Both the position numbers and the translations under genes were made by a program. A DNA stretch of 64,000 bases, from the NCBI RefSeq assembly GCF_008297955.1, contig NZ_VTPY01000009.1, forward strand, positions 1-64,000. Reading direction: 5' to 3'. The notes under the pieces are model-generated. The model did not search any database. It was not told where the DNA came from and saw nothing but the letters and a program-made list of their open reading frames with translations. Below, in pieces: positions 1 to 64,000 of this stretch. The first letter of the stretch is position 1. Each line of letters starts with the position of its first letter. The stretch is from Billgrantia pellis. GTDB lineage: Bacteria; Pseudomonadota; Gammaproteobacteria; Pseudomonadales; Halomonadaceae.

Positions 1-200
1 TCACGGGGCGCGTGTGGCGCGGCTCGGCGTTCGGTGGGGTGAAGGGGCGCAGCGAGCTGCCCGGCTACGTGGAGCGTTACATGAACGGCGAGATCAAGAT
101 CGACGAGTTCATTACCCACGATATGCCGTTCGAGCGGATCAACGAGGCGTTCGAGCTGCTGCATGCGGGCAAGAGCATCCGCACCGTGCTGCACTATTGA
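1..200 (+). CDS. frmA: S-(hydroxymethyl)glutathione dehydrogenase, C-terminal end (partial)
   Basis: Only the last 66 or so codons are in the window; the reading frame enters at base 3 and stops at 200. The visible residues [16 protein letters not shown], then [20 protein letters not shown] and a final SIRTVLHY, are the typical end of class III zinc alcohol dehydrogenases. These oxidise S-(hydroxymethyl)glutathione (formaldehyde bound to glutathione) with NAD+ in the cytoplasm. Zinc ligands and the Rossmann core lie upstream of the window. The next gene encodes a Gfa-type formaldehyde-activating protein, which supports a formaldehyde detoxification pair. The family call is firm; the symbol is inferred from the family and this neighbour. 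Confidence 0.85.
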
Positions 201-591
201 TTGATAGGCGCCCGGACCCGCGCCCAGTCACAGGCGCCGCTTTTCATCACGCCTAAAACCGCAGGACACGCGAAGGGCGCCGGGTCCGATTGCCATGAGA
301 AGGACCCGATACGCACCCGAATCGCGAAGGGGCCGAGACGTGTCCGGCACCGAACGAGTCGCCGGCACGCGCCGGAAGTCCCACGATGCAACGGCCCTGT
401 TCGTAGGGCCAAGGAGTCAGCCCATGAGCCTGTTGGAGACCCTCCAGCGCTGGTTAGGCGGCAAGCCGGCCACCACGAACGCCACCCGACACACCGCGAC
501 ACGCACGACGGCGACGCCGAACACACCCCGTACCCCGCCTTCCGCAGCAGCAAACCCCTCGACAACGACAACACCGGGGAGCCGATCCACC

Positions 592-1167
592 ATGAGCCAC
601 CACAGCGTTCACATCCACCCTGCCGTCGATGACGGCGTCAAACGCGGCAACGACAGTTTCACTGGCGGCAAGCTGTATTGCCATTGCAGCAGCGACCAGG
701 TCGAAGTGACGGTCGACGCGCAATGCGCCCACAACCATGTCTGCGGCTGCACCAAGTGCTGGAAGCCCGAAGGAGCGCTGTTCTCGATGGTCGCCGTGGT
801 TCCTCGCGACAAGCTGCGCGTCACCGCCCACGAGGAGAAACTCGAGGTAGTCGACCCAACTGCCGCCATCCAGCGTCATGCCTGCAGGGAGTGTGGTGTA
901 CACATGTATGGCCGCATCGAAAATACCGAACATCCGTTCCATGGCCTGGACTTCATCCATACCGAACTCTCCCGCGACGAGGGCTGGGCCGGCCCCGAGT
1001 TCGCCGCGTTCGTCTCGTCCATCATCGAATCCGGCGCCGATCCGCAGAACATGGATGCGGTGCGCTCGCGGCTCAAGGAGCTCGGCCTGCCACCCTACGA
1101 CTGTCTGTCGCCGCCGCTGATGGATGCCATCGCCACGCATACCGCCAAGTCGAAGGGGGGGCTGTAA
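592..1167 (+). CDS. gfa: Glutathione-dependent formaldehyde-activating enzyme (Gfa)
   Basis: A 191-residue protein starting [15 protein letters not shown], matching the usual length and start of the Gfa family (S-(hydroxymethyl)glutathione synthase), which promotes the adduct of formaldehyde and glutathione. The zinc-site cysteines are visible in [18 protein letters not shown] and the [14 protein letters not shown] stretch. It follows the FrmA-type dehydrogenase on the same strand, 391 bp downstream, so both likely serve formaldehyde removal. Start choice: the ATG at 592 has GGGGAG at a reasonable distance and gives the family-typical N-terminus. An in-frame ATG at 424 has a better Shine-Dalgarno (AAGGAG, 7-nt spacing) and would add 56 Thr/Pro/Ala-rich residues. 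I prefer 592 on family length, but 424 cannot be excluded. The bases between 201 and 423 hold nothing else I recognise. Confidence 0.88.
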
Positions 1168-1181
1168 AAGGCCGATATGCC

Positions 1182-1212
1182 GCACGGCGGACCGGCAGAT
1201 AGTCCGCCGTGC
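1182..1212. terminator. Inverted repeat between convergent genes, likely bidirectional terminator
   Basis: Perfect 11-bp arms (GCACGGCGGAC and GTCCGCCGTGC) with a 9-nt loop sit between the end of gfa (+) and the end of the first BenE gene (-). There is no strong T-run on either side, so the terminator role is inferred from position and stem strength. Confidence 0.6.
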
Positions 1213-1227
1213 CTATATACCGACAGC

Positions 1228-2445
1228 TCAGTGCCGGGCGGTTCCCGCTGCCTGGCGCTGCCTCGTTCGCTCCTTTTCCACTCGCCAGGGCCGATGCAGA
1301 ACCAGGTAGGCCGCGCAACCGATCACCACGCCCCAAAAGGCCGACCCCAGGCCGAACAAGCTCATGCCCGAGGCGGTAGCCAAAAAGGTAATGATCGACG
1401 CCTCGAGATGCTCCTTCTCGGCGGCGGCCGCGCCGAGGTTGCCGGCGATGGCGCCGATCAGCGCCAGCCCTGCCAGCAGCGCGACGAAAGTCGCCGGCAG
1501 CGAGGCGAACAGCAACACGATGCTGCCCGAGAACAGCGCCCCGAACAGGTAAAAGACGCCGTTGGCCACGCCGGCCACGTAGCGCTTGTCGGGATCGGGA
1601 TGAGCCGCCTTGCCGGTGCACAGCGCCGCGGTGATGGCCGCCACCACCGTGGTGATGCCACCGAACAGCGCCATCGGTATCGACACCAGGCTGGTCACAG
1701 TGAGGATCGGGCGAGCCTGGATGTCATAGCCGGCGCCGCGCAGGATCGCCATGCCCGGCAGGAACTGGCCGGTGAGACTCACCAACGCCAGCGGTATCGC
1801 CAGCCCCAGCGTGGCATGCAGAGTCCACTCGGGGCGAATCGGCTCGGGCGAGGCCAGTTGCCACGAGACGCCCGCCAGGCTGGCCCCTTCCAGCAGCACC
1901 GCCAACACGATCCCCACCAGCAGCAACAGCACCAGGAAGTAGCGCGGGAAAAGCCGCTTGAAGACCAGATAGGCCGTCAACATGCCCAGCGCCAAGGCCG
2001 GCGCGCCCTCCAGCGCGGTGAACACGCCGACACCGAACTGGAACAGGATGCCGGCCATCATGGCCGCGGCGATGCCCGGCGGGATCAGCGCGATGATGCG
2101 GTCGAAAGAACCGCTCACGCCGATTGCGAAGACGATGAGCGCCGCGGTGAGATAGGCCCCCACCGCCTCGTTCAGCGACAGCTCGGGAAACAGGGTAACC
2201 AGCAGTGCCGTGCCCGGCGCCGACCAGGCGGTCACGACGGGCACCTTGAGCCACAAGCTCAAGCCGATGCCCGATAGCGCGGCGCCGATGGAGATCGCCC
2301 ACACCCAAGAGCTCATCATCTGTGTGGAAATCTCCGCGCTCTGCGCGGCCTGGAAGAAGATCGCCAGCGGGCCGGCATAGGAGATCAGCACCGCCACGAA
2401 TCCGGCGGTAACGGCCGACAGCGACCCATCATGACGCAACGACAT
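1228..2445 (-). CDS. benE: BenE-family benzoate transporter, copy 1
   Basis: A 405-residue integral membrane protein of the BenE (benzoate:proton symporter) family, with about 11-12 hydrophobic segments along its whole length. The family signature region reads FGGITTVVAAITAALCTG, followed by the conserved HPDPDKRYVAG loop. It should carry benzoate or a close analogue across the inner membrane. It is the last gene of the cat-ben array and the second of two adjacent BenE genes. A terminator-like hairpin separates it from the preceding copy, so it may depend on read-through or have its own promoter. The two BenE proteins are clearly diverged from each other, so this is not a recent duplication. 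Substrate is inferred from neighbours. Confidence 0.88.
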   Translation of the reverse strand: MSLRHDGSLSAVTAGFVAVLISYAGPLAIFFQAAQSAEISTQMMSSWVWAISIGAALSGIGLSLWLKVPVVTAWSAPGTALLVTLFPELSLNEAVGAYLTAALIVFAIGVSGSFDRIIALIPPGIAAAMMAGILFQFGVGVFTALEGAPALALGMLTAYLVFKRLFPRYFLVLLLLVGIVLAVLLEGASLAGVSWQLASPEPIRPEWTLHATLGLAIPLALVSLTGQFLPGMAILRGAGYDIQARPILTVTSLVSIPMALFGGITTVVAAITAALCTGKAAHPDPDKRYVAGVANGVFYLFGALFSGSIVLLFASLPATFVALLAGLALIGAIAGNLGAAAAEKEHLEASIITFLATASGMSLFGLGSAFWGVVIGCAAYLVLHRPWRVEKERTRQRQAAGTARH

Positions 2446-2472
2446 GCTTCACCTCGTCTTGGTGGTATCGGC

Positions 2473-2508
2473 AAAAAAGGCCCGCAGCGAGGTCATCGGC
2501 AGCGGGCC
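2473..2508 (-). terminator. Rho-independent terminator after the second BenE gene
   Basis: On the minus strand a GGCCCGC/GCGGGCC stem with a 16-nt loop is followed at once by six T residues. It lies just past the stop of the BenE gene at 2560-3813 and before the next BenE gene, so it probably ends or weakens the long cat-ben transcript. Confidence 0.75.
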
Positions 2509-2559
2509 AAGTGGCGTTTCGAACCGGTGGCCAGCCACCAGCCTTAACGGTTTCTGGCC

Positions 2560-3813
2560 TCAGCGCGCCGAAGCGGCAGCCCTGCGCGAGGTGACGGATT
2601 CACGGGAGAAGTCGAAGTCCCTGAATTCCACCAGTAGGGAGAGCCCCGCCCCCAGCACCAACGCCCAGAAGGACGAGCCGACCCCCAAGATCTGTATTCC
2701 CGATACGGCAATCAGGAAGGAGAACATCGCGCCCACCTCGTGCTTGCCGGAAAAGGTCATGTGCATCGCCGAGCCGATCACCCGCAGCAGTGCCAGCCCG
2801 GCGATGATGGCGATGAAGTAGCTCGGCATGGCTTCGATCAGGCTGAACACGAAGCCGTAGAAGGGCGCCGCCGTGATAAAAATGATGCCAACGATGACCG
2901 CCGCCACCCAGCGCTTGTCGTGACTGCCGGCCTCCGGCCCTGAGCAGATCCCGGTCATCGGTGCGGCGATGCAGGTGCTGTGCAGGTTGAAGAAGGCCGA
3001 GATCATGGTACCGAAGCCCCCGAGGGCAGTAATCGCATTCGCCGGCGCGCTCTTGTAGCCCATGCCTTTGACCAGCCCCACCCCGGCGGGTGTCTCCATG
3101 CCCACGAGAATCAGCGCCAGCGGTAGGCCGTAGGCCAGGAAGGCCTCCAGGGTAAAGGCGGGCATGATGAACTCGGGCAGCTTGAAGGAAAGCGTCACGC
3201 TGGAGAAATCGGCGCCGGAGAGCGCCATGTAGCCGACGCCCACCAGCAGCGTGACCACTAGCGGCGGCACCCGGCGCAGGTAGCGCGCGGCGAAGAAGAA
3301 AGAAAGGATCATCACCGACGCCGGCAGCAGCGCATTCTGCAGCGGCATCACCATGTTGGTGCCGAACTTGAGCAGTATGCCCGCCACCATGCCCATCACG
3401 ATGGGCATCGGGATCAGTCGCATGACCAGGCTCATCCACCCCGCCAGGCCCACTACCAGTGCGATGGCTCCCGCCATCAGCGTGGCGCCCAGCGCCTCGT
3501 TGAGTCCCACCACCGGAATGATGGCGGCGAACAGCAGCGCGCCGGGAATCGAGTTGGCCATGGGGAGCGGCAGCCGGTAGTAGGCCGGCAGGAACAGCCC
3601 GAACAGGCCGTTGATCATCAGGTAACTGATCACCCACAACAGGGTGAACTCCTGGGGAAGCCCCGCCGCGGTGCCGGCGCTGATATGGATGACACCGGCG
3701 CTGAGGCCGAAGATCCCGGCCACCACGCCGGCACTCAGGTTGTCGGCGTTGAGGTCACGGACGAAGTCGCGTGGCGCCGTGGTGAGTCCGGCGCCCTTCT
3801 CGATATGTTTCAC
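2560..3813 (-). CDS. benE: BenE-family benzoate transporter, copy 2
   Basis: A 417-residue membrane protein of the BenE family. I chose the GTG at 3813 because CCTGGAG lies 7 nt upstream and the protein then begins MKHIEKGAGL; the open frame extends further up to 3897, but that extension would overlap the end of benD and has no ribosome-binding site. The body is a run of hydrophobic segments with the motifs STCIAAPMTGICSGPEAG and GVGSSFWALVLGAG near the C-terminus. It follows benD by 70 bp on the same strand, so it is likely co-transcribed with benABCD. Uptake of benzoate or a substituted benzoate is inferred from family and context. Its C-terminal motif reappears in the fossil at 18254-18382. 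Confidence 0.88.
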   Translation of the reverse strand: MKHIEKGAGLTTAPRDFVRDLNADNLSAGVVAGIFGLSAGVIHISAGTAAGLPQEFTLLWVISYLMINGLFGLFLPAYYRLPLPMANSIPGALLFAAIIPVVGLNEALGATLMAGAIALVVGLAGWMSLVMRLIPMPIVMGMVAGILLKFGTNMVMPLQNALLPASVMILSFFFAARYLRRVPPLVVTLLVGVGYMALSGADFSSVTLSFKLPEFIMPAFTLEAFLAYGLPLALILVGMETPAGVGLVKGMGYKSAPANAITALGGFGTMISAFFNLHSTCIAAPMTGICSGPEAGSHDKRWVAAVIVGIIFITAAPFYGFVFSLIEAMPSYFIAIIAGLALLRVIGSAMHMTFSGKHEVGAMFSFLIAVSGIQILGVGSSFWALVLGAGLSLLVEFRDFDFSRESVTSRRAAASAR

Positions 3814-3883
3814 GTTGTGCTCCAGGGGATTTTTTATGATTGAAGTGTTGGCGCGAGTAGTGGAACGTGCTGCGTACGACCAA

Positions 3884-4660
3884 TCAGCCGCTATCACCTC
3901 CTGCCACCGGCAGCACGCTGCCGGTGATGTAGCCGGCCTCGCGCGAGGCCAGGAACAGGATCGGGCCGGCCTGCTCGTCTAAGGTGCCGTAGCGCCCCAT
4001 GAAGCTGGTGGCCTTGGTCTGGTCGATGAGCTGCTGGTACCACGCCTTCTCCCGCTCGCCGGGCTCGGCCGTATTGCGCGGCGTGATCCGTGGCGGCGCC
4101 TCGGTGCCGCCGGGGGCGGTGGCGTTGACGCGAATGCCGTGCTCGGCGTACTCGAAGGCCAGCGCCACAGTCATGGCGTTGACGCCGCCCTTGGCCGCGG
4201 CGTAGGGCACCCGATTGATGCCGCGAGTGGCCACCGAGGAGACATTGACGATGTTGCCCCGGCTCTTCAGCAAGTAGGGCAGCGCCGCGCGACAGCACCA
4301 CAGGGTGGGGAACAGCGAGCGACGCACCTCGGCCTCGATCTGCTCGGGTGAATAATGCTCGTAGGGCTGGGCCCAGATGGTGCCGCCGACGTTGTTGATC
4401 ACGACATCGATTCGGCCGTAGTGCTCCTGGACCTGGCGCATCACGCCATCGGCGCCCTCCCAGGTTTCCAGGTCGGCCTTGAAAGCGATCGCCTCGAAGC
4501 CCGCCTCGCGCAGCTCGGCCGCCACCGCATCGACGTGCTCGGCGCGATCCACCAGCGCCAGCCGGGCGCCTTCGGCCCCGGCGCGCTCGGCGACACGCCG
4601 GCCGATGCCTTGGGCGGCACCGGTAATCACTAGCGTCTGTCCCTCGAAACGCGCGCTCAT
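3884..4660 (-). CDS. benD: Benzoate cis-diol dehydrogenase (1,6-dihydroxycyclohexa-2,4-diene-1-carboxylate dehydrogenase)
   Basis: A 258-residue short-chain dehydrogenase that oxidises and decarboxylates the benzoate cis-diol to catechol with NAD+. The cofactor motif TGAAQGIG is at residues 13-20, the NNVGG stretch at about 89-93, and the catalytic Ser141/142, Tyr153 and Lys157 are present (VPYAAAKGG). The start at 4660 overlaps the benC stop by 4 nt (ATGA), typical of translational coupling. It is the fourth gene of benABCD. Family, length and position all agree. Confidence 0.95.
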   Translation of the reverse strand: MSARFEGQTLVITGAAQGIGRRVAERAGAEGARLALVDRAEHVDAVAAELREAGFEAIAFKADLETWEGADGVMRQVQEHYGRIDVVINNVGGTIWAQPYEHYSPEQIEAEVRRSLFPTLWCCRAALPYLLKSRGNIVNVSSVATRGINRVPYAAAKGGVNAMTVALAFEYAEHGIRVNATAPGGTEAPPRITPRNTAEPGEREKAWYQQLIDQTKATSFMGRYGTLDEQAGPILFLASREAGYITGSVLPVAGGDSG

Positions 4661-5697
4661 GCCACCGCCTCCTTGGCCGCTTCCGGGGCCAGGCTCGGCG
4701 TGAACTTCTCGTAGTGGAAGCTGGCCGGGGCGATGCCCTGCTCGCGGAAGTGAGCGAGCACCGCATCGACCATCGGCGGCGGCCCGCACAGGTAGACGTC
4801 GACCTCGCCGTCGTGCAGCAGCTCGGGGGCCATGTGGTGGGTCACGTAGCCCTTGCGCGGATGCCCGCTGGCCGCGTCGGCCACCACTGTGGTGTAGGCG
4901 AAGTCGGGCAGCGCCTCGACGAAGGCGTCGAGCTCGTCGAGCTTGACCAGATGGTCATCGACGTTGACGCCGTAGAGCAGGCGCACCGGCTGGTTGCAGC
5001 CGCGCGCCTGCAACTGGCGAAGCATGGCCAGGAACGGCGCCAGGCCGGTGCCGCCGGCCAGCATCAGCACGGGACGCTCGACTTCGCGCAGGTAGAAGCT
5101 GCCCATGGGCCCGGTCAGGGTCAGCGCATCCTCGGGCTTCGCCGTCCCGGTGAGATAGCCGCTCATCAGTCCGTCCGGCACGTTGCGGATCAGGAACGAG
5201 GCGCGCCGCTCGCCGGGCAGCGAGCTGAACGAGTAGGAGCGGGTCTCGTCGCTGCCCGGTACCTGGATGTTGACGTACTGGCCCGGCAGGAAGACGAGAT
5301 CCTCGCCCTCCTCCAGGTCGACGATCAGCTCGAAGCTATCCTCGGAGAGGCGCGAAACCTCGGCGACCCGACCGGGGAACTCACCGACGCCGGTCTTGCA
5401 CAGGGTCGAGGCCACCGGTACCTGCACCACACAGTCGGATGACGGCACCATTTGGCAGGTCAGCACCTTACCTTCGGCGACCTCCTCGTCGGAGAGCGCC
5501 TCGTCGATGTACTCGTCACCCAGATCGAACGCACCCTGCTCGCAGGTGCCCTTGCAGGTGCCGCAGACGCCGTCGGAGCAGTCCATCGGCAGGTTGACCT
5601 TGTGACGATAGGCGGCGTCGAGCACCGTCTCGCCGTCCTTGCAGCGGATGAAGCGGGTCACGCCGTCTTCGAAGTTGAGGGCTATGGTGTAGCTCAT
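4657..5697 (-). CDS. benC: Benzoate 1,2-dioxygenase electron transfer component
   Basis: A 346-residue reductase that passes electrons from NADH to the BenAB oxygenase. The N-terminal plant-type ferredoxin domain has the [2Fe-2S] cysteines at 40, 45, 48 and 81 (CSDGVCGTC, then VLTC). An FAD-binding domain follows with RSYSFSS, then an NAD domain with GGTGLAPF and the CGPPPMVDAV motif near the C-terminus. This domain order and length are those of BenC/XylZ. The start has a GGAGGAGACGAGC-type ribosome site. It sits between benB and benD on the same strand. Confidence 0.96.
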   Translation of the reverse strand: MSYTIALNFEDGVTRFIRCKDGETVLDAAYRHKVNLPMDCSDGVCGTCKGTCEQGAFDLGDEYIDEALSDEEVAEGKVLTCQMVPSSDCVVQVPVASTLCKTGVGEFPGRVAEVSRLSEDSFELIVDLEEGEDLVFLPGQYVNIQVPGSDETRSYSFSSLPGERRASFLIRNVPDGLMSGYLTGTAKPEDALTLTGPMGSFYLREVERPVLMLAGGTGLAPFLAMLRQLQARGCNQPVRLLYGVNVDDHLVKLDELDAFVEALPDFAYTTVVADAASGHPRKGYVTHHMAPELLHDGEVDVYLCGPPPMVDAVLAHFREQGIAPASFHYEKFTPSLAPEAAKEAVA

Positions 5698-5728
5698 GCT
5701 CGTCTCCTCCCACCGGGCTCGAGGTCGC

Positions 5729-6220
5729 TCAGATGTGGTAGATGTCGATAACCTGGTGGATGTAGTCGTTGTTCAGCACCACCTTCTTGTAGGTGATCAG
5801 CGGCGCGTCGCCGGACACGTCCAAGGTGTAGAACGAGGTACCGAAGTAGGCGCTGGTCTGCTGGTAGCGATGGCTCAGGGTGTGCCAGTTGAAACGCAGC
5901 TCGACCGTGTCGCCCTGCTGGGAGAGGACCTCCAGGTTGGTGACCTGGTGGGTGGTGCGCGGCTCGGGAATGCTGGTGGCGCCGGAGCGCTCGGTCTTGA
6001 TGCGGTAGACGCGGTCCTCGAGCCCCTCGCGGTTGGGGTAATAAATCAGCGAAATCTCGCTCTGGGGGTCCTCGGTCAGCCGGTCGTCGTCGTCCCAGGC
6101 CGGCATCCAGAAAACGACGTCCTTGCTGTAGCAAGTCAGCCACTCGTCCCACTCGCGGTCGTCGAGCAGGCGAGCTTCACGGTGTACGAAGGCCTGGATG
6201 GCCAGAAAGTCGATGCTCAT
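5729..6220 (-). CDS. benB: Benzoate 1,2-dioxygenase small (beta) subunit
   Basis: A 163-residue ring-hydroxylating dioxygenase beta subunit. It contains the family pattern REARLLDDREWDEWLTCY and the later NRFN-like stretch ELRFNWHTLSHR. Beta subunits have no metal site and hold the alpha3-beta3 hexamer together. The ATG at 6220 has GGAGGGC just upstream, 10 nt after the benA stop; the open frame runs further into benA, but only this start gives the normal length. Pairs with BenA. Confidence 0.95.
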   Translation of the reverse strand: MSIDFLAIQAFVHREARLLDDREWDEWLTCYSKDVVFWMPAWDDDDRLTEDPQSEISLIYYPNREGLEDRVYRIKTERSGATSIPEPRTTHQVTNLEVLSQQGDTVELRFNWHTLSHRYQQTSAYFGTSFYTLDVSGDAPLITYKKVVLNNDYIHQVIDIYHI

Positions 6221-6230
6221 GGTGCCCTCC

Positions 6231-7613
6231 TCAGGATGCGCTTGTTGCGACGGGCGTGGTGGCGATGAATTGGCTGCGCTCCTTGTCGATGGCGCGCAGC
6301 ATCTCCTCGACCCAGTGCTTGTGGTGCAGCACGTAGAGCCCCTCGTCCTCGGGCGAGGCGCCACTGAGCAGCGGCTTCATGTCGATGGCCTTGGCGTTAT
6401 CGTCGGCGCCCTCGATCCACTGCCTGGCCCCGCGCGAGAGATCGTTCCACTCGGCGTCGAGCCCGGCGTAGCCGTTCTGGCAGGCGCGGAACTCCTCCAG
6501 GTCGTCGGGCGTGCCCATGCCGCTGACGTTGAAGAAATCCTCGTACTGGCGGATACGCAGGGCGCGGTTCTCGGCGGACTCGCCCTTGGGCGCGAAGCAG
6601 TAGATGGTGACCTCGCTCTTGTCCACGGCGATCGGCCGAATGACCCGGATCTGAGTGGAGAACTGATCCATCAGGTAGACGTTGGGGTAGAGGCAGAGAT
6701 TACGGGTCTGGTTGACGATGGAGTCGGCCCGCGCCTCGCCGAGCTCCTGCTCGATGCGCTCGCGCTGGGAGTAGACCGGGCGCACCTCGGGATTGAGCAG
6801 GCGGGTCCATAGCATCATGTGGCCGTTCTCATAGGAGTAGAAGCCGCCCATGCTCTTCGACCAGCCGTTGGCGTCCACCGCCTTGGTGCCACCGGCGTCG
6901 TAGTTGCGCCGTTCCATGGTCGAGGCGTAGTTCCAGTGCACGGTGCTGACGTGGTAGCCGTCGGCCCCGTTCTCGGCACCCAGCTTCCAGTTGCCGTTGA
7001 AGGTGTAGGAGGAGGTGCCGCGCAGGATCTCGATGCCCTCCGGGGCCTGGTCGACGATGTTGTCGATGATCTTGGTGGTCTCGCCGAGGTACTCGGTGAG
7101 CGGGGCAACGTCGGCACTGAGGCTGCCGAACAGGAAACCGCGATAGCTCTCGAAGCGCGCCACGCGCTTGAGGTCGTGGGAGCCCTCCTGCTTGAAGCCC
7201 TCGGGGTAGGCGCCGGTCTTCTCGTTCTTGGCCTTGAGCAGCTTGCCGTCGTTCTTGAACGACCAGCCGTGGAACGGACAGGTGAAGGTGCCCTTGTTGC
7301 CGCGCTTCTTGCGGCACAGGGTCGCGCCGCGGTGGGCGCAGGCGTTGATCAGCGCGTGCAGCTCACCCTGCTTGTCGCGAGTGATGATCACCGGCTGGCG
7401 CCCCATGGTGACGGTCATGTAGTCGCCCGGCTCGGCGATCTGGCTCTCGTGGGCCAGGAACAGCCAGTTGCCTTCGAAGATGTGCTTCATCTCCAGTTCG
7501 AAGAAGGCCGGATCGGTGAACATGCTGCGGTGGCAGCGGAAGATGCCGTTCTCGGCGTCGTCGACGACGGCGCCGCGAACGCGTTTCTCGAGACGATCAA
7601 GCTGTGCGGTCAT
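6231..7613 (-). CDS. benA: Benzoate 1,2-dioxygenase large (alpha) subunit
   Basis: A 460-residue Rieske oxygenase alpha subunit that dihydroxylates benzoate to the cis-1,2-diol. The Rieske ligands are Cys92, His94, Cys112 and His115 (CAHRG and CPFHGWSF). The catalytic-domain motif [12 protein letters not shown] gives the bridging Asp218 and the mononuclear iron ligands His221 and His226. Length matches BenA/XylX. It leads benABCD; the gap of 112 bp to catA holds a strong hairpin (7657-7680). No ATAC-N7-GTAT operator is seen in this gap, so expression from the upstream catB promoter is likely. Confidence 0.96.
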
Positions 7614-7656
7614 GGCTCCAACTCCTCGTGGCTCTTGTCAGGGTCGAGGCTCCCCT

Positions 7657-7680
7657 ACCCGCCGGCAGGCGCCGGCGGGT
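7657..7680. other. Strong intra-operon hairpin between catA and benA
   Basis: Perfect 10-bp arms ACCCGCCGGC and GCCGGCGGGT around a 4-nt loop. No T-run follows on the minus strand, so it is more likely an RNA-processing or stability element than a classical terminator. It could set different levels of the cat and ben messages. Confidence 0.5.
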
Positions 7681-7725
7681 GGTTCGCTTCGTGTCGTCAG
7701 TCAGGTGGCGTCAGGTAGCGGGCGC

Positions 7726-8694
7726 TCAGGCCTCGGCGGGCTCGCGCCTGGCCGGTGCCGCCTCGTCCTCCAGCGCCCGGGGGCGCTTGTGGCGGCTCTG
7801 CCGCTCGGGGTCGGCGGTGGGCGCGAGCTCGACGTCGAACACCACTTCGGTGAAAGGCGCTTCGAGCCCGCGCTTGGCGGCCTCGCCGGCGTCCTCGATG
7901 CGGGTGGCATCGACCACCAGCTCCTCGCGGGTGGCGAAGGCGAAATCGTCCCAGGTGTATTCGTCGCCGGCCAGGTTGATCTGGGTGGTCAGATGACGGT
8001 GGCCCGGGGCGGAGACGAAGAAGTGGATGTGCGCCGGGCGCTGGCCGTGACGACCCAGCAGCTTGAGCACCTGGTCGGTGGGGCTGCCGGCCGGCACGCC
8101 GTAGCCGGAAGGAATGATGCTGCGCGCACGATAGCGACCCTCGGCATCGGCGAGGATGGTGCGGCGCAGGTTATAGTCCGACTGCGACGGATCGAAGAAC
8201 GAGTAGTTGCCCTTGGAGTCGGCGTGCCAGATCTCCACTTGGGCGCCGGGTACCGGCTTGCCCTGGGTGTCGCGCACCTGGCCGGTCAGCCACATGACCT
8301 CGGCGCCTTCGTCGCTGCCGTCATCCATGCGCGCCTCGCCCTCGCTCACCGGCGCGCCGGCCACATAGAGCGGGCCTTCGATGGTGCGCGGCGTGCCGCC
8401 GGTCAGGCCGGCCTGCTCGTCGGCGGCGTCCATGCGCATGTCGAGGTAGTGATCGAAGCCGAGCCCCGGGGCCAGCAGGCCGAACTGCGACTCCTTGCCC
8501 AGCTCGTTGAGCAAGCTCACCGCCGACCAGAACTCCTCGGGACTGACATCGAAGTCGTCGATCAGGCGGTATACGTCGGAGAGCAGGCGATGCAGGATCC
8601 GCTTGGCACGGTGGCTGCCGCCCTGCTCGTCGAAGCCGGCCACGGCCTTGAGAAAGTTCTGCACGTCGGGGGTGTCATGGATCTTCACGGTCAT
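7726..8694 (-). CDS. catA: Catechol 1,2-dioxygenase
   Basis: A 322-residue intradiol dioxygenase that cleaves catechol to cis,cis-muconate. The ferric-iron ligands are visible as Tyr164 (GNYSFFD), Tyr198 (IPSGYG), His222 and His224 (RPAHIHFF). The N-terminal helical region and the IEGPLYVAGAP motif (residues 105-114) are typical of catechol rather than protocatechuate dioxygenases. The C-terminus carries a charged tail of about 30 residues (RQSRHKRPRALEDE) beyond the usual end. It lies between catC and benA on the same strand. Two short fossils elsewhere in the window resemble parts of this gene. Confidence 0.96.
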   Translation of the reverse strand: MTVKIHDTPDVQNFLKAVAGFDEQGGSHRAKRILHRLLSDVYRLIDDFDVSPEEFWSAVSLLNELGKESQFGLLAPGLGFDHYLDMRMDAADEQAGLTGGTPRTIEGPLYVAGAPVSEGEARMDDGSDEGAEVMWLTGQVRDTQGKPVPGAQVEIWHADSKGNYSFFDPSQSDYNLRRTILADAEGRYRARSIIPSGYGVPAGSPTDQVLKLLGRHGQRPAHIHFFVSAPGHRHLTTQINLAGDEYTWDDFAFATREELVVDATRIEDAGEAAKRGLEAPFTEVVFDVELAPTADPERQSRHKRPRALEDEAAPARREPAEA

Positions 8695-8748
8695 GGGTCT
8701 TTCCTCGTTGTCATTGGTCGCCCCGCGGGGCTGGCGTGGGCTGCCGGA

Positions 8749-9039
8749 TCAGCTGTCGTCGTCGCGGATGGATGACGGATGGCGGCACAGCGGCTTGACG
8801 CCGATCTCCATCCAAGGGAAGAGCGGCAGGCCCGCGACGATTTCCTGCAGCTCGGCGTTGTCGCGCACGTCGAAGATGCTGACGTTGGCGTAGCTGCCGG
8901 CGACCCGCCATAGATGGCGCCACTTGCCCTGGCGCTGCAGCTCCTGGGCGTACTCCTTCTCGCGCGCCTTGATCTCGGCGGCCTGTTCCGCCGGCATCTC
9001 TGGCGGCAGCTTGACGGTCATTTCCACCTGAAACAGCAT
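8749..9039 (-). CDS. catC: Muconolactone delta-isomerase
   Basis: A 96-residue protein of the muconolactone isomerase family: MLFQVEMTVKLPPEMP at the start, then LWRVAGSYANVSIFDV and LPLFPWMEIGV. It converts muconolactone to 3-oxoadipate enol-lactone and works as a large oligomer. Length is exactly that of the family. It lies 15 bp after catB and 54 bp before catA. Confidence 0.96.
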   Translation of the reverse strand: MLFQVEMTVKLPPEMPAEQAAEIKAREKEYAQELQRQGKWRHLWRVAGSYANVSIFDVRDNAELQEIVAGLPLFPWMEIGVKPLCRHPSSIRDDDS

Positions 9040-9054
9040 GCGTGAGACCTCCGG

Positions 9055-10173
9055 TTACTTGCGTGTGAAGTGGGCGAGCTTGTCTTCATCCAGGGCGATT
9101 CCCAGCCCCGGCCCGGTGGGCAACTCGACGCCGAACTCGCCGTAGGCGAGCGGCTCGGCGACGATATCGTCCTTGAGCAGCAGCGGGCCGAACATTTCGC
9201 TGCCCCAGGCCAGCTCGGGCAGCGTGGCCCAGGCGTGCAGCGAGGCCGCGGTGCCGATGGAGCCCTCCAACAAGGTGCCGCCGTAGAGACCGATGCCGGC
9301 CGCCTGGGCGACCTGCGCCAGCGCCAGGGCACCACGCGGGCCGCCGGCCTTGGCGATCTTCAACGCGTAGGCGCCGTTGAAGCCGGCCGCGGCCAGCGCA
9401 AAGCCGTCGCGGGCGTCGGCCACCGCCTCGTCGGCCAGCATCGGCACCTCGAAGCGGCTGGCCAGGCGCACCAGGCCGGCATGCTCGCGGGCGGGAATCG
9501 GCTGCTCGATCAGGTCGATACCCGCGGCTTGCAGCGCGGCGATGCCGCGCACGGCGGAGCTCTCGTCCCAGGCCTGGTTGACGTCGACCCGCACGCTTGC
9601 CCGCTCGCCCAGCGCCTCCTTGATCGCGGCAACGTGGCGCACGTCGTCATCCACGGCGTTGGCACCGATCTTGAGCTTGAAGTCACAGTGACGGCGCTGC
9701 TCCAAGCGCTGGAAGGCTTCGTCGATGTCGCGGCCGGTGTCGCCGCTGGCCAAGGTCCACAACACCGGCAGGTGGTCGTGGTGCGCGCCGCCGAGCAGCT
9801 GGGCCATCGGCAGCCCCAAACGCTTGCCCTGGGCATCGAGTAGCGCGGTTTCCAGTGCCGACTTGGCGATGGCATTGCCGCGGGCATGACGGTCGAGGCG
9901 GCTGCGCAGCGCGGCAACAGCACCCGCCGGCTGGCCAATCAGCAGCGGTGCCAGATACGTGTCGATGTTGCGCTTGATGCTTTCGGGGCTCTCGGGGCCG
10001 TAGGCGAGCCCGCCGATGGTGGTGCCTTCGCCCAGGCCCTCAATCCCGTCGGAGTCGCGCAGGCGCACGATGACCAGCGTCTGGCAAGCCATAGTGGTCA
10101 TGGAGAGCTTGTGGGGGCGGATGGTCGGCAGATCGACCAGCAGCGTTTCGATGGACTCGATGACAGATGACAT
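9055..10173 (-). CDS. catB: Muconate cycloisomerase
   Basis: A 372-residue enolase-superfamily enzyme that converts cis,cis-muconate to muconolactone with Mn2+. The catalytic lysines of the KxK motif are Lys166 and Lys168 (FKLKIG); metal ligands are Asp197 (DVNQAW), Glu223 (IEQP) and Asp248 (ADEAV). The ATG at 10173 has CGGAG just upstream; an in-frame start at 10239 would run through the operator region. It is the first gene of the long cat-ben array and is divergent from the catR-like gene. Confidence 0.95.
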   Translation of the reverse strand: MSSVIESIETLLVDLPTIRPHKLSMTTMACQTLVIVRLRDSDGIEGLGEGTTIGGLAYGPESPESIKRNIDTYLAPLLIGQPAGAVAALRSRLDRHARGNAIAKSALETALLDAQGKRLGLPMAQLLGGAHHDHLPVLWTLASGDTGRDIDEAFQRLEQRRHCDFKLKIGANAVDDDVRHVAAIKEALGERASVRVDVNQAWDESSAVRGIAALQAAGIDLIEQPIPAREHAGLVRLASRFEVPMLADEAVADARDGFALAAAGFNGAYALKIAKAGGPRGALALAQVAQAAGIGLYGGTLLEGSIGTAASLHAWATLPELAWGSEMFGPLLLKDDIVAEPLAYGEFGVELPTGPGLGIALDEDKLAHFTRK

Positions 10174-10199
10174 GCGCGCTCCGGCAGTTCGGTGTTTCG

Positions 10200-10214
10200 A
10201 TACCGTGGCAGTCT
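10200..10214. promoter_or_regulatory. Candidate CatR/BenM-type operator, degenerate site
   Basis: ATAC-CGTGGCA-GTCT, one mismatch from the ATAC-N7-GTAT consensus of Acinetobacter BenM/CatM. It lies 27 bp upstream of the catB start, 60 bp centre-to-centre from the perfect site at 10260-10274. A further weak match (ATAT-N7-GTCC) is at 10239-10253. Confidence 0.45.
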
Positions 10215-10259
10215 GATTGCCCCAACGCGGCCGAACCAATATCGTTTAGGTCCAGAGCC

Positions 10260-10274
10260 ATACCCAGGAGGTAT
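10260..10274. promoter_or_regulatory. Candidate CatR/BenM-type operator, perfect ATAC-N7-GTAT
   Basis: ATAC-CCAGGAG-GTAT matches the known BenM/CatM core consensus exactly. It covers the Shine-Dalgarno (CAGGAGG) of the divergent LysR gene, whose ATG is at 10276. Binding here would block the regulator's own expression, and with 10200-10214 could control catB. Confidence 0.65.
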
Positions 10275-10275
10275 C

Positions 10276-11178
10276 ATGGAGCTGCGACATCTGCGCTACT
10301 TCTGCGTGGTGGCGGAGGAGCTGAACCTGACCCGGTCGGCGGCCAAGCTGCACATGGCACAGCCGCCTTTATCTCGCCAAATCAAGCAGCTGGAAGGTGA
10401 GATAGGCGCCGAGCTGTTCGAGAGGAGCGCGCGTGGGCTGCGCCTGACGCCAGCGGGCCAGTTCTTTCATGAGCATACTCTGCAGATACTGGAGAAGATC
10501 GACGCCACCGTGGCCGCCACCCAGCGCCTGGCCCGCAGCAAGCGCGTGATGTTCGGCATCGGCTTCGTTCCCTCGGTGTTTTACGGGCAATTGCCCCTGC
10601 TGGTGCGCGAGTTACGACAAAAGGATAACGTCGAGTTGGTACTGGCGGAGCTGACCACGGTGCAGCAGGTGCAAGCGCTCAAGAGCGGGCGCATCGATAT
10701 GGGTTTCGGCCGCATGCGTATTGACGATCCCGACGTTGAGCAGGAAAACCTGTTCGACGAGCCGCTGATGGCCGCCCTGCCCGAAGGTCATCCGCTGGCC
10801 GAGACCACGCCGACGCTGGCCCAGCTCGCCGAATATCCCCTGGTACTGTTTCCGGCCCAGCCGCGCCCCAGCCTGGCCGACATGACACTGGGACTGTTTC
10901 GTCGTCGCGGGCTCAAAGTCACCGTGGCCCAGGAAGCCAACGAGCTGCAGACGGCGCTGGCGTTGGTCGCCTCGGAAATCGGCATTACCCTGGTGCCGGA
11001 GCAGGTCAAGCGCGTCCGCCGCGACGGCATCGTCTACGTCTACCTCGCCGACCCGGGGCTGACCTCGCCGGTGATCTGCAGCCGGCGCAAGGGGGAAGCG
11101 CCCTCGCCGATCATGCAGGAGGCCAACGCCATTCTCGAGGTGTTGGTGGAGAACCGCCGCAGCGGGCGTTATCCCTAG
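10276..11178 (+). CDS. catR: LysR-type regulator of the cat-ben genes (CatR/CatM/BenM-like)
   Basis: A 300-residue LysR regulator: MELRHLRYFCVVAEELNLTRS with the winged helix through about residue 60 (HMAQPPLSRQIKQLE), then a ligand-binding domain with GRIDMGFGR and EIGITLVPE. The MELRHLRYF start and the divergent position next to catB are typical of CatR, CatM and BenM, which bind cis,cis-muconate and, for BenM, benzoate. The ATG at 10276 has CAGGAGG 5-6 nt upstream. A perfect ATAC-N7-GTAT site covers that ribosome site. The gene ends overlapping the convergent methyltransferase by 4 nt. Effector specificity cannot be read from sequence. Confidence 0.9.
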   Translation: MELRHLRYFCVVAEELNLTRSAAKLHMAQPPLSRQIKQLEGEIGAELFERSARGLRLTPAGQFFHEHTLQILEKIDATVAATQRLARSKRVMFGIGFVPSVFYGQLPLLVRELRQKDNVELVLAELTTVQQVQALKSGRIDMGFGRMRIDDPDVEQENLFDEPLMAALPEGHPLAETTPTLAQLAEYPLVLFPAQPRPSLADMTLGLFRRRGLKVTVAQEANELQTALALVASEIGITLVPEQVKRVRRDGIVYVYLADPGLTSPVICSRRKGEAPSPIMQEANAILEVLVENRRSGRYP

Positions 11179-11801
11179 TCGGTGCGAAAGGGACGGTCGC
11201 GGGGTTGCGCCACGGCCAGGCACGACGCCCGGCCGCCGTGCTGTGACAGCAGCGTGAACTCCTCCAGCGCCAGGCCGGCGGCGTCGAGCTGCGACTTGAA
11301 CGCTTCCTCGTAGGTCACACGGCCGAAATCGATGCTGGTGAGCCGCTTGAGCATGGGCTTGAGCCGCTCCATGCCGCGAGAAGGGCGTTGCTGGAAGGTC
11401 TGGGTGAAGAAAAGACGGCCATCGGGTTTCAGCAGCGTACGGCAGTGGCGCAGCGCCCGCTCGGGCTCCGGCAGGAGCATGAAGCTGGCGGAGAAGTAGA
11501 CCGCATCGTAGGGGGCATCTTCGTGATCGTAGAGGGATTCGAGACGGACCGAGACATGCTCTGCCAGTGAGGAATCCCGTAGACGCTTGCGGGCCCGCGC
11601 GACGTAGTCGGCATCGATGTCGATGCCGGTGATGCGCAGCCCCTTGCGTTTCGCCGCCTCGGCATTGGCCAGCAGCGCGCCGCCCGTGCCGATGCCCACG
11701 TCGAGCAGCTTGGCCTCATCGGGCAGCCGATTCAGCACCTCGGCGTACCAGCGCGCGGTGAGCCGCAGGATGAGGGTGTCGTAGATCAGGCTTCGGATCA
11801 T
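11175..11801 (-). CDS. Class I SAM-dependent methyltransferase, substrate unknown
   Basis: A 208-residue protein with a Rossmann-type methyltransferase fold. Motif I is LLDVGIGTGGALL at about residues 32-44, the acidic residue after strand 2 is in ITGIDID, and motif IV lies near YDAVYFSASFMLLP. The substrate-binding part is not diagnostic. It converges on catR with a 4-nt overlap (shared CTAG) and follows the enoyl-CoA hydratase relative by 32 bp on the same strand, so these two may be co-transcribed. Nothing ties it clearly to aromatic degradation. Confidence 0.75.
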   Translation of the reverse strand: MIRSLIYDTLILRLTARWYAEVLNRLPDEAKLLDVGIGTGGALLANAEAAKRKGLRITGIDIDADYVARARKRLRDSSLAEHVSVRLESLYDHEDAPYDAVYFSASFMLLPEPERALRHCRTLLKPDGRLFFTQTFQQRPSRGMERLKPMLKRLTSIDFGRVTYEEAFKSQLDAAGLALEEFTLLSQHGGRASCLAVAQPRDRPFRTD

Positions 11802-11833
11802 GGGCGCATTTCAGCAAAAGGGAGGCCGGCCGA

Positions 11834-12703
11834 TCAAGACGCCTTCGGCACGGCGCACCGCCGCCCGCCCTGCCCCGCGGCAAGGCGCGCTTCGACCCTG
11901 TCCCGATGCTCCGGCGATTCCAGACACTCCAGATGCAAGGCCCATTCGCGCCGCAGCCCCTCATCGAAGGGTTCGTATACGGCGGCCCGCAACGCCGCGA
12001 GCATCCGGTTGCAGGCCGGGTTGTCCCGCTCTTCCTGGGGCAGGGCCCGATACTGGACGTCGAGCCAGCCCGCCACGTCGGCCACCGGCACCCTGATGCG
12101 TCGATCACGAGTACGACGCACGCCATGCGCTGCCTGCTTCCACGCTTCCTGCTGCTGCTCTGCTTCCGCGTGCAGGCGCGGTGCGATGCGGTCGATCAAC
12201 CCGAGCCGCTGCGCTTCGCCGGCACCGATGGTGTCACCGGACAGCAACAGCCGCAGCGCGGCGGCCAACCCCACCAACCGGGGCAGGCGCTGGGTGCCGC
12301 CGGCGCAGGGAATCAGCCCCAGGGCGATCTGCGGCAGCCCCAGGCGCAGCTCGGGCGGGCCGATTCGATAGTCGCAGGCCATGGCCAGTTCCAGCCCTCC
12401 GCCGAGCACCGCCCCGTGCAGCCAGGCCACGCAGGGCTTGGGGCCGCTCTCGATAGCGCGGGTCAGCTCGGGCAATGACGGAGCCTCATGGAGCCGATCG
12501 AGTTCACCCATGTCCGCGCCGGCGGAAAAGCAGCGCCCGCCCGCTCTCAGCAATATCCATTCGACTGCGTCGTCGCCCTCGGCATCGCACAGTGCCGCGA
12601 ACAGCTCCCGACGAAGCCGCCGGCTCAGGGCATTGACCGGCGGATTGAACAGGGTGATCCGTGCACAGCCGCCCTCACGGATCAGGGTCACGGCTCGGCT
12701 CAT
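11834..12703 (-). CDS. Enoyl-CoA hydratase/isomerase family protein with unusual active site
   Basis: A 289-residue crotonase-fold protein. The oxyanion-hole segments FSAGAD (59-64) and GAVLGGGLELA (97-107) are present, and the fold continues through CAGGTQRLPRLVG. In the best alignable position of the first catalytic glutamate (LPE in multifunctional enzymes) the codon is CAG, giving Gln125, and the position of the second is Arg151. The C-terminal 90 residues (ALRAAVYEPFDEGLRREWALHLECLESPEHR) look like the linker that joins the hydratase half to the dehydrogenase half in FadJ/peroxisomal multifunctional enzymes, but no dehydrogenase follows. The ATG at 12703 is chosen from the family N-terminus MSRAVTLIREGGCARITLFNPP. 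Hydratase activity is doubtful; isomerase, lyase or a non-enzymatic role are options. Confidence 0.7.
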   Translation of the reverse strand: MSRAVTLIREGGCARITLFNPPVNALSRRLRRELFAALCDAEGDDAVEWILLRAGGRCFSAGADMGELDRLHEAPSLPELTRAIESGPKPCVAWLHGAVLGGGLELAMACDYRIGPPELRLGLPQIALGLIPCAGGTQRLPRLVGLAAALRLLLSGDTIGAGEAQRLGLIDRIAPRLHAEAEQQQEAWKQAAHGVRRTRDRRIRVPVADVAGWLDVQYRALPQEERDNPACNRMLAALRAAVYEPFDEGLRREWALHLECLESPEHRDRVEARLAAGQGGRRCAVPKAS

Positions 12704-12749
12704 GGGTCGTCTCGCTGTGTGATGGGTTGGCGACAGGCGCCGCGGCACA

Positions 12750-12765
12750 TGACAAGAGCTTGTCA
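12750..12765. promoter_or_regulatory. Palindrome upstream of the crotonase-fold gene
   Basis: TGACAAG-AG-CTTGTCA, 7-bp perfect arms with a 2-nt centre, 46 bp before the start of the gene at 11834-12703. The size suits a dimeric repressor such as a TetR-family protein; no candidate regulator is adjacent. Confidence 0.35.
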
Positions 12766-12892
12766 CGTACCGGTGCAGTGCGCCATCGTCCTGAGCCATG
12801 AGCCCCCCGAGGCGCCGGGGAACCGCTTCATCACCGAGCGCGAGCCGGTGGCGAGCATCGCCACGTTTCGTGGCTCTGAGCGCCGCAAACGC

Positions 12893-12924
12893 AAAAAAGC
12901 CCGGGCGATTAGCGATGCCCGGGC
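12893..12924 (-). terminator. Rho-independent terminator after pobA
   Basis: GCCCGGGC arms around a 10-nt loop, followed on the minus strand by six T residues, 20 bp past the pobA stop. Confidence 0.85.
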
Positions 12925-12944
12925 GAAGTACGACGGTGGCGTCG

Positions 12945-14138
<1,194 letters not shown>

Positions 14139-14267
14139 TCATGCGCTACGCTCATTTAACTTGTATTTTTCAATGAACCAGGCGGTGAAATAAGGCATGA
14201 TTGGCCGGAATAATTGGACTTTCGGCATTTTCCCTGCCGACTTTGGTCGAACCTCGACGAGGCTGTC

Positions 14268-15179
14268 ATGAGCGTTGCCCACCCTTCCCAGGTACCTGTC
14301 TTCAAGCTCTATGGCGAAACCCGCCACTGGCCGACACCGGACCTGCTGCACTGCGAGTCGATACCCGAGCGCAGCCGGCTGCACGATTGGCATATCCGCC
14401 CCCATCGACACGCCGATCTGGTGCACGTCCTGCACGTGGCCGGCGGTCAGGTCGAGCTGGAACTGGAGGGCACCCGTCAGACCCTGCGGGGGCCGCTCGC
14501 AATCGTCGTACCGGCCATGACCATTCACGGTTTCCGCTTCTCGCAAGATATCGAGGGGCATGTCGTCACCCTGGCCCAGCCGCTGGCCGAGCAGCTCGGT
14601 CAACGCCTCGGGGAATGGGCCGGCGTGCTTCGGCACGCCGACTGTCATCGTCTCGCGCAACCGCGAAAGGCCCGCCGTCTGGCTACCTTGGTGGAACAGA
14701 TCGATGCCGAGTACCGTCAGCCCGCGCCGGGGCGCGACCGCATGCTGGAGGCGCTGGTCCAGTCCTTGACGATCGAACTCTCCCGGCTGGCCATGCCGCA
14801 CGCCCCGCCCGGCACCGCCCCGGGGCCACGCCAGCGCGACCGGGGTCACGAGCACCTGGCGAGTTTCCAGGCTTTGATCGAGGCGCAATATCGCCACCAG
14901 CCCCGCATCGAGCGGTTTGCCGAGCAGCTCGGCATGAGCAGCGCCCACCTCAACGCCCTATGCCGCCGCCTGGCCGACCGCAGCGCGCTGCAGCTGTTGC
15001 ATGAGCGCCTGCTGCTGGAAGCCAAGCGCCAGCTCACCTACACCAACATGACCGTCAGCCAGGTCGCCGACAGCCTGGGCTTCTCCGAGCCGGCCTACTT
15101 CACCCGCTTCTTCAAGCGCAACACCGGCCTTGCGCCGCGGGACTTCCGCTTGCGACAGCACACGGGCGCAACCACGTAA
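14268..15179 (+). CDS. AraC-family regulator of pobA (PobR/PobC-like)
   Basis: A 303-residue AraC/XylS-family protein. The N-terminal half is a cupin-like sensor (DWHIRPHRHADLVHVLHV, then GPLAIVVPAMTIHGFRFS), the C-terminal 100 residues carry two helix-turn-helix motifs, the second in the signature VADSLGFSEPAYFTRFFKRNTGLAPRDFR. The ATG at 14268 has GAGG 6 nt upstream; an in-frame ATG at 14214 lacks a site. Divergent orientation to pobA implies that it activates pobA in response to 4-hydroxybenzoate, as AraC-type PobR/PobC proteins do in pseudomonads and rhizobia. The name is not certain. Confidence 0.85.
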   Translation: MSVAHPSQVPVFKLYGETRHWPTPDLLHCESIPERSRLHDWHIRPHRHADLVHVLHVAGGQVELELEGTRQTLRGPLAIVVPAMTIHGFRFSQDIEGHVVTLAQPLAEQLGQRLGEWAGVLRHADCHRLAQPRKARRLATLVEQIDAEYRQPAPGRDRMLEALVQSLTIELSRLAMPHAPPGTAPGPRQRDRGHEHLASFQALIEAQYRHQPRIERFAEQLGMSSAHLNALCRRLADRSALQLLHERLLLEAKRQLTYTNMTVSQVADSLGFSEPAYFTRFFKRNTGLAPRDFRLRQHTGATT

Positions 15180-15184
15180 GCACG

Positions 15185-15218
15185 ACGCCCCCGGTCAGGC
15201 GAGCTGAGCCGGGGGCGT
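15185..15218. terminator. Bidirectional terminator-like hairpin
   Basis: Ten-base-pair arms ACGCCCCCGG and CCGGGGGCGT between the end of the AraC gene (+) and the end of dctM (-). Weak T content on either side. Confidence 0.65.
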
Positions 15219-15235
15219 GATGAGTGTCGACGCGC

Positions 15236-16525
15236 TCAGATCAGGAACAGCGTCGTCAGCACGGGGAAGGCCACCAGCACCGCCAAGCGGATGAAGTCCG
15301 AGACGATGAACGGCGCCACGCCACGGAAGATCTCGCCCAGTCCCACGTGGGGTGCCATCGCCTTGATCACGAACACGTTCATGCCCACCGGCGGTGTGAT
15401 CAGCCCCAGCTCCACGGTCAGCACCGTGATGATGCCGAACCATACCGGATCGATGCCCAGCGACTGGATGATCGGGTACACCACCGGCACGGTGATCACC
15501 AGCATGGCGATGGAGTCCATGAACATGCCCAGCACGAAATAGAGCAGCAGAATGCACAACACCACCAGCATCGGGGTGAGATCCGCGCCGTAGAGAAAGT
15601 CGCTGATCGAGAACGAGATGCGCGACACCGAGATGAAGTAGCCCAGCGTCTCGGCCCCCACCAGCATGAAGAACACCACCGCGGAAAGCGCCAAGGTCTC
15701 CTGCACGCTCTGCCACAACCCGCGCCGGCGCATGCCCTTGGCCAGGGCATAGAGCAGCGTGGCGAACGCGCCGACGCTGGCCCCCTCGGTGGGGGTAAAG
15801 GCGCCGAAGTAGATGCCCAGGATCATCACCAGGAACACCGCGAAGAAGGGCACCAGTCCGCCCATCGACAGCAGCTTCTCCTTCCACGGCGTGGGCTCGC
15901 CGGCTACCGCCAGCGAGGGGCGCAGACGCATCACCACGCTGACCGTGAGCGCGTACATCACCAGCCCCATCAGCCCCGGCACCAGGCCGGCCATGAACAT
16001 GTCGCCCACCGACTGCTCGGTGAGGATGGCGTAGATCAGCAGCGCGATGGAAGGCGGGATCATGATGCCGAGCGTGCCGCCGGCGGCCAGGGCGCCGGTG
16101 GCGAGTCCCCGGTGGTAGCCGTAGCGCTCCATCTCCGGCAGCGCGACTCGGGTCATGGTGCTGGCGGTGGCCAGCGATGAACCGGAAATCGCCGAGAAGA
16201 TGCCGCACGAGCCCACCGCGGCGATTGCCAGGCCGCCCTTCCAGCCGCCGCAAATTACCCGGGTGGAGTGGAATAGCTTGCCGGCCATGCCGGAGTGCGC
16301 CGCCAGCACGCCCATCAGAATGAACATGGGCACGGCGCTGAAGCTGTAGTTGGAGAGCACTTCCACCGGTACGGTCTTCACCTGGGCGATTGCCGCCTCC
16401 CAGCTGATGACCTGAGCAAAGCCCACCACCCCGACGATCAGCATGGTCAATGCCACCGGCACGCGCAGCACCATCAGCACCAGCAGCATGCCGAGACCGA
16501 TGGCGCCGATCGTTTCACTCCCCAT
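15236..16525 (-). CDS. dctM: TRAP transporter large membrane subunit (DctM)
   Basis: A 429-residue DctM protein, with about 12 hydrophobic segments and the family motifs FSAVPMFILMGVLAAHSGM near the start, ATASTMTRVALPEMERYGYHRGLATG, and GTLGIMIPPSIALLIYA. It forms the sodium-coupled channel of a TRAP transporter with DctQ. The start at 16525 overlaps dctQ by 11 nt and has AGGAGGTG upstream. It is the last gene of dctP-dctQ-dctM. The substrate is probably an aromatic acid because pobA is next door and the operon carries a box shared with pca genes. Confidence 0.92.
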   Translation of the reverse strand: MGSETIGAIGLGMLLVLMVLRVPVALTMLIVGVVGFAQVISWEAAIAQVKTVPVEVLSNYSFSAVPMFILMGVLAAHSGMAGKLFHSTRVICGGWKGGLAIAAVGSCGIFSAISGSSLATASTMTRVALPEMERYGYHRGLATGALAAGGTLGIMIPPSIALLIYAILTEQSVGDMFMAGLVPGLMGLVMYALTVSVVMRLRPSLAVAGEPTPWKEKLLSMGGLVPFFAVFLVMILGIYFGAFTPTEGASVGAFATLLYALAKGMRRRGLWQSVQETLALSAVVFFMLVGAETLGYFISVSRISFSISDFLYGADLTPMLVVLCILLLYFVLGMFMDSIAMLVITVPVVYPIIQSLGIDPVWFGIITVLTVELGLITPPVGMNVFVIKAMAPHVGLGEIFRGVAPFIVSDFIRLAVLVAFPVLTTLFLI

Positions 16526-17042
16526 GGGACACCTCCTGTTCGGCGCCGAAGAGCGCGCCGAGCAGCGCATGGATCAGACTACGCACGCCGAGCAACAGGC
16601 TGAGCGCCGCGGCCGCCTGGTAGATGGGGCCCATGGGCAGGCGCAGGTCCTGGGTGACCTCGCCGTGACGGGTCGCCGACGCGGCCGAATCGAGCAGACC
16701 GAGGAAGAGCACCAAGCCGAGCGCCGCGAAGCCCAGCAGATAGACGCCATGCAAACGGTGCTTGATGGCGGGCGCGAGACCATGGGAGAAGGCCTCCACC
16801 ACCACCTGGCTGCGCTCCACGTTGGCCGCCATGGCGGCCAGCAGCGCGCAGAGCATCAGGTAGCTCACCAGCTCCACGCTACCGGAGACACGCAGGGCGA
16901 CGGTCCCCTCGGTGAGGCGATAGAGGTAGCGGGTGCCGACATCGGCAATGGTCACCGTCAGCAGCGCCAGCAGGGCGATGCCGGCGACGATGCGACAGGC
17001 CAGGGCCAGCCAGTGGCTGGCCCGTTCGAGGAAAGCCCGCAT
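16515..17042 (-). CDS. dctQ: TRAP transporter small membrane subunit (DctQ)
   Basis: A 175-residue protein with four hydrophobic helices (about 15-35, 55-72, 100-120, 140-160) and the DctQ-type stretch VTIADVGTRYLYR followed by SGSVELVSYLM. It pairs with DctM in the membrane. It starts 3 bp after the dctP stop. Family assignment rests on size, topology and position, since DctQ sequences vary. Confidence 0.88.
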   Translation of the reverse strand: MRAFLERASHWLALACRIVAGIALLALLTVTIADVGTRYLYRLTEGTVALRVSGSVELVSYLMLCALLAAMAANVERSQVVVEAFSHGLAPAIKHRLHGVYLLGFAALGLVLFLGLLDSAASATRHGEVTQDLRLPMGPIYQAAAALSLLLGVRSLIHALLGALFGAEQEVSHGE

Positions 17043-17045
17043 GGC

Positions 17046-18074
17046 TTACCCCTGATCGGCCGCGCAGGACTCGCTGGCGGCAAGCGCCGCCTCGTAGACC
17101 TCACGAGCCGGGAGGCCGCGCTCCTCGACGTCAGCCAAGTAGCTCTCGATGCCTTCCTGGAGCGGTGCCTGCCAGTCCGGATCCTCCAGCGGGTTTTCGA
17201 TCTCGCGGATGGTGTGGCCGGCGTCCCTGGCCTCCTGCTTGCCTTCCACGTCGAGACGGTCGAAGACAGCGCCGGCGTTCTCCGCCCACTTCATGCCGGA
17301 GTTGGCGTCGATCACGGCCTGCTGCTCGGGGCTCAGACCGTCATAGGTACGCTGGCTCATGGTGGCCACGAAGATCAACGTGTAGAACGGCACCTCGGTG
17401 TGATAATTCACCAGCTCGTTGATGCGGAAGCCCTTGAGTCCCTCCCACGGGAAGCTCAGGCCGTCGACCACGCCACGCTGCATAGCGGTATAGATTTCCG
17501 GCGCCGGCATGCCCACGGGATTGGCGCCCATGTTCTCGAGCATCTCGCCGGCGACCGCGGTGGGGCGACGAATACGCAGGCCCTCGAGATCGGAAGGCAC
17601 CTGTACATCGGTATCGACGGTGTGGATCCCGCCCGGTCCGGTAGTGAACATGAACAGCGGCCGCGTATCGGCATACTCCTCGTCGAGGTGGCCCTCGTCG
17701 TAAAGGGTCTGGAGCACACAGGCACCCTGGGTGGCGGTGGCCGCCACGCCGGGCAGCTCGACGATCTGGGATAAGGGGAAACGACCGGCGGTGTAGCCCT
17801 GTGCCGTGGCGCCGATATCGGCGATGCCGTTGCCTACCGCTTCGTAGATGGCGTCGGGCTTGGCCAAGGTGCCGGAGGGGAACATCTCGACGCGCAGCTC
17901 GCCGCCGGACTCCTCCTCGATGGTGTCAGCCCAAGCCTCGAAGATATCCTGATTGATGCCCGATGCCCCCGGCCAGAAGTGGGCCATGCGCAGGGTGGTC
18001 GCGGCTTGTGCCGAGGCAACGGTGAGACTGGCGATGGAAGCGGCCAACAGGCAGCGGGACAGGTTGCGGTTCAT
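17046..18074 (-). CDS. dctP: TRAP transporter periplasmic binding protein (DctP), aromatic-acid type
   Basis: A 342-residue binding protein with a signal peptide (cleavage probably after ASAQA). The DctP motif RIRRPTAVAGEMLENMGANPVGMPAPEIYTAMQRGVVDG includes the Arg that clamps carboxylates, and FPWEGLKGF follows. It has a strong ribosome site (CCGGAGG). It heads dctPQM. A close paralogue without membrane subunits is at 23449-24468. The promoter region has a GTTCG-N5-CGAAT box 40 bp upstream plus a second half-site 19 bp further, similar to boxes before pcaI, pcaB and the second tctC, so uptake of 4-hydroxybenzoate or protocatechuate is a good guess. Confidence 0.92.
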   Translation of the reverse strand: MNRNLSRCLLAASIASLTVASAQAATTLRMAHFWPGASGINQDIFEAWADTIEEESGGELRVEMFPSGTLAKPDAIYEAVGNGIADIGATAQGYTAGRFPLSQIVELPGVAATATQGACVLQTLYDEGHLDEEYADTRPLFMFTTGPGGIHTVDTDVQVPSDLEGLRIRRPTAVAGEMLENMGANPVGMPAPEIYTAMQRGVVDGLSFPWEGLKGFRINELVNYHTEVPFYTLIFVATMSQRTYDGLSPEQQAVIDANSGMKWAENAGAVFDRLDVEGKQEARDAGHTIREIENPLEDPDWQAPLQEGIESYLADVEERGLPAREVYEAALAASESCAADQG

Positions 18075-18113
18075 GGGATGCCTCCGGAAATCGTTATTAT
18101 GGACTTTTTAATT

Positions 18114-18147
18114 GTTCGTCATCCGAATTTACGTTCGGGATAATAGC
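18114..18147. promoter_or_regulatory. Candidate PcaR-type box pair before dctPQM
   Basis: GTTCG-TCATC-CGAAT at 18114-18128, then another GTTCG at 18133 exactly 19 bp on. The first differs by one base from GTTCG-N5-CGNAC; the second is a half-site. Same spacing as the pairs before pcaI and the second tctC. The known Pseudomonas putida PcaR site is of the form GTTCG-N5-CGCAC. Confidence 0.5.
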
Positions 18148-18253
18148 TAAACTACCCCACTCACCCTGGTCCAGATAATCGACATTAGTCTAGATTTCGA
18201 GGATTTTTCTCCGTCCCGTACGGTTGCCGATAAAAGCCCTTCTCTTATCAGGA

Positions 18254-18382
18254 TTATCGATTCGACTTCTTGGACTTTTCGAAGATCGACATCAACGAAA
18301 CCGAAACGCCGGGCACGAGCGCCCAGAAGGAGGCGCCGGTAATCAGTATCGCCGAGATGAAGTAGTGGATGTGCGCCGGGGG
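18254..18382 (-). pseudogene. Chimeric gene fossil: catechol dioxygenase fragment joined to BenE C-terminus
   Basis: The minus strand reads, in one frame, PAHIHYFISA then ILITGASFWALVPGVSVSLM and a short basic tail to a TAA at 18254. The first ten residues match the iron-ligand segment of catechol 1,2-dioxygenase (PAHIHFFVSA in CatA here, with 17 consecutive identical bases). The next part matches the last helix of BenE (ILGVGSSFWALVLGAGLSLL in the copy at 2560-3813). There is no start codon in this frame; a TGA lies just upstream. So two partial genes are fused by a deletion. It lies in the 390-bp gap between dctP and the salicylate hydroxylase; nothing else is seen there except the box pair. 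Confidence 0.7.
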
Positions 18383-18465
18383 TGTCGAAAAACTCGAGCG
18401 TCATTGGGCGGCTCCATTGCGAATTTCTAGGGTGATGCATAGAGTGCTATGTCAGCTTGAGCGCA

Positions 18466-19770
18466 TCAGGCAGAGGCAGTCAGCGAGCCGGTTTCCCACC
18501 CCAGTCGTACTCTGGCCGCGGCCACGTCGTCCTGCGGGTCGTGGTTCCAAAGCCAGTCGAAACGGGTCTCCAGGTCGATGGCGAGGCGCGCCTCGTCGTC
18601 GCCAATCCCTGGCGCGCTGTACTCGTAGAGATCTCCTGCCTGGTGGGAGGTGCGCTGTACCTTGCAGGTGCGCTCGAGGCGAACGCTCTCGAAGGCCGCC
18701 AGGACCTGCTGTACGTTTTGTCGGGTGCAGGCCTGATCAGTAAGCAGGCTGGCCAGCACGTAGGCGTCTTCCAGCGCCTGACCCGCGCCTGCCCCTTGGT
18801 GGGGCACCATGGCATGGGCCGCATCCCCCACGATCAATACCCGCTCGAAGTGATAGCGAGGCAATTCCGGCAGCTCATGCAGCGCCCAGCGCGTCGGCTC
18901 GGGAATACAGGCGAGAATGGCCTGAGAGGCGGTACCCCAGCCCGCAAAGACTTCCAACATTTCCTGTTGGGTCACGGCTTTTACCCACTCCTCGCCCTCG
19001 GGCAGCCGGGGATTGGGCGTGGAGCGGTCGGTGATGAAAGCCACCACGTTGATCAGTTCGGACTGCTTCACCGGGAAAGTCAGGAGGTGACGGTCGGGAC
19101 CGAGGTACATCTGCGGCACCAGCGCCAGGCGCTTGTCGGCCCCCCTGGCCTCCAGCGCCGCCTCCAGCCGCGTGGTGGGTATCATGCCGCGATAGGCATA
19201 GGTGCCGCTCCAGAACGGGCCGAGGTCGCCATACTGCGCCGGCGGCAGCACGTGCTCGCGCACTGCCGACTTGATCCCGTCGAAGCCGATCAAGATATCG
19301 CCAGTGAAGGAGGTCCCGTCATCAAAGCGCGCCGTCGCGCGGTTATCATCTTGCTGCACCTCGATACAGCGCTTGCCGAAGTGGGCGATTCCTTCGGGCA
19401 GGTTGGCGACGATGGCATCCAGAAAGTCGGCCCGGTGCACCGAGGACTGACCGCAGCCTGGCGCTAGAGTGGCGGTCAGGTAGGCGTCGTCCTGCCAGCG
19501 CCTCCATTCGAACCAGACGTCCTCATAGGGGGCCGGAGAGGCGTCGGCGATGCGACGGTACGAACGCTCCAGGCCGAGCCGTTGTATGGCCCGCACCGCG
19601 TTGGGCCCGAAGGAGACGCCGGCGCCAATCTCGGAGAACTGCGGTGCGGCCTCGAAAAGCTGGACGTCGAGGCCAGGGACCCGCGAGAGGGCCACGGCAA
19701 AGGCAACGCCGCCAATGCCGCCGCCGACGATGCCGATGGAAAGGCGTTCTTGTTGGGGGATGGGTACCAT
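18466..19770 (-). CDS. nahG: Salicylate hydroxylase (salicylate 1-monooxygenase, NahG-like)
   Basis: A 434-residue FAD monooxygenase, the same length as NahG. The N-terminal FAD motif GGGIGG is at residues 16-21; FGPNAVRAIQRLGL, FDGIKSAVREHVL and the C-terminal GDAAHAMVPHQGAGAGQALEDAYVLASLL follow in family order. NahG-type enzymes convert salicylate to catechol with NADH, which CatA here would consume. It is divergent from a NahR-like LysR gene 204 bp away. The ATG at 19770 has GGGAGCACGACC upstream. 3-Hydroxybenzoate 6-hydroxylase is a related alternative, but the regulator favours salicylate. Confidence 0.85.
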   Translation of the reverse strand: MVPIPQQERLSIGIVGGGIGGVAFAVALSRVPGLDVQLFEAAPQFSEIGAGVSFGPNAVRAIQRLGLERSYRRIADASPAPYEDVWFEWRRWQDDAYLTATLAPGCGQSSVHRADFLDAIVANLPEGIAHFGKRCIEVQQDDNRATARFDDGTSFTGDILIGFDGIKSAVREHVLPPAQYGDLGPFWSGTYAYRGMIPTTRLEAALEARGADKRLALVPQMYLGPDRHLLTFPVKQSELINVVAFITDRSTPNPRLPEGEEWVKAVTQQEMLEVFAGWGTASQAILACIPEPTRWALHELPELPRYHFERVLIVGDAAHAMVPHQGAGAGQALEDAYVLASLLTDQACTRQNVQQVLAAFESVRLERTCKVQRTSHQAGDLYEYSAPGIGDDEARLAIDLETRFDWLWNHDPQDDVAAARVRLGWETGSLTASA

Positions 19771-19804
19771 GGTCGTGCTCCCGTGGACTGGTTAGGATGT
19801 ACGC

Positions 19805-19813
19805 TCACGCTAG
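19805..19813. promoter_or_regulatory. Shared promoter element TCACGCTAG, copy 1 (before nahG)
   Basis: TCACGCTAG lies 35 bp upstream of the nahG start. The same nonamer is 34 bp upstream of the mdlC start (26125-26133), and both genes face a NahR-like LysR gene. It resembles part of the published NahR target (ATTCACGCT...). An additional ATTCACG occurs at 19850-19856. Function is inferred from the conserved position. Confidence 0.4.
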
Positions 19814-19974
19814 GCGCGCTGCCCATCGGTGACCACACAGCCATCTGCATTCACGGCATAAGCGCGACTAATAAGTCCATAAAACAAGTGCCTGGGTGAT
19901 TGCCCGCCTGTCGAGACTCGACGTTTGTCGAGTGCCAGGAACGAACCGAAACGCCCCTTGACGACGAAAACGCC

Positions 19975-20880
19975 ATGCTCAAGCTGTCGGAGATCGACGT
20001 AAATCTGCTGGTGGTCTTCGACCTCCTCTACCAGGAGCGGAACACCCAACGCGCGGCGCTGCACCTCGGCATTACCCAGCCCGCGGTCAGCCACGCCCTG
20101 AAGCGGTTGCGCACCCTGCTCGGCGACGAACTCTTCGAGCGCACCTCCAGAGGTTTGATGCCGACACCGCTGGCTACCCGACTACACCCCTCCATCGCTC
20201 AGGCTCTCGCCCAGTTGCAGGAAACCCTCAACCGGCCGGATGACTTCAATCCAGCCGTGAGCAAGCGCACCTTCAACGTCGCCATGACCGACATCGGCGA
20301 GATCGTCTTTCTGCCTCGCCTGCTCGAACGCCTGGCCCGGGAGGCACCGGGCATCGCCCTGAGCACGGTGCGCAGTCAAAACGAGGACCTGAAACGAGAG
20401 ATGGAGGAGGGAAGAATCGACCTGGCCATCGGCCTGATTCCCCAGCTCGGCGCCGGCTTCTTTCAGCAGCGGCTCTTCGTGCAGCGCTATGTCTGCCTGA
20501 TGAGAGCGGATCATCCCCTGGCAGAGGGGCGTTTCGATCTGGAGGCTTTCAGCGCTGCCCAGCATGCCGTGGTGGTGGCCCGCGGAACCGGCCATGGCAT
20601 CGTGGAGGAGCAACTGGCCCGGTCAGGCATCAGTCGGCCGGTCAGGCTCCAGTTGCCCCACTTCGCGGCGGTACCCTATATCGTCAGCAGCACCGACTTG
20701 GTGGTAACCGTCACCGACAAACTGGCCGAGGTGACCCAGGAGCGGTTCCAATTGGCAATGCGAGAGCATCCCGTGCCCTTTCCCGAGATTCCCATCAACC
20801 TTTTCTGGCATCGACGTTTTCATCAGGATGCCGGCAGCCGCTGGCTGCGCGGCTTGCTCTTCGAAATGTTCTCCGAATGA
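19975..20880 (+). CDS. nahR: LysR-type regulator, NahR-like
   Basis: A 301-residue LysR protein closely matching NahR in layout: MLKLSEIDVNLLVVFDLL, the helix-turn-helix TQPAVSHALKRLRTLLGDELFERTSRGLMPTP, then VAMTDIGEIVFLPRLLERL, GTGHGIVEEQL, LQLPHFAAVPYIV and INLFWHRRFHQD in the effector domain. NahR responds to salicylate. The ATG at 19975 gives the normal length; the open frame starts 25 codons earlier without a ribosome site. It is divergent from the salicylate hydroxylase, which it probably activates. Symbol is by similarity, not proven. Confidence 0.85.
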   Translation: MLKLSEIDVNLLVVFDLLYQERNTQRAALHLGITQPAVSHALKRLRTLLGDELFERTSRGLMPTPLATRLHPSIAQALAQLQETLNRPDDFNPAVSKRTFNVAMTDIGEIVFLPRLLERLAREAPGIALSTVRSQNEDLKREMEEGRIDLAIGLIPQLGAGFFQQRLFVQRYVCLMRADHPLAEGRFDLEAFSAAQHAVVVARGTGHGIVEEQLARSGISRPVRLQLPHFAAVPYIVSSTDLVVTVTDKLAEVTQERFQLAMREHPVPFPEIPINLFWHRRFHQDAGSRWLRGLLFEMFSE

Positions 20881-20991
20881 CGCATTACCGACACCAGACC
20901 GAAGGACTCCTCGTGGCAGAGCCGCCTTACCGTGGTCACACCAACGTCCAGTCCCGGCGAACAGTTTCATGCGCCGCTTACCGAGAACGAT

Positions 20992-21615
20992 CTAGCTCTC
21001 CATCGCCGCGAACGCCTCGGCAATGGTCGGCGGCGCCGTGGGACGGGAAGACATCACCTTCCGGTACTCTCTCAACCGCGGTGCGGCGTCGAGCATCTTC
21101 TCTTCGTGCGCCCAATCGAGGGTATAGGCGGCGTTGAAGTCAGCCACGCTAAGTCGGTCGCCAACCATGAACTCGCGTTCCTTCATGTGACGCTCAAGCA
21201 CGGCCACCATCTCCTCGCATTCCTGCCTCGCCTGGTCGGCATCCTGAGGCAGCCGCTTCTCTTCCGGGTAGATGAACGTGTGGCGCGCGATGCGCCACAG
21301 CGGCTGCTCGATCTCGGTCACCAGAAAGAACATCCAGCGATACATTTGAGCTCTCTCCTCTATCGCTTCTGGGATGAGGCCCGCCTGGGGAAATTTCTCG
21401 GCTAGGTAGAGTTGGATCGCGGCCGATTCGGTGATCACGCGGCTACCGTCGACCAACACAGGGACCTTGCCGGCACGGTTGAGGGCAAGGAAGTCTGGTT
21501 GAAGGTGCTCGCCTCCCATGAGGTTCACCGGGAGCATTTCATACTCCAGGCCCAGTTCGTTGAACAACCAGATGACACGCAGAGCACGAGTCGGGGGCGT
21601 TCCGTAGAGTTTCAT
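20992..21615 (-). CDS. Glutathione S-transferase
   Basis: A 207-residue GST. The thioredoxin-like N-terminal domain starts MKLYGTPPTRALRVIWLFNELGLEYEM and contains KVPVLVDG and ITESAAIQLYLAE (the glutathione-binding VP and ES residues). The helical C-terminal domain has FMVGDRLSVADF. I place the start at the ATG at 21615, with GGAG upstream; a TTG six codons earlier is possible. It follows the aldehyde dehydrogenase by 126 bp on the same strand. GSTs in aromatic clusters can detoxify reactive intermediates or isomerise ring-cleavage products; no specific substrate can be named. Confidence 0.85.
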   Translation of the reverse strand: MKLYGTPPTRALRVIWLFNELGLEYEMLPVNLMGGEHLQPDFLALNRAGKVPVLVDGSRVITESAAIQLYLAEKFPQAGLIPEAIEERAQMYRWMFFLVTEIEQPLWRIARHTFIYPEEKRLPQDADQARQECEEMVAVLERHMKEREFMVGDRLSVADFNAAYTLDWAHEEKMLDAAPRLREYRKVMSSRPTAPPTIAEAFAAMES

Positions 21616-21741
21616 CGTTTCCAGCTCCGTCAATTTTCAGATAACCGCTATATCTCGTCTCCTGAACCCGTCGAGCGAGTATCCAGAGAATCGACATAGC
21701 GGGCTGTGGGGGGCCGAATCAGATGACGCTAGATGATGCAG

Positions 21742-23193
21742 CTAGATCGGATAGTGCCGCGGCCCCAGTTGCACCGTGATCCAGCGCAGCTCGGTGAACG
21801 CCTCGATGCCCGCCTTGCCGCCGAAGCGCCCGTAGCCGCTCGACCTGGTGCCGCCGAAGGGCATTTGCGGCTCGTCGTGCACCGTGGGGGCGTTGATGTG
21901 GCAGATGCCCGAGCGGATCTTCCCGGCCACCTTGATTCCACGTGCCGTATCGCGACTGAACACCGCCGCCGAGAGGCCGTACTCGCTGTCGTTGGCCACG
22001 CGGACGGCTTCCTCCTCGCCCTCGACGCGCATCACTGCTACCACCGGCCCGAAGGACTCCTCACTATAGAGGCGCATTTGCGGCGTCACGCCATCCACCA
22101 CCGTGGCCGGCATGACCACGCCTTCCGCCTTGCCGCCACTGGCGAGCCGCGCCCCGTGGCTCTCGGCATCGTCGAGTAGAGCATTGAGCTTCTCGCCCGC
22201 TTCGGCACCGATCAGGGTGCCCAGCGCATTGCCCTCTCCCCGCGGGTCGCCGGCCTTGAGCGCCGCGGCACGCGCGGCCAGCTTGTCGACGAAGGCGTCG
22301 GCCACCGAGGCATCGACGATCAGTCGCTCGGTGGACATGCAGATCTGCCCCTGGTTGAAGAAGGCACCGAAGATCGCCGCGTCCACGGCGGCGTCCAGGT
22401 CGGCGTCGTCCAGCACCAGGAACGGCGCCTTGCCGCCCAGTTCCAGCAGCACCGGCTTGAGGTGGCGTGCCGCCTTCTCGGCAATGATGCGCCCCACCGC
22501 GGTGGAGCCGGTGAAGTTGATCCGAGCGACTTGAGGATGCGCGATCAGCGCCTCGACCACCTCGGGCGCATCGGCCGGGGCGTTGGTGATCACGTTGACC
22601 ACGCCCTCGCCGAGCCCCGCCTCGACCAGCACCTCGCCGATCAGGTGGTGGGTCGCCGGGCACTGCTCCGAGGCCTTGAGAATCACCGTGTTGCCGCACG
22701 CCAGCGGCGTGGCCACGGCCCGGGTGCCGAGGATGATCGGCGCGTTCCACGGTGCAATGCCGACCACCACGCCGCAGGGCACCCGCACGCCCATGGCCAG
22801 ATTGTCGGGCACGTTGGAAGGGATCACGTCGCCCTGGATCTGGGTGGTCAGCGACGCCGCCTCGCGCAGCATGCCAGCGGCCACCATCACGTTGAAGCCG
22901 GCCCAGGCCGGCGTGGCGCCGGTCTCGTCGACCATGCGCTCGACGAACTCGGCCTGGCGCACTTCCATCAGCTCGGCGGCCTTGAGCAGCTTCATTCGCC
23001 GCTCGCCGGGGCCGCTCTGCGACCAGGCCTCGAAGGCCTTCCCCGCGGCATCCGCTGCGGCATTGGCGTCCGCAACCGAAGCGGCCGCCGCCGTGGTCGT
23101 GGCCTGGCCAGTAAAAGGGTTGGCGCGCTCGAAGGTGGCGGATTCGTGGGCGGGCCGGGATTGGCCGCCGATCAGCAGGTCCAGGGTATTCAT
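21742..23193 (-). CDS. Aromatic aldehyde dehydrogenase (NahF/benzaldehyde dehydrogenase type)
   Basis: A 483-residue NAD(P)-dependent aldehyde dehydrogenase, similar to salicylaldehyde dehydrogenase NahF along its length. Catalytic residues: Asn150 (APWNAP), Glu251 (LELGGK) and Cys285 (GQICMSTER). Other matches are REAASLTTQIQG and RINFTGSTAVGRIIAEKAA. In this context its likely job is benzaldehyde to benzoate, downstream of the benzoylformate decarboxylase, feeding BenABCD; salicylaldehyde to salicylate for the hydroxylase is equally plausible from family alone. Ribosome site CGGAGC precedes the ATG at 23193. A small repeat-like element separates it from the binding-protein gene upstream. 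Confidence 0.88.
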   Translation of the reverse strand: MNTLDLLIGGQSRPAHESATFERANPFTGQATTTAAAASVADANAAADAAGKAFEAWSQSGPGERRMKLLKAAELMEVRQAEFVERMVDETGATPAWAGFNVMVAAGMLREAASLTTQIQGDVIPSNVPDNLAMGVRVPCGVVVGIAPWNAPIILGTRAVATPLACGNTVILKASEQCPATHHLIGEVLVEAGLGEGVVNVITNAPADAPEVVEALIAHPQVARINFTGSTAVGRIIAEKAARHLKPVLLELGGKAPFLVLDDADLDAAVDAAIFGAFFNQGQICMSTERLIVDASVADAFVDKLAARAAALKAGDPRGEGNALGTLIGAEAGEKLNALLDDAESHGARLASGGKAEGVVMPATVVDGVTPQMRLYSEESFGPVVAVMRVEGEEEAVRVANDSEYGLSAAVFSRDTARGIKVAGKIRSGICHINAPTVHDEPQMPFGGTRSSGYGRFGGKAGIEAFTELRWITVQLGPRHYPI

Positions 23194-23252
23194 GGCGTGC
23201 TCCGTGTTGTTCTAGCGAAGTGTCTTGGTGGAAACCGGTAGGCCTGATATTA

Positions 23253-23442
23253 GGTTCTGTCTGAAAGTCGACGAGCGATGGCCAGGGCTAGGCCCGTTCC
23301 CTACGGGCCAACGCACTTCCCACATCCCTGTGGGTCGCAAAGCAAAAATGATGAAATAATGGAGTTGTCGAGCTGTAAATGAGTATTTTGAGCCGATTTT
23401 TAACGCCGTATGGCCGAGCGCAGGCATTTTTCTGACAGAGCC
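23253..23442. mobile_element. Candidate 190-bp MITE or IS remnant with terminal inverted repeats
   Basis: The segment begins GGTTCTGTCTGAAA and ends with the reverse complement of GGCTCTGTCAGAAA (12 of 14 positions paired), and a TA dinucleotide flanks both sides. The interior holds two small hairpins (GGCCCGT...ACGGGCC and CCCACA...TGTGGG) and an AT-rich stretch unlike its neighbours. No transposase frame is complete. It sits 6 bp after the stop of the orphan DctP gene and 60 bp before the aldehyde dehydrogenase start. TA duplication suggests an IS630- or IS5-related source, but this is inference. Confidence 0.55.
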
Positions 23443-23448
23443 TAGCAC

Positions 23449-24468
23449 TTACGCCTCGCACTGCTCGCGCAGGCCCATGGCTTTCTCGTAGATACCGCGG
23501 GCCTCATCCAGGCCACGCTCCTCGAGCCGCTCGAGGTAGTTCTCGGTGCCCTGGTTGAGCGGCTCGGCCCAGTCGGGGTCGTTGAGCGGGTCCTCCACGA
23601 CGTGGATGGTGTCGCCCTGGGCCACGGCTTCCTCGCGACCTGCCTCGTCCAGCGCGTCGAAGACCCGCCCCGCCTGCTGGGCCCATTCCATGCCGCTGTT
23701 CTCGTCGATTACTGCCTGCATCTCGGGGGAGAGGCGCTCGTAGCTTGCCTGGCTCATCGTCGCCACGATGGCACCGGCGTAGTACGGCACCTGCAGGTGA
23801 TACTTCGTCAGCTCGTTGATGCGAAACACCTTCATCGCCTCCCACGGGAAGCTCAGGCCATCCATCACCCCACGCTGCAGCGAGGTGAAGATGTCCGGCG
23901 CCGGCATGCCCAGCGGCTGGGCGCCCATGCTGGCGAGCATCTCGCCGGCCACCTCGCTGGGGCGGCGGATGCGCAGCCCTTCGAGGTCGGTCGGCGTCCG
24001 GATCTCGGTATCGCGGGTATGCAGGTAAGCCGGTCCAGTGGTGAACAGGAACAGCACGCGGGTATCGTTGTACTCCCCGGCGATGTCGCCCTCATCGTAG
24101 AGCGTCTGCAGGATGCACGCGCCCTGGGAGGCGCTGTTGACGATGCCGGGCAGCTGCACGATCTCGGTGAGCGGGAAACGCCCGGCGGTGTAGCCCTGCA
24201 GCGTGACGGCGATATCGGCGATGCCGTTGACCGCCGCGTCATAGGCCTGGTCGGCCTTGCTCAAGGTCTGCGAGGGGTAGATCTCGACCTTGAGTTCGCC
24301 GCCCGAATCCTGCTCTACCCGCTCCGCCCAGGCCCGGTAGATCTCCTGGTTGACCGCCGAGCCCTCCGGCCACAGATGCGCCATGCGCAGGGTGGTTTGT
24401 GCGCCGACCGAGGCGCACAACCCCAGCGCGGAAGTGGCGAGCAGCAGGCGTGAAATGGCGTGTTTCAT
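23449..24468 (-). CDS. Orphan TRAP transporter binding protein (DctP)
   Basis: A 339-residue periplasmic binding protein with signal peptide (likely cut after CASVGA). It is a clear paralogue of the DctP at 17046-18074: shared RMAHLWPEGSAVNQEIYRAW, LQGYTAGRFPLTEIVQLPG, RIRRPSEVAGEMLASMGAQPLGMPAPDIF and DGLSFPWEAMKVFRINEL. No DctQ or DctM gene is next to it. It follows mdlC by 42 bp on the same strand, so it probably binds benzoylformate, mandelate or a related acid and may deliver it to the DctQM pair at 15-17 kb. Confidence 0.9.
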   Translation of the reverse strand: MKHAISRLLLATSALGLCASVGAQTTLRMAHLWPEGSAVNQEIYRAWAERVEQDSGGELKVEIYPSQTLSKADQAYDAAVNGIADIAVTLQGYTAGRFPLTEIVQLPGIVNSASQGACILQTLYDEGDIAGEYNDTRVLFLFTTGPAYLHTRDTEIRTPTDLEGLRIRRPSEVAGEMLASMGAQPLGMPAPDIFTSLQRGVMDGLSFPWEAMKVFRINELTKYHLQVPYYAGAIVATMSQASYERLSPEMQAVIDENSGMEWAQQAGRVFDALDEAGREEAVAQGDTIHVVEDPLNDPDWAEPLNQGTENYLERLEERGLDEARGIYEKAMGLREQCEA

Positions 24469-24510
24469 ATCGGTGTCCTCTTTGTCGTTGTAGTGGTTAG
24501 GTGATGGGGC

Positions 24511-26124
<1,614 letters not shown>

Positions 26125-26133
26125 TCACGCTAG
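26125..26133. promoter_or_regulatory. Shared promoter element TCACGCTAG, copy 2 (before mdlC)
   Basis: TCACGCTAG, preceded by T as in the NahR-site core TTCACGCT, lies 34 bp upstream of the mdlC start and 64 bp upstream of the divergent LysR start. Its twin is before nahG at 19805-19813. Confidence 0.4.
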
Positions 26134-26196
26134 TCGCCGCTGCTACAATCGAGCAAATCGATACTCTTTCTATGAAAAATAAAGCGTGCCTATGCG

Positions 26197-27096
26197 ATGA
26201 ATCACGTCGATCTCAACCTCATGCGCACCTTCGTCCTGTTGTACGAAACCGGCAGCGTCACCCAGACGGCCAAGCGGCTATACGTCACCCAGCCTTCGGT
26301 CAGTTACGCGCTGGCCCGGCTGCGCGACCTCTTCGAGGACCGCCTGTTCGTGCGCACCCGCCAGGGCATGGAGCCCACCATTGCCGCCCGCCAGCTCTAC
26401 CCCTCGCTGCGCGACGCCCTGCAGCAGCTTCAGGACACCATCGAGAGCAGCCGTGACTTCGACCCGGCGACCTGTACCCGCCGCTTCCGATTGGCGCTGA
26501 CCGACCTGGGCGAAATGGCGCTGCTGCCGAAGCTAATGCGCCACCTGCACGACCAGGCACCGCAAGCCGAGCTGGAAGTGGTACCGCTGGAGATCGAGCA
26601 TGCCGAGGAGTGGCTGGCCGCCGGCCGGGTCAACGCACTGATCTGCAGCCGCCCGCTGACGAGCACGGCGATTGCGCGCCATGTGCTGTTGAGGGACCGC
26701 TACGTGTGCCTGCTCAACCAGGAACGCTTCGGGAAAGGCCCACTGACCCGCGAACGCTTCATCGCCGCCCGCCACGTCGCCGTGACCTCCTCTTCCGGGC
26801 ATGGCATGGCCGAGGAGGTGATGCGCCAGCAGGGCATTCAGCGCAAGGTGAGCCTCGAAATACCGCACTTCTCGGTGCTGCCACGCGTACTCCACGACAG
26901 CGACCTGATCGCGATCATGCCGCTGCAGGTCGCTGCCAGCTTTACCGAAGGCTCGCCACTGACCGTCCACGAATTGCCCTTTCACGTGCCCGAGTTCGAA
27001 GTCGCCCTGCACTGGCAGGCCCAGGCCAGCCGCTCCCCGTCGCAGCGCTGGTTCTGCGAGAGCATTATTGAGGCGATTGGGGATCGGGAGGGGTGA
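26197..27096 (+). CDS. LysR-type regulator, NahR-like, probable regulator of mdlC
   Basis: A 299-residue LysR protein. The start MNHVDLNLMRTFVLLYETGSVTQTAKRLYVTQPSVSYALARLRDLFEDRLFVRTRQGMEPT has the DLNLL-type N-terminus of the NahR/NodD group. The effector domain shows LALTDLGEMALLPKL, SGHGMAEEVMRQQGIQRKVSLEIPHFSVLPRVL, the same blocks as the NahR-like protein at 19975-20880. The ribosome site is weak. Divergent from mdlC, 105 bp apart, so it likely controls mdlC and the following genes; the inducer is unknown, benzoylformate or mandelate being likely. Confidence 0.85.
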   Translation: MNHVDLNLMRTFVLLYETGSVTQTAKRLYVTQPSVSYALARLRDLFEDRLFVRTRQGMEPTIAARQLYPSLRDALQQLQDTIESSRDFDPATCTRRFRLALTDLGEMALLPKLMRHLHDQAPQAELEVVPLEIEHAEEWLAAGRVNALICSRPLTSTAIARHVLLRDRYVCLLNQERFGKGPLTRERFIAARHVAVTSSSGHGMAEEVMRQQGIQRKVSLEIPHFSVLPRVLHDSDLIAIMPLQVAASFTEGSPLTVHELPFHVPEFEVALHWQAQASRSPSQRWFCESIIEAIGDREG

Positions 27097-27106
27097 GGTT
27101 GTGGGG

Positions 27107-27226
27107 TGAAGCGTCCATGCGCGCGAAGCCTTTGGTCGCCGGAACCCCGGCCACGTAGAGCGAGCTCTCGAGGGTGTGCGGGCAATAGGCGGGAAGCTTA
27201 TGCGGCGCCCAGCGAATCGGTTCGGT
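27107..27226 (-). pseudogene. Chimeric gene fossil: salicylate hydroxylase fragment joined to catechol dioxygenase fragment
   Basis: The minus strand reads EPIRWAPHKLPAY, then PHTLESSLYVAGVPATKGF and ARMDAS in one frame. The first part matches NahG here (EPTRWALHELPEL, residues near 300), the second matches CatA here (PRTIEGPLYVAGAPVSEGEARMDD, residues 102-125). A 90-codon open frame (27065-27337) runs through it, but the protein has no coherent domain. It starts 10 bp after the LysR stop. The rest of 27097-27418 holds only a doubtful 30-codon frame (27241-27333, rich in Lys/Arg/Asn). Confidence 0.65.
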
Positions 27227-27418
27227 GACGGCATCGACGCCTATAGGACCTTCATGCCGAAATACCGTTGGTTGCCCTTTTGGCTCTTCTTCATCTCCCG
27301 AACGCGTTGCTTGGCCTTGTTCTTGTTGGGCATGCAATCACCGAGATGGGGGCATCGATGGTGTCCTGCGAAGGCCTCTTGCTCTGCGCCATGCTTGGAT
27401 AAGCGAGCAAGCAAACGC

Positions 27419-27440
27419 TTAACGACCAAATGGTCGTTAA
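27419..27440. promoter_or_regulatory. Perfect palindromic operator before the TetR-RND operon
   Basis: Perfect 10-bp half-sites TTAACGACCA and TGGTCGTTAA around an AA centre, 48 bp upstream of the tetR start. Size and symmetry fit a TetR-family dimer site, so autoregulation of the whole efflux operon is likely. Confidence 0.75.
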
Positions 27441-27488
27441 GGTATGGTAGCATTTGGGTTGTCGCTTTCTGTAGGGCTAAGCATTCCC

Positions 27489-28133
27489 ATGACGCAAACA
27501 CCGAAAGCGGTCAACGCTTCGACAAGAAAACGGACACGCTTGGCCGCTCCTGTTCGCCGTCAATACATACTGGACGCCGCGCTCGATGAATTCAGCATTG
27601 CCGGCTTTGAGGGGGCGACCGTCGAGCGTATTGCCTCCCGAGCGGGTATTACCAAGGCGGGACTTTACGCGCACTTCAAAAGCAAAGAGGAGCTGTTCGA
27701 GGCGCTGCTGGATACGGTCATGTTGTCACCGATGACGGATGAATCCTGGGTGCTTGATCATGAAAGCACGCTAGCATCAGCCGTGGATAGCTTTCTGGAA
27801 CTTCTCTACAGCGCAATCGACTCGCCAAGAAGTATCGCCATCATGCGGCTGTTGATCGTCGAGAGCGGTAGAAGTCCCCATAGGGTCCAGCAGTGGTATC
27901 AAAACTCGTATCGCCCCTATATGGAAAAGCGCCAGCGCCTGATGGAAGCCTACTTGCGCCAAAACACCCACCTTAGCTCGGTAACGTCTGGGCATATGGC
28001 GCTGGCATTTTCCCCGGCGGTGCTGGCGCTGCTGTGGCAGATGGTAATCGGCGGTGAGAGCGCCGCTTTTGAGATCGACGCCATCCGCTCCAGTCACCGC
28101 GAACTATTGTTGCGGCTTCTTTCAACGGATTGA
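27489..28133 (+). CDS. TetR-family repressor of the RND efflux operon
   Basis: A 214-residue TetR protein. The DNA-binding domain spans about residues 24-70, with ILDAALDEFSIAGFEGATVERIASRAGITKAGLYAHFKSKEELF, the usual helix-turn-helix and YxHFxSKEEL ending. The C-terminal half is a variable ligand domain. The start at 27489 is preferred over one at 27444 because it gives the normal N-terminal tail. It leads tetR-oprM-mfp-rnd; the next gene starts 4 bp after its stop. A perfect palindrome 48 bp upstream is the probable operator. The ligand is unknown. Confidence 0.9.
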   Translation: MTQTPKAVNASTRKRTRLAAPVRRQYILDAALDEFSIAGFEGATVERIASRAGITKAGLYAHFKSKEELFEALLDTVMLSPMTDESWVLDHESTLASAVDSFLELLYSAIDSPRSIAIMRLLIVESGRSPHRVQQWYQNSYRPYMEKRQRLMEAYLRQNTHLSSVTSGHMALAFSPAVLALLWQMVIGGESAAFEIDAIRSSHRELLLRLLSTD

Positions 28134-28137
28134 AAAT

Positions 28138-29577
28138 ATGCTGATCTCCTTTACCGGGTTTCGCCGGCTACTGTATCCATCAGGCTTGGGATTGCTGATG
28201 GGCGCCTGTTCGACGGTGCCTTCTCCTGAGCCAGCCCCGCCGCCGGTAGAACTCCCCGGCGCTTTTTTGGCGGCGACCGGACAGCAAGTATTTGCCGCCG
28301 ATGCGTGGTGGCAGGATTTCCAAGACCCCGAGTTAAACAACTTCGTTAGCGTCGCCCTGGACGATAACCCCGGACTCGCCCAGGCCATCGCGCAGGCACG
28401 CATCGCCGAGGCGCAGTCACGCGGCGACCGCGCGGACCTCTTTCCTCAGATCAGCGCTGGGTTGAACAGCTCCCGGCAGCGTCGTCCGGGTGCGGAGGGT
28501 GGCGGGCAAAGCATCTCCAACAGTCATAATGCGTCGCTGGAAATCAGCTGGGAGGTCGACCTGTGGGGGCGTTTGTCGTCTCTATCCGCCGCGGGGCAGG
28601 CGGATTTTCTCGCCGCCAGCGAGCAGCTTAGGGGAATGCATCAATCCCTCACCGCAGATGTCGTGTCGCTTTATCTTGGCGTCGTGCAAGCCCGAGCCCA
28701 GGTGGAGCTTTCTGAAGACACGGTCGAGGCGCTTGGCGCATTCGCCCACCAGGTCGAAAATCGCGCCAATGCCGGGATCGTCTCGCCGACGGATGTCACC
28801 CTGGCCTATGCCAATTTGGGCTCTGCCAGGGCAGGGCTTGAGCAGCGCCGTGAAAACCTCGCCCGCGTGACGCGTCAGTTGGAAACCCTAATGGGAAAGT
28901 ACCCTGCGGGGCAGTTGATCACGACCCGTGAGCTTCCCGCCGTGCCACCGCTTCCCTCTGCGGGCGTTCCTGCTGAGCTTCTGGCCCGCCGACCCGATGT
29001 ACGCAGCGCCGAGTGGGCGCTGCGGGCGGCGGACTACCGGCTAAGCGCAGCAGAGCGTTCCTTTCTTCCCTCGATTTCATTGACCGGGAGCGCGGGCTCG
29101 ACGGGCAGCGAGCTGGCGGATCTTTTCAGCAGCGGCTCTTTTATCTGGACGATTGCGGGCAATATCGTGCAGCCGGTCTTTCAGGGAGGACGACTGCGCG
29201 CTCAGGCCGATATCGCCGAAGGTCAGCGCGATGAGGCGTTTTATCACTTTGTCGACGTAGCGCTCACGGCGCTTTCAGAAGTCGAAACGGCGCTGGAGGT
29301 GGACAACCTGTTGGCCCGGCGCGTCGCGGAAAGTGGCGAGGCGGCCGACTACGCCGAGGAAGCGGTTCGCGTATCGTTCAACCGCTACATGCAGGGCATC
29401 GAACCCTTTTTGAACGTGTTGGAGAGCCACCAGCGCGCGCTGGATAGCCGCAGTGCCTATATCACCGCCCAGTACGATCGACTGGAAAACCGCATCGCTC
29501 TCCATCTTGCCTTGGGGGGTGGCTTTGAGGCCGTCTCAGCGCTTGACCCGTCCTTAACAGGAACCTCTGCACTATGA
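28138..29577 (+). CDS. Outer membrane efflux lipoprotein (OprM/NodT family)
   Basis: A 479-residue TolC-like channel. The lipobox LLMGACS puts the lipidated Cys at residue 24. Two outer-membrane-efflux repeats are visible (LNNFVSVALDDNPGLAQAIAQARIAEAQSRGDRADLFPQI and the second beginning RRPDVRSAEWALRAADYRLSAAERSFLPSISLTG), as usual for NodT-type proteins. It should form the outer-membrane duct for the adaptor and RND pump encoded next. The start at 28138 is 4 bp after the tetR stop; a longer frame overlaps tetR. Its stop overlaps the adaptor start (ATGA). Confidence 0.92.
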   Translation: MLISFTGFRRLLYPSGLGLLMGACSTVPSPEPAPPPVELPGAFLAATGQQVFAADAWWQDFQDPELNNFVSVALDDNPGLAQAIAQARIAEAQSRGDRADLFPQISAGLNSSRQRRPGAEGGGQSISNSHNASLEISWEVDLWGRLSSLSAAGQADFLAASEQLRGMHQSLTADVVSLYLGVVQARAQVELSEDTVEALGAFAHQVENRANAGIVSPTDVTLAYANLGSARAGLEQRRENLARVTRQLETLMGKYPAGQLITTRELPAVPPLPSAGVPAELLARRPDVRSAEWALRAADYRLSAAERSFLPSISLTGSAGSTGSELADLFSSGSFIWTIAGNIVQPVFQGGRLRAQADIAEGQRDEAFYHFVDVALTALSEVETALEVDNLLARRVAESGEAADYAEEAVRVSFNRYMQGIEPFLNVLESHQRALDSRSAYITAQYDRLENRIALHLALGGGFEAVSALDPSLTGTSAL

Positions 29578-30746
29578 ACATGAAATATGTCGCTTGCGGG
29601 CTGGCGTTTTTACTCCTGCTGAGCGCTTGTAGTCGTGAGGAAGAGAACGCACAAGAAGGCGTGCAGGCTCAAGAGGAGCCAGCGGTCAGTGTCAGAGTGC
29701 AGCCCGCCGAGGTGACCGCCTTGCAGGGATGGGTGTATAGCCAAGGCACGGCGCGCTCCATGCGGCGAGAGTACCTGACGTTTACCGAGCAGGGAAAAGT
29801 GACGTACGTGGATCAGGATCTGCGCGTGGGATCACCGGTTTCCGAAGGCCAGCTGATTGCGCACCAGGCCCCCGAGCGGCTGGAGGCGGAGCTTGCGTCC
29901 GCGCGTGCGGCCCTGAACGAGGCAGAGGCCAACCTGGCGCTGGCGCGGGTGACGCAAAACCGTTACGAGACGCTGATCGAGCAGCGCTCGGCCTCCGCTC
30001 AGGAGCTGGATCAGGCACGCGTAGAAGTCGAGCAGGCTCTCGCTTCTCGGGACAGCGCCCGTGCGCAGATCGCCCAGGCGGAACTTATGCTCGAAGAGTC
30101 CCGGCTTGTTTCGCCCATCGACGGCGTACTGGCACGCCTGAACATCGAGCAGGGGCGCTATTTCATGCCCCAAACGGTGGACTCCACCTCCGAGCAAAGC
30201 GCCCTGCAGACGGTACCGGCGCTGGTGATCGACCCCTCCCGGTTCGAGGTGAGGGTAGATCTCCCCTCCTATAATTTTGCCCAGGTCGAGGTAGGCGCGC
30301 ACGTCATCATCGGTGGGCGGCCGCCTCAGCACGCAGACAGTATCGACCCCGAGATGCTGGAAAATCAGGTGACGGGGGAGATACACGCCATTAGTCCCTC
30401 GCTGGACCCACAGTCGCGTACCTTTGAAATCATTATCCACACAACGGACGATCATCCGCGCCTGCAGGATGGGGCCTTTGTAGCCGTCTGGATGGCTGAG
30501 CCCGAGAAGAAGAACGCGCTGAACGTACCCTTTAACGCCCTGCGCTTTTTGAACGATCAAGCCTTCGTGTTTGTGTACGACGAACAAAGCGGCCGGGTTG
30601 AGGAGCGCAGCGTAGCGCTTGGCCAGCAGGCCGGCGAGCGAAGAGAAGTGCTGGACGGCTTGTCCCCCGGCGAACGGGTGGTCACCGATGGGCGCACTCG
30701 GCTGACCGATGGGGAACGCGTAACGATCATCGAGGCCCAGCCATGA
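29574..30746 (+). CDS. RND efflux periplasmic adaptor (membrane fusion protein)
   Basis: A 390-residue adaptor. The lipobox LLLLSACS gives a lipidated Cys at residue 19. Beta-barrel and lipoyl parts flank a helical hairpin of about 70 residues (LEAELASARAALNEAEANL through LDQARVEVEQALASRDSARAQIAQAELML), then VSPIDGVLARLNIEQGRY. The C-terminal part has VPFNALRFLNDQAFVFV and the final RVVTDGRTRLTDGERV. It links the OprM-like channel to the pump. Starts and stops overlap by 4 nt with both neighbours, so the three pump genes are translationally coupled. Confidence 0.93.
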   Translation: MNMKYVACGLAFLLLLSACSREEENAQEGVQAQEEPAVSVRVQPAEVTALQGWVYSQGTARSMRREYLTFTEQGKVTYVDQDLRVGSPVSEGQLIAHQAPERLEAELASARAALNEAEANLALARVTQNRYETLIEQRSASAQELDQARVEVEQALASRDSARAQIAQAELMLEESRLVSPIDGVLARLNIEQGRYFMPQTVDSTSEQSALQTVPALVIDPSRFEVRVDLPSYNFAQVEVGAHVIIGGRPPQHADSIDPEMLENQVTGEIHAISPSLDPQSRTFEIIIHTTDDHPRLQDGAFVAVWMAEPEKKNALNVPFNALRFLNDQAFVFVYDEQSGRVEERSVALGQQAGERREVLDGLSPGERVVTDGRTRLTDGERVTIIEAQP

Positions 30747-33700
30747 GTTCAAACGCTATCTCGTCGGGCATCCCGAAAGAAAGACACGAAACGCCAGAGG
30801 TTCGCAGTGCGCACCCGCTGATGCGTTTTTTCTTTCTCAAGCCAATTTTTGGCATTCTGCTAACGCTAACCCTGCTGTTGGGCGGGCTGTTCGCTTACTC
30901 GGCGCTGGTCAAGGAGGCGCTGCCCGGACTGGACATCCCCCAGGCGAGCATCACGACGGTCTGGTCCGGGGCGGATCCGCGCTCTGTGGAGGAGCAGATT
31001 ACCGACCTGATCGAGGACGAAATCACCACGCTGAGCGGCGTTAATACGGTCAACAGCGCCTCTTTCGATTCGTTGTCCGTGATCTCCGTCGAATTCGACG
31101 CCTCGGTCGATACCACGGATGCCATGACGCGACTACGCGCCGCCGTGGCCGATGCGGAATCCGGCTTTCCTGCCGAGGTCGAGAACCCCAATATCAGCCA
31201 GAGCTCGGTAGACGACCGACCGATTCTAACCCTGGCGCTTCACGGCAACGCCGGTTCCGTAACGCTCAACCAGACCGCTCGCCGGATCCGTGATGCGCTG
31301 GAGCGCGTGCAGGGGGTTAACGAAGTGAATATCGGGGGAGAGCGCGAGGATATCGTGCAGATTCTCTTGAACCCGGACCGGCTGCTGGCACTGGGGGTAT
31401 CGCCCACTGCCATACGGGATGCCGTGCAGCAAGCCAATATCGAGCAACCCTTTGGCGAAGTACGCAGTCAAAACATGGGCGCAGTAGTGCGTCTTGAAGG
31501 ACGCTTTTCCGATATTGACGATTTGCGCGCGCTGCCCATCTCGCGACTCGAAAACAGCCAAAGTTCCCGCGCACTGACCCTGGGTGAAGTCGCGACTGTC
31601 AAGCGCATGCAGGAAACGGAAACCTCACGCGCCTTTTTTAGCGAACGCGGCAGCGACTTCGACGCCTCGCTTGAAATGTCCATCACGAAATCCCCGGGCG
31701 CCGATACGGTACAGCTGGTGGAGCGTGTTCGCGCCACGCTTGCCGACCTTGAAGCAGCCAATACCTGGCCCGAGCAGGTACACTACTCCGTGTTGCAGGA
31801 TGATGCCGTCCAGATCTGGGATTCGCTGACGGAAGTCTTCGTCAGTGCTCTGCAGACCATGCTGGTCGTGTTTGCCATTCTCTTTATCACCATCTCGTGG
31901 CGCGAGGCGATCGTGGCTGGCTTAGCGGTGCCTGTCACCTTTGCCGGTGTACTGCTGGTCATTCTGCTATTTGGTTATTCGCTCAACGAGCTGGTGATCA
32001 TCGGCATGGTGATTGCACTGGTGATGATCATCGATGTCTTCATTATCTTGATGGAAGGGCTGCACGACGAGATCTATCGCAACGGGCGTACCTTCGGCCA
32101 GGCGGTACTGATTACCGTCAAACGCTATGCGGTCCCCATCTTCGCTGCCCAAGTGACGACGTTGCTGGCCATGGCGCCGCTCATGTCGATCGGCGGTACC
32201 ATGGGCGAGTTCATCCGGGTGCTGCCCACGACGATCATCATCTGCCTGGTGCTCTCTTTTATCGTGGCAATGCTCTGCGCGGTACCCTTGTCACGGGCAC
32301 TATTGGGCAAGCAGGCCCGCGCAGAGGGCGAGGAGAACTCAGGGCTTGCCGACCGAGTCACCCAGCGGGCAGTTGACGGACTGGAGCGATGGAATAGCCG
32401 TTATATCCTGGCCAGCCGCGGGCGCTCCTGGCTCTGGGTGCTGGGCGCGCTTGCGCTGTTCGTGGTATCGATCATGGCGTTCACCCAGGCACGACTCGAG
32501 CTCTTCCCGCCCGTGGATGGCGAACGACTGGGTATCAACATCGAGCTGCCGCCCACCGCACCGCTGGAGACCTCCCAGGTCGTCGCCGATCAGGTGGGGG
32601 AAATGCTTCGCGAGAAGCCCTACTTCGAAAGCATTATCAAGCTGGTGGGGCTTAAAAGCCCGTTCGCCGCCGGCTCTGCGGCTTCCTCGCTACAGCCCAG
32701 CGAAGCCGAGAATTTCATTGGTTTCTCGGCGATGTTCAAACCCCGCGATCAACGTGACGAGGACTCCTACGTACTCGCAGACTCGCTGCGCTCCGAGATT
32801 TCCGACTTTCTGAAGCGCAACGTTGCGGGGGCCGAGCTTCTGGTCGTCCCCGAAAGCAGCGGCCCCTCGCCGGGCGACCCTATCGAGATACAGCTCATCG
32901 GCGGCAGCATGGACACGCTGAAAGCGCTGTCGCTGGAAGTCCAGGAAGTGCTCTCCGCCACGAACGGCGTGGTGGACGTTCGCGATAACCTGGGAGCGCC
33001 ACAGCCACAGCTGGCGCTGCGCCCCAATCGTGATGCTCTCAGTTTCTTCGGCATTACGCACGAAGAGCTGGCCGCCCAGATCCGTATTGCGTTCAGCTCC
33101 GACATTATCGGCACGTTCGCCACCTCTGCCGACACTGATGACATCGATATCCGCTTGGGTACGGAATGGCCAAGCCAGCAGGGCGAAGCGGGCGGCCCGA
33201 GCAATGTCGAAGAGTTCTCGCGCGTGCGCGCCTATTTGCAGGATGGCGACTCTATCGCCATGTTCCAGCTTTTAAGCCCTACGCAGTCGGAAGGGGCGAT
33301 CGCCATCTCCCACGTCAACGGGGAACGCGCCCTGACCGTCATGGCCAAGAACCAGGGCCGCACCGTCACCGAAATCATGAATGACGTGGCCCCACGTCTT
33401 GAAGCACTGCAGCGCGACTGGCCCGTAGGGTATCGCTTGGCGATCGGCGGCGAGTCCGCCGAAACGGCAGACACCGTCGGCTCAGTTGGCATTGCCATGG
33501 TAGTGGCCATTGTGTTGGTCGTCGGCGTACTGGTGATCGTGTTCAGCAGTTTCCGCCAGGCACTGATCATTTTTGCCACCATGCCCTTGGCGATTATCGG
33601 CACCGCGCTCGGCTTCTGGGCGTTTGGTATCTCGTTTTCGTTTTTTGCCATGATCGGGCTGGTATCCTTGATCGGTATTGCCATCAATAACGGTATCATC

Positions 33701-33979
33701 ATGGTCGATACCATGAACGGCTTCCTCAAGGAGGGTATGAGCGTCACCGAGGCTGCCGCCGCAGGCGCGGCGCGCCGACTGCGGCCGCTTTTAACCACAG
33801 CGATTACCACCATCGTTGGACTTGTCCCGCTGGCTTTAAGCAGCGCCACCTACCGTCCGCTGACACTGGTCATTATCTTTGGACTGATCTCGGCTACGCT
33901 GCTGGCGTTGTTCGTGGTGCCCGCGCTTTATTACCTACTCACTCCGGCCGATGCCAACGAGCCTGAGATACTGGATTAA
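30743..33979 (+). CDS. RND efflux pump inner membrane subunit
   Basis: A 1078-residue RND protein with the usual two halves: a membrane helix near residues 30-52, a large periplasmic loop, six helices, then the same again. Early blocks PQASITTVWSGADPRSVEEQITDLIEDEI and VNIGGEREDIVQILLNPDRL are typical. In helix 4 the AcrB Asp407-Asp408 pair aligns to Asp431-Val432 (IIDVFIILMEG), and in helix 10 the Lys940 position aligns to Asn982 (GIAINNGIIMVDT). So the proton relay is not the AcrB type; heavy-metal RND pumps and some Gram-positive-type RND proteins also have one Asp or an NN pair there. Substrate unknown. Codon usage in this operon looks less GC-rich at third positions than the flanks, hinting at separate origin. 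Confidence 0.92.
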   Translation: MSSNAISSGIPKERHETPEVRSAHPLMRFFFLKPIFGILLTLTLLLGGLFAYSALVKEALPGLDIPQASITTVWSGADPRSVEEQITDLIEDEITTLSGVNTVNSASFDSLSVISVEFDASVDTTDAMTRLRAAVADAESGFPAEVENPNISQSSVDDRPILTLALHGNAGSVTLNQTARRIRDALERVQGVNEVNIGGEREDIVQILLNPDRLLALGVSPTAIRDAVQQANIEQPFGEVRSQNMGAVVRLEGRFSDIDDLRALPISRLENSQSSRALTLGEVATVKRMQETETSRAFFSERGSDFDASLEMSITKSPGADTVQLVERVRATLADLEAANTWPEQVHYSVLQDDAVQIWDSLTEVFVSALQTMLVVFAILFITISWREAIVAGLAVPVTFAGVLLVILLFGYSLNELVIIGMVIALVMIIDVFIILMEGLHDEIYRNGRTFGQAVLITVKRYAVPIFAAQVTTLLAMAPLMSIGGTMGEFIRVLPTTIIICLVLSFIVAMLCAVPLSRALLGKQARAEGEENSGLADRVTQRAVDGLERWNSRYILASRGRSWLWVLGALALFVVSIMAFTQARLELFPPVDGERLGINIELPPTAPLETSQVVADQVGEMLREKPYFESIIKLVGLKSPFAAGSAASSLQPSEAENFIGFSAMFKPRDQRDEDSYVLADSLRSEISDFLKRNVAGAELLVVPESSGPSPGDPIEIQLIGGSMDTLKALSLEVQEVLSATNGVVDVRDNLGAPQPQLALRPNRDALSFFGITHEELAAQIRIAFSSDIIGTFATSADTDDIDIRLGTEWPSQQGEAGGPSNVEEFSRVRAYLQDGDSIAMFQLLSPTQSEGAIAISHVNGERALTVMAKNQGRTVTEIMNDVAPRLEALQRDWPVGYRLAIGGESAETADTVGSVGIAMVVAIVLVVGVLVIVFSSFRQALIIFATMPLAIIGTALGFWAFGISFSFFAMIGLVSLIGIAINNGIIMVDTMNGFLKEGMSVTEAAAAGAARRLRPLLTTAITTIVGLVPLALSSATYRPLTLVIIFGLISATLLALFVVPALYYLLTPADANEPEILD

Positions 33980-33994
33980 CGGGTGTTTGTATAT

Positions 33995-34015
33995 GCGCCA
34001 GCTGCAAGGCTGGCG
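33995..34015 (+). terminator. Hairpin after the RND operon
   Basis: GCGCCAGC and GCTGGCGC arms with a 5-nt loop, 16 bp past the pump stop codon. No T-run, so only a probable terminator. Confidence 0.5.
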
Positions 34016-34136
34016 CTACGGCGTTCATCATTGATTGACGAGCTGCGCCCAACGAGCGTACCGAAGCCCAGTTCAATGATCCGCCTGTTTCTCTGCGATG
34101 ACTGTCACAAGCTCGCGTCATTGCCAGCATGGGATT

Positions 34137-34829
34137 TTACGGCCGCGGCAACACCTCGGCCAGGGCCGCCAGGCAGGCGTCGATCTCGTCGGCACTGTTG
34201 TAGTGCGCCAGCGAGACTCGGGTGACCGCCTTCAGCCCAAGCGGGCGCAGGATGTTGCCGGAGTAGACATCGTCCCTTCGCGCGTGGACGCGTATGCCCC
34301 GCGCTCCTAGCTCGGCGACCACCTGCTTGGCATCGACCCCCTCGACGGCGAACGACACCACACCCTCACGGTACGGTGAATCCGCCTGTCCAATCAGGTG
34401 AAGTCCAGGGAAATCGCCCAGCCCCGTCTGATCCGTACCGCCGTGCAGCAACCGATGCACCAAGGCACGCTCGTGGGCCTGCATCGCCTCGCCGGCGGCG
34501 ACCAGGCGAGCCCGGCGAGACGGAGCCTCGGTGAAGTGCCCGCCCAGCCAGGCGAGGTAATCGACCATCGCGCTGACCCCGGCCAGAGCCGACGGATCGC
34601 GGCTGCCTAACTCCCAGGCATCGGCGGGCTTGCCCAAGAGCCGATCATGATCGACTACGCTCAGGCGATCGGAAAGCCAGGCATAGCCGTTGTTGAAACG
34701 GCAGTACGCCTTGTAGGGCGAGATGACATAGGCGTCGACACCGTAGTCATCGATGGCCAAAAACCCATGGGGCGCATGCTGAATGCCGTCGACGATGATC
34801 AAGCACTCGGGGGCCACGGCACGGATAGC
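34137..34829 (-). pseudogene. Class V aminotransferase (cysteine desulfurase-like), 5' end deleted
   Basis: About 230 C-terminal codons of a PLP-dependent class V aminotransferase remain: AIRAVAPECLIIVDGIQHAPHG (PLP-aspartate region), AYVISPYKAYC with the PLP lysine, then the C-terminal domain ending ACLAALAEVLPRP. Full proteins have about 400 residues, so the N-terminal 170 or so, including the start, are missing. The homology stops at about 34830 where a LysR fragment begins on the opposite strand; a stop codon lies just beyond in this frame. The remaining frame is intact, so the deletion may be recent. Confidence 0.8.
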
Positions 34830-35524
34830 GGATCCTCGAGCTTAACGAGCAACCCGAGCGCATGCTGCATCGCGTGCGTATCGGCTTCACCGATCTGGCC
34901 GCTCTTACCTGGCTACCGGGCTTTCTCAGGGATTACACCATCGAGCGGCCAGACATCCGGCTGGATATCACCATCGACATGAGCCGTACCCTGTACCAGC
35001 AGTTTCAGGACGGTGAACTGGATCTGGTGGTGATACCGCAGGTTCCCGAGGCTTTCGCCCAACCAGGCGTGGAAGCCCGGCTACTGGAAGAGGTGGAGAT
35101 GGCCTTCATGGCCAGGAAGCACTTGGTGGACGGCCCCCGTCCCATCCCGATAGCAACGCTCGAACGCTACACCCTGATCAGCCAGGGCAAGCGCTCCGGA
35201 TTCGCGCAGGACATCAACCGCTGGCTCTCCCACCAAGGCATGGCCGCCGCCAACCTGACTGCCGACAATCTGCTCGCACTGGTTGGCCTGGTGGCGGCGG
35301 GGCGTGGCATCAGCGTATTGCCAAGTCTCTGTGTCCAGCGCTTCGCCCGCGAGCAAGGACTGGAGATTCTCGAGACCACCCCCCGCCTGCCCACGATCGG
35401 TTACTACGCGCTGTACCATGGTGGAGTGCGCATCCGACTGCTCGAGGAGCTCGCCCAGCGCCTCGGCGACGCAGCCGACTTCACCCGCCCCTTCTTCTTG
35501 TCCGAGAAGCATTCTGTTTCGTGA
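34829..35524 (+). pseudogene. LysR-type regulator, DNA-binding domain deleted
   Basis: The frame reads RILELNEQPERMLHRVRIGFTDLAALTWLPGF and continues through a complete LysR effector-binding domain (DGELDLVVIPQVPEAF, VGLVAAGRGISVLPSLC, then an end at 35524). The N-terminal helix-turn-helix (about 80 residues) is absent; an in-frame TAG at 34826 precedes the fragment. A start at the ATG at 34862 would give a 220-residue protein without DNA-binding capacity. It is back-to-back with the truncated aminotransferase, so one deletion probably removed both 5' ends and the shared promoter region. Confidence 0.8.
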
Positions 35525-35601
35525 TTGACAGAGCCAAATGCTGTAACGACAAGAAAAACCAGCGCAATGCCGGCTCACGGTGCTAACGGCCCCTAGGCCA
35601 A

Positions 35602-35655
35602 AGCGGCGTTGGCTTCTGTTTCGTCCTCGAAGTAGAGGCGGGTCTACAGATGGGT
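35602..35655 (-). pseudogene. pcaG fragment with internal stop codon
   Basis: The minus strand reads TRLYFEDETEANAALA preceded by a TAG where the intact pcaG has CAG (LQTRLYFEDEADANAACP). About 46 of 53 bases match pcaG at 36624-36676, including 26 in a row, in the same orientation 1 kb away. A stop follows at once, so this is a duplicated, decayed scrap. Confidence 0.75.
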
Positions 35656-35660
35656 TTTCG

Positions 35661-35712
35661 GTGGATTATTGCGGCGATTGGGGAGCGGGTGGGAACTGCG
35701 CTCACCGATTAG
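35661..35712 (+). pseudogene. Probable LysR C-terminal scrap
   Basis: The plus strand encodes WIIAAIGERVGTALTD and a stop. The first dozen codons resemble the end of the LysR gene at 26197-27096 (SIIEAIGDREG), with 25 of 28 bases matching. It is abutted by the pcaG and epoxide hydrolase scraps. Confidence 0.4.
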
Positions 35713-35926
35713 CGGCCAGCACAGCCGTAAGGCCTTCTTGCAGGTCCTTGACGAAAGTCTCGGGCACCTCCAGCGACGGAAAATGCCCTCCCTTTTCGGG
35801 CGTCCTCCACCGAATGATCTGCCGGTAACGCTGTTCTGCCCAGGGGCGCGGACACGTCTCGATGTCGCGAGGGTATATCGTGATGACCGACGGGACATCG
35901 ACCCGGACTCCGTCGGCGGCGTTCCG
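35702..35926 (-). pseudogene. Epoxide hydrolase C-terminal fragment
   Basis: About 74 codons remain on the minus strand, from NAADGVRVDVPSVITIYPRDIE through PRPWAEQRYRQIIRWRTPEKGGHF to a TGA at 35702. This is the end of an alpha/beta-hydrolase of the epoxide hydrolase group; GGHFPSLEVPETFVKDL contains the catalytic histidine. The nucleophile and acid domains are missing upstream, where the frame meets a stop. The whole 35525-36029 interval otherwise has no gene. Confidence 0.7.
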
Positions 35927-36029
35927 TCGCGTTTCATCATTCCGGTTTCATCGATTGGCAGGCATCTGCCGTTTCGCATGTCTCGGGAACTCATCGAATA
36001 GGCGCATGCGCAATTGACACCGCATAACG

Positions 36030-36060
36030 AGAAGAGCCAGCGCAATGCGCTGGCTCTTCT
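36030..36060. terminator. Long perfect hairpin, terminator-like
   Basis: Arms AGAAGAGCCAGCGCA and TGCGCTGGCTCTTCT around a single A. It lies 49 bp after the stop of the 52-residue gene (minus strand) and carries the same core as the hairpin at 36407-36437; a decayed third copy is at 35554-35576. Confidence 0.75.
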
Positions 36061-36108
36061 CGTCGTGTCAGGTTGCCGGGCCGGCTGGGCCAGGCACGGC
36101 CTCGGCCG

Positions 36109-36267
36109 TTAGAGGTAGTAGTGGTTGCGCAAGATGGGCTTGTACTGTTCGTAGGCGCTCTCGGTCATGCGCTCGAGCAGACGGTACGCGGCAGAGCCGA
36201 TGCGCTTGATCAGGGAAGCGCTGGTTTGGGTGACGAGTGCGCTGTGGGAAAGCGTCTGGGTGGTCAT
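36109..36267 (-). CDS. Small 52-residue protein of unknown function
   Basis: ATG at 36267 to TAA at 36109, encoding MTTQTLSHSALVTQTSASL then IKRIGSAAYRLLERMTESAYEQYKPILRNHYYL. It has a polar N-terminus and a basic, aromatic C-terminal half that could form an amphipathic helix; no membrane segment and no cysteines. I do not recognise the family. Support for a real gene: it is framed by a strong palindrome upstream (36316-36333) and a long terminator-like hairpin downstream, and its codon choice matches neighbours. The ribosome site is weak. It stands alone between gene scraps and pcaG. Confidence 0.6.
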   Translation of the reverse strand: MTTQTLSHSALVTQTSASLIKRIGSAAYRLLERMTESAYEQYKPILRNHYYL

Positions 36268-36315
36268 GGCTGGGTACTCGGTTACTTCATAAGGGTGCTA
36301 ACAGAATAACCGATT

Positions 36316-36333
36316 ATTAGACTTTGGTCTAAT
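36316..36333. promoter_or_regulatory. Perfect palindrome upstream of the 52-residue gene
   Basis: ATTAGACTTTGGTCTAAT has 7-bp perfect arms around TTTG, 49 bp before the small gene start. It is likely an operator; no regulator is assigned. Confidence 0.5.
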
Positions 36334-36406
36334 CTCTTCATCTTTAGTCGCAGATGCTCGGCCGGTGGCTTCTCTGGCAGCGCACCCTCAATGAATACCC
36401 TAAAAG

Positions 36407-36437
36407 CCGAGAGCCGGCGCATTGCGCTGGCTCTCGG
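36407..36437 (-). terminator. Terminator after pcaG
   Basis: CCGAGAGCC and GGCTCTCGG arms with an inner GCGCA/TGCGC pairing, then CTTTTAG on the minus strand, 46 bp past the pcaG stop. Confidence 0.8.
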
Positions 36438-36482
36438 TGTCTTACGGCCCTCTTCGGCCAGATTCGCTAAGATAGCGACGAC

Positions 36483-37115
36483 TCAGAAATCGAAGAACAC
36501 CGTCTCGCCTTCACCCTGCAGCTTGATGGCGAAGCGGTAGTGCACCTTGCCGTCGACTTCTTCGCGCTTGGCGATCAGCGTCTGACGGCGGGTCGGCGAT
36601 TCGATGCGCGAGAGCACCGGGCAGGCGGCGTTGGCATCGGCTTCGTCCTCGAAGTAGAGGCGGGTCTGCAGTTGGATGTTCACGCCGCGGGCGAAGATCG
36701 CCAGGTTGATGTGCGGCGCCATGGGCTGCCCGTTGGGGTGGGCTACCTGGCCAGGCTTGACGGTCTTCAGCGACCATTCGCTGCCGTGGTCGAAAGTGGT
36801 GGCGGTGCGCCCGAAGCTGTTGAACGGCTTCTTCAGGTCGAACTCGGGCTGGTAGACGCCGTTGGCGTCGGCCTGCCAGGCTTCGAGGAAGGCGTCGCGT
36901 ACCAGGTCGCCGTTGCCGTCGATCACGGTGCCGACGACTTCGATCAGCTCGCCCTCGGCACCTTCCCGGGCCATTTCGTTCCAGATCTCTTCGTCGCGGG
37001 TCGGGTTGCCCGCGGCGGCCAGAGCCAGGCCAATGTGCACGTAGGGTCCTGCGGTCTGGGAAGCGGTTTCGCGCAGCATCAGTTCGCTGGTGGGAACGGT
37101 ATTCGGTTGTTTCAT
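36483..37115 (-). CDS. pcaG: Protocatechuate 3,4-dioxygenase alpha subunit
   Basis: A 210-residue intradiol dioxygenase alpha subunit: ETASQTAGPYVHIGLAL, then DGNGDLVRDAFLEAWQADANGVY and AHPNGQPMAPHINLAIFARGVNIQLQTRLYF. It lacks the iron-ligand tyrosines and pairs with PcaH, which carries the iron. The ATG at 37115 sits behind GGAGGGAGCA; a GTG one codon earlier is possible. It follows pcaH by 13 bp. A decayed copy of its 3' part is at 35602-35655. Confidence 0.95.
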   Translation of the reverse strand: MKQPNTVPTSELMLRETASQTAGPYVHIGLALAAAGNPTRDEEIWNEMAREGAEGELIEVVGTVIDGNGDLVRDAFLEAWQADANGVYQPEFDLKKPFNSFGRTATTFDHGSEWSLKTVKPGQVAHPNGQPMAPHINLAIFARGVNIQLQTRLYFEDEADANAACPVLSRIESPTRRQTLIAKREEVDGKVHYRFAIKLQGEGETVFFDF

Positions 37116-37128
37116 CACTGCTCCCTCC

Positions 37129-37869
37129 TCACTGATTTTCGAAATAGGTTTGGAGCTCGCCGCGTACCACCAGGTCGAAGCGATAGGCCAGGCAGTCCAT
37201 GGGCTTGCTGTGCGCCATGTCGAGACGCCCGATCATGGTCTCGACCGCGGCCGGGTCCTTGAGGGTGTTGACGATGGGGCACAGCGGAATCAGCGGGTCG
37301 CCTTCGAAGTACATTTGGGTGATCAGGCGGGTGGAGATGGACGGGCCCATCACCGAGACGTGGATATGGGAGGGGCGCCAACTGTTGGGGTCGTTGGGCC
37401 AGGGGTAAGGGCCCGGCTTGATGGTGCGGAAGCGGTACCAGCCCTGCTCGTCGGTCAGGGTGCGGCCCACGCCGCCGAAGCCCGGATCCAGCGGGGCAAG
37501 GTAGCCATCCTTCTTATGGCGATAGCGGCCGCCGGCGTTGGCCTGCCACATTTCCACCAGGGTATGCGGTACCGGCTTGCCGAACTGGTCGGCGACGCGG
37601 CCGAACAGGATGATGCGCTCGCCCACGGGAAGGCCGGCCGCGCCCGCCAGCGACGGGTCTTCACGGAAGTTGAGCAGCAGGTCGTTGTCGTGAGGGCCCA
37701 TGCGCAAGTGACGGAAGTCGGGGCCGGAAAGCTCGGAGACGCTGGGCTGCTGCATGCTGACCAATGCCTGCTGCGGCGAGCGGGCCACGCTGGTCTTGTA
37801 GCCGGGGGCGTAGGCCGGGGGGTGCCAGTTACGGTCGCGCTCCACGAAGCGCTTGTTGTGCTCATGCAT
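37129..37869 (-). CDS. pcaH: Protocatechuate 3,4-dioxygenase beta subunit
   Basis: A 246-residue subunit that holds the catalytic ferric iron and opens protocatechuate to 3-carboxy-cis,cis-muconate. The ligands are Tyr116 (GGRYRHKKD), Tyr155 (GPYPWP), His168 and His170 (RPSHIHVSV), with spacings equal to those of the Pseudomonas enzyme (39 and 13). I chose the ATG at 37869 ([20 protein letters not shown]), since the longer frame would cover the PcaQ-like site. It is the first gene of pcaHG, 121 bp from pcaQ. Confidence 0.96.
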
Positions 37870-37956
37870 GTCGTTGGTCTCTGGGGAGAGTGGTCTTGTC
37901 TCGCCCAGTGTGACGTCTCGCCAAAGGCTCGCCAATTGACGACTCGGGCACATCTC

Positions 37957-37972
37957 ATAACCGCTGGGTTAT
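37957..37972. promoter_or_regulatory. Candidate PcaQ operator
   Basis: ATAACC-GCTG-GGTTAT, a perfect inverted repeat that fits the known PcaQ target ATAACC-N4-GGTTAA. It lies 87 bp upstream of the pcaH start and 18 bp after the pcaQ stop. PcaQ is encoded next to it. Confidence 0.75.
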
Positions 37973-37990
37973 GCTGCGCTGCATCCATGG

Positions 37991-38932
37991 TTATCCTGCA
38001 CCGCTACCCGAGCCGCGCCCGGCACTGACTTCACGCAGCACCTCGCAGAAAGCTTCCCGCGCCAGCGTGGGCTGCATGCAGGCATTGACGCACAGCCCGA
38101 CGGAGCCGCCTTGGGCTTCCAGGTTGATGGCTAGCCGACACAGCCGCCCCGCCGCCAGGTCCTCGGTGATGGCTTCCTCGGGGGCGACCCAGATGGCGTC
38201 GCTCTCCAGGGTGTAGCGCCGGCTGATGGGTAGCGAGAGGGTCTCGAGGCGCTGCCTCATAAGCGTAAGCGAGTGGCGCACGCAGAAGCTATCGACCTGC
38301 TGGCGCAGGGTGGTCTGGGGCGGCGGCAGCACCCAGGGGAAGTCGCCCAGCCGGGCGGGGTCTAGAGGGACGATGCCGGCCAGCGGATGGCCGCTACGCA
38401 CGCTGAGCAGCAGCGGTTCGTAGTAGAGGTGCTCGAAGGCCAGGTCGCGGATCTCGCGGGCCTCGGTCATTCGCCCCACCACCAGGTCCAGCTCACCGCG
38501 GCGCAGGCGCGAGAGCAGGAAGGCGCTGGAGCCGGTTACCACGTTCACGCCCACGTCGCTCGGTTCGCCGGGCGCAGCGTGCCAACGCCGAATGGCCTCG
38601 GGCAGCAGTTGGCTCTCCACCGTGGAGAGCGCACCCACGCGCAGCCAGCGGTCGCCGCGGTGGGCATCGCCGGCAGAGGCCACACCTTCTTCCAGGGCAC
38701 GTAAGGCCGGCCCGGCGTGGCGCAGCAGGGTCAGGCCGGCCTGGGTCAGCGCTACGCCCTGGGCGGTACGCTCGAACAGGTCCGTCTCCAGGATATCCTC
38801 GAGCTCGCGGATCGCCTTGGAAATGCCCGGCTGGGTAATCGCCAGGACCTCGGCGGCACGAGCGAAGCTGCGCCGCTTGGCAACCTCGAGAAAGGCCTGC
38901 AGGTGGCGCAGCTTGATGCGGGAGTTGAGCAT
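37991..38932 (-). CDS. pcaQ: LysR-type regulator PcaQ
   Basis: A 313-residue LysR protein with the PcaQ-type start SRIKLRHLQAFLEVAKRRSFARAAEVLAITQPGISKAIRELEDIL and an effector domain containing VGALSTVESQLLPEAI, FLLSRLRRGELDLVVGRM and SVRSGHPLAG. PcaQ activates protocatechuate genes in response to 3-carboxymuconate-type intermediates. The ATG at 38932 is chosen over the frame start at 38974 from family alignment. It is upstream of pcaHG on the same strand; the perfect ATAACC-N4-GGTTAT site in between supports the name. Confidence 0.9.
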   Translation of the reverse strand: MLNSRIKLRHLQAFLEVAKRRSFARAAEVLAITQPGISKAIRELEDILETDLFERTAQGVALTQAGLTLLRHAGPALRALEEGVASAGDAHRGDRWLRVGALSTVESQLLPEAIRRWHAAPGEPSDVGVNVVTGSSAFLLSRLRRGELDLVVGRMTEAREIRDLAFEHLYYEPLLLSVRSGHPLAGIVPLDPARLGDFPWVLPPPQTTLRQQVDSFCVRHSLTLMRQRLETLSLPISRRYTLESDAIWVAPEEAITEDLAAGRLCRLAINLEAQGGSVGLCVNACMQPTLAREAFCEVLREVSAGRGSGSGAG

Positions 38933-39001
38933 GACGATTCGGCGTCGGCGTAAGGAACCGTTACCTTCGCGCAAACGACGTGAGAACGGAAGTCACGCGG
39001 C

Positions 39002-40228
39002 TCAGCGCGGCACGTGGGGGGAAGCGTGCGCGGCCGGCTCGCGACAGGCCAGCAGCCGCGGGATGATGCCGATCGCCGCCAGCCCGATGGCCGCCGTCGG
39101 CAGGAAGGCGAGGCTCGTCGTGCCGCTCAAGTCGTTCAGCCAGCCGCCCAGCACCGTGATGGCGAAAACCAGCAAGTAGCCGAAGCAGAGCATGCCGCTC
39201 ATCAGCCGCGGCAGCTGCTCGAGCGTCACCAGCCAGGCCGGCAGCGCCAGCACGAAGATGAACAGCGCGCTGGTGAAGAAGCCGAACACACCCGCCGCCC
39301 AGACCACGTGACCGCCCGGCATCATCAGCATGGCGGGGATCGACAACAGGGCCAGCAGGGTAATGGCGATCAGCGGCCGGGCGCGGCCCATCAGGCGGTC
39401 AGCGAACAGGATCAGCAGCGCCGACGAGAGCATCTGGGCACCGTTGAGGGCGGTGAGGCTCGCCGCTAGCAGGTGCAGCCGCTGGCTCGCCTCGAGCAGC
39501 GGCGGCAGGAAGATGTTGCCGCAGAAATAGAGCGCCGCCGCCGCGCCGAGCAAGGCCACCAGACGCCACATGCGCCCGTCGCTCAGGTCCGGCAGGGTCA
39601 GGCGGCCCGCGGCAGGCGAGTGAGCCAGCGGCAGCCGGCGGCCCACCCGCAGTAGCGCCAGCATCAGCAGCGGCACCGGCAGCACCCACACCGTAAAGGC
39701 CCACTGCCACTGCGCGCCCAGCCACAGCGCCACCATTGGCCCCGTAGCGCCGGCCGCCAGCAGCTCGCCGACCAGCAGGCCGTTGGTGTACACCGCCGAG
39801 GCGCGGCCGACATGGCCCGGCGCCCATAGCTTGGCCAGTACCGGCATGGCGGCCTGCATGATGGCGATGCCCATCCCCATCAGCACGGTAGCCAGCATGA
39901 ACGGCACGAAACCCTGCGGCAGGCTGCGCAGGCCGCTGCCCAGTGCCATCACCGCCAGGCCCAGCAGCAGGCAACCGCGCACGCCGAGCCGCGCCAGCAG
40001 CCATCCCACCGCCAGCCCACCCGCGGCCAGCGTCACCAACGGCAGGCTGGTGGCAATGGCCACCTCACCGTTGGTAAACCCCAGCAGCGCCTTGAGCTGG
40101 GGAATCAGCGGCGGCACCACCAGTACCGTGAGGCGCAGGTAGAGCCCCAGGCACCACAGCAAGCCATAGGTCAGCAGCGCCTGACGCAGCCCGTCCGAGG
40201 TCTGCGGGGTGGCGGTGTTCTGGGTCAT
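39002..40228 (-). CDS. MFS transporter, CynX/NimT-like
   Basis: A 408-residue major facilitator with 12 hydrophobic segments. The first half has YLRLTVLVVPPLIPQLKALLGFTNGEVAIATSLPLV and AVGWLLARLGVRGCLLLGL, typical of the CynX/NimT group; a cytosolic loop of about 25 residues (RRLPLAHSPAAGRLTLPDLSDG) joins the halves. The group moves small anions such as cyanate, but many members are unstudied. It precedes pcaQ by 69 bp on the same strand, so it may carry protocatechuate or another aromatic acid. A terminator separates it from the sugar-acid cluster upstream. Confidence 0.8.
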   Translation of the reverse strand: MTQNTATPQTSDGLRQALLTYGLLWCLGLYLRLTVLVVPPLIPQLKALLGFTNGEVAIATSLPLVTLAAGGLAVGWLLARLGVRGCLLLGLAVMALGSGLRSLPQGFVPFMLATVLMGMGIAIMQAAMPVLAKLWAPGHVGRASAVYTNGLLVGELLAAGATGPMVALWLGAQWQWAFTVWVLPVPLLMLALLRVGRRLPLAHSPAAGRLTLPDLSDGRMWRLVALLGAAAALYFCGNIFLPPLLEASQRLHLLAASLTALNGAQMLSSALLILFADRLMGRARPLIAITLLALLSIPAMLMMPGGHVVWAAGVFGFFTSALFIFVLALPAWLVTLEQLPRLMSGMLCFGYLLVFAITVLGGWLNDLSGTTSLAFLPTAAIGLAAIGIIPRLLACREPAAHASPHVPR

Positions 40229-40267
40229 TCCTTCTCTCCTGCGTTCATAACGTCATCCATCAAAGCC

Positions 40268-40292
40268 AAAACCGGCCACCAAGGGCCGGTTT
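40268..40292 (-). terminator. Terminator after the sugar-acid operon
   Basis: AAACCGGCC and GGCCGGTTT arms with a short loop, 104 bp past the end of the LldD-like gene and before the MFS gene. On the minus strand the stem ends in TTT. Confidence 0.6.
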
Positions 40293-40395
40293 CGGATCAT
40301 GCCATGCCGAGCATATTGCTAGCATCCTAACAAAAAGTCCCGAGCACGGGCGCGAGCCATTGAACGGCTATCCGCAGGATCGATGCCCTCAGAGT

Positions 40396-41565
40396 TCAGG
40401 CACCATGCCGACGCAGGCACTGCGGCCCGAGTGAATCGAGGCGAGTGACGCCCAGCAGCGCCATATTGCGTTCGATTTCTCCTCCCAGCAGCGTCACGGC
40501 CTTGGCAACGCCGGCTTCGCCGGCGATACTCGCCGCATAGTTGAAGGGACGACCCAGGAACACGAAGCTCGCCCCCAGCGACAGCGCCTTCAGCACCTGG
40601 CTGCCACGCCGAAAACCACCGTCTATCATCACCGGCACGGCCCCATTCACGGCTTGCAGCACTTCGGGCAGCACGGTCAAGGGTGCCACGGTGGCGTCAA
40701 GCTGCCGCCCGCCATGATTGGAGAGAATCAGTCCATCGGCTCCCACTGCCACCGCCTGCCTGGCATCCTCGGAGTGCAGGATACCCTTGACGATCAAGGT
40801 ACCGGACCAGCACTCACGTACCCGCTCGAGAGTCGTCCAGTCGAGGTGACGTCGGCCCGAGAAGTCTCGGTTCACGTTCTTGGAAATGACCGGGATGCCT
40901 CGCCTCGCGTAGTTGTTTTCGAAATGAGGCAAGCCGTGCTTGATCAGTGTGCGCAGCAAGGTGCCGAACAGCCAGCGCGGCCGCACCAGACCATCCCAGG
41001 CCAGACGAGCGCTCGGCTTCAGTGGCGAAGAGAAACCCGCCCGGCGATGATTCTCGGGGTTAGGTGGCACAGCGTAGTCGACGGTGATCACCAGCTTGGT
41101 AAAGCCGGCCCGTTCGACGCGCGCCAGTAGCGCATGGATCTCCGCCAGGGTACCGGGCAGGTAGGCCTGGAACCAATCGGTGCCCCCCTTTTCAGCTACC
41201 TCCTCCAAAGGAATCAACGAGCTACCGCTGAGGATCATGGGAATGCCTGCGGCCGTGGCCGCCCGCGCCTGAACGATGTCGCCGCGATAGGCGGACAACG
41301 CACTGATACCCATCGGCGCAATGCCGAAGGGATAAGCATAGCGACGCCCAAAGAGCTCGGTGGCGGTCGACACGGTCGAGACGTCGACCAGCGCACGAGG
41401 CACGAAGCTATAGTCGTCGAAGGCTTCGCGATTGGCCGCGAAACTGCGGCCCTCCTCCGCGGCACTCGCCACATAGCCATAAATCGGGCGTGGCAGGTGC
41501 CGCTTGGCGGCGCCCTCGAAGTCGTCGAGTTTGTAGATTCTGGCTAACCGCTTGCTCGTGCTCAA
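40396..41565 (-). CDS. FMN-dependent alpha-hydroxy acid dehydrogenase (LldD/mandelate dehydrogenase family)
   Basis: A 389-residue TIM-barrel flavoprotein. Family blocks: FGIAPMGISALSAYRGDIVQARAATAAGIPMILSG, WFQAYLPG, LIVKGILHSEDARQAVAVGADGLILSNHGGRQLD (catalytic His and Arg) and GASFVFLGRPFNYA. These enzymes oxidise lactate, glycolate or mandelate and pass electrons to quinones. As the last gene of the sugar-acid operon it may oxidise lactate or glycolate released by an aldolase step. A mandelate role is possible because mdlC is in the window, but it is 15 kb away in another operon. Confidence 0.87.
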   Translation of the reverse strand: MSTSKRLARIYKLDDFEGAAKRHLPRPIYGYVASAAEEGRSFAANREAFDDYSFVPRALVDVSTVSTATELFGRRYAYPFGIAPMGISALSAYRGDIVQARAATAAGIPMILSGSSLIPLEEVAEKGGTDWFQAYLPGTLAEIHALLARVERAGFTKLVITVDYAVPPNPENHRRAGFSSPLKPSARLAWDGLVRPRWLFGTLLRTLIKHGLPHFENNYARRGIPVISKNVNRDFSGRRHLDWTTLERVRECWSGTLIVKGILHSEDARQAVAVGADGLILSNHGGRQLDATVAPLTVLPEVLQAVNGAVPVMIDGGFRRGSQVLKALSLGASFVFLGRPFNYAASIAGEAGVAKAVTLLGGEIERNMALLGVTRLDSLGPQCLRRHGA

Positions 41566-41604
41566 TGTCCGTCCCCGTCGGTGGTTGATGATGCCATCCC
41601 TTGC

Positions 41605-42585
41605 TCAGGAGGGCAGGCAGGCCTCTTCGTTGACGATGTTGATGGGCCGCTCACCCTTGAGCGCGAGACAAAGATTATCCACGGCACGCTGTGCCATGGC
41701 GATGCGTGTCTCATGGGTGGCGGAGCCGATGTGCGGCAGCGTCACGACCTGAGGCAGCCGCAGCAATGGCGAATCGATCGGCAGCGGCTCCGTCTCGTAG
41801 ACGTCGAGCCCGGCGCCGGCAATCCATCCTTCCTCCAAGGCTTGTACCAAGGCTTCCTCGTCGACCACCGGGCCACGGGCGATGTTGACGATGATCGCCG
41901 AGCGCTTCATGCGCCTGAATTGATCCCGCGCGATGAGATGGCGCGTCTGCGCTGCCAATGGCACCGTCACGCAGACGAAGTCGGCGCACTCGAGCAGCGC
42001 CTCGAGCGAGCATCGCCGTGCTCCCAGCTCGGCTTCCAGTTCGGGCTTGGGAGAGGCATTGCTGTAAAGGATCGGCATGCCGAATCCCAGCGCGCCGCGG
42101 CGCGCCACGGCGGCACCGATCCTTCCCATGCCGACCAGCCCCAAGGTCTTGCCATGCACGTCGCGGCCAAAATGTGGCGCGTCGATATGCGCCTTCCACT
42201 GCCCCTCGCGCACGAAGCGGTCCAGCTCCGGAACGCGCCTGGCCACGGCCATGATCAGCGCGAAGCCGGTATCGGCGGTGGTCTCGGTCAACACATCCGG
42301 CGTGTTGCACAGGAGAATGCCGCGCCGTGTCATTTCTCCTACGGGAAAGTTGTCGTAGCCCACCGAGATCGTGGCGATCGCCTCCAGATGCGGGGCGCCG
42401 TCCAGCATCTCCGGCGTCACCACCAGCTTGCCTCCGATCAGGCCATGGGCCTCGCGCAGGACCTCCCGGAAGCGCGTGGCGTGGCTCTCGCCGAGTTCAG
42501 GAAAGTAATCGACGTGAAAGTCCCGCTCGAGTTGCCCAAGGTGCTCTTCATGAAGGCGACGTACCGCCACCACCCGCTTGTGCAT
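41605..42585 (-). CDS. D-2-hydroxyacid dehydrogenase (GhrB/2-ketogluconate reductase type)
   Basis: A 326-residue NAD(P)-dependent reductase. Cofactor motif GLVGMGRIGAAVARR at about residues 148-162; catalytic Arg in NIARGPVVDE, Glu in GLDVYETEP and His in LPHIGSATHETR. The family reduces glyoxylate, hydroxypyruvate or 2-ketogluconate. AAGGAG precedes the ATG at 42585; the longer frame runs into the dehydratase upstream. It likely handles a 2-keto acid or hydroxypyruvate product of the operon. Confidence 0.87.
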   Translation of the reverse strand: MHKRVVAVRRLHEEHLGQLERDFHVDYFPELGESHATRFREVLREAHGLIGGKLVVTPEMLDGAPHLEAIATISVGYDNFPVGEMTRRGILLCNTPDVLTETTADTGFALIMAVARRVPELDRFVREGQWKAHIDAPHFGRDVHGKTLGLVGMGRIGAAVARRGALGFGMPILYSNASPKPELEAELGARRCSLEALLECADFVCVTVPLAAQTRHLIARDQFRRMKRSAIIVNIARGPVVDEEALVQALEEGWIAGAGLDVYETEPLPIDSPLLRLPQVVTLPHIGSATHETRIAMAQRAVDNLCLALKGERPINIVNEEACLPS

Positions 42586-42614
42586 GCCGTTTTTCTCCTT
42601 ATAGGGTTTGCGCT

Positions 42615-44171
42615 TCAACTCATGATGCCGATGTGCCAGGGCACGAATTCGTTGTCGCCAAGCCCCAGCAACTCGCTCTTCGAGCGCTGGCCCGAGGCAG
42701 TGGCCAACATCAGCGCGAAGATGCGCCGGCCCATGGTTTCGATATCGCATGTGCCATCGAGAATTTCGCCGCAGTTGAGGTCCATGTCGTCCGTCAGGCG
42801 CTCATACATGGGCGTATTGGTGGCCAGCTTGATGCACGGTGAGGGCTTGGCGCCGAACATCGAGCCACGTCCGGTGGTGAAAGCGAGCAGGTTGGCGCCA
42901 CCGGCGATCTGGCCGGTGGCCGAAACCGGGTCGTAGCCTGGGGTGTCCATGAATACCAGCCCTTGGGCGGTGACAGGCTCCGCATAGCGATAAACGGCCA
43001 TCAACGGGCCGGTGCCGCCTTTCATCGACGAGCCCAGCGACTTCTCGAAGATATTGGCCAGTCCGCCCATCTGGTTGCCGGGGCTGACCTTGCCGTTGAT
43101 CTGTACATCGCGGCCGACCGAGTACTCCTCCTTCCACCAGCGGATGCGCTCCACCAGCTTCTCGCCCACCTCGCGACTCGCCGCGCGGCGCGTCAGGGTA
43201 TGCTCCACGCCGTAGATCTCCGGCGTCTCGGAGAGAATCGCCGTGCCGCCGTGGCGCGCCAGGATATCCACGGCACGCCCCAGGGCGGGATTGGCGGTAA
43301 TCGAGGAGAAACCATCCGAGCCGCCGCACTGCAGCCCCACGGTGAGGTGCGCCGCCGATACCGGCTGCCGCTCAACCCGGTTGGCCTCGGGCAGCAGCGC
43401 CCGTACCGCCTCGCTGGCGGCCTGAATCGTCTTCGTCGTACCGCCCATGGCTTGCATGGTGAAGGTTTGCAGCCGCCCTCCCGCGTCCAGTCCCTGCTCC
43501 TCCAGCAGCCCCTGGATCTGGTTGCGTTCGCAGCCCAGGCCGATCACCAGCACGGCGGCGAAATTGGCATGGCGGGCATAGCCGGCCAGAGTGCGGCGCA
43601 ACAGCGCCATGGGTTCGCCGGTCATCTCCATGCCGCAGCCCAGCGAGTGGGGGAAGGCGACCACGCCGTCGACGTTGGGGTAGTCGACAAGGCGCTCCTC
43701 GGTGAACCGGTCGGCCACCTTGCGTGCCACGGTCGCCGAGCAGTTCACCGTGGACAGGATGCCGATGTAGTTGCGGGTGGCGATCTGGCCGTTGTCGCGC
43801 ACGATGCCGTCGAAGGTCGCCACCTCGGCGTCGGACAGGCGCTCGACCGGCACGTACGCCTCGGCATGGCGGTAATCGCGATCGAACTCCTCGAAAGCCA
43901 CGTTATGGCTGTGCACCATGTCGCCCGGTTCGATGTCGCGGGCAGCGAAGCCGATGGTCACATTGTACTTGAGGATCGGCTCGCCCCGACGAATCGCCCG
44001 GGTCGCCAACTTGTAGCCGGCGGGCACCTGGGCACGGCTTGTCAGTTCCTCGCCGGGAAGGAAGGCGCCTATGGCCACCTCTTCGCGGGCCACCACCACG
44101 TTGTCGTCAGGATGCAGGCGAATGATCGGACCGGAGATTCGCTTGTCGGCGGGCTTCGATAGGATCGTCAT
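42615..44171 (-). CDS. UxaA/GarD-family sugar-acid dehydratase
   Basis: A 518-residue protein of the altronate/galactarate dehydratase family. The N-terminal SAF-like domain (residues 15-95, RLHPDDNVVVAREEVAIGAF) is followed by the catalytic part with NYIGILSTVNCSATVARKVAD, YPNVDGVVAFPHSLGCGM, LQCGGSDGFSSITANPALG and NQMGGLANIFEKSLGS. GarD is 523 residues with the same order. These iron enzymes dehydrate aldarates or aldonates to 2-keto-3-deoxy acids. It is one of three dehydratases of different superfamilies in the cluster, so the exact substrate is open. Confidence 0.85.
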   Translation of the reverse strand: MTILSKPADKRISGPIIRLHPDDNVVVAREEVAIGAFLPGEELTSRAQVPAGYKLATRAIRRGEPILKYNVTIGFAARDIEPGDMVHSHNVAFEEFDRDYRHAEAYVPVERLSDAEVATFDGIVRDNGQIATRNYIGILSTVNCSATVARKVADRFTEERLVDYPNVDGVVAFPHSLGCGMEMTGEPMALLRRTLAGYARHANFAAVLVIGLGCERNQIQGLLEEQGLDAGGRLQTFTMQAMGGTTKTIQAASEAVRALLPEANRVERQPVSAAHLTVGLQCGGSDGFSSITANPALGRAVDILARHGGTAILSETPEIYGVEHTLTRRAASREVGEKLVERIRWWKEEYSVGRDVQINGKVSPGNQMGGLANIFEKSLGSSMKGGTGPLMAVYRYAEPVTAQGLVFMDTPGYDPVSATGQIAGGANLLAFTTGRGSMFGAKPSPCIKLATNTPMYERLTDDMDLNCGEILDGTCDIETMGRRIFALMLATASGQRSKSELLGLGDNEFVPWHIGIMS

Positions 44172-44237
44172 GGTGACTGCCTCTTCGTCGCCCCGTCTCG
44201 CGTCACGCGGACGAGGTATGGCTGGATGGAGGACTCG

Positions 44238-45161
44238 CTATGCGCCGAGACCCGGCATCGAAAAGCCCTGTTCGTCCAGGGCGGCCTTGAGTCCCTGGCG
44301 CTGGGCGTCGTCGAGCTCCACCAGCGGCGGGCGCACGTGGAACCATGGCTCGTCCCGGCCGTAGAGGGCGGTCGCCGCCTTGAGGGCCGGGATCATGGGA
44401 TACCCTTCGAACACATGGCGCAGCCGGGAAAGCGCTGCCTGACGCTCGTCGGCGCCGTGTTCCTGCCAGGTCCGGGCGAGTTCGGCGATCGGGCCGGGGT
44501 TGACGTTGGCCGTGGCGCTGATACACCCCGCGCCGCCGGCACGCAGGGTGTCGAGCAGGAAGTGCTCGCTGCCGGCATAGACTTGGAAACCCTCCGCGGA
44601 GAATTCGCGGATCACCGCCTCGGTATTGCGCCAGTCGCCCGAGCTGTCCTTGATGCCGGCAACATTGTCGGGATAGGCCTTGAGCAACCGCTCGATCAAG
44701 GCCAGCGTCAGGGGCACCTGGGAGACCGGTGGAATATGGTAGAGGTAGACCTTGAGCGAGCGGTCCGCCACGCGCTCGATGACCTCCGCAAAGTAACGGT
44801 AGAGCCCTTCGTCGGACACACCCTTGTAATAGAAAGGTGGCAGCATCAGCACGCCCGCGCAGCCGTGCCCGACGGCATGGCGAGTGAGCGCAACGGTATC
44901 GCCGATCGCGCACTTGCCCGTGCCGGGCATCATGCGCTCGCCGGGAACCCCGGCCTCGGCCAGGGCATCGATGAGCTCGCACTTCTCGCTCACGGTCAGG
45001 GAGTTGGCTTCGGAATTGGTACCGAAGATCGCCAGGCCGACGTCATTGTCGAGCAGCCAGCGGCAGTGCGCGGCGAAGCGCTGGGGATCGGGCGACAGAT
45101 CGTCGTTGAAGGGCGTGATGACAGGCGACCATACGCGGCCTGCATGGGTGGGCTGAATCAT
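44238..45161 (-). CDS. DapA-family aldolase or dehydratase for 2-keto-3-deoxy sugar acids
   Basis: A 307-residue member of the dihydrodipicolinate synthase/N-acetylneuraminate lyase family. Schiff-base Lys171 (NVAGIKDSSGDW), Tyr141 (VYLYHIPP) and a substrate-carboxylate loop GTNSEANSLTVSEK at 47-60, where DapA has GTTGE. It is not biosynthetic DapA; in this operon it likely splits or dehydrates a 2-keto-3-deoxy acid made by one of the dehydratases. The ATG at 45161 matches the family start (GRVWSPVITPFNDD). Confidence 0.85.
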   Translation of the reverse strand: MIQPTHAGRVWSPVITPFNDDLSPDPQRFAAHCRWLLDNDVGLAIFGTNSEANSLTVSEKCELIDALAEAGVPGERMMPGTGKCAIGDTVALTRHAVGHGCAGVLMLPPFYYKGVSDEGLYRYFAEVIERVADRSLKVYLYHIPPVSQVPLTLALIERLLKAYPDNVAGIKDSSGDWRNTEAVIREFSAEGFQVYAGSEHFLLDTLRAGGAGCISATANVNPGPIAELARTWQEHGADERQAALSRLRHVFEGYPMIPALKAATALYGRDEPWFHVRPPLVELDDAQRQGLKAALDEQGFSMPGLGA

Positions 45162-45216
45162 GGGAGTCCTCGTCTCGTCTTGTTCGTGAGTAATCCACTG
45201 CGGAGGTCTTCTACGC

Positions 45217-46338
45217 TCAGTGCCAGTCATCGGTGGCGTAACGTTCGATTGCCTCGGTGTCGAAGCCGAACCCCAGCCCGGGGGTTGTCGGCAACGCCAG
45301 GCGCCCTTCGGAGAACGCCAGTTGGGTATCGACCAGCCGCCGAAAATTGAGGACCTGGTCGTCGGCGAAAAACTCCACCATCGGCACGTTGGGTGCCGAG
45401 GCGACGAGATGGACATGCAGGTCATGGAACCAATGAGGATAGATATCCACCCCGAAGCTCGCCGCAGTGGCGGCGATGCGACGGAATTCGGTGATGCCAC
45501 CGCATACCGCGGCATCGGTCTGCAGAATCATGGCGCTCTCCTTCTCCAGCAGCTCGCGAAAGCGCCAACGGCCGGCCTCGATCTCGCCGGTGGCCACCGG
45601 TACCGGGGTACGCTCGGCCAGGCGACGATGGTTGTCGATATCGTCGGGGCTGAAAGGCTCCTCGATCCCGAACGGGTTGTAGGGCTCGGCCATGCGCATG
45701 AAGGCCAGCGCCGACGGCAGGTCCCGCCATGCGTTGTTGGCATCCAGCATCACATGAACGTTGGGGCCGACAGCCTCCCGTACCGCCGCCAGGCGGGCTT
45801 CCTCGCCGGCCAGGTCCTCGCGCCCCACCTTCATCTTCACGGCGGTGAAACCCTGGGCGACATAGCCGGCCATCTCCTTCCCCAGGCGCTCGGGGGTCTT
45901 GCCAGCCAGGTAGTAGCCACCGCTGGCATAGGCAGGCACGCTCTCGGTGTCGCTGGCTCCTAGGTATTTGTATAGCGGCAACCCCGCCGCCCGGGCATTG
46001 CGATCCCAGAGAGCCGTGTCGAGGATGCTGATAGCGCGCATTACCGAGCCACAGCGGCCATGCAGCAGCGACTCCTGATACATGGCCTGCCACAGAGCCT
46101 CGGTGGCGTGGGCATTCGCCCCCACCAGTACCGGCCGCAACAAGTCGCGTACGGCATGGGCCACCAGCGATCCGGCATTGTTGCCGCCGTAACAGAAGCC
46201 GATGCCGACATGGCCGTCATCACCGGCCACCTCGACCAGCACATAGTCGCGTTTCACCACCTGGCGGTTGGAGAAGCTGGTGGGGTTATCCAGCGGTACG
46301 CTGACCGTCCTGGCACGCACTTCGGTAATCGTTGTCAT
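45217..46338 (-). CDS. Enolase-superfamily sugar-acid dehydratase (mandelate racemase subgroup)
   Basis: A 373-residue enzyme with the mandelate racemase-type active site: Lys168 and Lys170 (AVKMKVG), metal ligands Asp199 (MLDANNAW), Glu226 (GIEEPF) and Glu252 (ATGEIE), and catalytic His302 (IYPHWFHD). Members are acid-sugar dehydratases (galactarate, talarate, fuconate and others) or racemases. The ATG at 46338 gives the family start MTTITEVRARTVSVPLD. It lies between tctA and the DapA-family gene; substrate not predictable. Confidence 0.87.
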   Translation of the reverse strand: MTTITEVRARTVSVPLDNPTSFSNRQVVKRDYVLVEVAGDDGHVGIGFCYGGNNAGSLVAHAVRDLLRPVLVGANAHATEALWQAMYQESLLHGRCGSVMRAISILDTALWDRNARAAGLPLYKYLGASDTESVPAYASGGYYLAGKTPERLGKEMAGYVAQGFTAVKMKVGREDLAGEEARLAAVREAVGPNVHVMLDANNAWRDLPSALAFMRMAEPYNPFGIEEPFSPDDIDNHRRLAERTPVPVATGEIEAGRWRFRELLEKESAMILQTDAAVCGGITEFRRIAATAASFGVDIYPHWFHDLHVHLVASAPNVPMVEFFADDQVLNFRRLVDTQLAFSEGRLALPTTPGLGFGFDTEAIERYATDDWH

Positions 46339-46364
46339 GAGGAAGTCCTCGCAAAAAGGGGAGA

Positions 46365-47870
46365 TCATTCGGCCTGCGCACGCGGGCACAACGCATCGCG
46401 CAGCCAGCGGAAGAACGGCGTGGCCTGCAGTACCGAGAACGCGACAACACAGAGCAGCACCACGGCGATCGGGCTCGTCAGGAAGATGCCCGGGTTGCCT
46501 TGTCCGATCAGCATCGACTGCTGGAAACTGGTCTCCATGACCGGCCCCAGGATCAGCCCGATCACCATCGGCGCCGACGAAACGCCAGCCTTGTTCATCC
46601 AGTAGCCGAACAGCCCGAAGCCGAGCATCAGCCCCACCTCGAACAAGCTATTGTTGATGGCGAAGGCACCGACCACGCAGAGCGTAATGATCGCGCAGGC
46701 CACGAAACTGTCGGGGATGCGAGTCACACCGACGCATAGCCGAGTGAACAACAGACCCACCGCCAGCAACCCGACGTTGGCGAAGATCACCGCCCAGATC
46801 AGGGTGTAGGTGACGTCGCCGTAATCGGTCAGCAGATTGGGACCGGGGAGGATGCCCTGCACCATCAAGGCGCCGAGCAGGATGGCGGTGGAAGAACTGC
46901 CAGGAATGCCCAGGGCGATGGTGGGTATCAACGCGCCACCCACCACCGCATTGTTGGCCGCCTCGGGCGCCGCCACCCCGGCGATGTCGCCCTTACCGAA
47001 GCGGCTCTTGTCCCCCGCGAAGCGCTTGGCCTCGTTGTAGGCGAACCAGCTCGCCGTATCGCCGCCGGTTCCCGGGATCAGGCCGGTGACGATGCCGATC
47101 CCGCCGGAACGGAAGATGTTGGGCAGCAGGTGTCGGATCTCGCCGAGCCGCGGCATCAGCCTGTCGGTGATCCTGCTCGCGATTTTCTGCGAGCCGTGGG
47201 CATTCTCGATCAGCACCAACGCCTGGGGAATCGAGAACAACCCGATCAGCGCCACAGTGAATTCGATCCCCGAAAACAGGTTGATGTTGCCGAAGGTCAT
47301 ACGTGGCGTACCGGTGATCAGGTCCATGCCCACCGTACTCACCAGCAACCCCAGGGCACCCGACAACAGGCCGCTCACCACCGACCCTTGCGAGAGCGAA
47401 CCGATGATGGTGATACCCAGCACGGCGATGGCGAACAACTCGATCGGGCCAAACTTGAGTACCAGCACACCCAGCAGAGGCGCCGCTGTGAGTAGCGCGA
47501 TGCCGCTCATCAGGCCGCCGACGAAGGAGGCGAACAGCGAAATCCCCAGCGCCTTGCCGGCCTGGCCCTGCTGCGACAACGGAAAGCCGTCGAGTACCGT
47601 GGCCGCCGCGGACGGAGTGCCCGGAGTCCGCAACAGGATGGCGGCGATGGAGCCACCGTAGGAGGCCCCCACATAAAGAGACGCCAGCATGCTGAGCCCC
47701 GTGGCGGGATCCATACCGAAGGTCAAGGGAAGCAGCAGCGCCAGGGCCATGGTCGCCGAGAGCCCCGGCATGGCCCCGACGAAGAGCCCCAGCAGGGTTC
47801 CCCCAAGGATCAAGGCGATATTGGTGAACGAGAGGACGTTGGTCAGGCCCACCAGAACGAGGTTTTCCAT
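46365..47870 (-). CDS. tctA: Tripartite tricarboxylate transporter large membrane subunit (TctA), sugar-acid cluster
   Basis: A 501-residue TctA protein, with the two family motifs GAMPGLSATMALALLLPLTFGMDP and GLIPGTGGDTASWFAYNEAKRF, plus YGGSIAAILLRTPGTPSAAATVLDG. About 12 hydrophobic segments. It forms the channel with TctB, fed by the TctC binding protein. The start is set at 47870 by family alignment (MENLVLVGL). It is third in tctC-tctB-tctA and followed by the dehydratase genes on the same strand, so it probably imports their substrate. Confidence 0.93.
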   Translation of the reverse strand: MENLVLVGLTNVLSFTNIALILGGTLLGLFVGAMPGLSATMALALLLPLTFGMDPATGLSMLASLYVGASYGGSIAAILLRTPGTPSAAATVLDGFPLSQQGQAGKALGISLFASFVGGLMSGIALLTAAPLLGVLVLKFGPIELFAIAVLGITIIGSLSQGSVVSGLLSGALGLLVSTVGMDLITGTPRMTFGNINLFSGIEFTVALIGLFSIPQALVLIENAHGSQKIASRITDRLMPRLGEIRHLLPNIFRSGGIGIVTGLIPGTGGDTASWFAYNEAKRFAGDKSRFGKGDIAGVAAPEAANNAVVGGALIPTIALGIPGSSSTAILLGALMVQGILPGPNLLTDYGDVTYTLIWAVIFANVGLLAVGLLFTRLCVGVTRIPDSFVACAIITLCVVGAFAINNSLFEVGLMLGFGLFGYWMNKAGVSSAPMVIGLILGPVMETSFQQSMLIGQGNPGIFLTSPIAVVLLCVVAFSVLQATPFFRWLRDALCPRAQAE

Positions 47871-47969
47871 ATGGCTAAGCTCCAGGAGCCGATTCCGGGC
47901 ACCGGATGCCTCGCCCGGCCTGTAGGCGGCCGAGTCCGGCAAGGTGGGATGCCCGGCGGGGCATCGGTG

Positions 47970-48479
47970 TCATGAAAGGACGGGAGGCAACAGGGGGACG
48001 GGAAGCCCGAGAAAGCCGAGGAACACCAGGCACACCACCGCCACCAGCACGGCAATGCCCACCAGGGCGAAGCGCCAGGAGACATGGCCGACCAGCGTCA
48101 GGGCCAACCCCATGAAGGCCACGGTGGACAGCAAATAGCCCAGCAGCGAGATGCTGTAGACGTAAAGGGCGGCCAGCAGGAAAACCAGCATGGCCTTCCA
48201 CAGCTTGCGCCGGCCGCCCTGCCCGGCGGATGTCGCCATATCCTCGACGTCTTCCGTCCCTGATGGCGAGACGGTTACGCCGACCACTCCCGCCATCCGG
48301 CGTCGGTGCAACGCGCCGACCAGCTCCTGGCCGACCACCGCCGCGCCCAGCAGGGCTACGACGACCGAATAGATCAGAGGCATGTTCGCCGCCCGCTGGG
48401 GATACCCCAGGGCAGTGACGTAGAAGGCAATGGCCACGCCGATGGTGAAGACTCCCAGAGTCAGACGACTGACGTTCAT
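47970..48479 (-). CDS. tctB: Tripartite tricarboxylate transporter small subunit (TctB), sugar-acid cluster
   Basis: A 169-residue membrane protein with four hydrophobic helices, a polar loop at about 60-90 (VSPSGTEDVEDMATSAGQGGRRK) and the TctB-like ISLLGYLLSTVAFMGLALTLVG block. Placed between tctC and tctA. TctB proteins vary in sequence; topology and position carry the call. Confidence 0.88.
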   Translation of the reverse strand: MNVSRLTLGVFTIGVAIAFYVTALGYPQRAANMPLIYSVVVALLGAAVVGQELVGALHRRRMAGVVGVTVSPSGTEDVEDMATSAGQGGRRKLWKAMLVFLLAALYVYSISLLGYLLSTVAFMGLALTLVGHVSWRFALVGIAVLVAVVCLVFLGFLGLPVPLLPPVLS

Positions 48480-48523
48480 ATGACACCCCCGTGTCGCTCG
48501 TGGCAGACAGGCGCCTACACGCC

Positions 48524-49495
48524 TTACTCGTTGACCTCATCCTTGATCTCGTCCCAGATTTCCGCGAACTGCTCTTCCATGTCCTGCATCATCTGGGCGT
48601 ACGCATCACCGGTAAGGATGTCGAGGTTCATGGCGCGCTCCTGGGCGGTCTGCTGGAATTCTTCGTCGTCCTTGAGGGCCTCGAAGGCGGCGATCAGCTC
48701 CTGGCGCGCCTGGTCCGGAATGCCCGCCGGTGCGCTGTAGCCACGCGAGGACCCCGCCACCACGTCGATGTCCTTCTCCACCAGGGTCGGTACATCGGGT
48801 AGCACCTCCAGGCGCTCGCGGGTGAATACCGCCAACGGGCGCAGGTCGCCAGAGCGAATATGCCCGTAGACGTTACCCAGGTTGTTGAAGCTGGCGTCGA
48901 TCTTGCCGCCCAGGGCCGCAGTGGCCGAGGGACCATCGCCCTGGAAGGGCACCTTCTGGAAAGAAAGGCCGGTGGCCTTTTCGATCATGATGGTGGAGAA
49001 GAAATCATCCCCACCGACACCGGAATTACCCACCGTGATCTGACCGGGGCGCTCCTCGGCCGCGGCGAAGAAGTCTTCCACCGTCTGGTACGGACTTTCC
49101 TTGGGCACCACGATAACGCCCGGGTCGGTCACCACGTTGGCTATCGGGGTCAGCTCGTCGATCGAGTAGTTGATGGCGTCGTTCATGAGGTAGTTGGTCA
49201 TCAGCATCGGCGTATTGGTGATGCTGATCACACTGCCATCGTTGGGCGCCTGCTTGGCCAGGCGAGTCCAGGCAATTCCCCCGGTAGCTCCCGGCAGGTA
49301 CTCATTGACGAATTCGACACCCAGGGATTCCCGCAGGAAGGGTTGGGTCAGCTGGGCCAGTGCGTCACTGCCTCCACCGGCCTTGAACCCCTGCAGGACT
49401 TTCAGCTCGTCTCCTGCTGAGTACTCCGCCTGGGCGATCCCGGAAAACAGTAGGGTGGTTAAGAGAGTGGCGGCGAAAGCTCCACGATTTTGCAT
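48524..49495 (-). CDS. tctC: Tripartite tricarboxylate transporter binding protein (TctC), sugar-acid cluster
   Basis: A 323-residue periplasmic binding protein with signal peptide (cut probably after GIAQA). Family blocks: FKAGGGSDALAQLTQPFL, NEYLPGATGGIAWTRLAK, VGNSGVGGDDFFSTIMIEKATG and LRPLAVFTRERLEVLPDVPTLVE. It is the first gene of the minus-strand operon and is divergent from the IlvD/Edd dehydratase. The ligand is presumably a sugar acid. Confidence 0.92.
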   Translation of the reverse strand: MQNRGAFAATLLTTLLFSGIAQAEYSAGDELKVLQGFKAGGGSDALAQLTQPFLRESLGVEFVNEYLPGATGGIAWTRLAKQAPNDGSVISITNTPMLMTNYLMNDAINYSIDELTPIANVVTDPGVIVVPKESPYQTVEDFFAAAEERPGQITVGNSGVGGDDFFSTIMIEKATGLSFQKVPFQGDGPSATAALGGKIDASFNNLGNVYGHIRSGDLRPLAVFTRERLEVLPDVPTLVEKDIDVVAGSSRGYSAPAGIPDQARQELIAAFEALKDDEEFQQTAQERAMNLDILTGDAYAQMMQDMEEQFAEIWDEIKDEVNE

Positions 49496-49585
49496 GGTGG
49501 TTTCCTCGAGTGCTGTTTGTCGTTGTGCTGCACATTCGGTGCAAGTCTCGCTTGCCTGATCCAACCTAGTAGGTGGAAAACAATA

Positions 49586-49616
49586 TTGTCAATAATCTTG
49601 TCAACCAAATTGATAA
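49586..49616. promoter_or_regulatory. Candidate GntR operator cluster
   Basis: Two direct TTGTCAA copies (49586-49592 and 49598-49604, 12 bp apart) and an inverted-like TTGATAA (49610-49616), in the 192-bp gap between divergent tctC and the IlvD/Edd gene. An AT-rich stretch in a GC-rich region. The GntR protein at 51567 is the likely binder. Confidence 0.45.
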
Positions 49617-49687
49617 CACCTAGCCTAGCCTTCATGCGCCGTGCACACGGGCAATTCGTTTATGCAGCAATGACAGAGGAAACCTCG

Positions 49688-51478
49688 ATGAGTCAGGACG
49701 TTCACAACGACAAGAACGGCAACGGATGCCATGGGAAGCAGCAAGAAGAAAAATCCACCAGAGGCATGTCCAACCGCTTGACCAACTACGGAGATTCGGC
49801 CTTCTCGCTGTTCCTGCGCAGGGCCTTCATCAAGGGCATGGGCTACACCGACGAGGCTCTGTCACGCCCGGTGATCGGCATCGCCAACACGTACAGCGGC
49901 TACAATGCCTGCCACGGCAATGTGCCGGGCCTGGTGGAAAGCGTGAAGCGTGGGGTAATGCTTGCCGGCGGGCTGCCGGTGGACTTCCCTACCATCACCC
50001 TCCACGAATCCTTCGCCCATCCCACCAGCATGTACTTGCGCAACCTGATGGCGCTGGATACCGAAGAAATGATCCGTGGCCAGCCCATGGATGCCGTTGT
50101 CCTGATCGGCGGCTGCGACAAGACAGTGCCTGCTCAGCTGATGGCCGCTGCCAGTGCCGGCATCCCTGCCGTCCAGGTCGTCACCGGCCCCATGCTCTCA
50201 GGTTCCCATCGCGGCGTTCGGGTCGGCGCCTGCACCGATTGCCGACGCTACTGGGCCGCTTACCGGGGCAAGGATATCGACGACGAGGAGATCAACGAGG
50301 TCAACGACAAGCTGGTACCCACCGTCGGTACCTGCTCGGTGATGGGTACGGCGAGCACCATGGCCTGCCTGGCCGAGACGTTGGGCATCATGCTGCCCAA
50401 TAGCGCCACAGCCCCGGCGGTGTATGCCGACCGGCAGCGCATCGCTGAGCAGTCCGGCGCCCAGGCCGTGCAGCTCGCCCGTGGTGGCGTCACCCCCGAG
50501 CAGATCCTGACTCCCCAAGCCTTCGAGAACGCACTGCGCGTGCTGCTCGCCCTGGGTGGCTCTACCAACGCCCTGATTCACCTCACCGCTATCGCCGGCC
50601 GGCTGGGAATCGACATCGATCTCGAGGCTTTCGACCGCATGAGCCAGGAAACGCCAGTCCTCGTCGACCTCAAGCCTTCCGGCGAGGGCTACATGGAAGA
50701 CCTTCATCGCGCCGGCGGCCTGCCCACCCTGTTACGAGAGCTGGCGCCGCTATTGCACCTGGATGCCATGACGGTCAACGGCCGGACCCTGGGAGAAAAC
50801 ATCGAGGCGGCGGTACACCTCGTTGACCAGAAGGTGGTGCGTCCGCGCAGCAGGCCGGTCTATGCCCAGGGGGGCATCGCCGTGCTGCGCGGCAACCTGG
50901 CTCCCGCCGGTGCCATCATCAAGCAATCGGCCGCCTCGCCCGAACTCATGACGCACCGTGGACGCGCTGTGGTGTTCACCGGCCTGGAGGATTTGGCCAG
51001 GCGCATCGACGATCCAAGCCTCGACGTGCGGGCCGACGACGTTCTGGTGCTGCAGAACATCGGCCCCAAAGGCGCCCCCGGCATGCCCGAGGCGGGCTAT
51101 ATCCCGATCCCGAAGAAGCTTGCCGCCCAAGGCGTCAAGGACATGGTGCGGATCTCCGATGGCCGTATGAGCGGCACCGCCGCAGGTACCATCGTGCTTC
51201 ACGTCTCACCCGAATCCGCCGAAGGCGGCACCCTGGGCCTGGTGCAGGATGGCGATATCATCAGCCTTGACGTGCAGACCAACCGTCTCAGCCTGGAAGT
51301 GGATGATGCGGAGCTGGAGGTTCGACGTCAGGTGTTCCAGGCCCAGGCTTCGAGTGAGCCCCTGCTTGGCTACCGGCGACTGTTCCTGGAGCAGATACTG
51401 CAGGCCGAAGAGGGTTGCGATTTTCGCGCCTGCCGCCCGGTACCCAGCGTTAGCGTACCGCGAAGCCATGAAGCCTGA
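49688..51478 (+). CDS. IlvD/Edd-family sugar-acid dehydratase (L-arabinonate dehydratase-like)
   Basis: A 596-residue iron-sulfur dehydratase. Cluster ligands Cys75 (YNACHGNVPG), Cys143 (GGCDKTVPAQ) and Cys216 (GTCSVMGTAST) have the same 68- and 73-residue spacing as the [2Fe-2S] L-arabinonate dehydratase of Rhizobium. Other blocks: LALGGSTNALIHLTAIAGR, NIGPKGAPGMPE and SDGRMSGTAAGT. It should convert a pentonate or hexonate to the 2-keto-3-deoxy acid. AGAGGA precedes the ATG at 49688; the N-terminal 28 residues are polar and may be a linker. It faces away from the transporter operon and is followed by the GntR gene. Confidence 0.9.
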   Translation: MSQDVHNDKNGNGCHGKQQEEKSTRGMSNRLTNYGDSAFSLFLRRAFIKGMGYTDEALSRPVIGIANTYSGYNACHGNVPGLVESVKRGVMLAGGLPVDFPTITLHESFAHPTSMYLRNLMALDTEEMIRGQPMDAVVLIGGCDKTVPAQLMAAASAGIPAVQVVTGPMLSGSHRGVRVGACTDCRRYWAAYRGKDIDDEEINEVNDKLVPTVGTCSVMGTASTMACLAETLGIMLPNSATAPAVYADRQRIAEQSGAQAVQLARGGVTPEQILTPQAFENALRVLLALGGSTNALIHLTAIAGRLGIDIDLEAFDRMSQETPVLVDLKPSGEGYMEDLHRAGGLPTLLRELAPLLHLDAMTVNGRTLGENIEAAVHLVDQKVVRPRSRPVYAQGGIAVLRGNLAPAGAIIKQSAASPELMTHRGRAVVFTGLEDLARRIDDPSLDVRADDVLVLQNIGPKGAPGMPEAGYIPIPKKLAAQGVKDMVRISDGRMSGTAAGTIVLHVSPESAEGGTLGLVQDGDIISLDVQTNRLSLEVDDAELEVRRQVFQAQASSEPLLGYRRLFLEQILQAEEGCDFRACRPVPSVSVPRSHEA

Positions 51479-51566
51479 AGGTACCCTTTGATACACTCAC
51501 CGGAGGGCAGCGGTCCTGTACCGGCTGCACTCCCCCACCCTGCCGATGACCGCTGGGGAAACAGAC

Positions 51567-52268
51567 ATGAACCGAACGACAATATCCCTCGAGTCGCGTC
51601 ACGCCGAAGCCACCGATGCCTCGCCGGTGGTTGGCGTTGACGATATCGTGGCAGCCGTGGAGGAAGACATCGTGCTCGGCCGCCTCCATCCCAAGGAGCG
51701 GCTGGTCGAGGAAGCGATGATGGAACGCTTCGATGGCAAGCGCCACGTCGTCAGGCAGGCACTCTTCCAGTTGGAGAGCATCGGCCTGGTCGAGCGAATC
51801 AAGAACCGCGGCGCCTTCGTCAAGAGCTACCCTCCGGAAGAGGTCGAGCACCTCTATGCCATGCGCGAACTCCTTGAGCTCGCCGCGGTCGAGGCCTTGC
51901 CCCTGCCCGCATCGCCAGAGTGGCTGACGGAGCTGGAGGACATCCACCGGCGCTACAGCGAAGCCGTCGACGCGCTCGATCTGCGCCGGGTCTTCCGGCT
52001 CAACATAGCCTTCCACCGTACCCTGTTCAGGGCCGCGGGCAACCCGTTCCTCTACGAAACCATCAACGAGTTCGCCCAGAAGGCCCATGGCATCCGTTTC
52101 ATCGCCATCGCCGACAAGGACTCTCTGGCTCAGGCCCAGCGCGAGCACCAGGCCATGATCGACGCTATCCGAAGCCAGGATCGGGAACAACTCGCCCGGC
52201 TATGCCGGGAGCATCTGATACCTTCGAAAGAGCGTTACCTGAGCCTGTATAAGCACGCCTACGCTTAG
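51567..52268 (+). CDS. GntR-family (FadR/FCD subgroup) regulator of the sugar-acid cluster
   Basis: A 233-residue GntR protein. The winged helix spans about residues 25-85 (VEEDIVLGRLHPKERLVEEAMMERFDGKRHVVRQALFQLESIGLVERIKNRGAFV). The FCD ligand domain has metal-binding-type histidines, for example FHRTLF and REHQAMIDAI, and ends KERYLSLY. The ATG at 51567 follows GGGGAA. It lies 88 bp after the dehydratase gene and overlaps pcaL by 4 nt at the end. Sugar-acid operons are often repressed by such proteins until a 2-keto-3-deoxy acid or the substrate is present. Confidence 0.87.
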   Translation: MNRTTISLESRHAEATDASPVVGVDDIVAAVEEDIVLGRLHPKERLVEEAMMERFDGKRHVVRQALFQLESIGLVERIKNRGAFVKSYPPEEVEHLYAMRELLELAAVEALPLPASPEWLTELEDIHRRYSEAVDALDLRRVFRLNIAFHRTLFRAAGNPFLYETINEFAQKAHGIRFIAIADKDSLAQAQREHQAMIDAIRSQDREQLARLCREHLIPSKERYLSLYKHAYA

Positions 52269-53473
52269 CTAGGGTCAGCGTTTCCCTCACCCCAGCCCAG
52301 CTGCTTGGCCAGCGCAAACGCATGGTTGGCCGCCGGTACGCCGGCGTAGACAGCCACGTGCATCAGTACCTGCCGCAGCTCCGCCTCGCTCAGACCGATG
52401 CGCTTGGCGGTCCTGAGGTGCAGCGTGAGCTCATCACGGCCCAGGGCGGCGAGGATCCCGGTGGTGATCAAGCTGCGCTCGCGCCGGGTGAGGTCGTCGT
52501 TGCTCCACAGCTCTCCCCAGGCCAGGCGGGTGATCATCTGCTGGAAGGGGATGTCGAGGCTGTTGGCGTTCTGGCTGGCGCGTTCCACGTGCTCCTCGCC
52601 CAGCACCTGCTTGCGGGTCTCGAGACCCTCGGCATAGCTCACGCCCTGCTCGCCGACCTTTTCCCGGTCTTTGGCCATCCACAGCAGCAATCGCTTGGCC
52701 GTGGCAGCGGGGTCTTCGACCGAGGGCACGTGAGCGAAGCCTTCGAGAATTTCCAGTGGCGCGCCGCCACATTCGGCCGCCAGCGCCTGCAGGGTCTCGG
52801 GCGGGGTGGCCACGTCGTCGCTGCCGCCGAGCAAGTGCACGCCGATGCTGGGATGCTGCGCCAGCGGCCCCTTCAGCTTGCCGCGGAAGTCGGTGCGGCC
52901 AAGCATCTCGCACAGCCGGGCGTAGGATTCGCCGTCGGTACGTGCCATCTGGGTACGCCAGCCGGCCTCCAGTGCAGGCTCGTCTTTTAGTCGCTGGGCC
53001 GAGAACCAGCGCGGCACGATATCGCAGACCATGGCCGAAAGACCCTCGTCACGCACGCGCCCGGCACGGGTGGTCCACAGCTCGCTGCTGCCGATCACCG
53101 CGCCGGTGTTGGTCAGGGTGATGGAGTAGAGCCGCTCGGCATGCTCGGCGATCAACTGCTGGCCCACCACGCCGCCGATGGAGGTGCCGACGAAATGAAA
53201 GCGCGAGGCGCCGGCATGCTCGGCCAGCGCCAGGGCCTCGCGAGCCAGCGTTGCCGGCGTGATCTCGCCGCTTTCAACGGGCCAGGCCTCGCTGGCGCCG
53301 TGGCCGGGCAGGTCCCAGGTCAGCACGCGGTAGCGCGGCAGCAGCGTCGGCAGCAGGTCATCCCACACCGCCTGGGTCATGCCCAGCGGATGCGCCAGCA
53401 CCACCAGCGGCAGCGCCTCGGGGCCAAGCAGGCGATAAGCGACGCTGCGGCCGTCGATCTCGAGAAATGCCAT
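52265..53473 (-). CDS. pcaL: PcaL: 3-oxoadipate enol-lactonase fused to 4-carboxymuconolactone decarboxylase
   Basis: A 402-residue two-domain protein. The N-terminal alpha/beta hydrolase (PcaD, residues 1-265) has the nucleophile Ser98 in VGTSIGG, acid Asp219/220 and His248 (GFAHVPSVE). The C-terminal domain (PcaC, about 275-402) has GLETRKQVLGEEHVERA and LHLRTAKRIGLSEAELRQVLMHVAVYAGVPAANHAF. PcaC removes CO2 from the carboxymuconolactone and PcaD opens the enol-lactone that both catechol and protocatechuate branches produce, so it also replaces CatD. It is the last gene of the pcaI-J-F-L run. Confidence 0.95.
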   Translation of the reverse strand: MAFLEIDGRSVAYRLLGPEALPLVVLAHPLGMTQAVWDDLLPTLLPRYRVLTWDLPGHGASEAWPVESGEITPATLAREALALAEHAGASRFHFVGTSIGGVVGQQLIAEHAERLYSITLTNTGAVIGSSELWTTRAGRVRDEGLSAMVCDIVPRWFSAQRLKDEPALEAGWRTQMARTDGESYARLCEMLGRTDFRGKLKGPLAQHPSIGVHLLGGSDDVATPPETLQALAAECGGAPLEILEGFAHVPSVEDPAATAKRLLLWMAKDREKVGEQGVSYAEGLETRKQVLGEEHVERASQNANSLDIPFQQMITRLAWGELWSNDDLTRRERSLITTGILAALGRDELTLHLRTAKRIGLSEAELRQVLMHVAVYAGVPAANHAFALAKQLGWGEGNADPS

Positions 53474-53633
53474 TCATCCTCTCCTGGCGAAGCGCCTAGG
53501 CAAAGACCCGGCGCTTTTTTGTAACGAGAGGGAAGCCGGGCTTCGCCCTTGAAGAAGAACGTAGCTTCGCCACGTCTTTTTTCCTTCTTTTCCCTTCCCT
53601 CCTATCTCTTACCGCTGATGTCTTATCTCGTTT

Positions 53634-54851
53634 CTATACACGCTCGATTACCGTGGCAATCCCCTGCCCCACGCCGATGCACATGGTGCACAGGGCGAAA
53701 CGACCACCGCTGAGCTGCAGTTCGTGCATGGCGCTGGTGACGATGCGAGCGCCGGACATGCCGAGCGGATGGCCCAGGGCGATGGCGCCGCCATTGGGGT
53801 TGACCCGCGGGTCGTCGTCGGCGATACCCAGCTCGCGCAGGCAGGCCAGCGCCTGAGCGGCAAACGCTTCGTTGAGCTCGATGTGGTCGAGCTGATCCAC
53901 GCTCATGCCCAGGCGTTCAAGCAGCTTCTGCGAGGCCGGTACCGGACCGATGCCCATGATTCGCGGCTCGACGCCGGCGGTAGCCATGCCGTGGATACGC
54001 GCCATCGGGGTCAGATGGTAGCGCTTCACCGCGGCCTCGCTGGCTACGATCACCGCCGCCGCGCCGTCGTTGACGCCCGAGGCGTTGCCCGCGGTGACCG
54101 AGCCCATCACGCTGGAGCCGGCGGCGCGGAACGGCGTGGGCAGACTGGCGAGCTTCTCCAGGGTGGTTTCACGCGGATGCTCGTCGGTGTCGAAGATCAG
54201 CGGCTCCTGCTTGCGCCGCGGGACCTCCACCGGAACGATCTCGCGCGCCAGGCGGCCGCTTTCCTGGGCACGCTTGGTCTTCACCTGCGAGTCATAGGCG
54301 AACCGATCCTGGTCCTCGCGGGAGATCTTGAACTGCTCGGCGACGTTTTCGGCAGTCTCGGGCATCGAGTCGACGCCGTACTGCTTTTTGAGCAGCGGAT
54401 TGATGAAGCGCCAGCCGATAGTGGTGTCTTCCATTGTCTGGCTGCGCGAGAAGGCGCTGTCGGCCTTGCCCAGCACGTAGGGCGCACGCGACATCGACTC
54501 GACGCCGCCAGCGATCATCAGCTCGGCCTCGCCGGCACGCACCGCGCGCGCCGCGGTGCCGATGGCGTCCATGCTCGAGCCGCATAGGCGGTTGATGGTC
54601 GTGCCGGGCACGCTGGTCGGCAGGCCCGCCAACAGCGCCGACATGCGCGCCACGTTGCGGTTATCCTCGCCGGCCTGGTTGGCGCAGCCCATGATCACGT
54701 CGTCGATCCCGGCAGGGTCGAGATCCGGCGCTCGGGCCAGCAGCGCTTCGAAGATGCGCGCGGCGAGATCGTCGGGACGCACGCTGGCAAGCGTGCCGCC
54801 GAACTTGCCGATGGCCGAGCGCACCGGATGACACAGGTAGACGTCATTCAT
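53634..54851 (-). CDS. pcaF: Beta-ketoadipyl-CoA thiolase
   Basis: A 405-residue thiolase that splits 3-oxoadipyl-CoA into succinyl-CoA and acetyl-CoA. The acyl-enzyme cysteine is Cys90 ([10 protein letters not shown]); the C-terminal [19 protein letters not shown] and [10 protein letters not shown] hold the active-site His and second Cys. The ATG at 54851 gives [19 protein letters not shown], the usual PcaF start. It lies between pcaJ and pcaL on the same strand. The 160-bp gap to pcaL is rich in short T and C runs but holds no gene. Confidence 0.95.
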
Positions 54852-54973
54852 AAATTCAACTCTCCTGACATTCGCTGTAGAACGTGACGAGGCATGGCCA
54901 GCCGAGGCGAGAGACAACCTTTGCCCTATCTCTCGATACGTATGACCAAGCGCAGGCCGCTATAAAAGCGGAT

Positions 54974-55747
54974 TTACTCGCCCGTGTGCTTGCGTTCGGT
55001 CCTGGCCTTCAGTTCACGCAGCACTTCCAGCTCGCGAGCGCTGGGCTCGGGCGTGGTCTCGAGCACGTCGGCGAAACGAATCTCCCAACCGGTGGCCTCG
55101 ATCACCTCTTCACGGGTCACGTTCGGGTGCAGCGAGACGACGACCAATTCCTTGGTCTCGGGATCAGGCTTCATCACGCACAGATCGGTGATGACCCGGG
55201 TCGGGCCGCGACCGATGTTGGGCACGCCATCTCGCCCCTTGCCATCGCGGCCGAAGCCCAGCGTAGTGACGAAATCGACGTCCTTTACGAAGGCGCGCTT
55301 GGAGTGCTTCAGGGTAATGAAGACCTCGCCGGCATTGGTGGCGATCTCCGGCGCACCGCCGCCGCCCGGGAGGCGTACCTTGGGATCATGGTAGTCGCCG
55401 ATCAGGGTGGTGTTGAGGTTGCAGTAGCGATCGATCTGGGCGGTGCCGAGGAAGCCCACGTCGATTTTGCCGCCCTGCAGCCAGTAGCGGAACATCTCGG
55501 GCACCGAGACGGTGGTCAGTGCCGATTCGCACAGTTCGCCGTCGCCGATCGAAAGCGGCAACACGTCAGGCTTGGTCTGCAGGGTACCGGACTCATAGAT
55601 CAGCACCACGTCCGGCGCATGGGTGAGGCGCGCCAGGTTGGCGGCCTCGCTGGGCAGGCCGATGCCGACGAAGCAGGTCATGCCATTCTCGAGCGCGCGC
55701 GCGGCGGTGACGCTCATCATCTCCGAGGAACTGTATTCGAGGCGCAT
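54974..55747 (-). CDS. pcaJ: 3-oxoadipate CoA-transferase subunit B (CatJ type)
   Basis: A 257-residue CoA-transferase beta subunit of the glutaconate CoA-transferase/CatJ group: EMMSVTAARALENGMTCFVGIGLPSEAANLARLTHAPDVVLIYESG, with Glu52 (YESG) at the catalytic-glutamate position, then RLPGGGGAPEIA and HPNVTREEVIEATGWEIRF. It moves CoA from succinyl-CoA to 3-oxoadipate. Its ATG overlaps the pcaI stop by one base (TGATG) behind AGGAGGAC. The CatIJ-type pair is distinct from the shorter-sequence PcaIJ of Pseudomonas putida. Confidence 0.93.
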   Translation of the reverse strand: MRLEYSSSEMMSVTAARALENGMTCFVGIGLPSEAANLARLTHAPDVVLIYESGTLQTKPDVLPLSIGDGELCESALTTVSVPEMFRYWLQGGKIDVGFLGTAQIDRYCNLNTTLIGDYHDPKVRLPGGGGAPEIATNAGEVFITLKHSKRAFVKDVDFVTTLGFGRDGKGRDGVPNIGRGPTRVITDLCVMKPDPETKELVVVSLHPNVTREEVIEATGWEIRFADVLETTPEPSARELEVLRELKARTERKHTGE

Positions 55748-56577
55748 CAGGATTGTCCTCCTGCGTGGTAGACGTTTTCCTCCAGCCAGGCCTTGAAGCG
55801 TTCGCGGTCGCGGGCGATGGCGTCCCATTCCTTGTAGAAGCGGTTGTCGCGCGGGTAGTAGCCATGCGCGTAGGAGGGGTAGGAGCCCTTCTCCGCCACG
55901 GCGATGGCGCTGACCGCCCAGCCAGGAATGATGCAGGCGTTGGGGTGGTAGTCCGGCTGCGTCGTCAGGTCGTCGACGATCTCCTCGACGGTGACGATGC
56001 TCTGCCTGGCGGCCAGCACCGCCTCCTTCTGCACGCCCACGATGCCCTCGACCAGTACGTTGCCGGCACGGTCGGCTTTTTGTGCGTGGACGATGGAAAC
56101 GTCGGGGCGCACCGAGGGCACCGCGGCCAGACGTTCGCCGGTGAACGGGCATTCGATGAACTTTATCTGGTCGTTGACGCTCGGCAGTTCGCTGCCCACG
56201 TAGCCACGCAGCACGGCGAGCGGCAGCCCGGCGGCACCGGCCTCGAAGGCGCAAGCCATGGCGGCGTGGCTGTGCTCGAGAATCTCGACTTTATGCGGCC
56301 AGCCCTTCTCCACCGCGTCGCGCAGGCGGTGCAGCGAACCCACGCCGGGGTTGCCGCCCCAAGAGAAAATCACCTTCTTTGCGCAGCCGGCCCCGATCAT
56401 CTGGTCGTAGACCAGGTCGGGGGTCATGCGGATCAGGGTGAGGTCGCGTCTGCCCTGACGAATCACTTCGTGACCGGCGGCGACGGGGATTAGATGGGTG
56501 AAACCTTCCATGGCCACGGTGGCGCCGTCTTCGACGTAGCGCGCCACCGCGTCATGCAAGCTGAGGAACTCGGCCAT
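55747..56577 (-). CDS. pcaI: 3-oxoadipate CoA-transferase subunit A (CatI type)
   Basis: A 276-residue alpha subunit: MAEFLSLHDAVARYVEDGATVAMEGFTHLIPVAAGHEVIRQ, then FSWGGNPGVGSLHRLRDAVEKGWP, FTGERLAAVPSVRPDVSIVHAQKADRAGNV and SYAHGYYPRDNRFYKEWD, matching CatI of Pseudomonas strain B13. The ATG at 56577 fits the family; the longer frame covers the promoter. It heads pcaI-J-F-L. Two GTTCG-N5-CGNAC boxes lie 32-65 bp upstream. Confidence 0.93.
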   Translation of the reverse strand: MAEFLSLHDAVARYVEDGATVAMEGFTHLIPVAAGHEVIRQGRRDLTLIRMTPDLVYDQMIGAGCAKKVIFSWGGNPGVGSLHRLRDAVEKGWPHKVEILEHSHAAMACAFEAGAAGLPLAVLRGYVGSELPSVNDQIKFIECPFTGERLAAVPSVRPDVSIVHAQKADRAGNVLVEGIVGVQKEAVLAARQSIVTVEEIVDDLTTQPDYHPNACIIPGWAVSAIAVAEKGSYPSYAHGYYPRDNRFYKEWDAIARDRERFKAWLEENVYHAGGQS

Positions 56578-56608
56578 GATGGAACCTCTTCTCTCTTTAC
56601 ATTTCCTT

Positions 56609-56642
56609 GTCCGCATAACGAACACAGGTTTGTGATACGAAC
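56609..56642. promoter_or_regulatory. Tandem PcaR-type boxes before pcaI
   Basis: GTCCG-CATAA-CGAAC (56609-56623) and GTTTG-TGATA-CGAAC (56628-56642), 19 bp apart start to start; on the minus strand the first reads GTTCG-TTATG-CGGAC. Position upstream of the first pca gene of the run fits activation by the IclR-type protein at 63897. Confidence 0.65.
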
Positions 56643-56677
56643 AACAGTAATCACCCCTTTCGCGATCGTCAATCATG

Positions 56678-56704
56678 AAAAAGGGGGAAGCCATCGCTTC
56701 CCCC
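56678..56704 (-). terminator. Rho-independent terminator after pcaB
   Basis: GGGGGAAGC and GCTTCCCCC arms with a 4-nt loop, followed by five T residues on the minus strand, 41 bp past the pcaB stop. Confidence 0.85.
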
Positions 56705-56744
56705 TGCACTTCGAAACCCCGCATTACGCCGATGGATCAACCCG

Positions 56745-58073
56745 TTACGACGCCATGAGCCAATCAATGGCACGCCGGACCTGCCTTTGGGCACTACCAA
56801 GGTATAAGGCGGGATCGGCGACACGCTCCAGCTCGGCACGCTCGATACGCCCTGTTATCTCGGTATGCTCGGTCAACACCGTGGCATAGGCACGCCGCTC
56901 GATGCGGGCCGTCTCGGCCGCTTCGGCGGAGATCCGCTTGGCGGCATCCTGGCCGACGACAGGTACCAGCAGGCGCGATACCGGTTCGGCCATGATCGCC
57001 CCGCCGGTGATCGCCAGGTTTCGCTGCATCGCCTCCGCATGCACTTCGAGCCCCTCGAGCAACCGCGCGAGTTGCTCCAAAGCACCCTCCAGTAGCAAGG
57101 CGCTGTCGACCAGCGGCGACCATTCCGCGTGCCATTCGCCCAGGCCACGTTCCAGCGGCTGGGCCGCCGCGTTCATGATCACCGTGGCATGCCCATGAAT
57201 CTGACGGCAGGCGGCGCGAATCAGCGCGCAGCGCACCGGGTTACGCTTGTGCGGCATGGAGGAGGAGGCTCCCATGCCCTCACCACCCGGTTCGCTGACC
57301 TCGCCGATCTCGGTCTGGGTCAGCAGCGCCACGTCCAGCGCCGCTTTCTCGGCGGCCCCGGCCACGGCGTCCAGCGCCGTGGCCAACGCGTGGATCGGCT
57401 GACGGTCCGTATGCCAGGGCAGCACGGGAGCCGCGAGCTCCAGTCGCCCGGCCAGGCCGTCCATGAAGTCGAGACCCAGTTCTCCCCAGCCGGAATGCAC
57501 ACCCACGGCACCGCCAAACTGCACCGGCAGCTCGACCTGCGCCAGGCGGCGCCGCGACTGTTCGAGCCCGATGGCCCAATGCGCCACCTTGACGCCGAAG
57601 GTGATCGGCAGCGCCTGCTGCATCAGCGTGCGTCCCACCATGACCGTCTGGTCGTGTGTGTTCATCAACTCGACCGCAGCGGCACGACAGCGCAACAGCA
57701 GCGCATCCAGCGCGGCCAGGCGCGGCTTGAGCAACAGCATCAGCGCGCTGTCCACCACATCCTGGCTGGTGGCGCCCATGTGCCAGTAGCGCTTGAGCGG
57801 CTCGGGCAACGCCGCGCGCCCCTGCTTGACGAAGGGAATCGCCGCGTTACCGCCACTGGCGACTCCTTCCGCCATGGCAGCGAGATCGAAGGCATGCGAC
57901 TCGAGAGGCTCGCGCATGGCGCGGTGGGTGCCGGCAGGCATAGCCCCATGACGCTCCTGCACCTCGGCCAGCGCCAGCTCGAAAGCCAGCATGGCCTGTA
58001 CCATGGCCGCGGCGTTGCACTCGCTCAGCGCGGGGCCGTTCATGAAAGGGTGGCGAATCAGGGGTGCAGGCAT
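56745..58073 (-). CDS. pcaB: 3-carboxy-cis,cis-muconate cycloisomerase
   Basis: A 442-residue member of the fumarase/aspartase superfamily. Conserved regions: MGATSQDVVDSA at 99-110 and the signature GASSSMPHKRNP at about 268-279, with the mobile-loop serine. It converts 3-carboxymuconate from PcaGH to 4-carboxymuconolactone for PcaL. The ATG at 58073 gives MPAPLIRHPFMNGPALSE, the usual start. It has its own promoter region, with a perfect GTTCG-TATTT-CGAAC box 39 bp upstream, and its own terminator, so it is a separate unit from pcaIJFL. Confidence 0.94.
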   Translation of the reverse strand: MPAPLIRHPFMNGPALSECNAAAMVQAMLAFELALAEVQERHGAMPAGTHRAMREPLESHAFDLAAMAEGVASGGNAAIPFVKQGRAALPEPLKRYWHMGATSQDVVDSALMLLLKPRLAALDALLLRCRAAAVELMNTHDQTVMVGRTLMQQALPITFGVKVAHWAIGLEQSRRRLAQVELPVQFGGAVGVHSGWGELGLDFMDGLAGRLELAAPVLPWHTDRQPIHALATALDAVAGAAEKAALDVALLTQTEIGEVSEPGGEGMGASSSMPHKRNPVRCALIRAACRQIHGHATVIMNAAAQPLERGLGEWHAEWSPLVDSALLLEGALEQLARLLEGLEVHAEAMQRNLAITGGAIMAEPVSRLLVPVVGQDAAKRISAEAAETARIERRAYATVLTEHTEITGRIERAELERVADPALYLGSAQRQVRRAIDWLMAS

Positions 58074-58111
58074 GAGGGCGTCTCCGAGGCCGCGCTTCTT
58101 AACGTACCCGT

Positions 58112-58126
58112 GTTCGTATTTCGAAC
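58112..58126. promoter_or_regulatory. PcaR-type box before pcaB
   Basis: GTTCG-TATTT-CGAAC, a perfect 5-bp inverted repeat with 5-nt centre, extended to TGTTCG/CGAACA. Only a half-match (CGTAC at 58103-58107) is found at 19-bp spacing. Confidence 0.65.
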
Positions 58127-58315
58127 AAATGCTAGAGACTGTTCCGTCATCGAGCAACACTCGTCAGCCCGAGAGCCGGTATGTTGAAAGCTTAGACGTT
58201 GTCGCAACATCACCGCCGTCATTGAACGAAAGTCGCATTGTGACGATGGTGACGTGGCGCAACCATGTATCGCTTAACGAACTTATGTACGCATAGCGTA
58301 CTGAAAGGATCCCAC

Positions 58316-59029
58316 ATGACCGAATCCTGTGCCATCGTCACCGGCGGCGCCCGCAACATCGGCCAGGCCATCGCCCTGCGCCTGCAACGCGACGGCTATC
58401 GCACCTTCGTGCTGGACATCGTCGAGCCCGAGGCCGAGTCGCTCAGGGAGGATGCGCGCCAGGTCGATCTTGCCGACGTGGATGCCACCCGCACGGTGCT
58501 GAACGAGATCGCCGAACATCATGCCGTTGACTGCCTGGTCAACAATGTGGGCATCGTCGTTCCCGCCCTGCTCGACGAAACCCATGTGGAGGATTTCGAT
58601 CGCCTGATGCACCTCAACGTACGCTCGGCGCTGGTCTGCACCCAGGCACTGCTGCCGGGCATGCGCGAGCGCAACCATGGACGCATCGTGGTCAACGCCA
58701 GCCGCGTGGTGCTGGGCAAGGAAGCGCGCACGCTCTACAGCGCGACCAAGGGAGCCCTTCAGTCCATGGCGCGCACCTGGGCGCTGGAGCTGGCCGGCGA
58801 CGGGATCACCGTCAATTGCGTGGCCCCTGGCCCCATCGCCACCACCGCCTTCTGGGAGAACAACCCGCCGGACTCCGAGCGGGCACGGCGCATCGTCGAC
58901 AACATCCCGGTACAGCGCATGGGCCAGCCCGAGGACGTCGCCCAGGCGGTGAGTTTCTTCTGCGACGAGCGCAGCGGCTTCGTCACCGGCCAGACGCTGT
59001 TCGTCTGCGGCGGCGTCACCGTCGGTTGA
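58316..59029 (+). CDS. Short-chain dehydrogenase/reductase
   Basis: A 237-residue classical SDR. Cofactor motif TGGARNIG at 9-16, NNVG at 76-79, Asn101, Ser129, Tyr141 and Lys145 form a complete catalytic set, and VCGGVTVG closes the protein. AAAGGATC precedes the ATG at 58316. It is alone on the plus strand between pcaB and the CoA-transferase gene, converging on the latter. Substrate not known; the context suggests an acyl-CoA or hydroxy-acid step. Confidence 0.85.
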   Translation: MTESCAIVTGGARNIGQAIALRLQRDGYRTFVLDIVEPEAESLREDARQVDLADVDATRTVLNEIAEHHAVDCLVNNVGIVVPALLDETHVEDFDRLMHLNVRSALVCTQALLPGMRERNHGRIVVNASRVVLGKEARTLYSATKGALQSMARTWALELAGDGITVNCVAPGPIATTAFWENNPPDSERARRIVDNIPVQRMGQPEDVAQAVSFFCDERSGFVTGQTLFVCGGVTVG

Positions 59030-59037
59030 TCGTCAAC

Positions 59038-59054
59038 CGGGGCGCGCGGCCCCG
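59038..59054. terminator. Short hairpin between convergent genes
   Basis: CGGGGC and GCCCCG arms with a 5-nt loop between the SDR stop and the CoA-transferase stop. No T-run. Confidence 0.4.
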
Positions 59055-59065
59055 TCAACCTGCCG

Positions 59066-60289
59066 CTACACGATGCCCCGGTGCCGCAGTGCATCGATCT
59101 CGCCCGGCGCCTTGCCGAGCAGACGCGCCAGCACGGCGTCGGTATCCTCGCCCAGCGCCGGCGGCGCCTTGCGGTACTCGATCCGTGTCCGCGAATACTT
59201 GATCGGATTGGCCACCCCTGGCACCGGGCCATGAGCGGACTCGAGCTCGACCTTCATGCCCCTTGCCTTGACCTGGGGATCATCGAACACCTGGGCGATG
59301 TTCTGAATCGGTCCGCAGGGCACCGAGATCTCACGCAGCAGTGTCATCCAGTCGGCGGCGGTGCGGGAGCGAGTGATCTCGACCAGGATCGGCACCAACT
59401 CGAGGCGATGTCGCACCCGCTCCGGATTGGTGGCAAAGCGCGGATCCTCGGCCAGTTCGGGGCGCCCCACGGCCCGACAGAAGCGTTGGAACTGGCCGTC
59501 ATTGCCGATGGCGATGATGACTTTCTCACCGTCGACGGTGGGGAACGGCTGATAGGGCACCAGATTGGGATGGTATTCGCCGGTGCGGGTGGGCGGCGTG
59601 CCGCTGCAGAAGTAGTTCTGCGCCTGGTTGGCCAGCCAGCTCACCTGGACATCGAGCAGCGCCATGTCGATATACTGACCCTCACCGGTGAGATGGCGGT
59701 GGTGCAGCGCACCGAGGATGGCGATGGCGGCGTTCATGCCGGTGGTCAGATCCGCCACCGCCATGCCTACCCGCTGCGGCCCGGCGCCCGGCTCGCCGTC
59801 GGCCGCTCCGGTGATGCTCATCAGCCCCCCTTGAGCCTGGATCAGGTAGTCGTAGCCGGCCATGGCGGCCATCGGCCCGGTTTGGCCGAACCCGGTGATC
59901 GAACAGTAGATCAATCCCGGATTGAGGGCCTCGAGAGCAGCGTAGTCGAGCCCCTTGCGCGCCAGGCCGCCGCTCTTGAAATTCTCCACCAGAATATCGC
60001 TTTCGGCGGCAAGTTCTCGGATCAGCGCCTGACCCTCGGGACGACCGATATCGACGGTCACCGAGTGCTTGCCACGGTTGGCTGAAAGGTAGTAGGCCGA
60101 CTCGCGGGTCTCGTTGTCGTTGCGATCCTTGAGCCAGGGCGGCCCCCAATGGCGCGTATCGTCGCCACTCGTCGGGCGTTCGATCTTGATCACCTCCGCG
60201 CCCATGTCGGCAAGTATCTGGGTACACCAGGGCCCGGCCATCACCCGACTCAGGTCGAGCACCCGCAGGCCTGTCAGCGGTCCTGCCAT
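59066..60289 (-). CDS. CaiB/BaiF-family (class III) CoA-transferase
   Basis: A 407-residue class III CoA-transferase. The N-terminal RVLDLSRVMAGPWCTQILADMGAEVIKIERP is the family hallmark; the catalytic aspartate is Asp180 (GMAVADLTTGM). The C-terminal half has the RPELAEDPRFATNPERVRHR block. Members move CoA between dicarboxylic or carnitine-type acids. It lies downstream of the second tct operon on the same strand (238 bp away). The substrate could be the acid imported by that transporter. Confidence 0.9.
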   Translation of the reverse strand: MAGPLTGLRVLDLSRVMAGPWCTQILADMGAEVIKIERPTSGDDTRHWGPPWLKDRNDNETRESAYYLSANRGKHSVTVDIGRPEGQALIRELAAESDILVENFKSGGLARKGLDYAALEALNPGLIYCSITGFGQTGPMAAMAGYDYLIQAQGGLMSITGAADGEPGAGPQRVGMAVADLTTGMNAAIAILGALHHRHLTGEGQYIDMALLDVQVSWLANQAQNYFCSGTPPTRTGEYHPNLVPYQPFPTVDGEKVIIAIGNDGQFQRFCRAVGRPELAEDPRFATNPERVRHRLELVPILVEITRSRTAADWMTLLREISVPCGPIQNIAQVFDDPQVKARGMKVELESAHGPVPGVANPIKYSRTRIEYRKAPPALGEDTDAVLARLLGKAPGEIDALRHRGIV

Positions 60290-60361
60290 CGTATCGTCTC
60301 CCTCAATTGTGATTCACGTCGCCACGGTCGGCGCAGACTCGTCACCCGCGCGCGATCGCCA

Positions 60362-60382
60362 CCCGGTGCGGTGCGCACCGGG
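60362..60382. terminator. Hairpin between the CoA-transferase gene and the second tctA
   Basis: CCCGGTGCG and CGCACCGGG arms around a 3-nt loop, 146 bp past the tctA stop and 73 bp before the CoA-transferase start. May end the tct transcript. The rest of 60290-60527 shows no gene. Confidence 0.45.
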
Positions 60383-60527
60383 AGCGATCGGACAGACGGC
60401 GCGTAAAGAATCAGTTCCAGCTCAGCAGGAGCCTGCCCTGCTGCCGTCCGCCTCCCTCCTTCGTCGGCGCTGGATCAGGTACCGCAGCGACGGCCTTCCG
60501 GCGAGGCGGCTTCGTTGACCCTGCAGC

Positions 60528-62033
60528 TCATGGGGCATCCTGGGAGGTGTCGGCCCGGGTCGGCAGGCGCCGTGCGGTCACGTAGCGGTAGAGCGCCAGC
60601 ACGATGGAGCCCAGCGTCAGGGCAATGAAGAACCAGGTGATGGGACCACGCATAAAGATCGACAGATCGTTACCGCCGATCAACAGCGAGCGGCGCAGGT
60701 TGTCCTCGAACATCGGTCCCAGAATGAAGCCGATCAGGAACGGGGCGGCGGGTATCGCCGCGCGATTGAAGATATACCCCAGCACGCCGAAGCCCAGCAT
60801 CAGCCACACGTCGAAGGTGTCATTGTTCACGGCATAGGCGCCGTAGACGCAGAACATCAGCACGATGGGGAAGAGGATCGCCTTGGGAATGTCGGCGATC
60901 AGCGAGAAATACTTGATGGCGCCGTTGCCCACCACCAGCAGCACCAGCGAGCTGAACATGATGCCCATGAACAGCGCGTAGATCAGCGGCAGGTTCTCCT
61001 GGAACAAGATCGGACCGGGCGTCAGGCCGTGCACCATGAAGGCGCCCAGGATGATCGCGGTGATCACGTCGCCGGGAATGCCCAGCGACAGCAGTGGGAT
61101 CATGGTCGCCCCCGCCACGCCATTGTTGCCCGCCTCCGAGGCGGCCACGCCTTCGACCTCGCCCTTGCCGAAGTTGTCGCGGCGGGGCGAGCGGCGCCGG
61201 GCGTCGCTGTAGGAGATGAAGGCCGCGGCGGTCGCCCCGGTACCGGGGATGGCGCCTATGATCACGCCGATCAGACTGCCGCGCACGATACTCTTGAGGC
61301 AACGCTTGAGTTCAGCCAGCGAAAGCCCGGCCCCGCTGGCCTTGGCCTTGATGTGCGGCACCGCCTTCTTGCGATAGAACTCGATGATCTCCGGAATCGC
61401 GAACAGCCCGATGAGCAGCGGGATGAACGAGATCGAGTCCATCAGGTTGTAGTTGCCGAAGGTCAGTCGCTGGGAGCCGAAGACTTCGTCCAGACCCACC
61501 AGCGAGAGCAGGATTCCCATCAACGCCGCCAGCAGTCCTTTGATCATCGAGCCGCTGGCCAACGAAATGATGATCGTCAGCGAGAAGCAGATCAGCCAGA
61601 AGAATTCAGGGGCGCCGAAGTTCAGGGCGATCTTGGCCAAGTAGGCGGCAAAAAAGATCAGCGCGATATTGGAGATGAAGTCGGCGATGACCGACGAGTA
61701 GAGCGCCGTCTTGAGCGCCTTCTTGGCGTGCCCCTGCTGGGCCATGGGATAGCCGTCGAGCAGGGTGCAGGCCGATGCGGGCGAACCGGGCGTGCGGATC
61801 AGGATCGCCGTAATCGAGCCCCCGTACATGCCGCCCTTGTAGATGCCGACCAGCAGCAGTATGGCGGCGACCGGCTCCATGGAGAAGGTGAACGGCAGGG
61901 CCAGTGCTACCGCCATGGTGGCGGTCAGGCCGGGAATGGAGCCCACCACCACGCCGATCACGACCCCCAGCGCGATGGCCAGGAAGTTCTCCGGATGAAG
62001 GAAGAGTTGCAGGACTTCCGAAACGATTTCCAT
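60528..62033 (-). CDS. tctA: Tripartite tricarboxylate transporter large membrane subunit (TctA), pca-linked
   Basis: A 501-residue TctA protein with GSIPGLTATMAVALALPFTFSMEP, YGGSITAILIRTPGSPASACTLLDG and GAIPGTGATAAAFISYSDARRRSP. The two TctA proteins in the window share motifs but differ widely, so they are not a recent duplication. Last gene of tctC-tctB-tctA. The operon's promoter has the tandem GTTCG boxes seen before pcaI, so the cargo may be an aromatic acid or a pathway intermediate rather than citrate. Confidence 0.93.
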   Translation of the reverse strand: MEIVSEVLQLFLHPENFLAIALGVVIGVVVGSIPGLTATMAVALALPFTFSMEPVAAILLLVGIYKGGMYGGSITAILIRTPGSPASACTLLDGYPMAQQGHAKKALKTALYSSVIADFISNIALIFFAAYLAKIALNFGAPEFFWLICFSLTIIISLASGSMIKGLLAALMGILLSLVGLDEVFGSQRLTFGNYNLMDSISFIPLLIGLFAIPEIIEFYRKKAVPHIKAKASGAGLSLAELKRCLKSIVRGSLIGVIIGAIPGTGATAAAFISYSDARRRSPRRDNFGKGEVEGVAASEAGNNGVAGATMIPLLSLGIPGDVITAIILGAFMVHGLTPGPILFQENLPLIYALFMGIMFSSLVLLVVGNGAIKYFSLIADIPKAILFPIVLMFCVYGAYAVNNDTFDVWLMLGFGVLGYIFNRAAIPAAPFLIGFILGPMFEDNLRRSLLIGGNDLSIFMRGPITWFFIALTLGSIVLALYRYVTARRLPTRADTSQDAP

Positions 62034-62065
62034 ACGTCACCTAGAACCTGGTTGAGCGGTCTGCA

Positions 62066-62566
62066 TCAGAACGGCATCACCGGCAGTGGCACGTTCATGA
62101 CGTTGACGAAGAGAAAGGTGACGAGCACCGGAAAGACGATGACCAGGCTGTACGCCCACCAGGTGCGCACCGGATGGGCGACGAACAGGATCAGCGTGGC
62201 CAGGATGCCGCTGATTACCGCGCCGAACGTCTCGAACAGCGCCACATAGACCAATAGCGCCACCACCATCAGGCCGAAGCGTCGCCGCGGCCCCTTCTCG
62301 ATGCGTCGCCCGTCCTCCTTGCCGGTGTTGTCAACGAGCAAGCCCTGCATGATCAGCAGGGCGGAAAAGCCGAGCAACAGCCAGCCCACGATGCGTGGCA
62401 ACCAGCGCGGCGACATCATGGGGTTCTGCAGGACCGGCGGTTCGCCGATGTAGTTGGGCACCAGATAGAACAGCAGGACGGCGGAGGCAATCAGCAGGAC
62501 GGCGCCCGCCAGGACGTCGCCCGGGTCCCGGATCGGCCCGCCACGCTTGTGATCGGGTGTCGACAT
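62066..62566 (-). CDS. tctB: Tripartite tricarboxylate transporter small subunit (TctB), pca-linked
   Basis: A 166-residue membrane protein with four hydrophobic helices, a basic loop (GKEDGRRIEKGPRRR) near the middle and the pattern SPRWLPRIVGWLLLGFSALL typical of TctB. GAGAGGTGGCT precedes the ATG at 62566. Located between tctC and tctA. Confidence 0.88.
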   Translation of the reverse strand: MSTPDHKRGGPIRDPGDVLAGAVLLIASAVLLFYLVPNYIGEPPVLQNPMMSPRWLPRIVGWLLLGFSALLIMQGLLVDNTGKEDGRRIEKGPRRRFGLMVVALLVYVALFETFGAVISGILATLILFVAHPVRTWWAYSLVIVFPVLVTFLFVNVMNVPLPVMPF

Positions 62567-62640
62567 AGCCACCTCTCTGAGAAAACAGGTGAGGCGAGGA
62601 CACGGCCCTCGCCTCATCGATCGCTGGGTCGGCCCAGGTG

Positions 62641-63627
62641 TTACTGGCGGATACCCGCCTCCTCGGCGACACCCTGCCAGCGCTCCACCTCGGCGGCGAT
62701 GAACTGCTTGAACTCTTCACCGGCGACCTGGCCGGGCTCGGCGCCCAACTGGTTGGCGAAGTCGAGGAACTCTTCGCGCTGCATCACGGCCTCGAGAGCT
62801 TCCTGCATGGCATCCTGCGCCTCCTGCGGGAAGGATTCGTGCGCGATCAGGCCGAACCAGGCGGTGGTGACGAACTGGTCGAGATTATAATCGCCCACTT
62901 CGCGCAGGGTCGGCACGTCCGGCAGATGCTCGGAGCGCTCGGCGGAGGTCACGGCCAGTGCCTTGAGATCTCCGGACTTGATGTGCGAAAGCACGGTCGG
63001 CATGTTCTCGAACGACACGTCCACGTCACCGCCCAGCAGGGCCGGCAGCGCCGCGCCACTGCCGGCGAACGGCACGGCCGTCATGTTGGTCTCGGTCAGC
63101 GTCTTGAACAGTTCGCCCGACATGTGAATGGAACTGCCCACACCGCTGTGGCTGAAGGTCATGTTCTCTTCTCTTGCCGCCTCGACGAACGCTTCCACGC
63201 TGTCGTAGGGGCTGTCGGCCGGCACCACCATGACGTTGGGGATATCGATCAGGTTCTGCAGGAAAACGAAGTCCTCGACCGGATCGTAGGCCAGGTCGGG
63301 ATAGATCGCCGCACCGATGGTATGACCCGGGGACGCCATCAGGATGGTGTGGTCGACATCGCGACCGCCTCGCGCCAGGCGCCCGGTCGCCACGGTGGAG
63401 CCCGCGCCGGGGCGGTTCTCGACCACGACGTTGGCGTCCAGCTCCTCTTGGAGCAGATCGGCAACGCGACGGGACAGCACGTCAGTGGTACCGCCCGGCG
63501 CGTAGGGCACCACCAGACGCACATCGTCGGACGGCCACTCGTCGGCGTGTACCGTGGAGATGGAAGCCGCCATCGCCAGGCCGCCGCTGCACACCGCCAG
63601 GCTCGCTGCTTTCAGGAAATTCTTCAT
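62641..63627 (-). CDS. tctC: Tripartite tricarboxylate transporter binding protein (TctC), pca-linked
   Basis: A 328-residue binding protein with signal peptide (cleavage near ISTVHA). Family blocks: VRLVVPYAPGGTTDVLSRRVADLLQEEL, VVENRPGAGSTVATGRLAR, MTFSHSGVGSSIHMSGELFK and KALAVTSAERSEHLPDVPTLREVG. The ATG at 63627 follows AAAGGTGGC; a longer frame covers the operator region. It heads the tctCBA operon and is 269 bp from the IclR-type gene on the other strand. Ligand inferred to be an aromatic or beta-ketoadipate-related acid. Confidence 0.92.
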   Translation of the reverse strand: MKNFLKAASLAVCSGGLAMAASISTVHADEWPSDDVRLVVPYAPGGTTDVLSRRVADLLQEELDANVVVENRPGAGSTVATGRLARGGRDVDHTILMASPGHTIGAAIYPDLAYDPVEDFVFLQNLIDIPNVMVVPADSPYDSVEAFVEAAREENMTFSHSGVGSSIHMSGELFKTLTETNMTAVPFAGSGAALPALLGGDVDVSFENMPTVLSHIKSGDLKALAVTSAERSEHLPDVPTLREVGDYNLDQFVTTAWFGLIAHESFPQEAQDAMQEALEAVMQREEFLDFANQLGAEPGQVAGEEFKQFIAAEVERWQGVAEEAGIRQ

Positions 63628-63677
63628 CACGCCACCTTTACGATTGAAGCTTATTATCGATTGAGCCCGCTTGTATT

Positions 63678-63711
63678 GTTCGTTATACGGACATATATTC
63701 GCATTACAGAC
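63678..63711. promoter_or_regulatory. Tandem PcaR-type boxes before the second tctCBA operon
   Basis: GTTCG-TTATA-CGGAC (63678-63692) and ATTCG-CATTA-CAGAC (63697-63711), 19 bp apart. The first differs at one position from the pcaI box GTTCG-TTATG-CGGAC. They lie 51-84 bp upstream of tctC. Confidence 0.65.
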
Positions 63712-63814
63712 AGAGAGTACTTTGATCTCTCTTCGGCCAAAAACCCCGACTTTAGTCTTAACAGCACGCATCCCGCCGTTTTGGCGCTTTCTCGGCAAGC
63801 ACCGTCCCTTTTCC

Positions 63815-63829
63815 GTTCGCATATCGAAC
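63815..63829. promoter_or_regulatory. PcaR-type box before the IclR-type gene
   Basis: GTTCG-CATAT-CGAAC, a perfect inverted repeat, 68 bp upstream of the IclR-type start. Suggests autoregulation. Confidence 0.6.
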
Positions 63830-63896
63830 ACCGATGCGTTATCGTCTGCGCCGCCTGCCTGGCACGAACCAGCCGCTGGAAAGGAGGATGTCTCCC

Positions 63897-64000
63897 ATGC
63901 AAGACGAAGTATTGAGCCCAGACGACCGCGACTTCGTGACCGCCCTGGCCAGTGGCCTGGAGGTCATTCTGGCGTTCGACGAGGCGCATCCGCGAATGAC
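63897..64000 (+). CDS. pcaR: IclR-type regulator, PcaR-like, N-terminal part (partial)
   Basis: The first 34 codons are in the window: MQDEVLSPDDRDFVTALASG, then LEVILAFDEAHPRM. The DxDFVTALARGLxVIxAF pattern opens the winged-helix domain of IclR-family PcaR/PobR/CatR-type proteins. AAGGAGG lies 9 nt upstream of the ATG. A GTTCG-N5-CGAAC box is upstream, as before pcaI, pcaB and the second tctC, which supports the PcaR assignment. The rest of the gene is outside the window, so the name is provisional. Confidence 0.75.
   Translation, partial: MQDEVLSPDDRDFVTALASGLEVILAFDEAHPRM

Follow-up and report, generated by a model that had tools for sequence, protein, structure and literature searches.

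The DNA analysed here comes from Billgrantia pellis (Halomonadaceae; assembly GCF_008297955.1, contig NZ_VTPY01000009.1, positions 1-64,000), a salt-loving bacterium with a genome of 4.35 Mb. The window is this whole 64-kb stretch. It contains pca genes, a dctPQM TRAP transporter operon, a tctCBA tripartite tricarboxylate transporter (TTT) unit, and the start of an IclR-type regulator gene beside tctC (Table 1). DctQ matches PF04290 with 32.6 bits (cut-off 28.3), and TctA is a permease of the type that we take COG3333 to denote. The best NCBIfam match of the CaiB-type gene behind tctCBA is succinate-glutarate CoA-transferase, with 491 bits and thus below the cut-off of 750, and this gene probably belongs to the regulated tctCBA unit. 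In the pca run, PcaF matches TIGR02430 above cut-off (688 bits), PcaDC matches NF051488 just under it (385.4 bits, cut-off 390), and PcaI and PcaJ match the CoA-transferase family PF01144, their gene names being taken from the preliminary description of this DNA. In a profile search, the regulator matches TIGR02431 with 296.7 bits against a cut-off of 284.75, and it is the only protein in the genome above that cut-off. The IclR gene that had been proposed as the regulator of boxes at these promoters therefore belongs to the PcaR/PcaU/PobR subfamily. By protein comparison, its closest named relative is from Billgrantia saliphila.

Table 1 Genes, predicted operators and other promoter elements in the window. 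R1, operator model described in the text; E, its E-value in the genome scan.
Feature	Position	Strand	Basis or remark
dctPQM TRAP transporter operon	15236..18074	-	DctP NF037995 and DctM TIGR00786, above cut-off
dctP operator CGAAC-N4-ATTCG-N5-CGAAC	18114..18137	-	R1 E 0.042
ACTU-like box GACTAATGTC, upstream of dctP promoter	18181..18190	-	conservation and composite pattern
pcaIJ, pcaF, pcaDC run	52265..56577	-	downstream of pcaI operator
pcaI operator, two palindromes 19 bp apart, GTTCGTATCACAAAC-N4-GTTCGTTATGCGGAC	56609..56642	-	best genome-wide R1 match, E 1.4e-3
candidate pcaI promoter TTGACG-N17-TACTGT	56644..56672	-	one base upstream of operator
pcaB	56745..58073	-	PRK09053 360.8 bits, TIGR02426 309.4 bits, both below curated cut-offs
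pcaB operator CGTAC-N4-GTTCG-N5-CGAAC	58103..58126	+	R1 E 0.021; one mismatch to three-box consensus
SDR operator	58268..58301	+	R1 E 0.036 and 0.046; absent from the preliminary description
SDR oxidoreductase	58316..59029	+	PF13561 167 bits; NF005753 234 bits, below cut-off 310
CaiB-type CoA-transferase gene, behind tctCBA	59066..60289	-	profile matches
tctA	60528..62033	-	PF01970 503 bits
tctB	62066..62566	-	PF07331 60 bits, cut-off 29.1
tctC, TTT substrate-binding protein	62641..63627	-	PF03401 183.1 bits
tctC operator CGAAT-N4-GTCCG-N5-CGAAC	63678..63701	-	R1 E 0.12
ACTU-like box GACTAAAGTC, upstream of tctC promoter	63748..63757	-	conservation and composite pattern
regulator-gene operator, palindrome GTTCGATATGCGAAC (63815-63829) and poor third half-site CGCAT	63815..63838	-	R1 E 0.44
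PcaR/PcaU/PobR-type IclR regulator gene, start	63897..64000	+	runs to contig position 64673; 259 aa

The preliminary description had reported five boxes of the form GTTCG-N5-CGNAC, three of them in pairs with starts 19 bp apart. All five boxes are present, four of them (56609, 58112, 63678 and 63815) as exact matches on one strand or both and the one at 18114 (GTTCGTCATCCGAAT) with one mismatch. Each box was scored by its matches, out of 10, to GTTCG-N5-CGAAC, and the two scores of a pair were summed out of 20. The three claimed pairs are found at 56609/56628 (9+9), 18114/18133 and 63678/63697 (9+7 each), and a fourth, which had gone unreported, lies at 58268/58287 (8+8) in the SDR promoter. 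At a threshold of 16/20, the window thus contains four pairs at spacing 19 and none at spacings 15-18 and 20-25. In 1000 dinucleotide shuffles (2000-base blocks), spacing-19 pairs averaged 0.045 with a maximum of 3, and none of the shuffles reached four, which confirms the pair observation. Single boxes are a different matter: the window has 25 at one mismatch, where 23.5 are expected, and the genome contains 37 exact ones, where the control gives 73; since these counts are about at or below control, they were rejected as evidence. An exact match at 30800 was likewise rejected as an operator, being a single box within a 1078-aa open frame and having no spacing-19 pair of at least 15.

Judged from the half-site profiles, most sites consist of three half-sites, CGAAC-N4-GTTCG-N5-CGAAC, that is, a palindrome with an external direct half-site, and two full palindromes occur only at pcaI. 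In the dctP profile, where sites were anchored on the palindrome and the third half-site was free of selection, the four half-site means are 1.47, 4.90, 4.20 and 4.93 of 5, so that the outer one is at chance level. The outer half-site is also at chance level at the regulator gene (mean 1.32/5) and weak at tctC (2.28/5; GTCTG at 63707-63711 in the window), whereas at pcaI, with sites chosen as the best pair, the means are 4.92, 3.49, 4.65 and 4.82. These profiles rule out two full palindromes at every operator. The earlier suggestion of two dimers per operator accordingly fits pcaI, where the spacing of 19 recurs in 50 of the 51 named relatives having the gene, but not dctP, tctC or the regulator gene; for dctP and the regulator gene, the orthologues lack the second palindrome. 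The third half-site of the pcaB operator, CGTAC at 58103 on the pcaB side, is absent from the preliminary description, and the SDR operator contains a three-box version, CGAAC-N4-GTACG-N5-CGTAC, at 58278-58301. A PcaR-type protein would bind the three-half-site operator, in which CGAAC half-sites facing the same way recur every 19 bp, and at pcaI a fourth half-site would complete the second palindrome.

Both arrangements have counterparts among IclR regulators. The sections of Suvorova and Gelfand 2021 (PMC8222616) on such sites describe 94 orthologous groups in which tandem sites are spaced by 18-22 nt, about two DNA turns, as here, an arrangement which they interpret as tetramer binding. They also describe three-box sites: the PcaU/PobR/HmgR operator is a palindrome with an external direct half-site repeat, as in our sites, and the external repeat is required for PcaU binding. 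The half-site GTTCG is the same in the Acinetobacter PcaU/PobR operator and in the window; here, by comparison, the direct repeat is at 19 bp, the pcaI operator is apparently downstream of the -10 element, and the regulon takes in TRAP and TTT transporters.

A genome-wide weight-matrix scan had been proposed as a check. Our model R1 was trained on 53 sites from dctP, pcaI and regulator promoters, all of them in relatives and with the sites of the genome itself excluded; in the scan of 4.35 Mb, 150 of the 390 first-look candidates were scored. Among the scored candidates six R1 sites were found, every one inside the window and before a gene of the proposed regulon, namely pcaI, pcaB, the SDR gene, dctPQM, tctC and the regulator gene, with modest E-values of 1.4e-3 to 0.44. 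The three-box pattern with one mismatch has three matches in the genome, at dctP, pcaI and pcaB. With up to two mismatches it has 13, against 15 in the control, so this evidence has weight only in its best matches and their placement; nine such matches lie in the window, one of them (24285) inside the second dctP gene.

In relatives, a palindrome of at least 9/10 precedes 29 of 30 dctP loci and 17 of 18 tctC loci (own included in both; the tctC orthologue without an operator is L146), and it is found within 300 bp of the regulator gene in 79 of 80 named relatives. A sequence similar to the SDR operator is present in both relatives inspected. The genome scan and the relatives thus support the presence of the operator at the two transporter promoters. 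If the boxes were a short GC-containing palindrome arising by chance, the single box would indeed be no commoner than expected, but this explanation is contradicted by the spacing test, the genome scan and the conservation in 29/30, 17/18 and 50/51 orthologous promoters, and we regard it as hardly credible.

We consider it likely that a PcaR-type IclR repressor controls a regulon of pcaIJ-pcaF-pcaDC, pcaB, the SDR gene, tctCBA, dctPQM and the regulator gene. Operators of the GTTCG-N5-CGAAC type at the pca genes and at the regulator's own gene are a further mark of the PcaR/PcaU/PobR subfamily. Alternatively, another IclR paralogue that recognizes the same group-1 motif could act at the dctPQM and tctC operators, leaving pcaI, pcaB and the regulator gene to PcaR. 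The genome does encode eight more TIGR02431 matches below the cut-off, and group-1 IclR motifs are described as similar across many regulators in the part of PMC8222616 that deals with them. However, none of the eight is on this contig, dctP lies near the regulator gene in some relatives (17, 14 and 16 kb away in three examples), and R1, although its training set mixed dctP, pcaI and regulator sites, places dctP next to the pca sites in its ranking. A separate paralogue therefore seems improbable. We note that tctC sits away from the regulator gene in 13 of the 18 genomes with tctC loci.

In Pseudomonas putida, the transporters of the PcaR regulon are the MFS-type PcaK and PcaT, in contrast to the TRAP and TTT transporters here. 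Another difference is that pcaHG lacks a PcaR box in our genome and was rejected as a target, the best palindrome within 300 bp upstream being only 6/10; upstream of pcaHG are a LysR gene and the palindrome ATAACCGCTGGGTTAT, which is presumably PcaQ-like. The P. putida protein shares with ours the TIGR02431 subfamily, the pca targets and a similar operator consensus, WWWRKTCGATWATCGSAYRRW (Table 1 of PMC8222616). The earlier remark that neither transporter is standard in PcaR regulons goes too far where IclR regulons as a whole are concerned, as sections of PMC8222616 list DctPQM among the regulogs and associate COG3181 and COG3333 with aromatic metabolism; its main text does not mention Halomonas or Oceanospirillales. 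TctC-type COG3181 proteins, termed an aromatic transporter receptor family, are also included in betaproteobacterial aromatic regulons according to passages of PMC6449761, there under AphS, AphR, AphT, ClcR, CatR and relatives and here under PcaR. Among the literature matches listed, whose coverage mostly leaves out subscription papers, no title or opening of an abstract concerned a Halomonadaceae PcaR regulon that includes dctPQM or TTT genes. In relatives, further sites of at least 13/15 were observed before genes for a BKACE protein, an ABC binding protein, a DcaP porin, a Mem_trans permease, an EamA permease, a cytochrome and a TIM-barrel/HPPD-type protein.

The candidate pcaI promoter is conserved together with the operator: TTGACG (at least 5/6) is found in all 51 relatives, 29-30 bp ahead of the point where the operator begins, and a -10-like hexamer adjoins the operator in 47 of them. 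A consensus promoter tool listed nothing in the pcaI and tctC regions, and so not the candidate pcaI promoter either. Bound immediately downstream of the inferred -10 element at pcaI, PcaR would block RNA polymerase. PcaR might also act as an activator at some operators, like PcaU, rather than as a plain repressor. P. putida PcaR and Acinetobacter PcaU activate pca genes, and the titles of studies by Guo and Houghton in 1999 and by Gerischer in 1998 reportedly announce such activation by PcaR/PcaU. Against this, the place of the pcaI operator directly after the -10-like hexamer and 29-30 bp after TTGACG appears to be that of a repressor, and activation is the less favoured and rather unlikely reading. 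As a repressor, PcaR would be released by a metabolite of the aromatic pathway, by analogy beta-ketoadipate or protocatechuate, the inducers of related regulators.

The transporter promoters have a second element in common, absent from the preliminary description. A box GACYAADGTC is located about 62 bp before the palindrome at both dctP and tctC, and at 9/10 or better it is present at 27 of 29 dctP and 18 of 18 tctC loci (own included in both), compared with none of 51 pcaI and 3 of 80 regulator-gene promoters. The box is 8/10 at dctP locus L058, and at dctP orthologue L068 a weak operator (8/10) is accompanied by a second box at 128 bp. The exact composite of box and operator occurs 53 times, spread over 41 of the 275 genomes, and never in the control, and 51 of the 53 are placed before dctP or tctC (40 of 40 inspected and 11 by coordinates). 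The box alone shows no genome excess (11 against 18 in the control, with a pattern that missed the dctP box) and was rejected as a genome-wide search term. We infer that the box would be an activator site, with PcaR repression at the operator; no second activator box appears in the sections of PMC8222616 on IclR tandem sites.

The box is very close to published examples of the ACTU motif, TACGACTAAAGTCTAAA and TAATACTAAGGTCGTCT (PMC5715377, Table 4), of the acetate system CrbS/R (MxtR/ErdR). In the parts of that paper concerned, the motif in acs lies just before the promoter, as our box does relative to the inferred promoters, and the targets are acs, actP and accessory genes with no occurrence of TRAP or dctP, whereas here they would be TRAP and TTT genes. 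As a candidate CrbS/R pair, a gene for an ErdR-like response regulator (ErdR profile 267.4 bits, below the cut-off of 390) adjoins in this genome a hybrid kinase gene with PAS, HisKA, HATPase and REC domains, in which no SSF Pfam match was found at E 1e-5. Box matches of 9/10 are located upstream of acs and of an SSS gene, but the 18-kb region concerned contains eight matches of this quality, so that the support they lend is weak.

These observations suggest that dctPQM and tctCBA carry a composite cassette across the Halomonadaceae, consisting of a CrbR/ErdR-type box, a weak promoter and a three-half-site PcaR operator, to which we give a probability of about 0.5. Import of aromatic acids would then be gated by two signals, the pathway inducer sensed by PcaR and the carbon or acetate state sensed by the two-component system, and the catabolic operon by PcaR alone. 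A somewhat less probable variant keeps PcaR in control of the pca genes and both transporters and assigns the box to a LuxR/NarL-type response regulator other than CrbR/ErdR. The conservation and position of the box suit an activator site, but the ErdR profile score falls short of its cut-off, and before acs and the SSS gene the boxes of this genome have TACCAARGTC and then T, compared with GACYAADGTCG; the closeness of the box to the published ACTU examples, as given in that table, speaks for CrbR/ErdR. Under the CrbR/ErdR cassette, a LuxR-type response regulator of this kind would bind the box as an activator upstream of an apparently weaker promoter; the pca operon would need only the loss of PcaR, and the TRAP and TTT operons both this loss and the active second regulator.

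The TRAP and TTT transporters may thus have a role in uptake for the protocatechuate/beta-ketoadipate pathway. Such a role cannot be assumed, since deletion of a TTT and two TRAP transporters in Vibrio natriegens left protocatechuate uptake and growth undiminished, according to the portion of PMC13253662 on these strains. The prediction is that the operators of the transporters and of the regulator gene have three half-sites and that of pcaI four, and the short promoter sequences at dctP and tctC offer a handle on the transporters' role. That unrelated transporters have a cassette in common suggests that the uptake of aromatic acids responds to other signals than their breakdown.

The boxes that the preliminary description placed before dctP, pcaI, pcaB, tctC and the regulator gene are all found where it put them (see table). 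When every window position was scored against the palindrome GTTCG-N5-CGAAC and pair scores were summed, four pairs with a spacing of 19 bp reached the threshold of 16/20, at dctP, pcaI, tctC and the SDR gene. The pair upstream of the SDR gene (58268/58287) is absent from the earlier list. No such pair is found in the window at spacings of 15-18 or 20-25, and any spacing other than 19 within 5-60 gives at most one. In 1000 dinucleotide shuffles, spacing 19 gave a mean of 0.045 and a maximum of 3 pairs. The single box alone is not informative, with 25 matches in the window versus 23.5 expected at one mismatch, and 37 exact matches genome-wide versus 73 for the control.

Features of the predicted PcaR regulon and other loci in the window, with E-values from the sequence-only operator model R1
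Feature	Position	R1 E-value	Remark
pobA	12945-14129
GACCAAAGTC	14239-14248		about 110 bp upstream of pobA
dctP operator	18114	0.042	TRAP transporter
GACYAADGTC box, dctP promoter	18181-18190		ACTU-like
Second DctP-type gene	23449-24468
pcaHG	36483-37953
ATAACCGCTGGGTTAT	37957-37972		palindrome between pcaHG and LysR gene
pcaI operator	56609	1.4e-3
pcaB operator	58112	0.021	58103-58136 with flank
SDR operator	58268	0.036
SDR, caiB, tctABC	58316-63627
tctC operator	63678	0.12	tripartite tricarboxylate transporter (TTT)
GACYAADGTC box, tctC promoter	63748-63757		ACTU-like
Regulator operator	63815	0.44
PcaR/PcaU/PobR-type regulator gene	63897 (start)		extends beyond window end; 259-aa product; TIGR02431

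The common unit consists of three half-sites containing a 19-bp direct repeat, according to half-site profiles across relatives, and only pcaI has four. Mean matches (of 5) for the four half-sites are 4.92, 3.49, 4.65 and 4.82 at pcaI, where sites were picked as the best pair. The other profiles were anchored on the best palindrome, so that only the last two half-sites were selected for, and give 1.47, 4.90, 4.20 and 4.93 at dctP, 2.28, 3.89, 4.00 and 4.94 at tctC, and 1.32, 3.15, 4.84 and 4.76 at the regulator gene; the mean over all offsets tested is about 1.2. The second half-site of pcaI is mostly CAAAC (26/51), CAAAA (12/51) or CAAAT (8/51). The proposal of two dimers on a 19-bp period therefore agrees with pcaI, but not with the three half-sites elsewhere. 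This architecture is already known: PMC8222616 reports that PcaU, PobR and HmgR have three-box sites, that PcaU binding requires the third box, and that 94 groups have tandem sites spaced by 18-22 nt, read as tetramer sites.

The preliminary description had proposed a genome-wide scan with a site model. R1 was built from 53 operators (alignment A1), all from relatives and none from the B. pellis genome: 17 pcaI, 28 dctP and 8 regulator sites, the last picked for a clear third half-site with the remaining regulator sites omitted. Two dctP loci, L068 with a pair score of 12 and L057 from the own genome, were excluded, as was the pcaI site of a near relative (L087). Scanned over 4,346,535 bases at E up to 10, with 150 of 390 first-look candidates scored, R1 gave 8 matches representing 6 sites, every one inside the window. 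When up to two mismatches are allowed, the three-box pattern CGAAC-N4-GTTCG-N5-CGAAC has 13 genome matches versus 15 for the control. Nine of the 13 are in the window, which is 1.5% of the genome; it is thus the placement, not the raw count, that shows an excess. Eight of these nine lie at the six operators and one within the second dctP gene, and dctP, pcaI and pcaB account for the three matches that have a single mismatch. The second DctP-type protein is 61% identical to the first and encoded beside benzoylformate decarboxylase; no operator was found for its gene in the genome scan.

The operators are conserved across relatives, in named and unnamed sets that have strains partly in common. 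A palindrome of at least 9/10 lies within 160 bp of the dctP match in 29 of the best-scoring 30 loci, own included (40/117 genomes had a match; L068 scores 8/10), and before tctC in 17/18 loci, own included (18/117 genomes). tctC is apart from the regulator gene in 13 of the 18 genomes (exceptions G000, G012, G025, G028 and G039), and the operator is retained in 12 of them. Inclusion of a TRAP transporter and a TTT in the predicted regulon is supported by these counts together with the R1 sites. Among 80 named loci, 51 contain pcaI plus 200 bp upstream; all 51 have the palindrome at 9/10 or better and 50 a spacing-19 pair of at least 16. This pair is also present in L105 and L106, two genomes that belong to other families within the order. 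The regulator gene has such a palindrome within 300 bp in 79/80, a count that may include a neighbour's operator. Upstream of pcaDC, caiB and pcaF in named relatives, it was found in 0/39, 0/4 and 2/51 cases. Further three-box PcaR-like operators in relatives (L089, L094, L098, L104, L183, L189 and L191) precede genes of the BKACE, DcaP porin, ABC binding protein, cytochrome, EamA, Mem_trans and TIM-barrel/HPPD types, or separate a Rieske oxygenase gene from an AraC gene.

The placement of the pcaI operator is, by its predicted promoter, a repressor position. TTGACG (at least 5/6) begins 29-30 bp upstream of the operator in 51/51, and in 47/51 the operator-adjacent hexamer also matches two or more of the three key -10 bases tested. 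In the window, the candidate, TTGACG-N17-TACTGT, lies one base away from the operator; the automatic promoter scan does not list it, so the candidate rests on conservation. The -10 elements of dctP and tctC were read by eye from alignments and are less certain.

The regulator protein scores 296.7 bits against TIGR02431 (PcaR/PcaU/PobR; cut-off 284.75) and alone exceeds the cut-off among nine matches in the genome. It is present in 66/117 genomes at E 1e-50 or better; its matches in the named collection are from Halomonadaceae, the closest being Billgrantia saliphila (96% identity; own-genome records were possibly excluded). Several relatives have pcaB and the regulator gene in divergent orientation with one operator in common, followed by AAATATGCTAGATT or similar. 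In the window, SDR, caiB and tctABC separate the two genes, and the pcaB operator is followed by AAATGCTAGA. We infer an insertion of this block between pcaB and the regulator gene, after which the old divergent operator with its flank AAATGCTAGA would have stayed with pcaB. No PcaR-like palindrome precedes pcaHG (best 6/10). Upstream of it are a LysR gene and ATAACCGCTGGGTTAT, which resembles the PcaQ site, so another regulator may control pcaHG.

The dctP and tctC upstream consensus contains a further conserved element, GACYAADGTC. Scored 45-85 bp before the palindrome, this second box reaches 9/10 in 27/29 dctP loci (L082, at a contig edge, is omitted; the score is 8 for L058, and in L068 the box lies at 128 bp) and 18/18 tctC loci, and in 0/51 pcaI and 3/80 regulator promoters. 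The exact three-box operator, 36-56 bp and the second box were searched as a composite in 275 family genomes, giving 53 matches in 41 genomes and none for the backwards control; the pattern is strict, and many dctP loci with both boxes miss an exact match. In the B. pellis genome there are just two composites, those of dctP and tctC. All 40 composites read precede dctP (30) or tctC (10), and 11 more are at known dctP or tctC coordinates; the remaining two are one each in genomes G143 and G289. Since the pattern derives from these promoters, their recovery is expected; the informative point is that 0/51 checked composites lie elsewhere.

The second box is like the CrbR ACTU motif, of which PMC5715377 gives TACGACTAAAGTCTAAA and TAATACTAAGGTCGTCT as examples, placing the acs copy directly upstream of the promoter. 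CrbR is the leading candidate for the regulator of the second box. In the genome, a hybrid kinase (PAS, HisKA, HATPase, REC) adjoins a response regulator; the kinase has no SSF Pfam match, and the best NCBIfam match of the response regulator is ErdR, whose cut-off of 390 bits is not reached (267.4). Second-box matches of 9/10 are found upstream of acs (TACCAAGGTC) and of an SSS symporter gene (TACCAAAGTC), and are frequent, with 8 in the 18 kb holding these two. Searched alone as TANGACYAADGTCG with one mismatch, the box has 11 genome matches versus 18 for the control and so shows no excess; the 11 include the box of tctC but not that of dctP. GACCAAAGTC, inside the longest frame of a divergent AraC-type gene, may be either a chance match or a further, third target of the second regulator.

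In Betaproteobacteria, aromatic regulons are known to include TctC-type proteins (PMC6449761). For Vibrio natriegens, PMC13253662 reports that deletion of a TTT and two TRAP transporters left protocatechuate uptake and growth unaffected, and that TRAP mutations arose in evolved lines; the deletion result means that co-regulation is no proof of transporter substrate. The predicted PcaR regulon is well supported; its operator architecture is known, while its transporter content is unusual. In addition, two unrelated transporters have a conserved promoter cassette of two boxes, for which no paper listed in our literature searches showed a precedent, and the second box common to the dctP and tctC promoters is the most novel element found.
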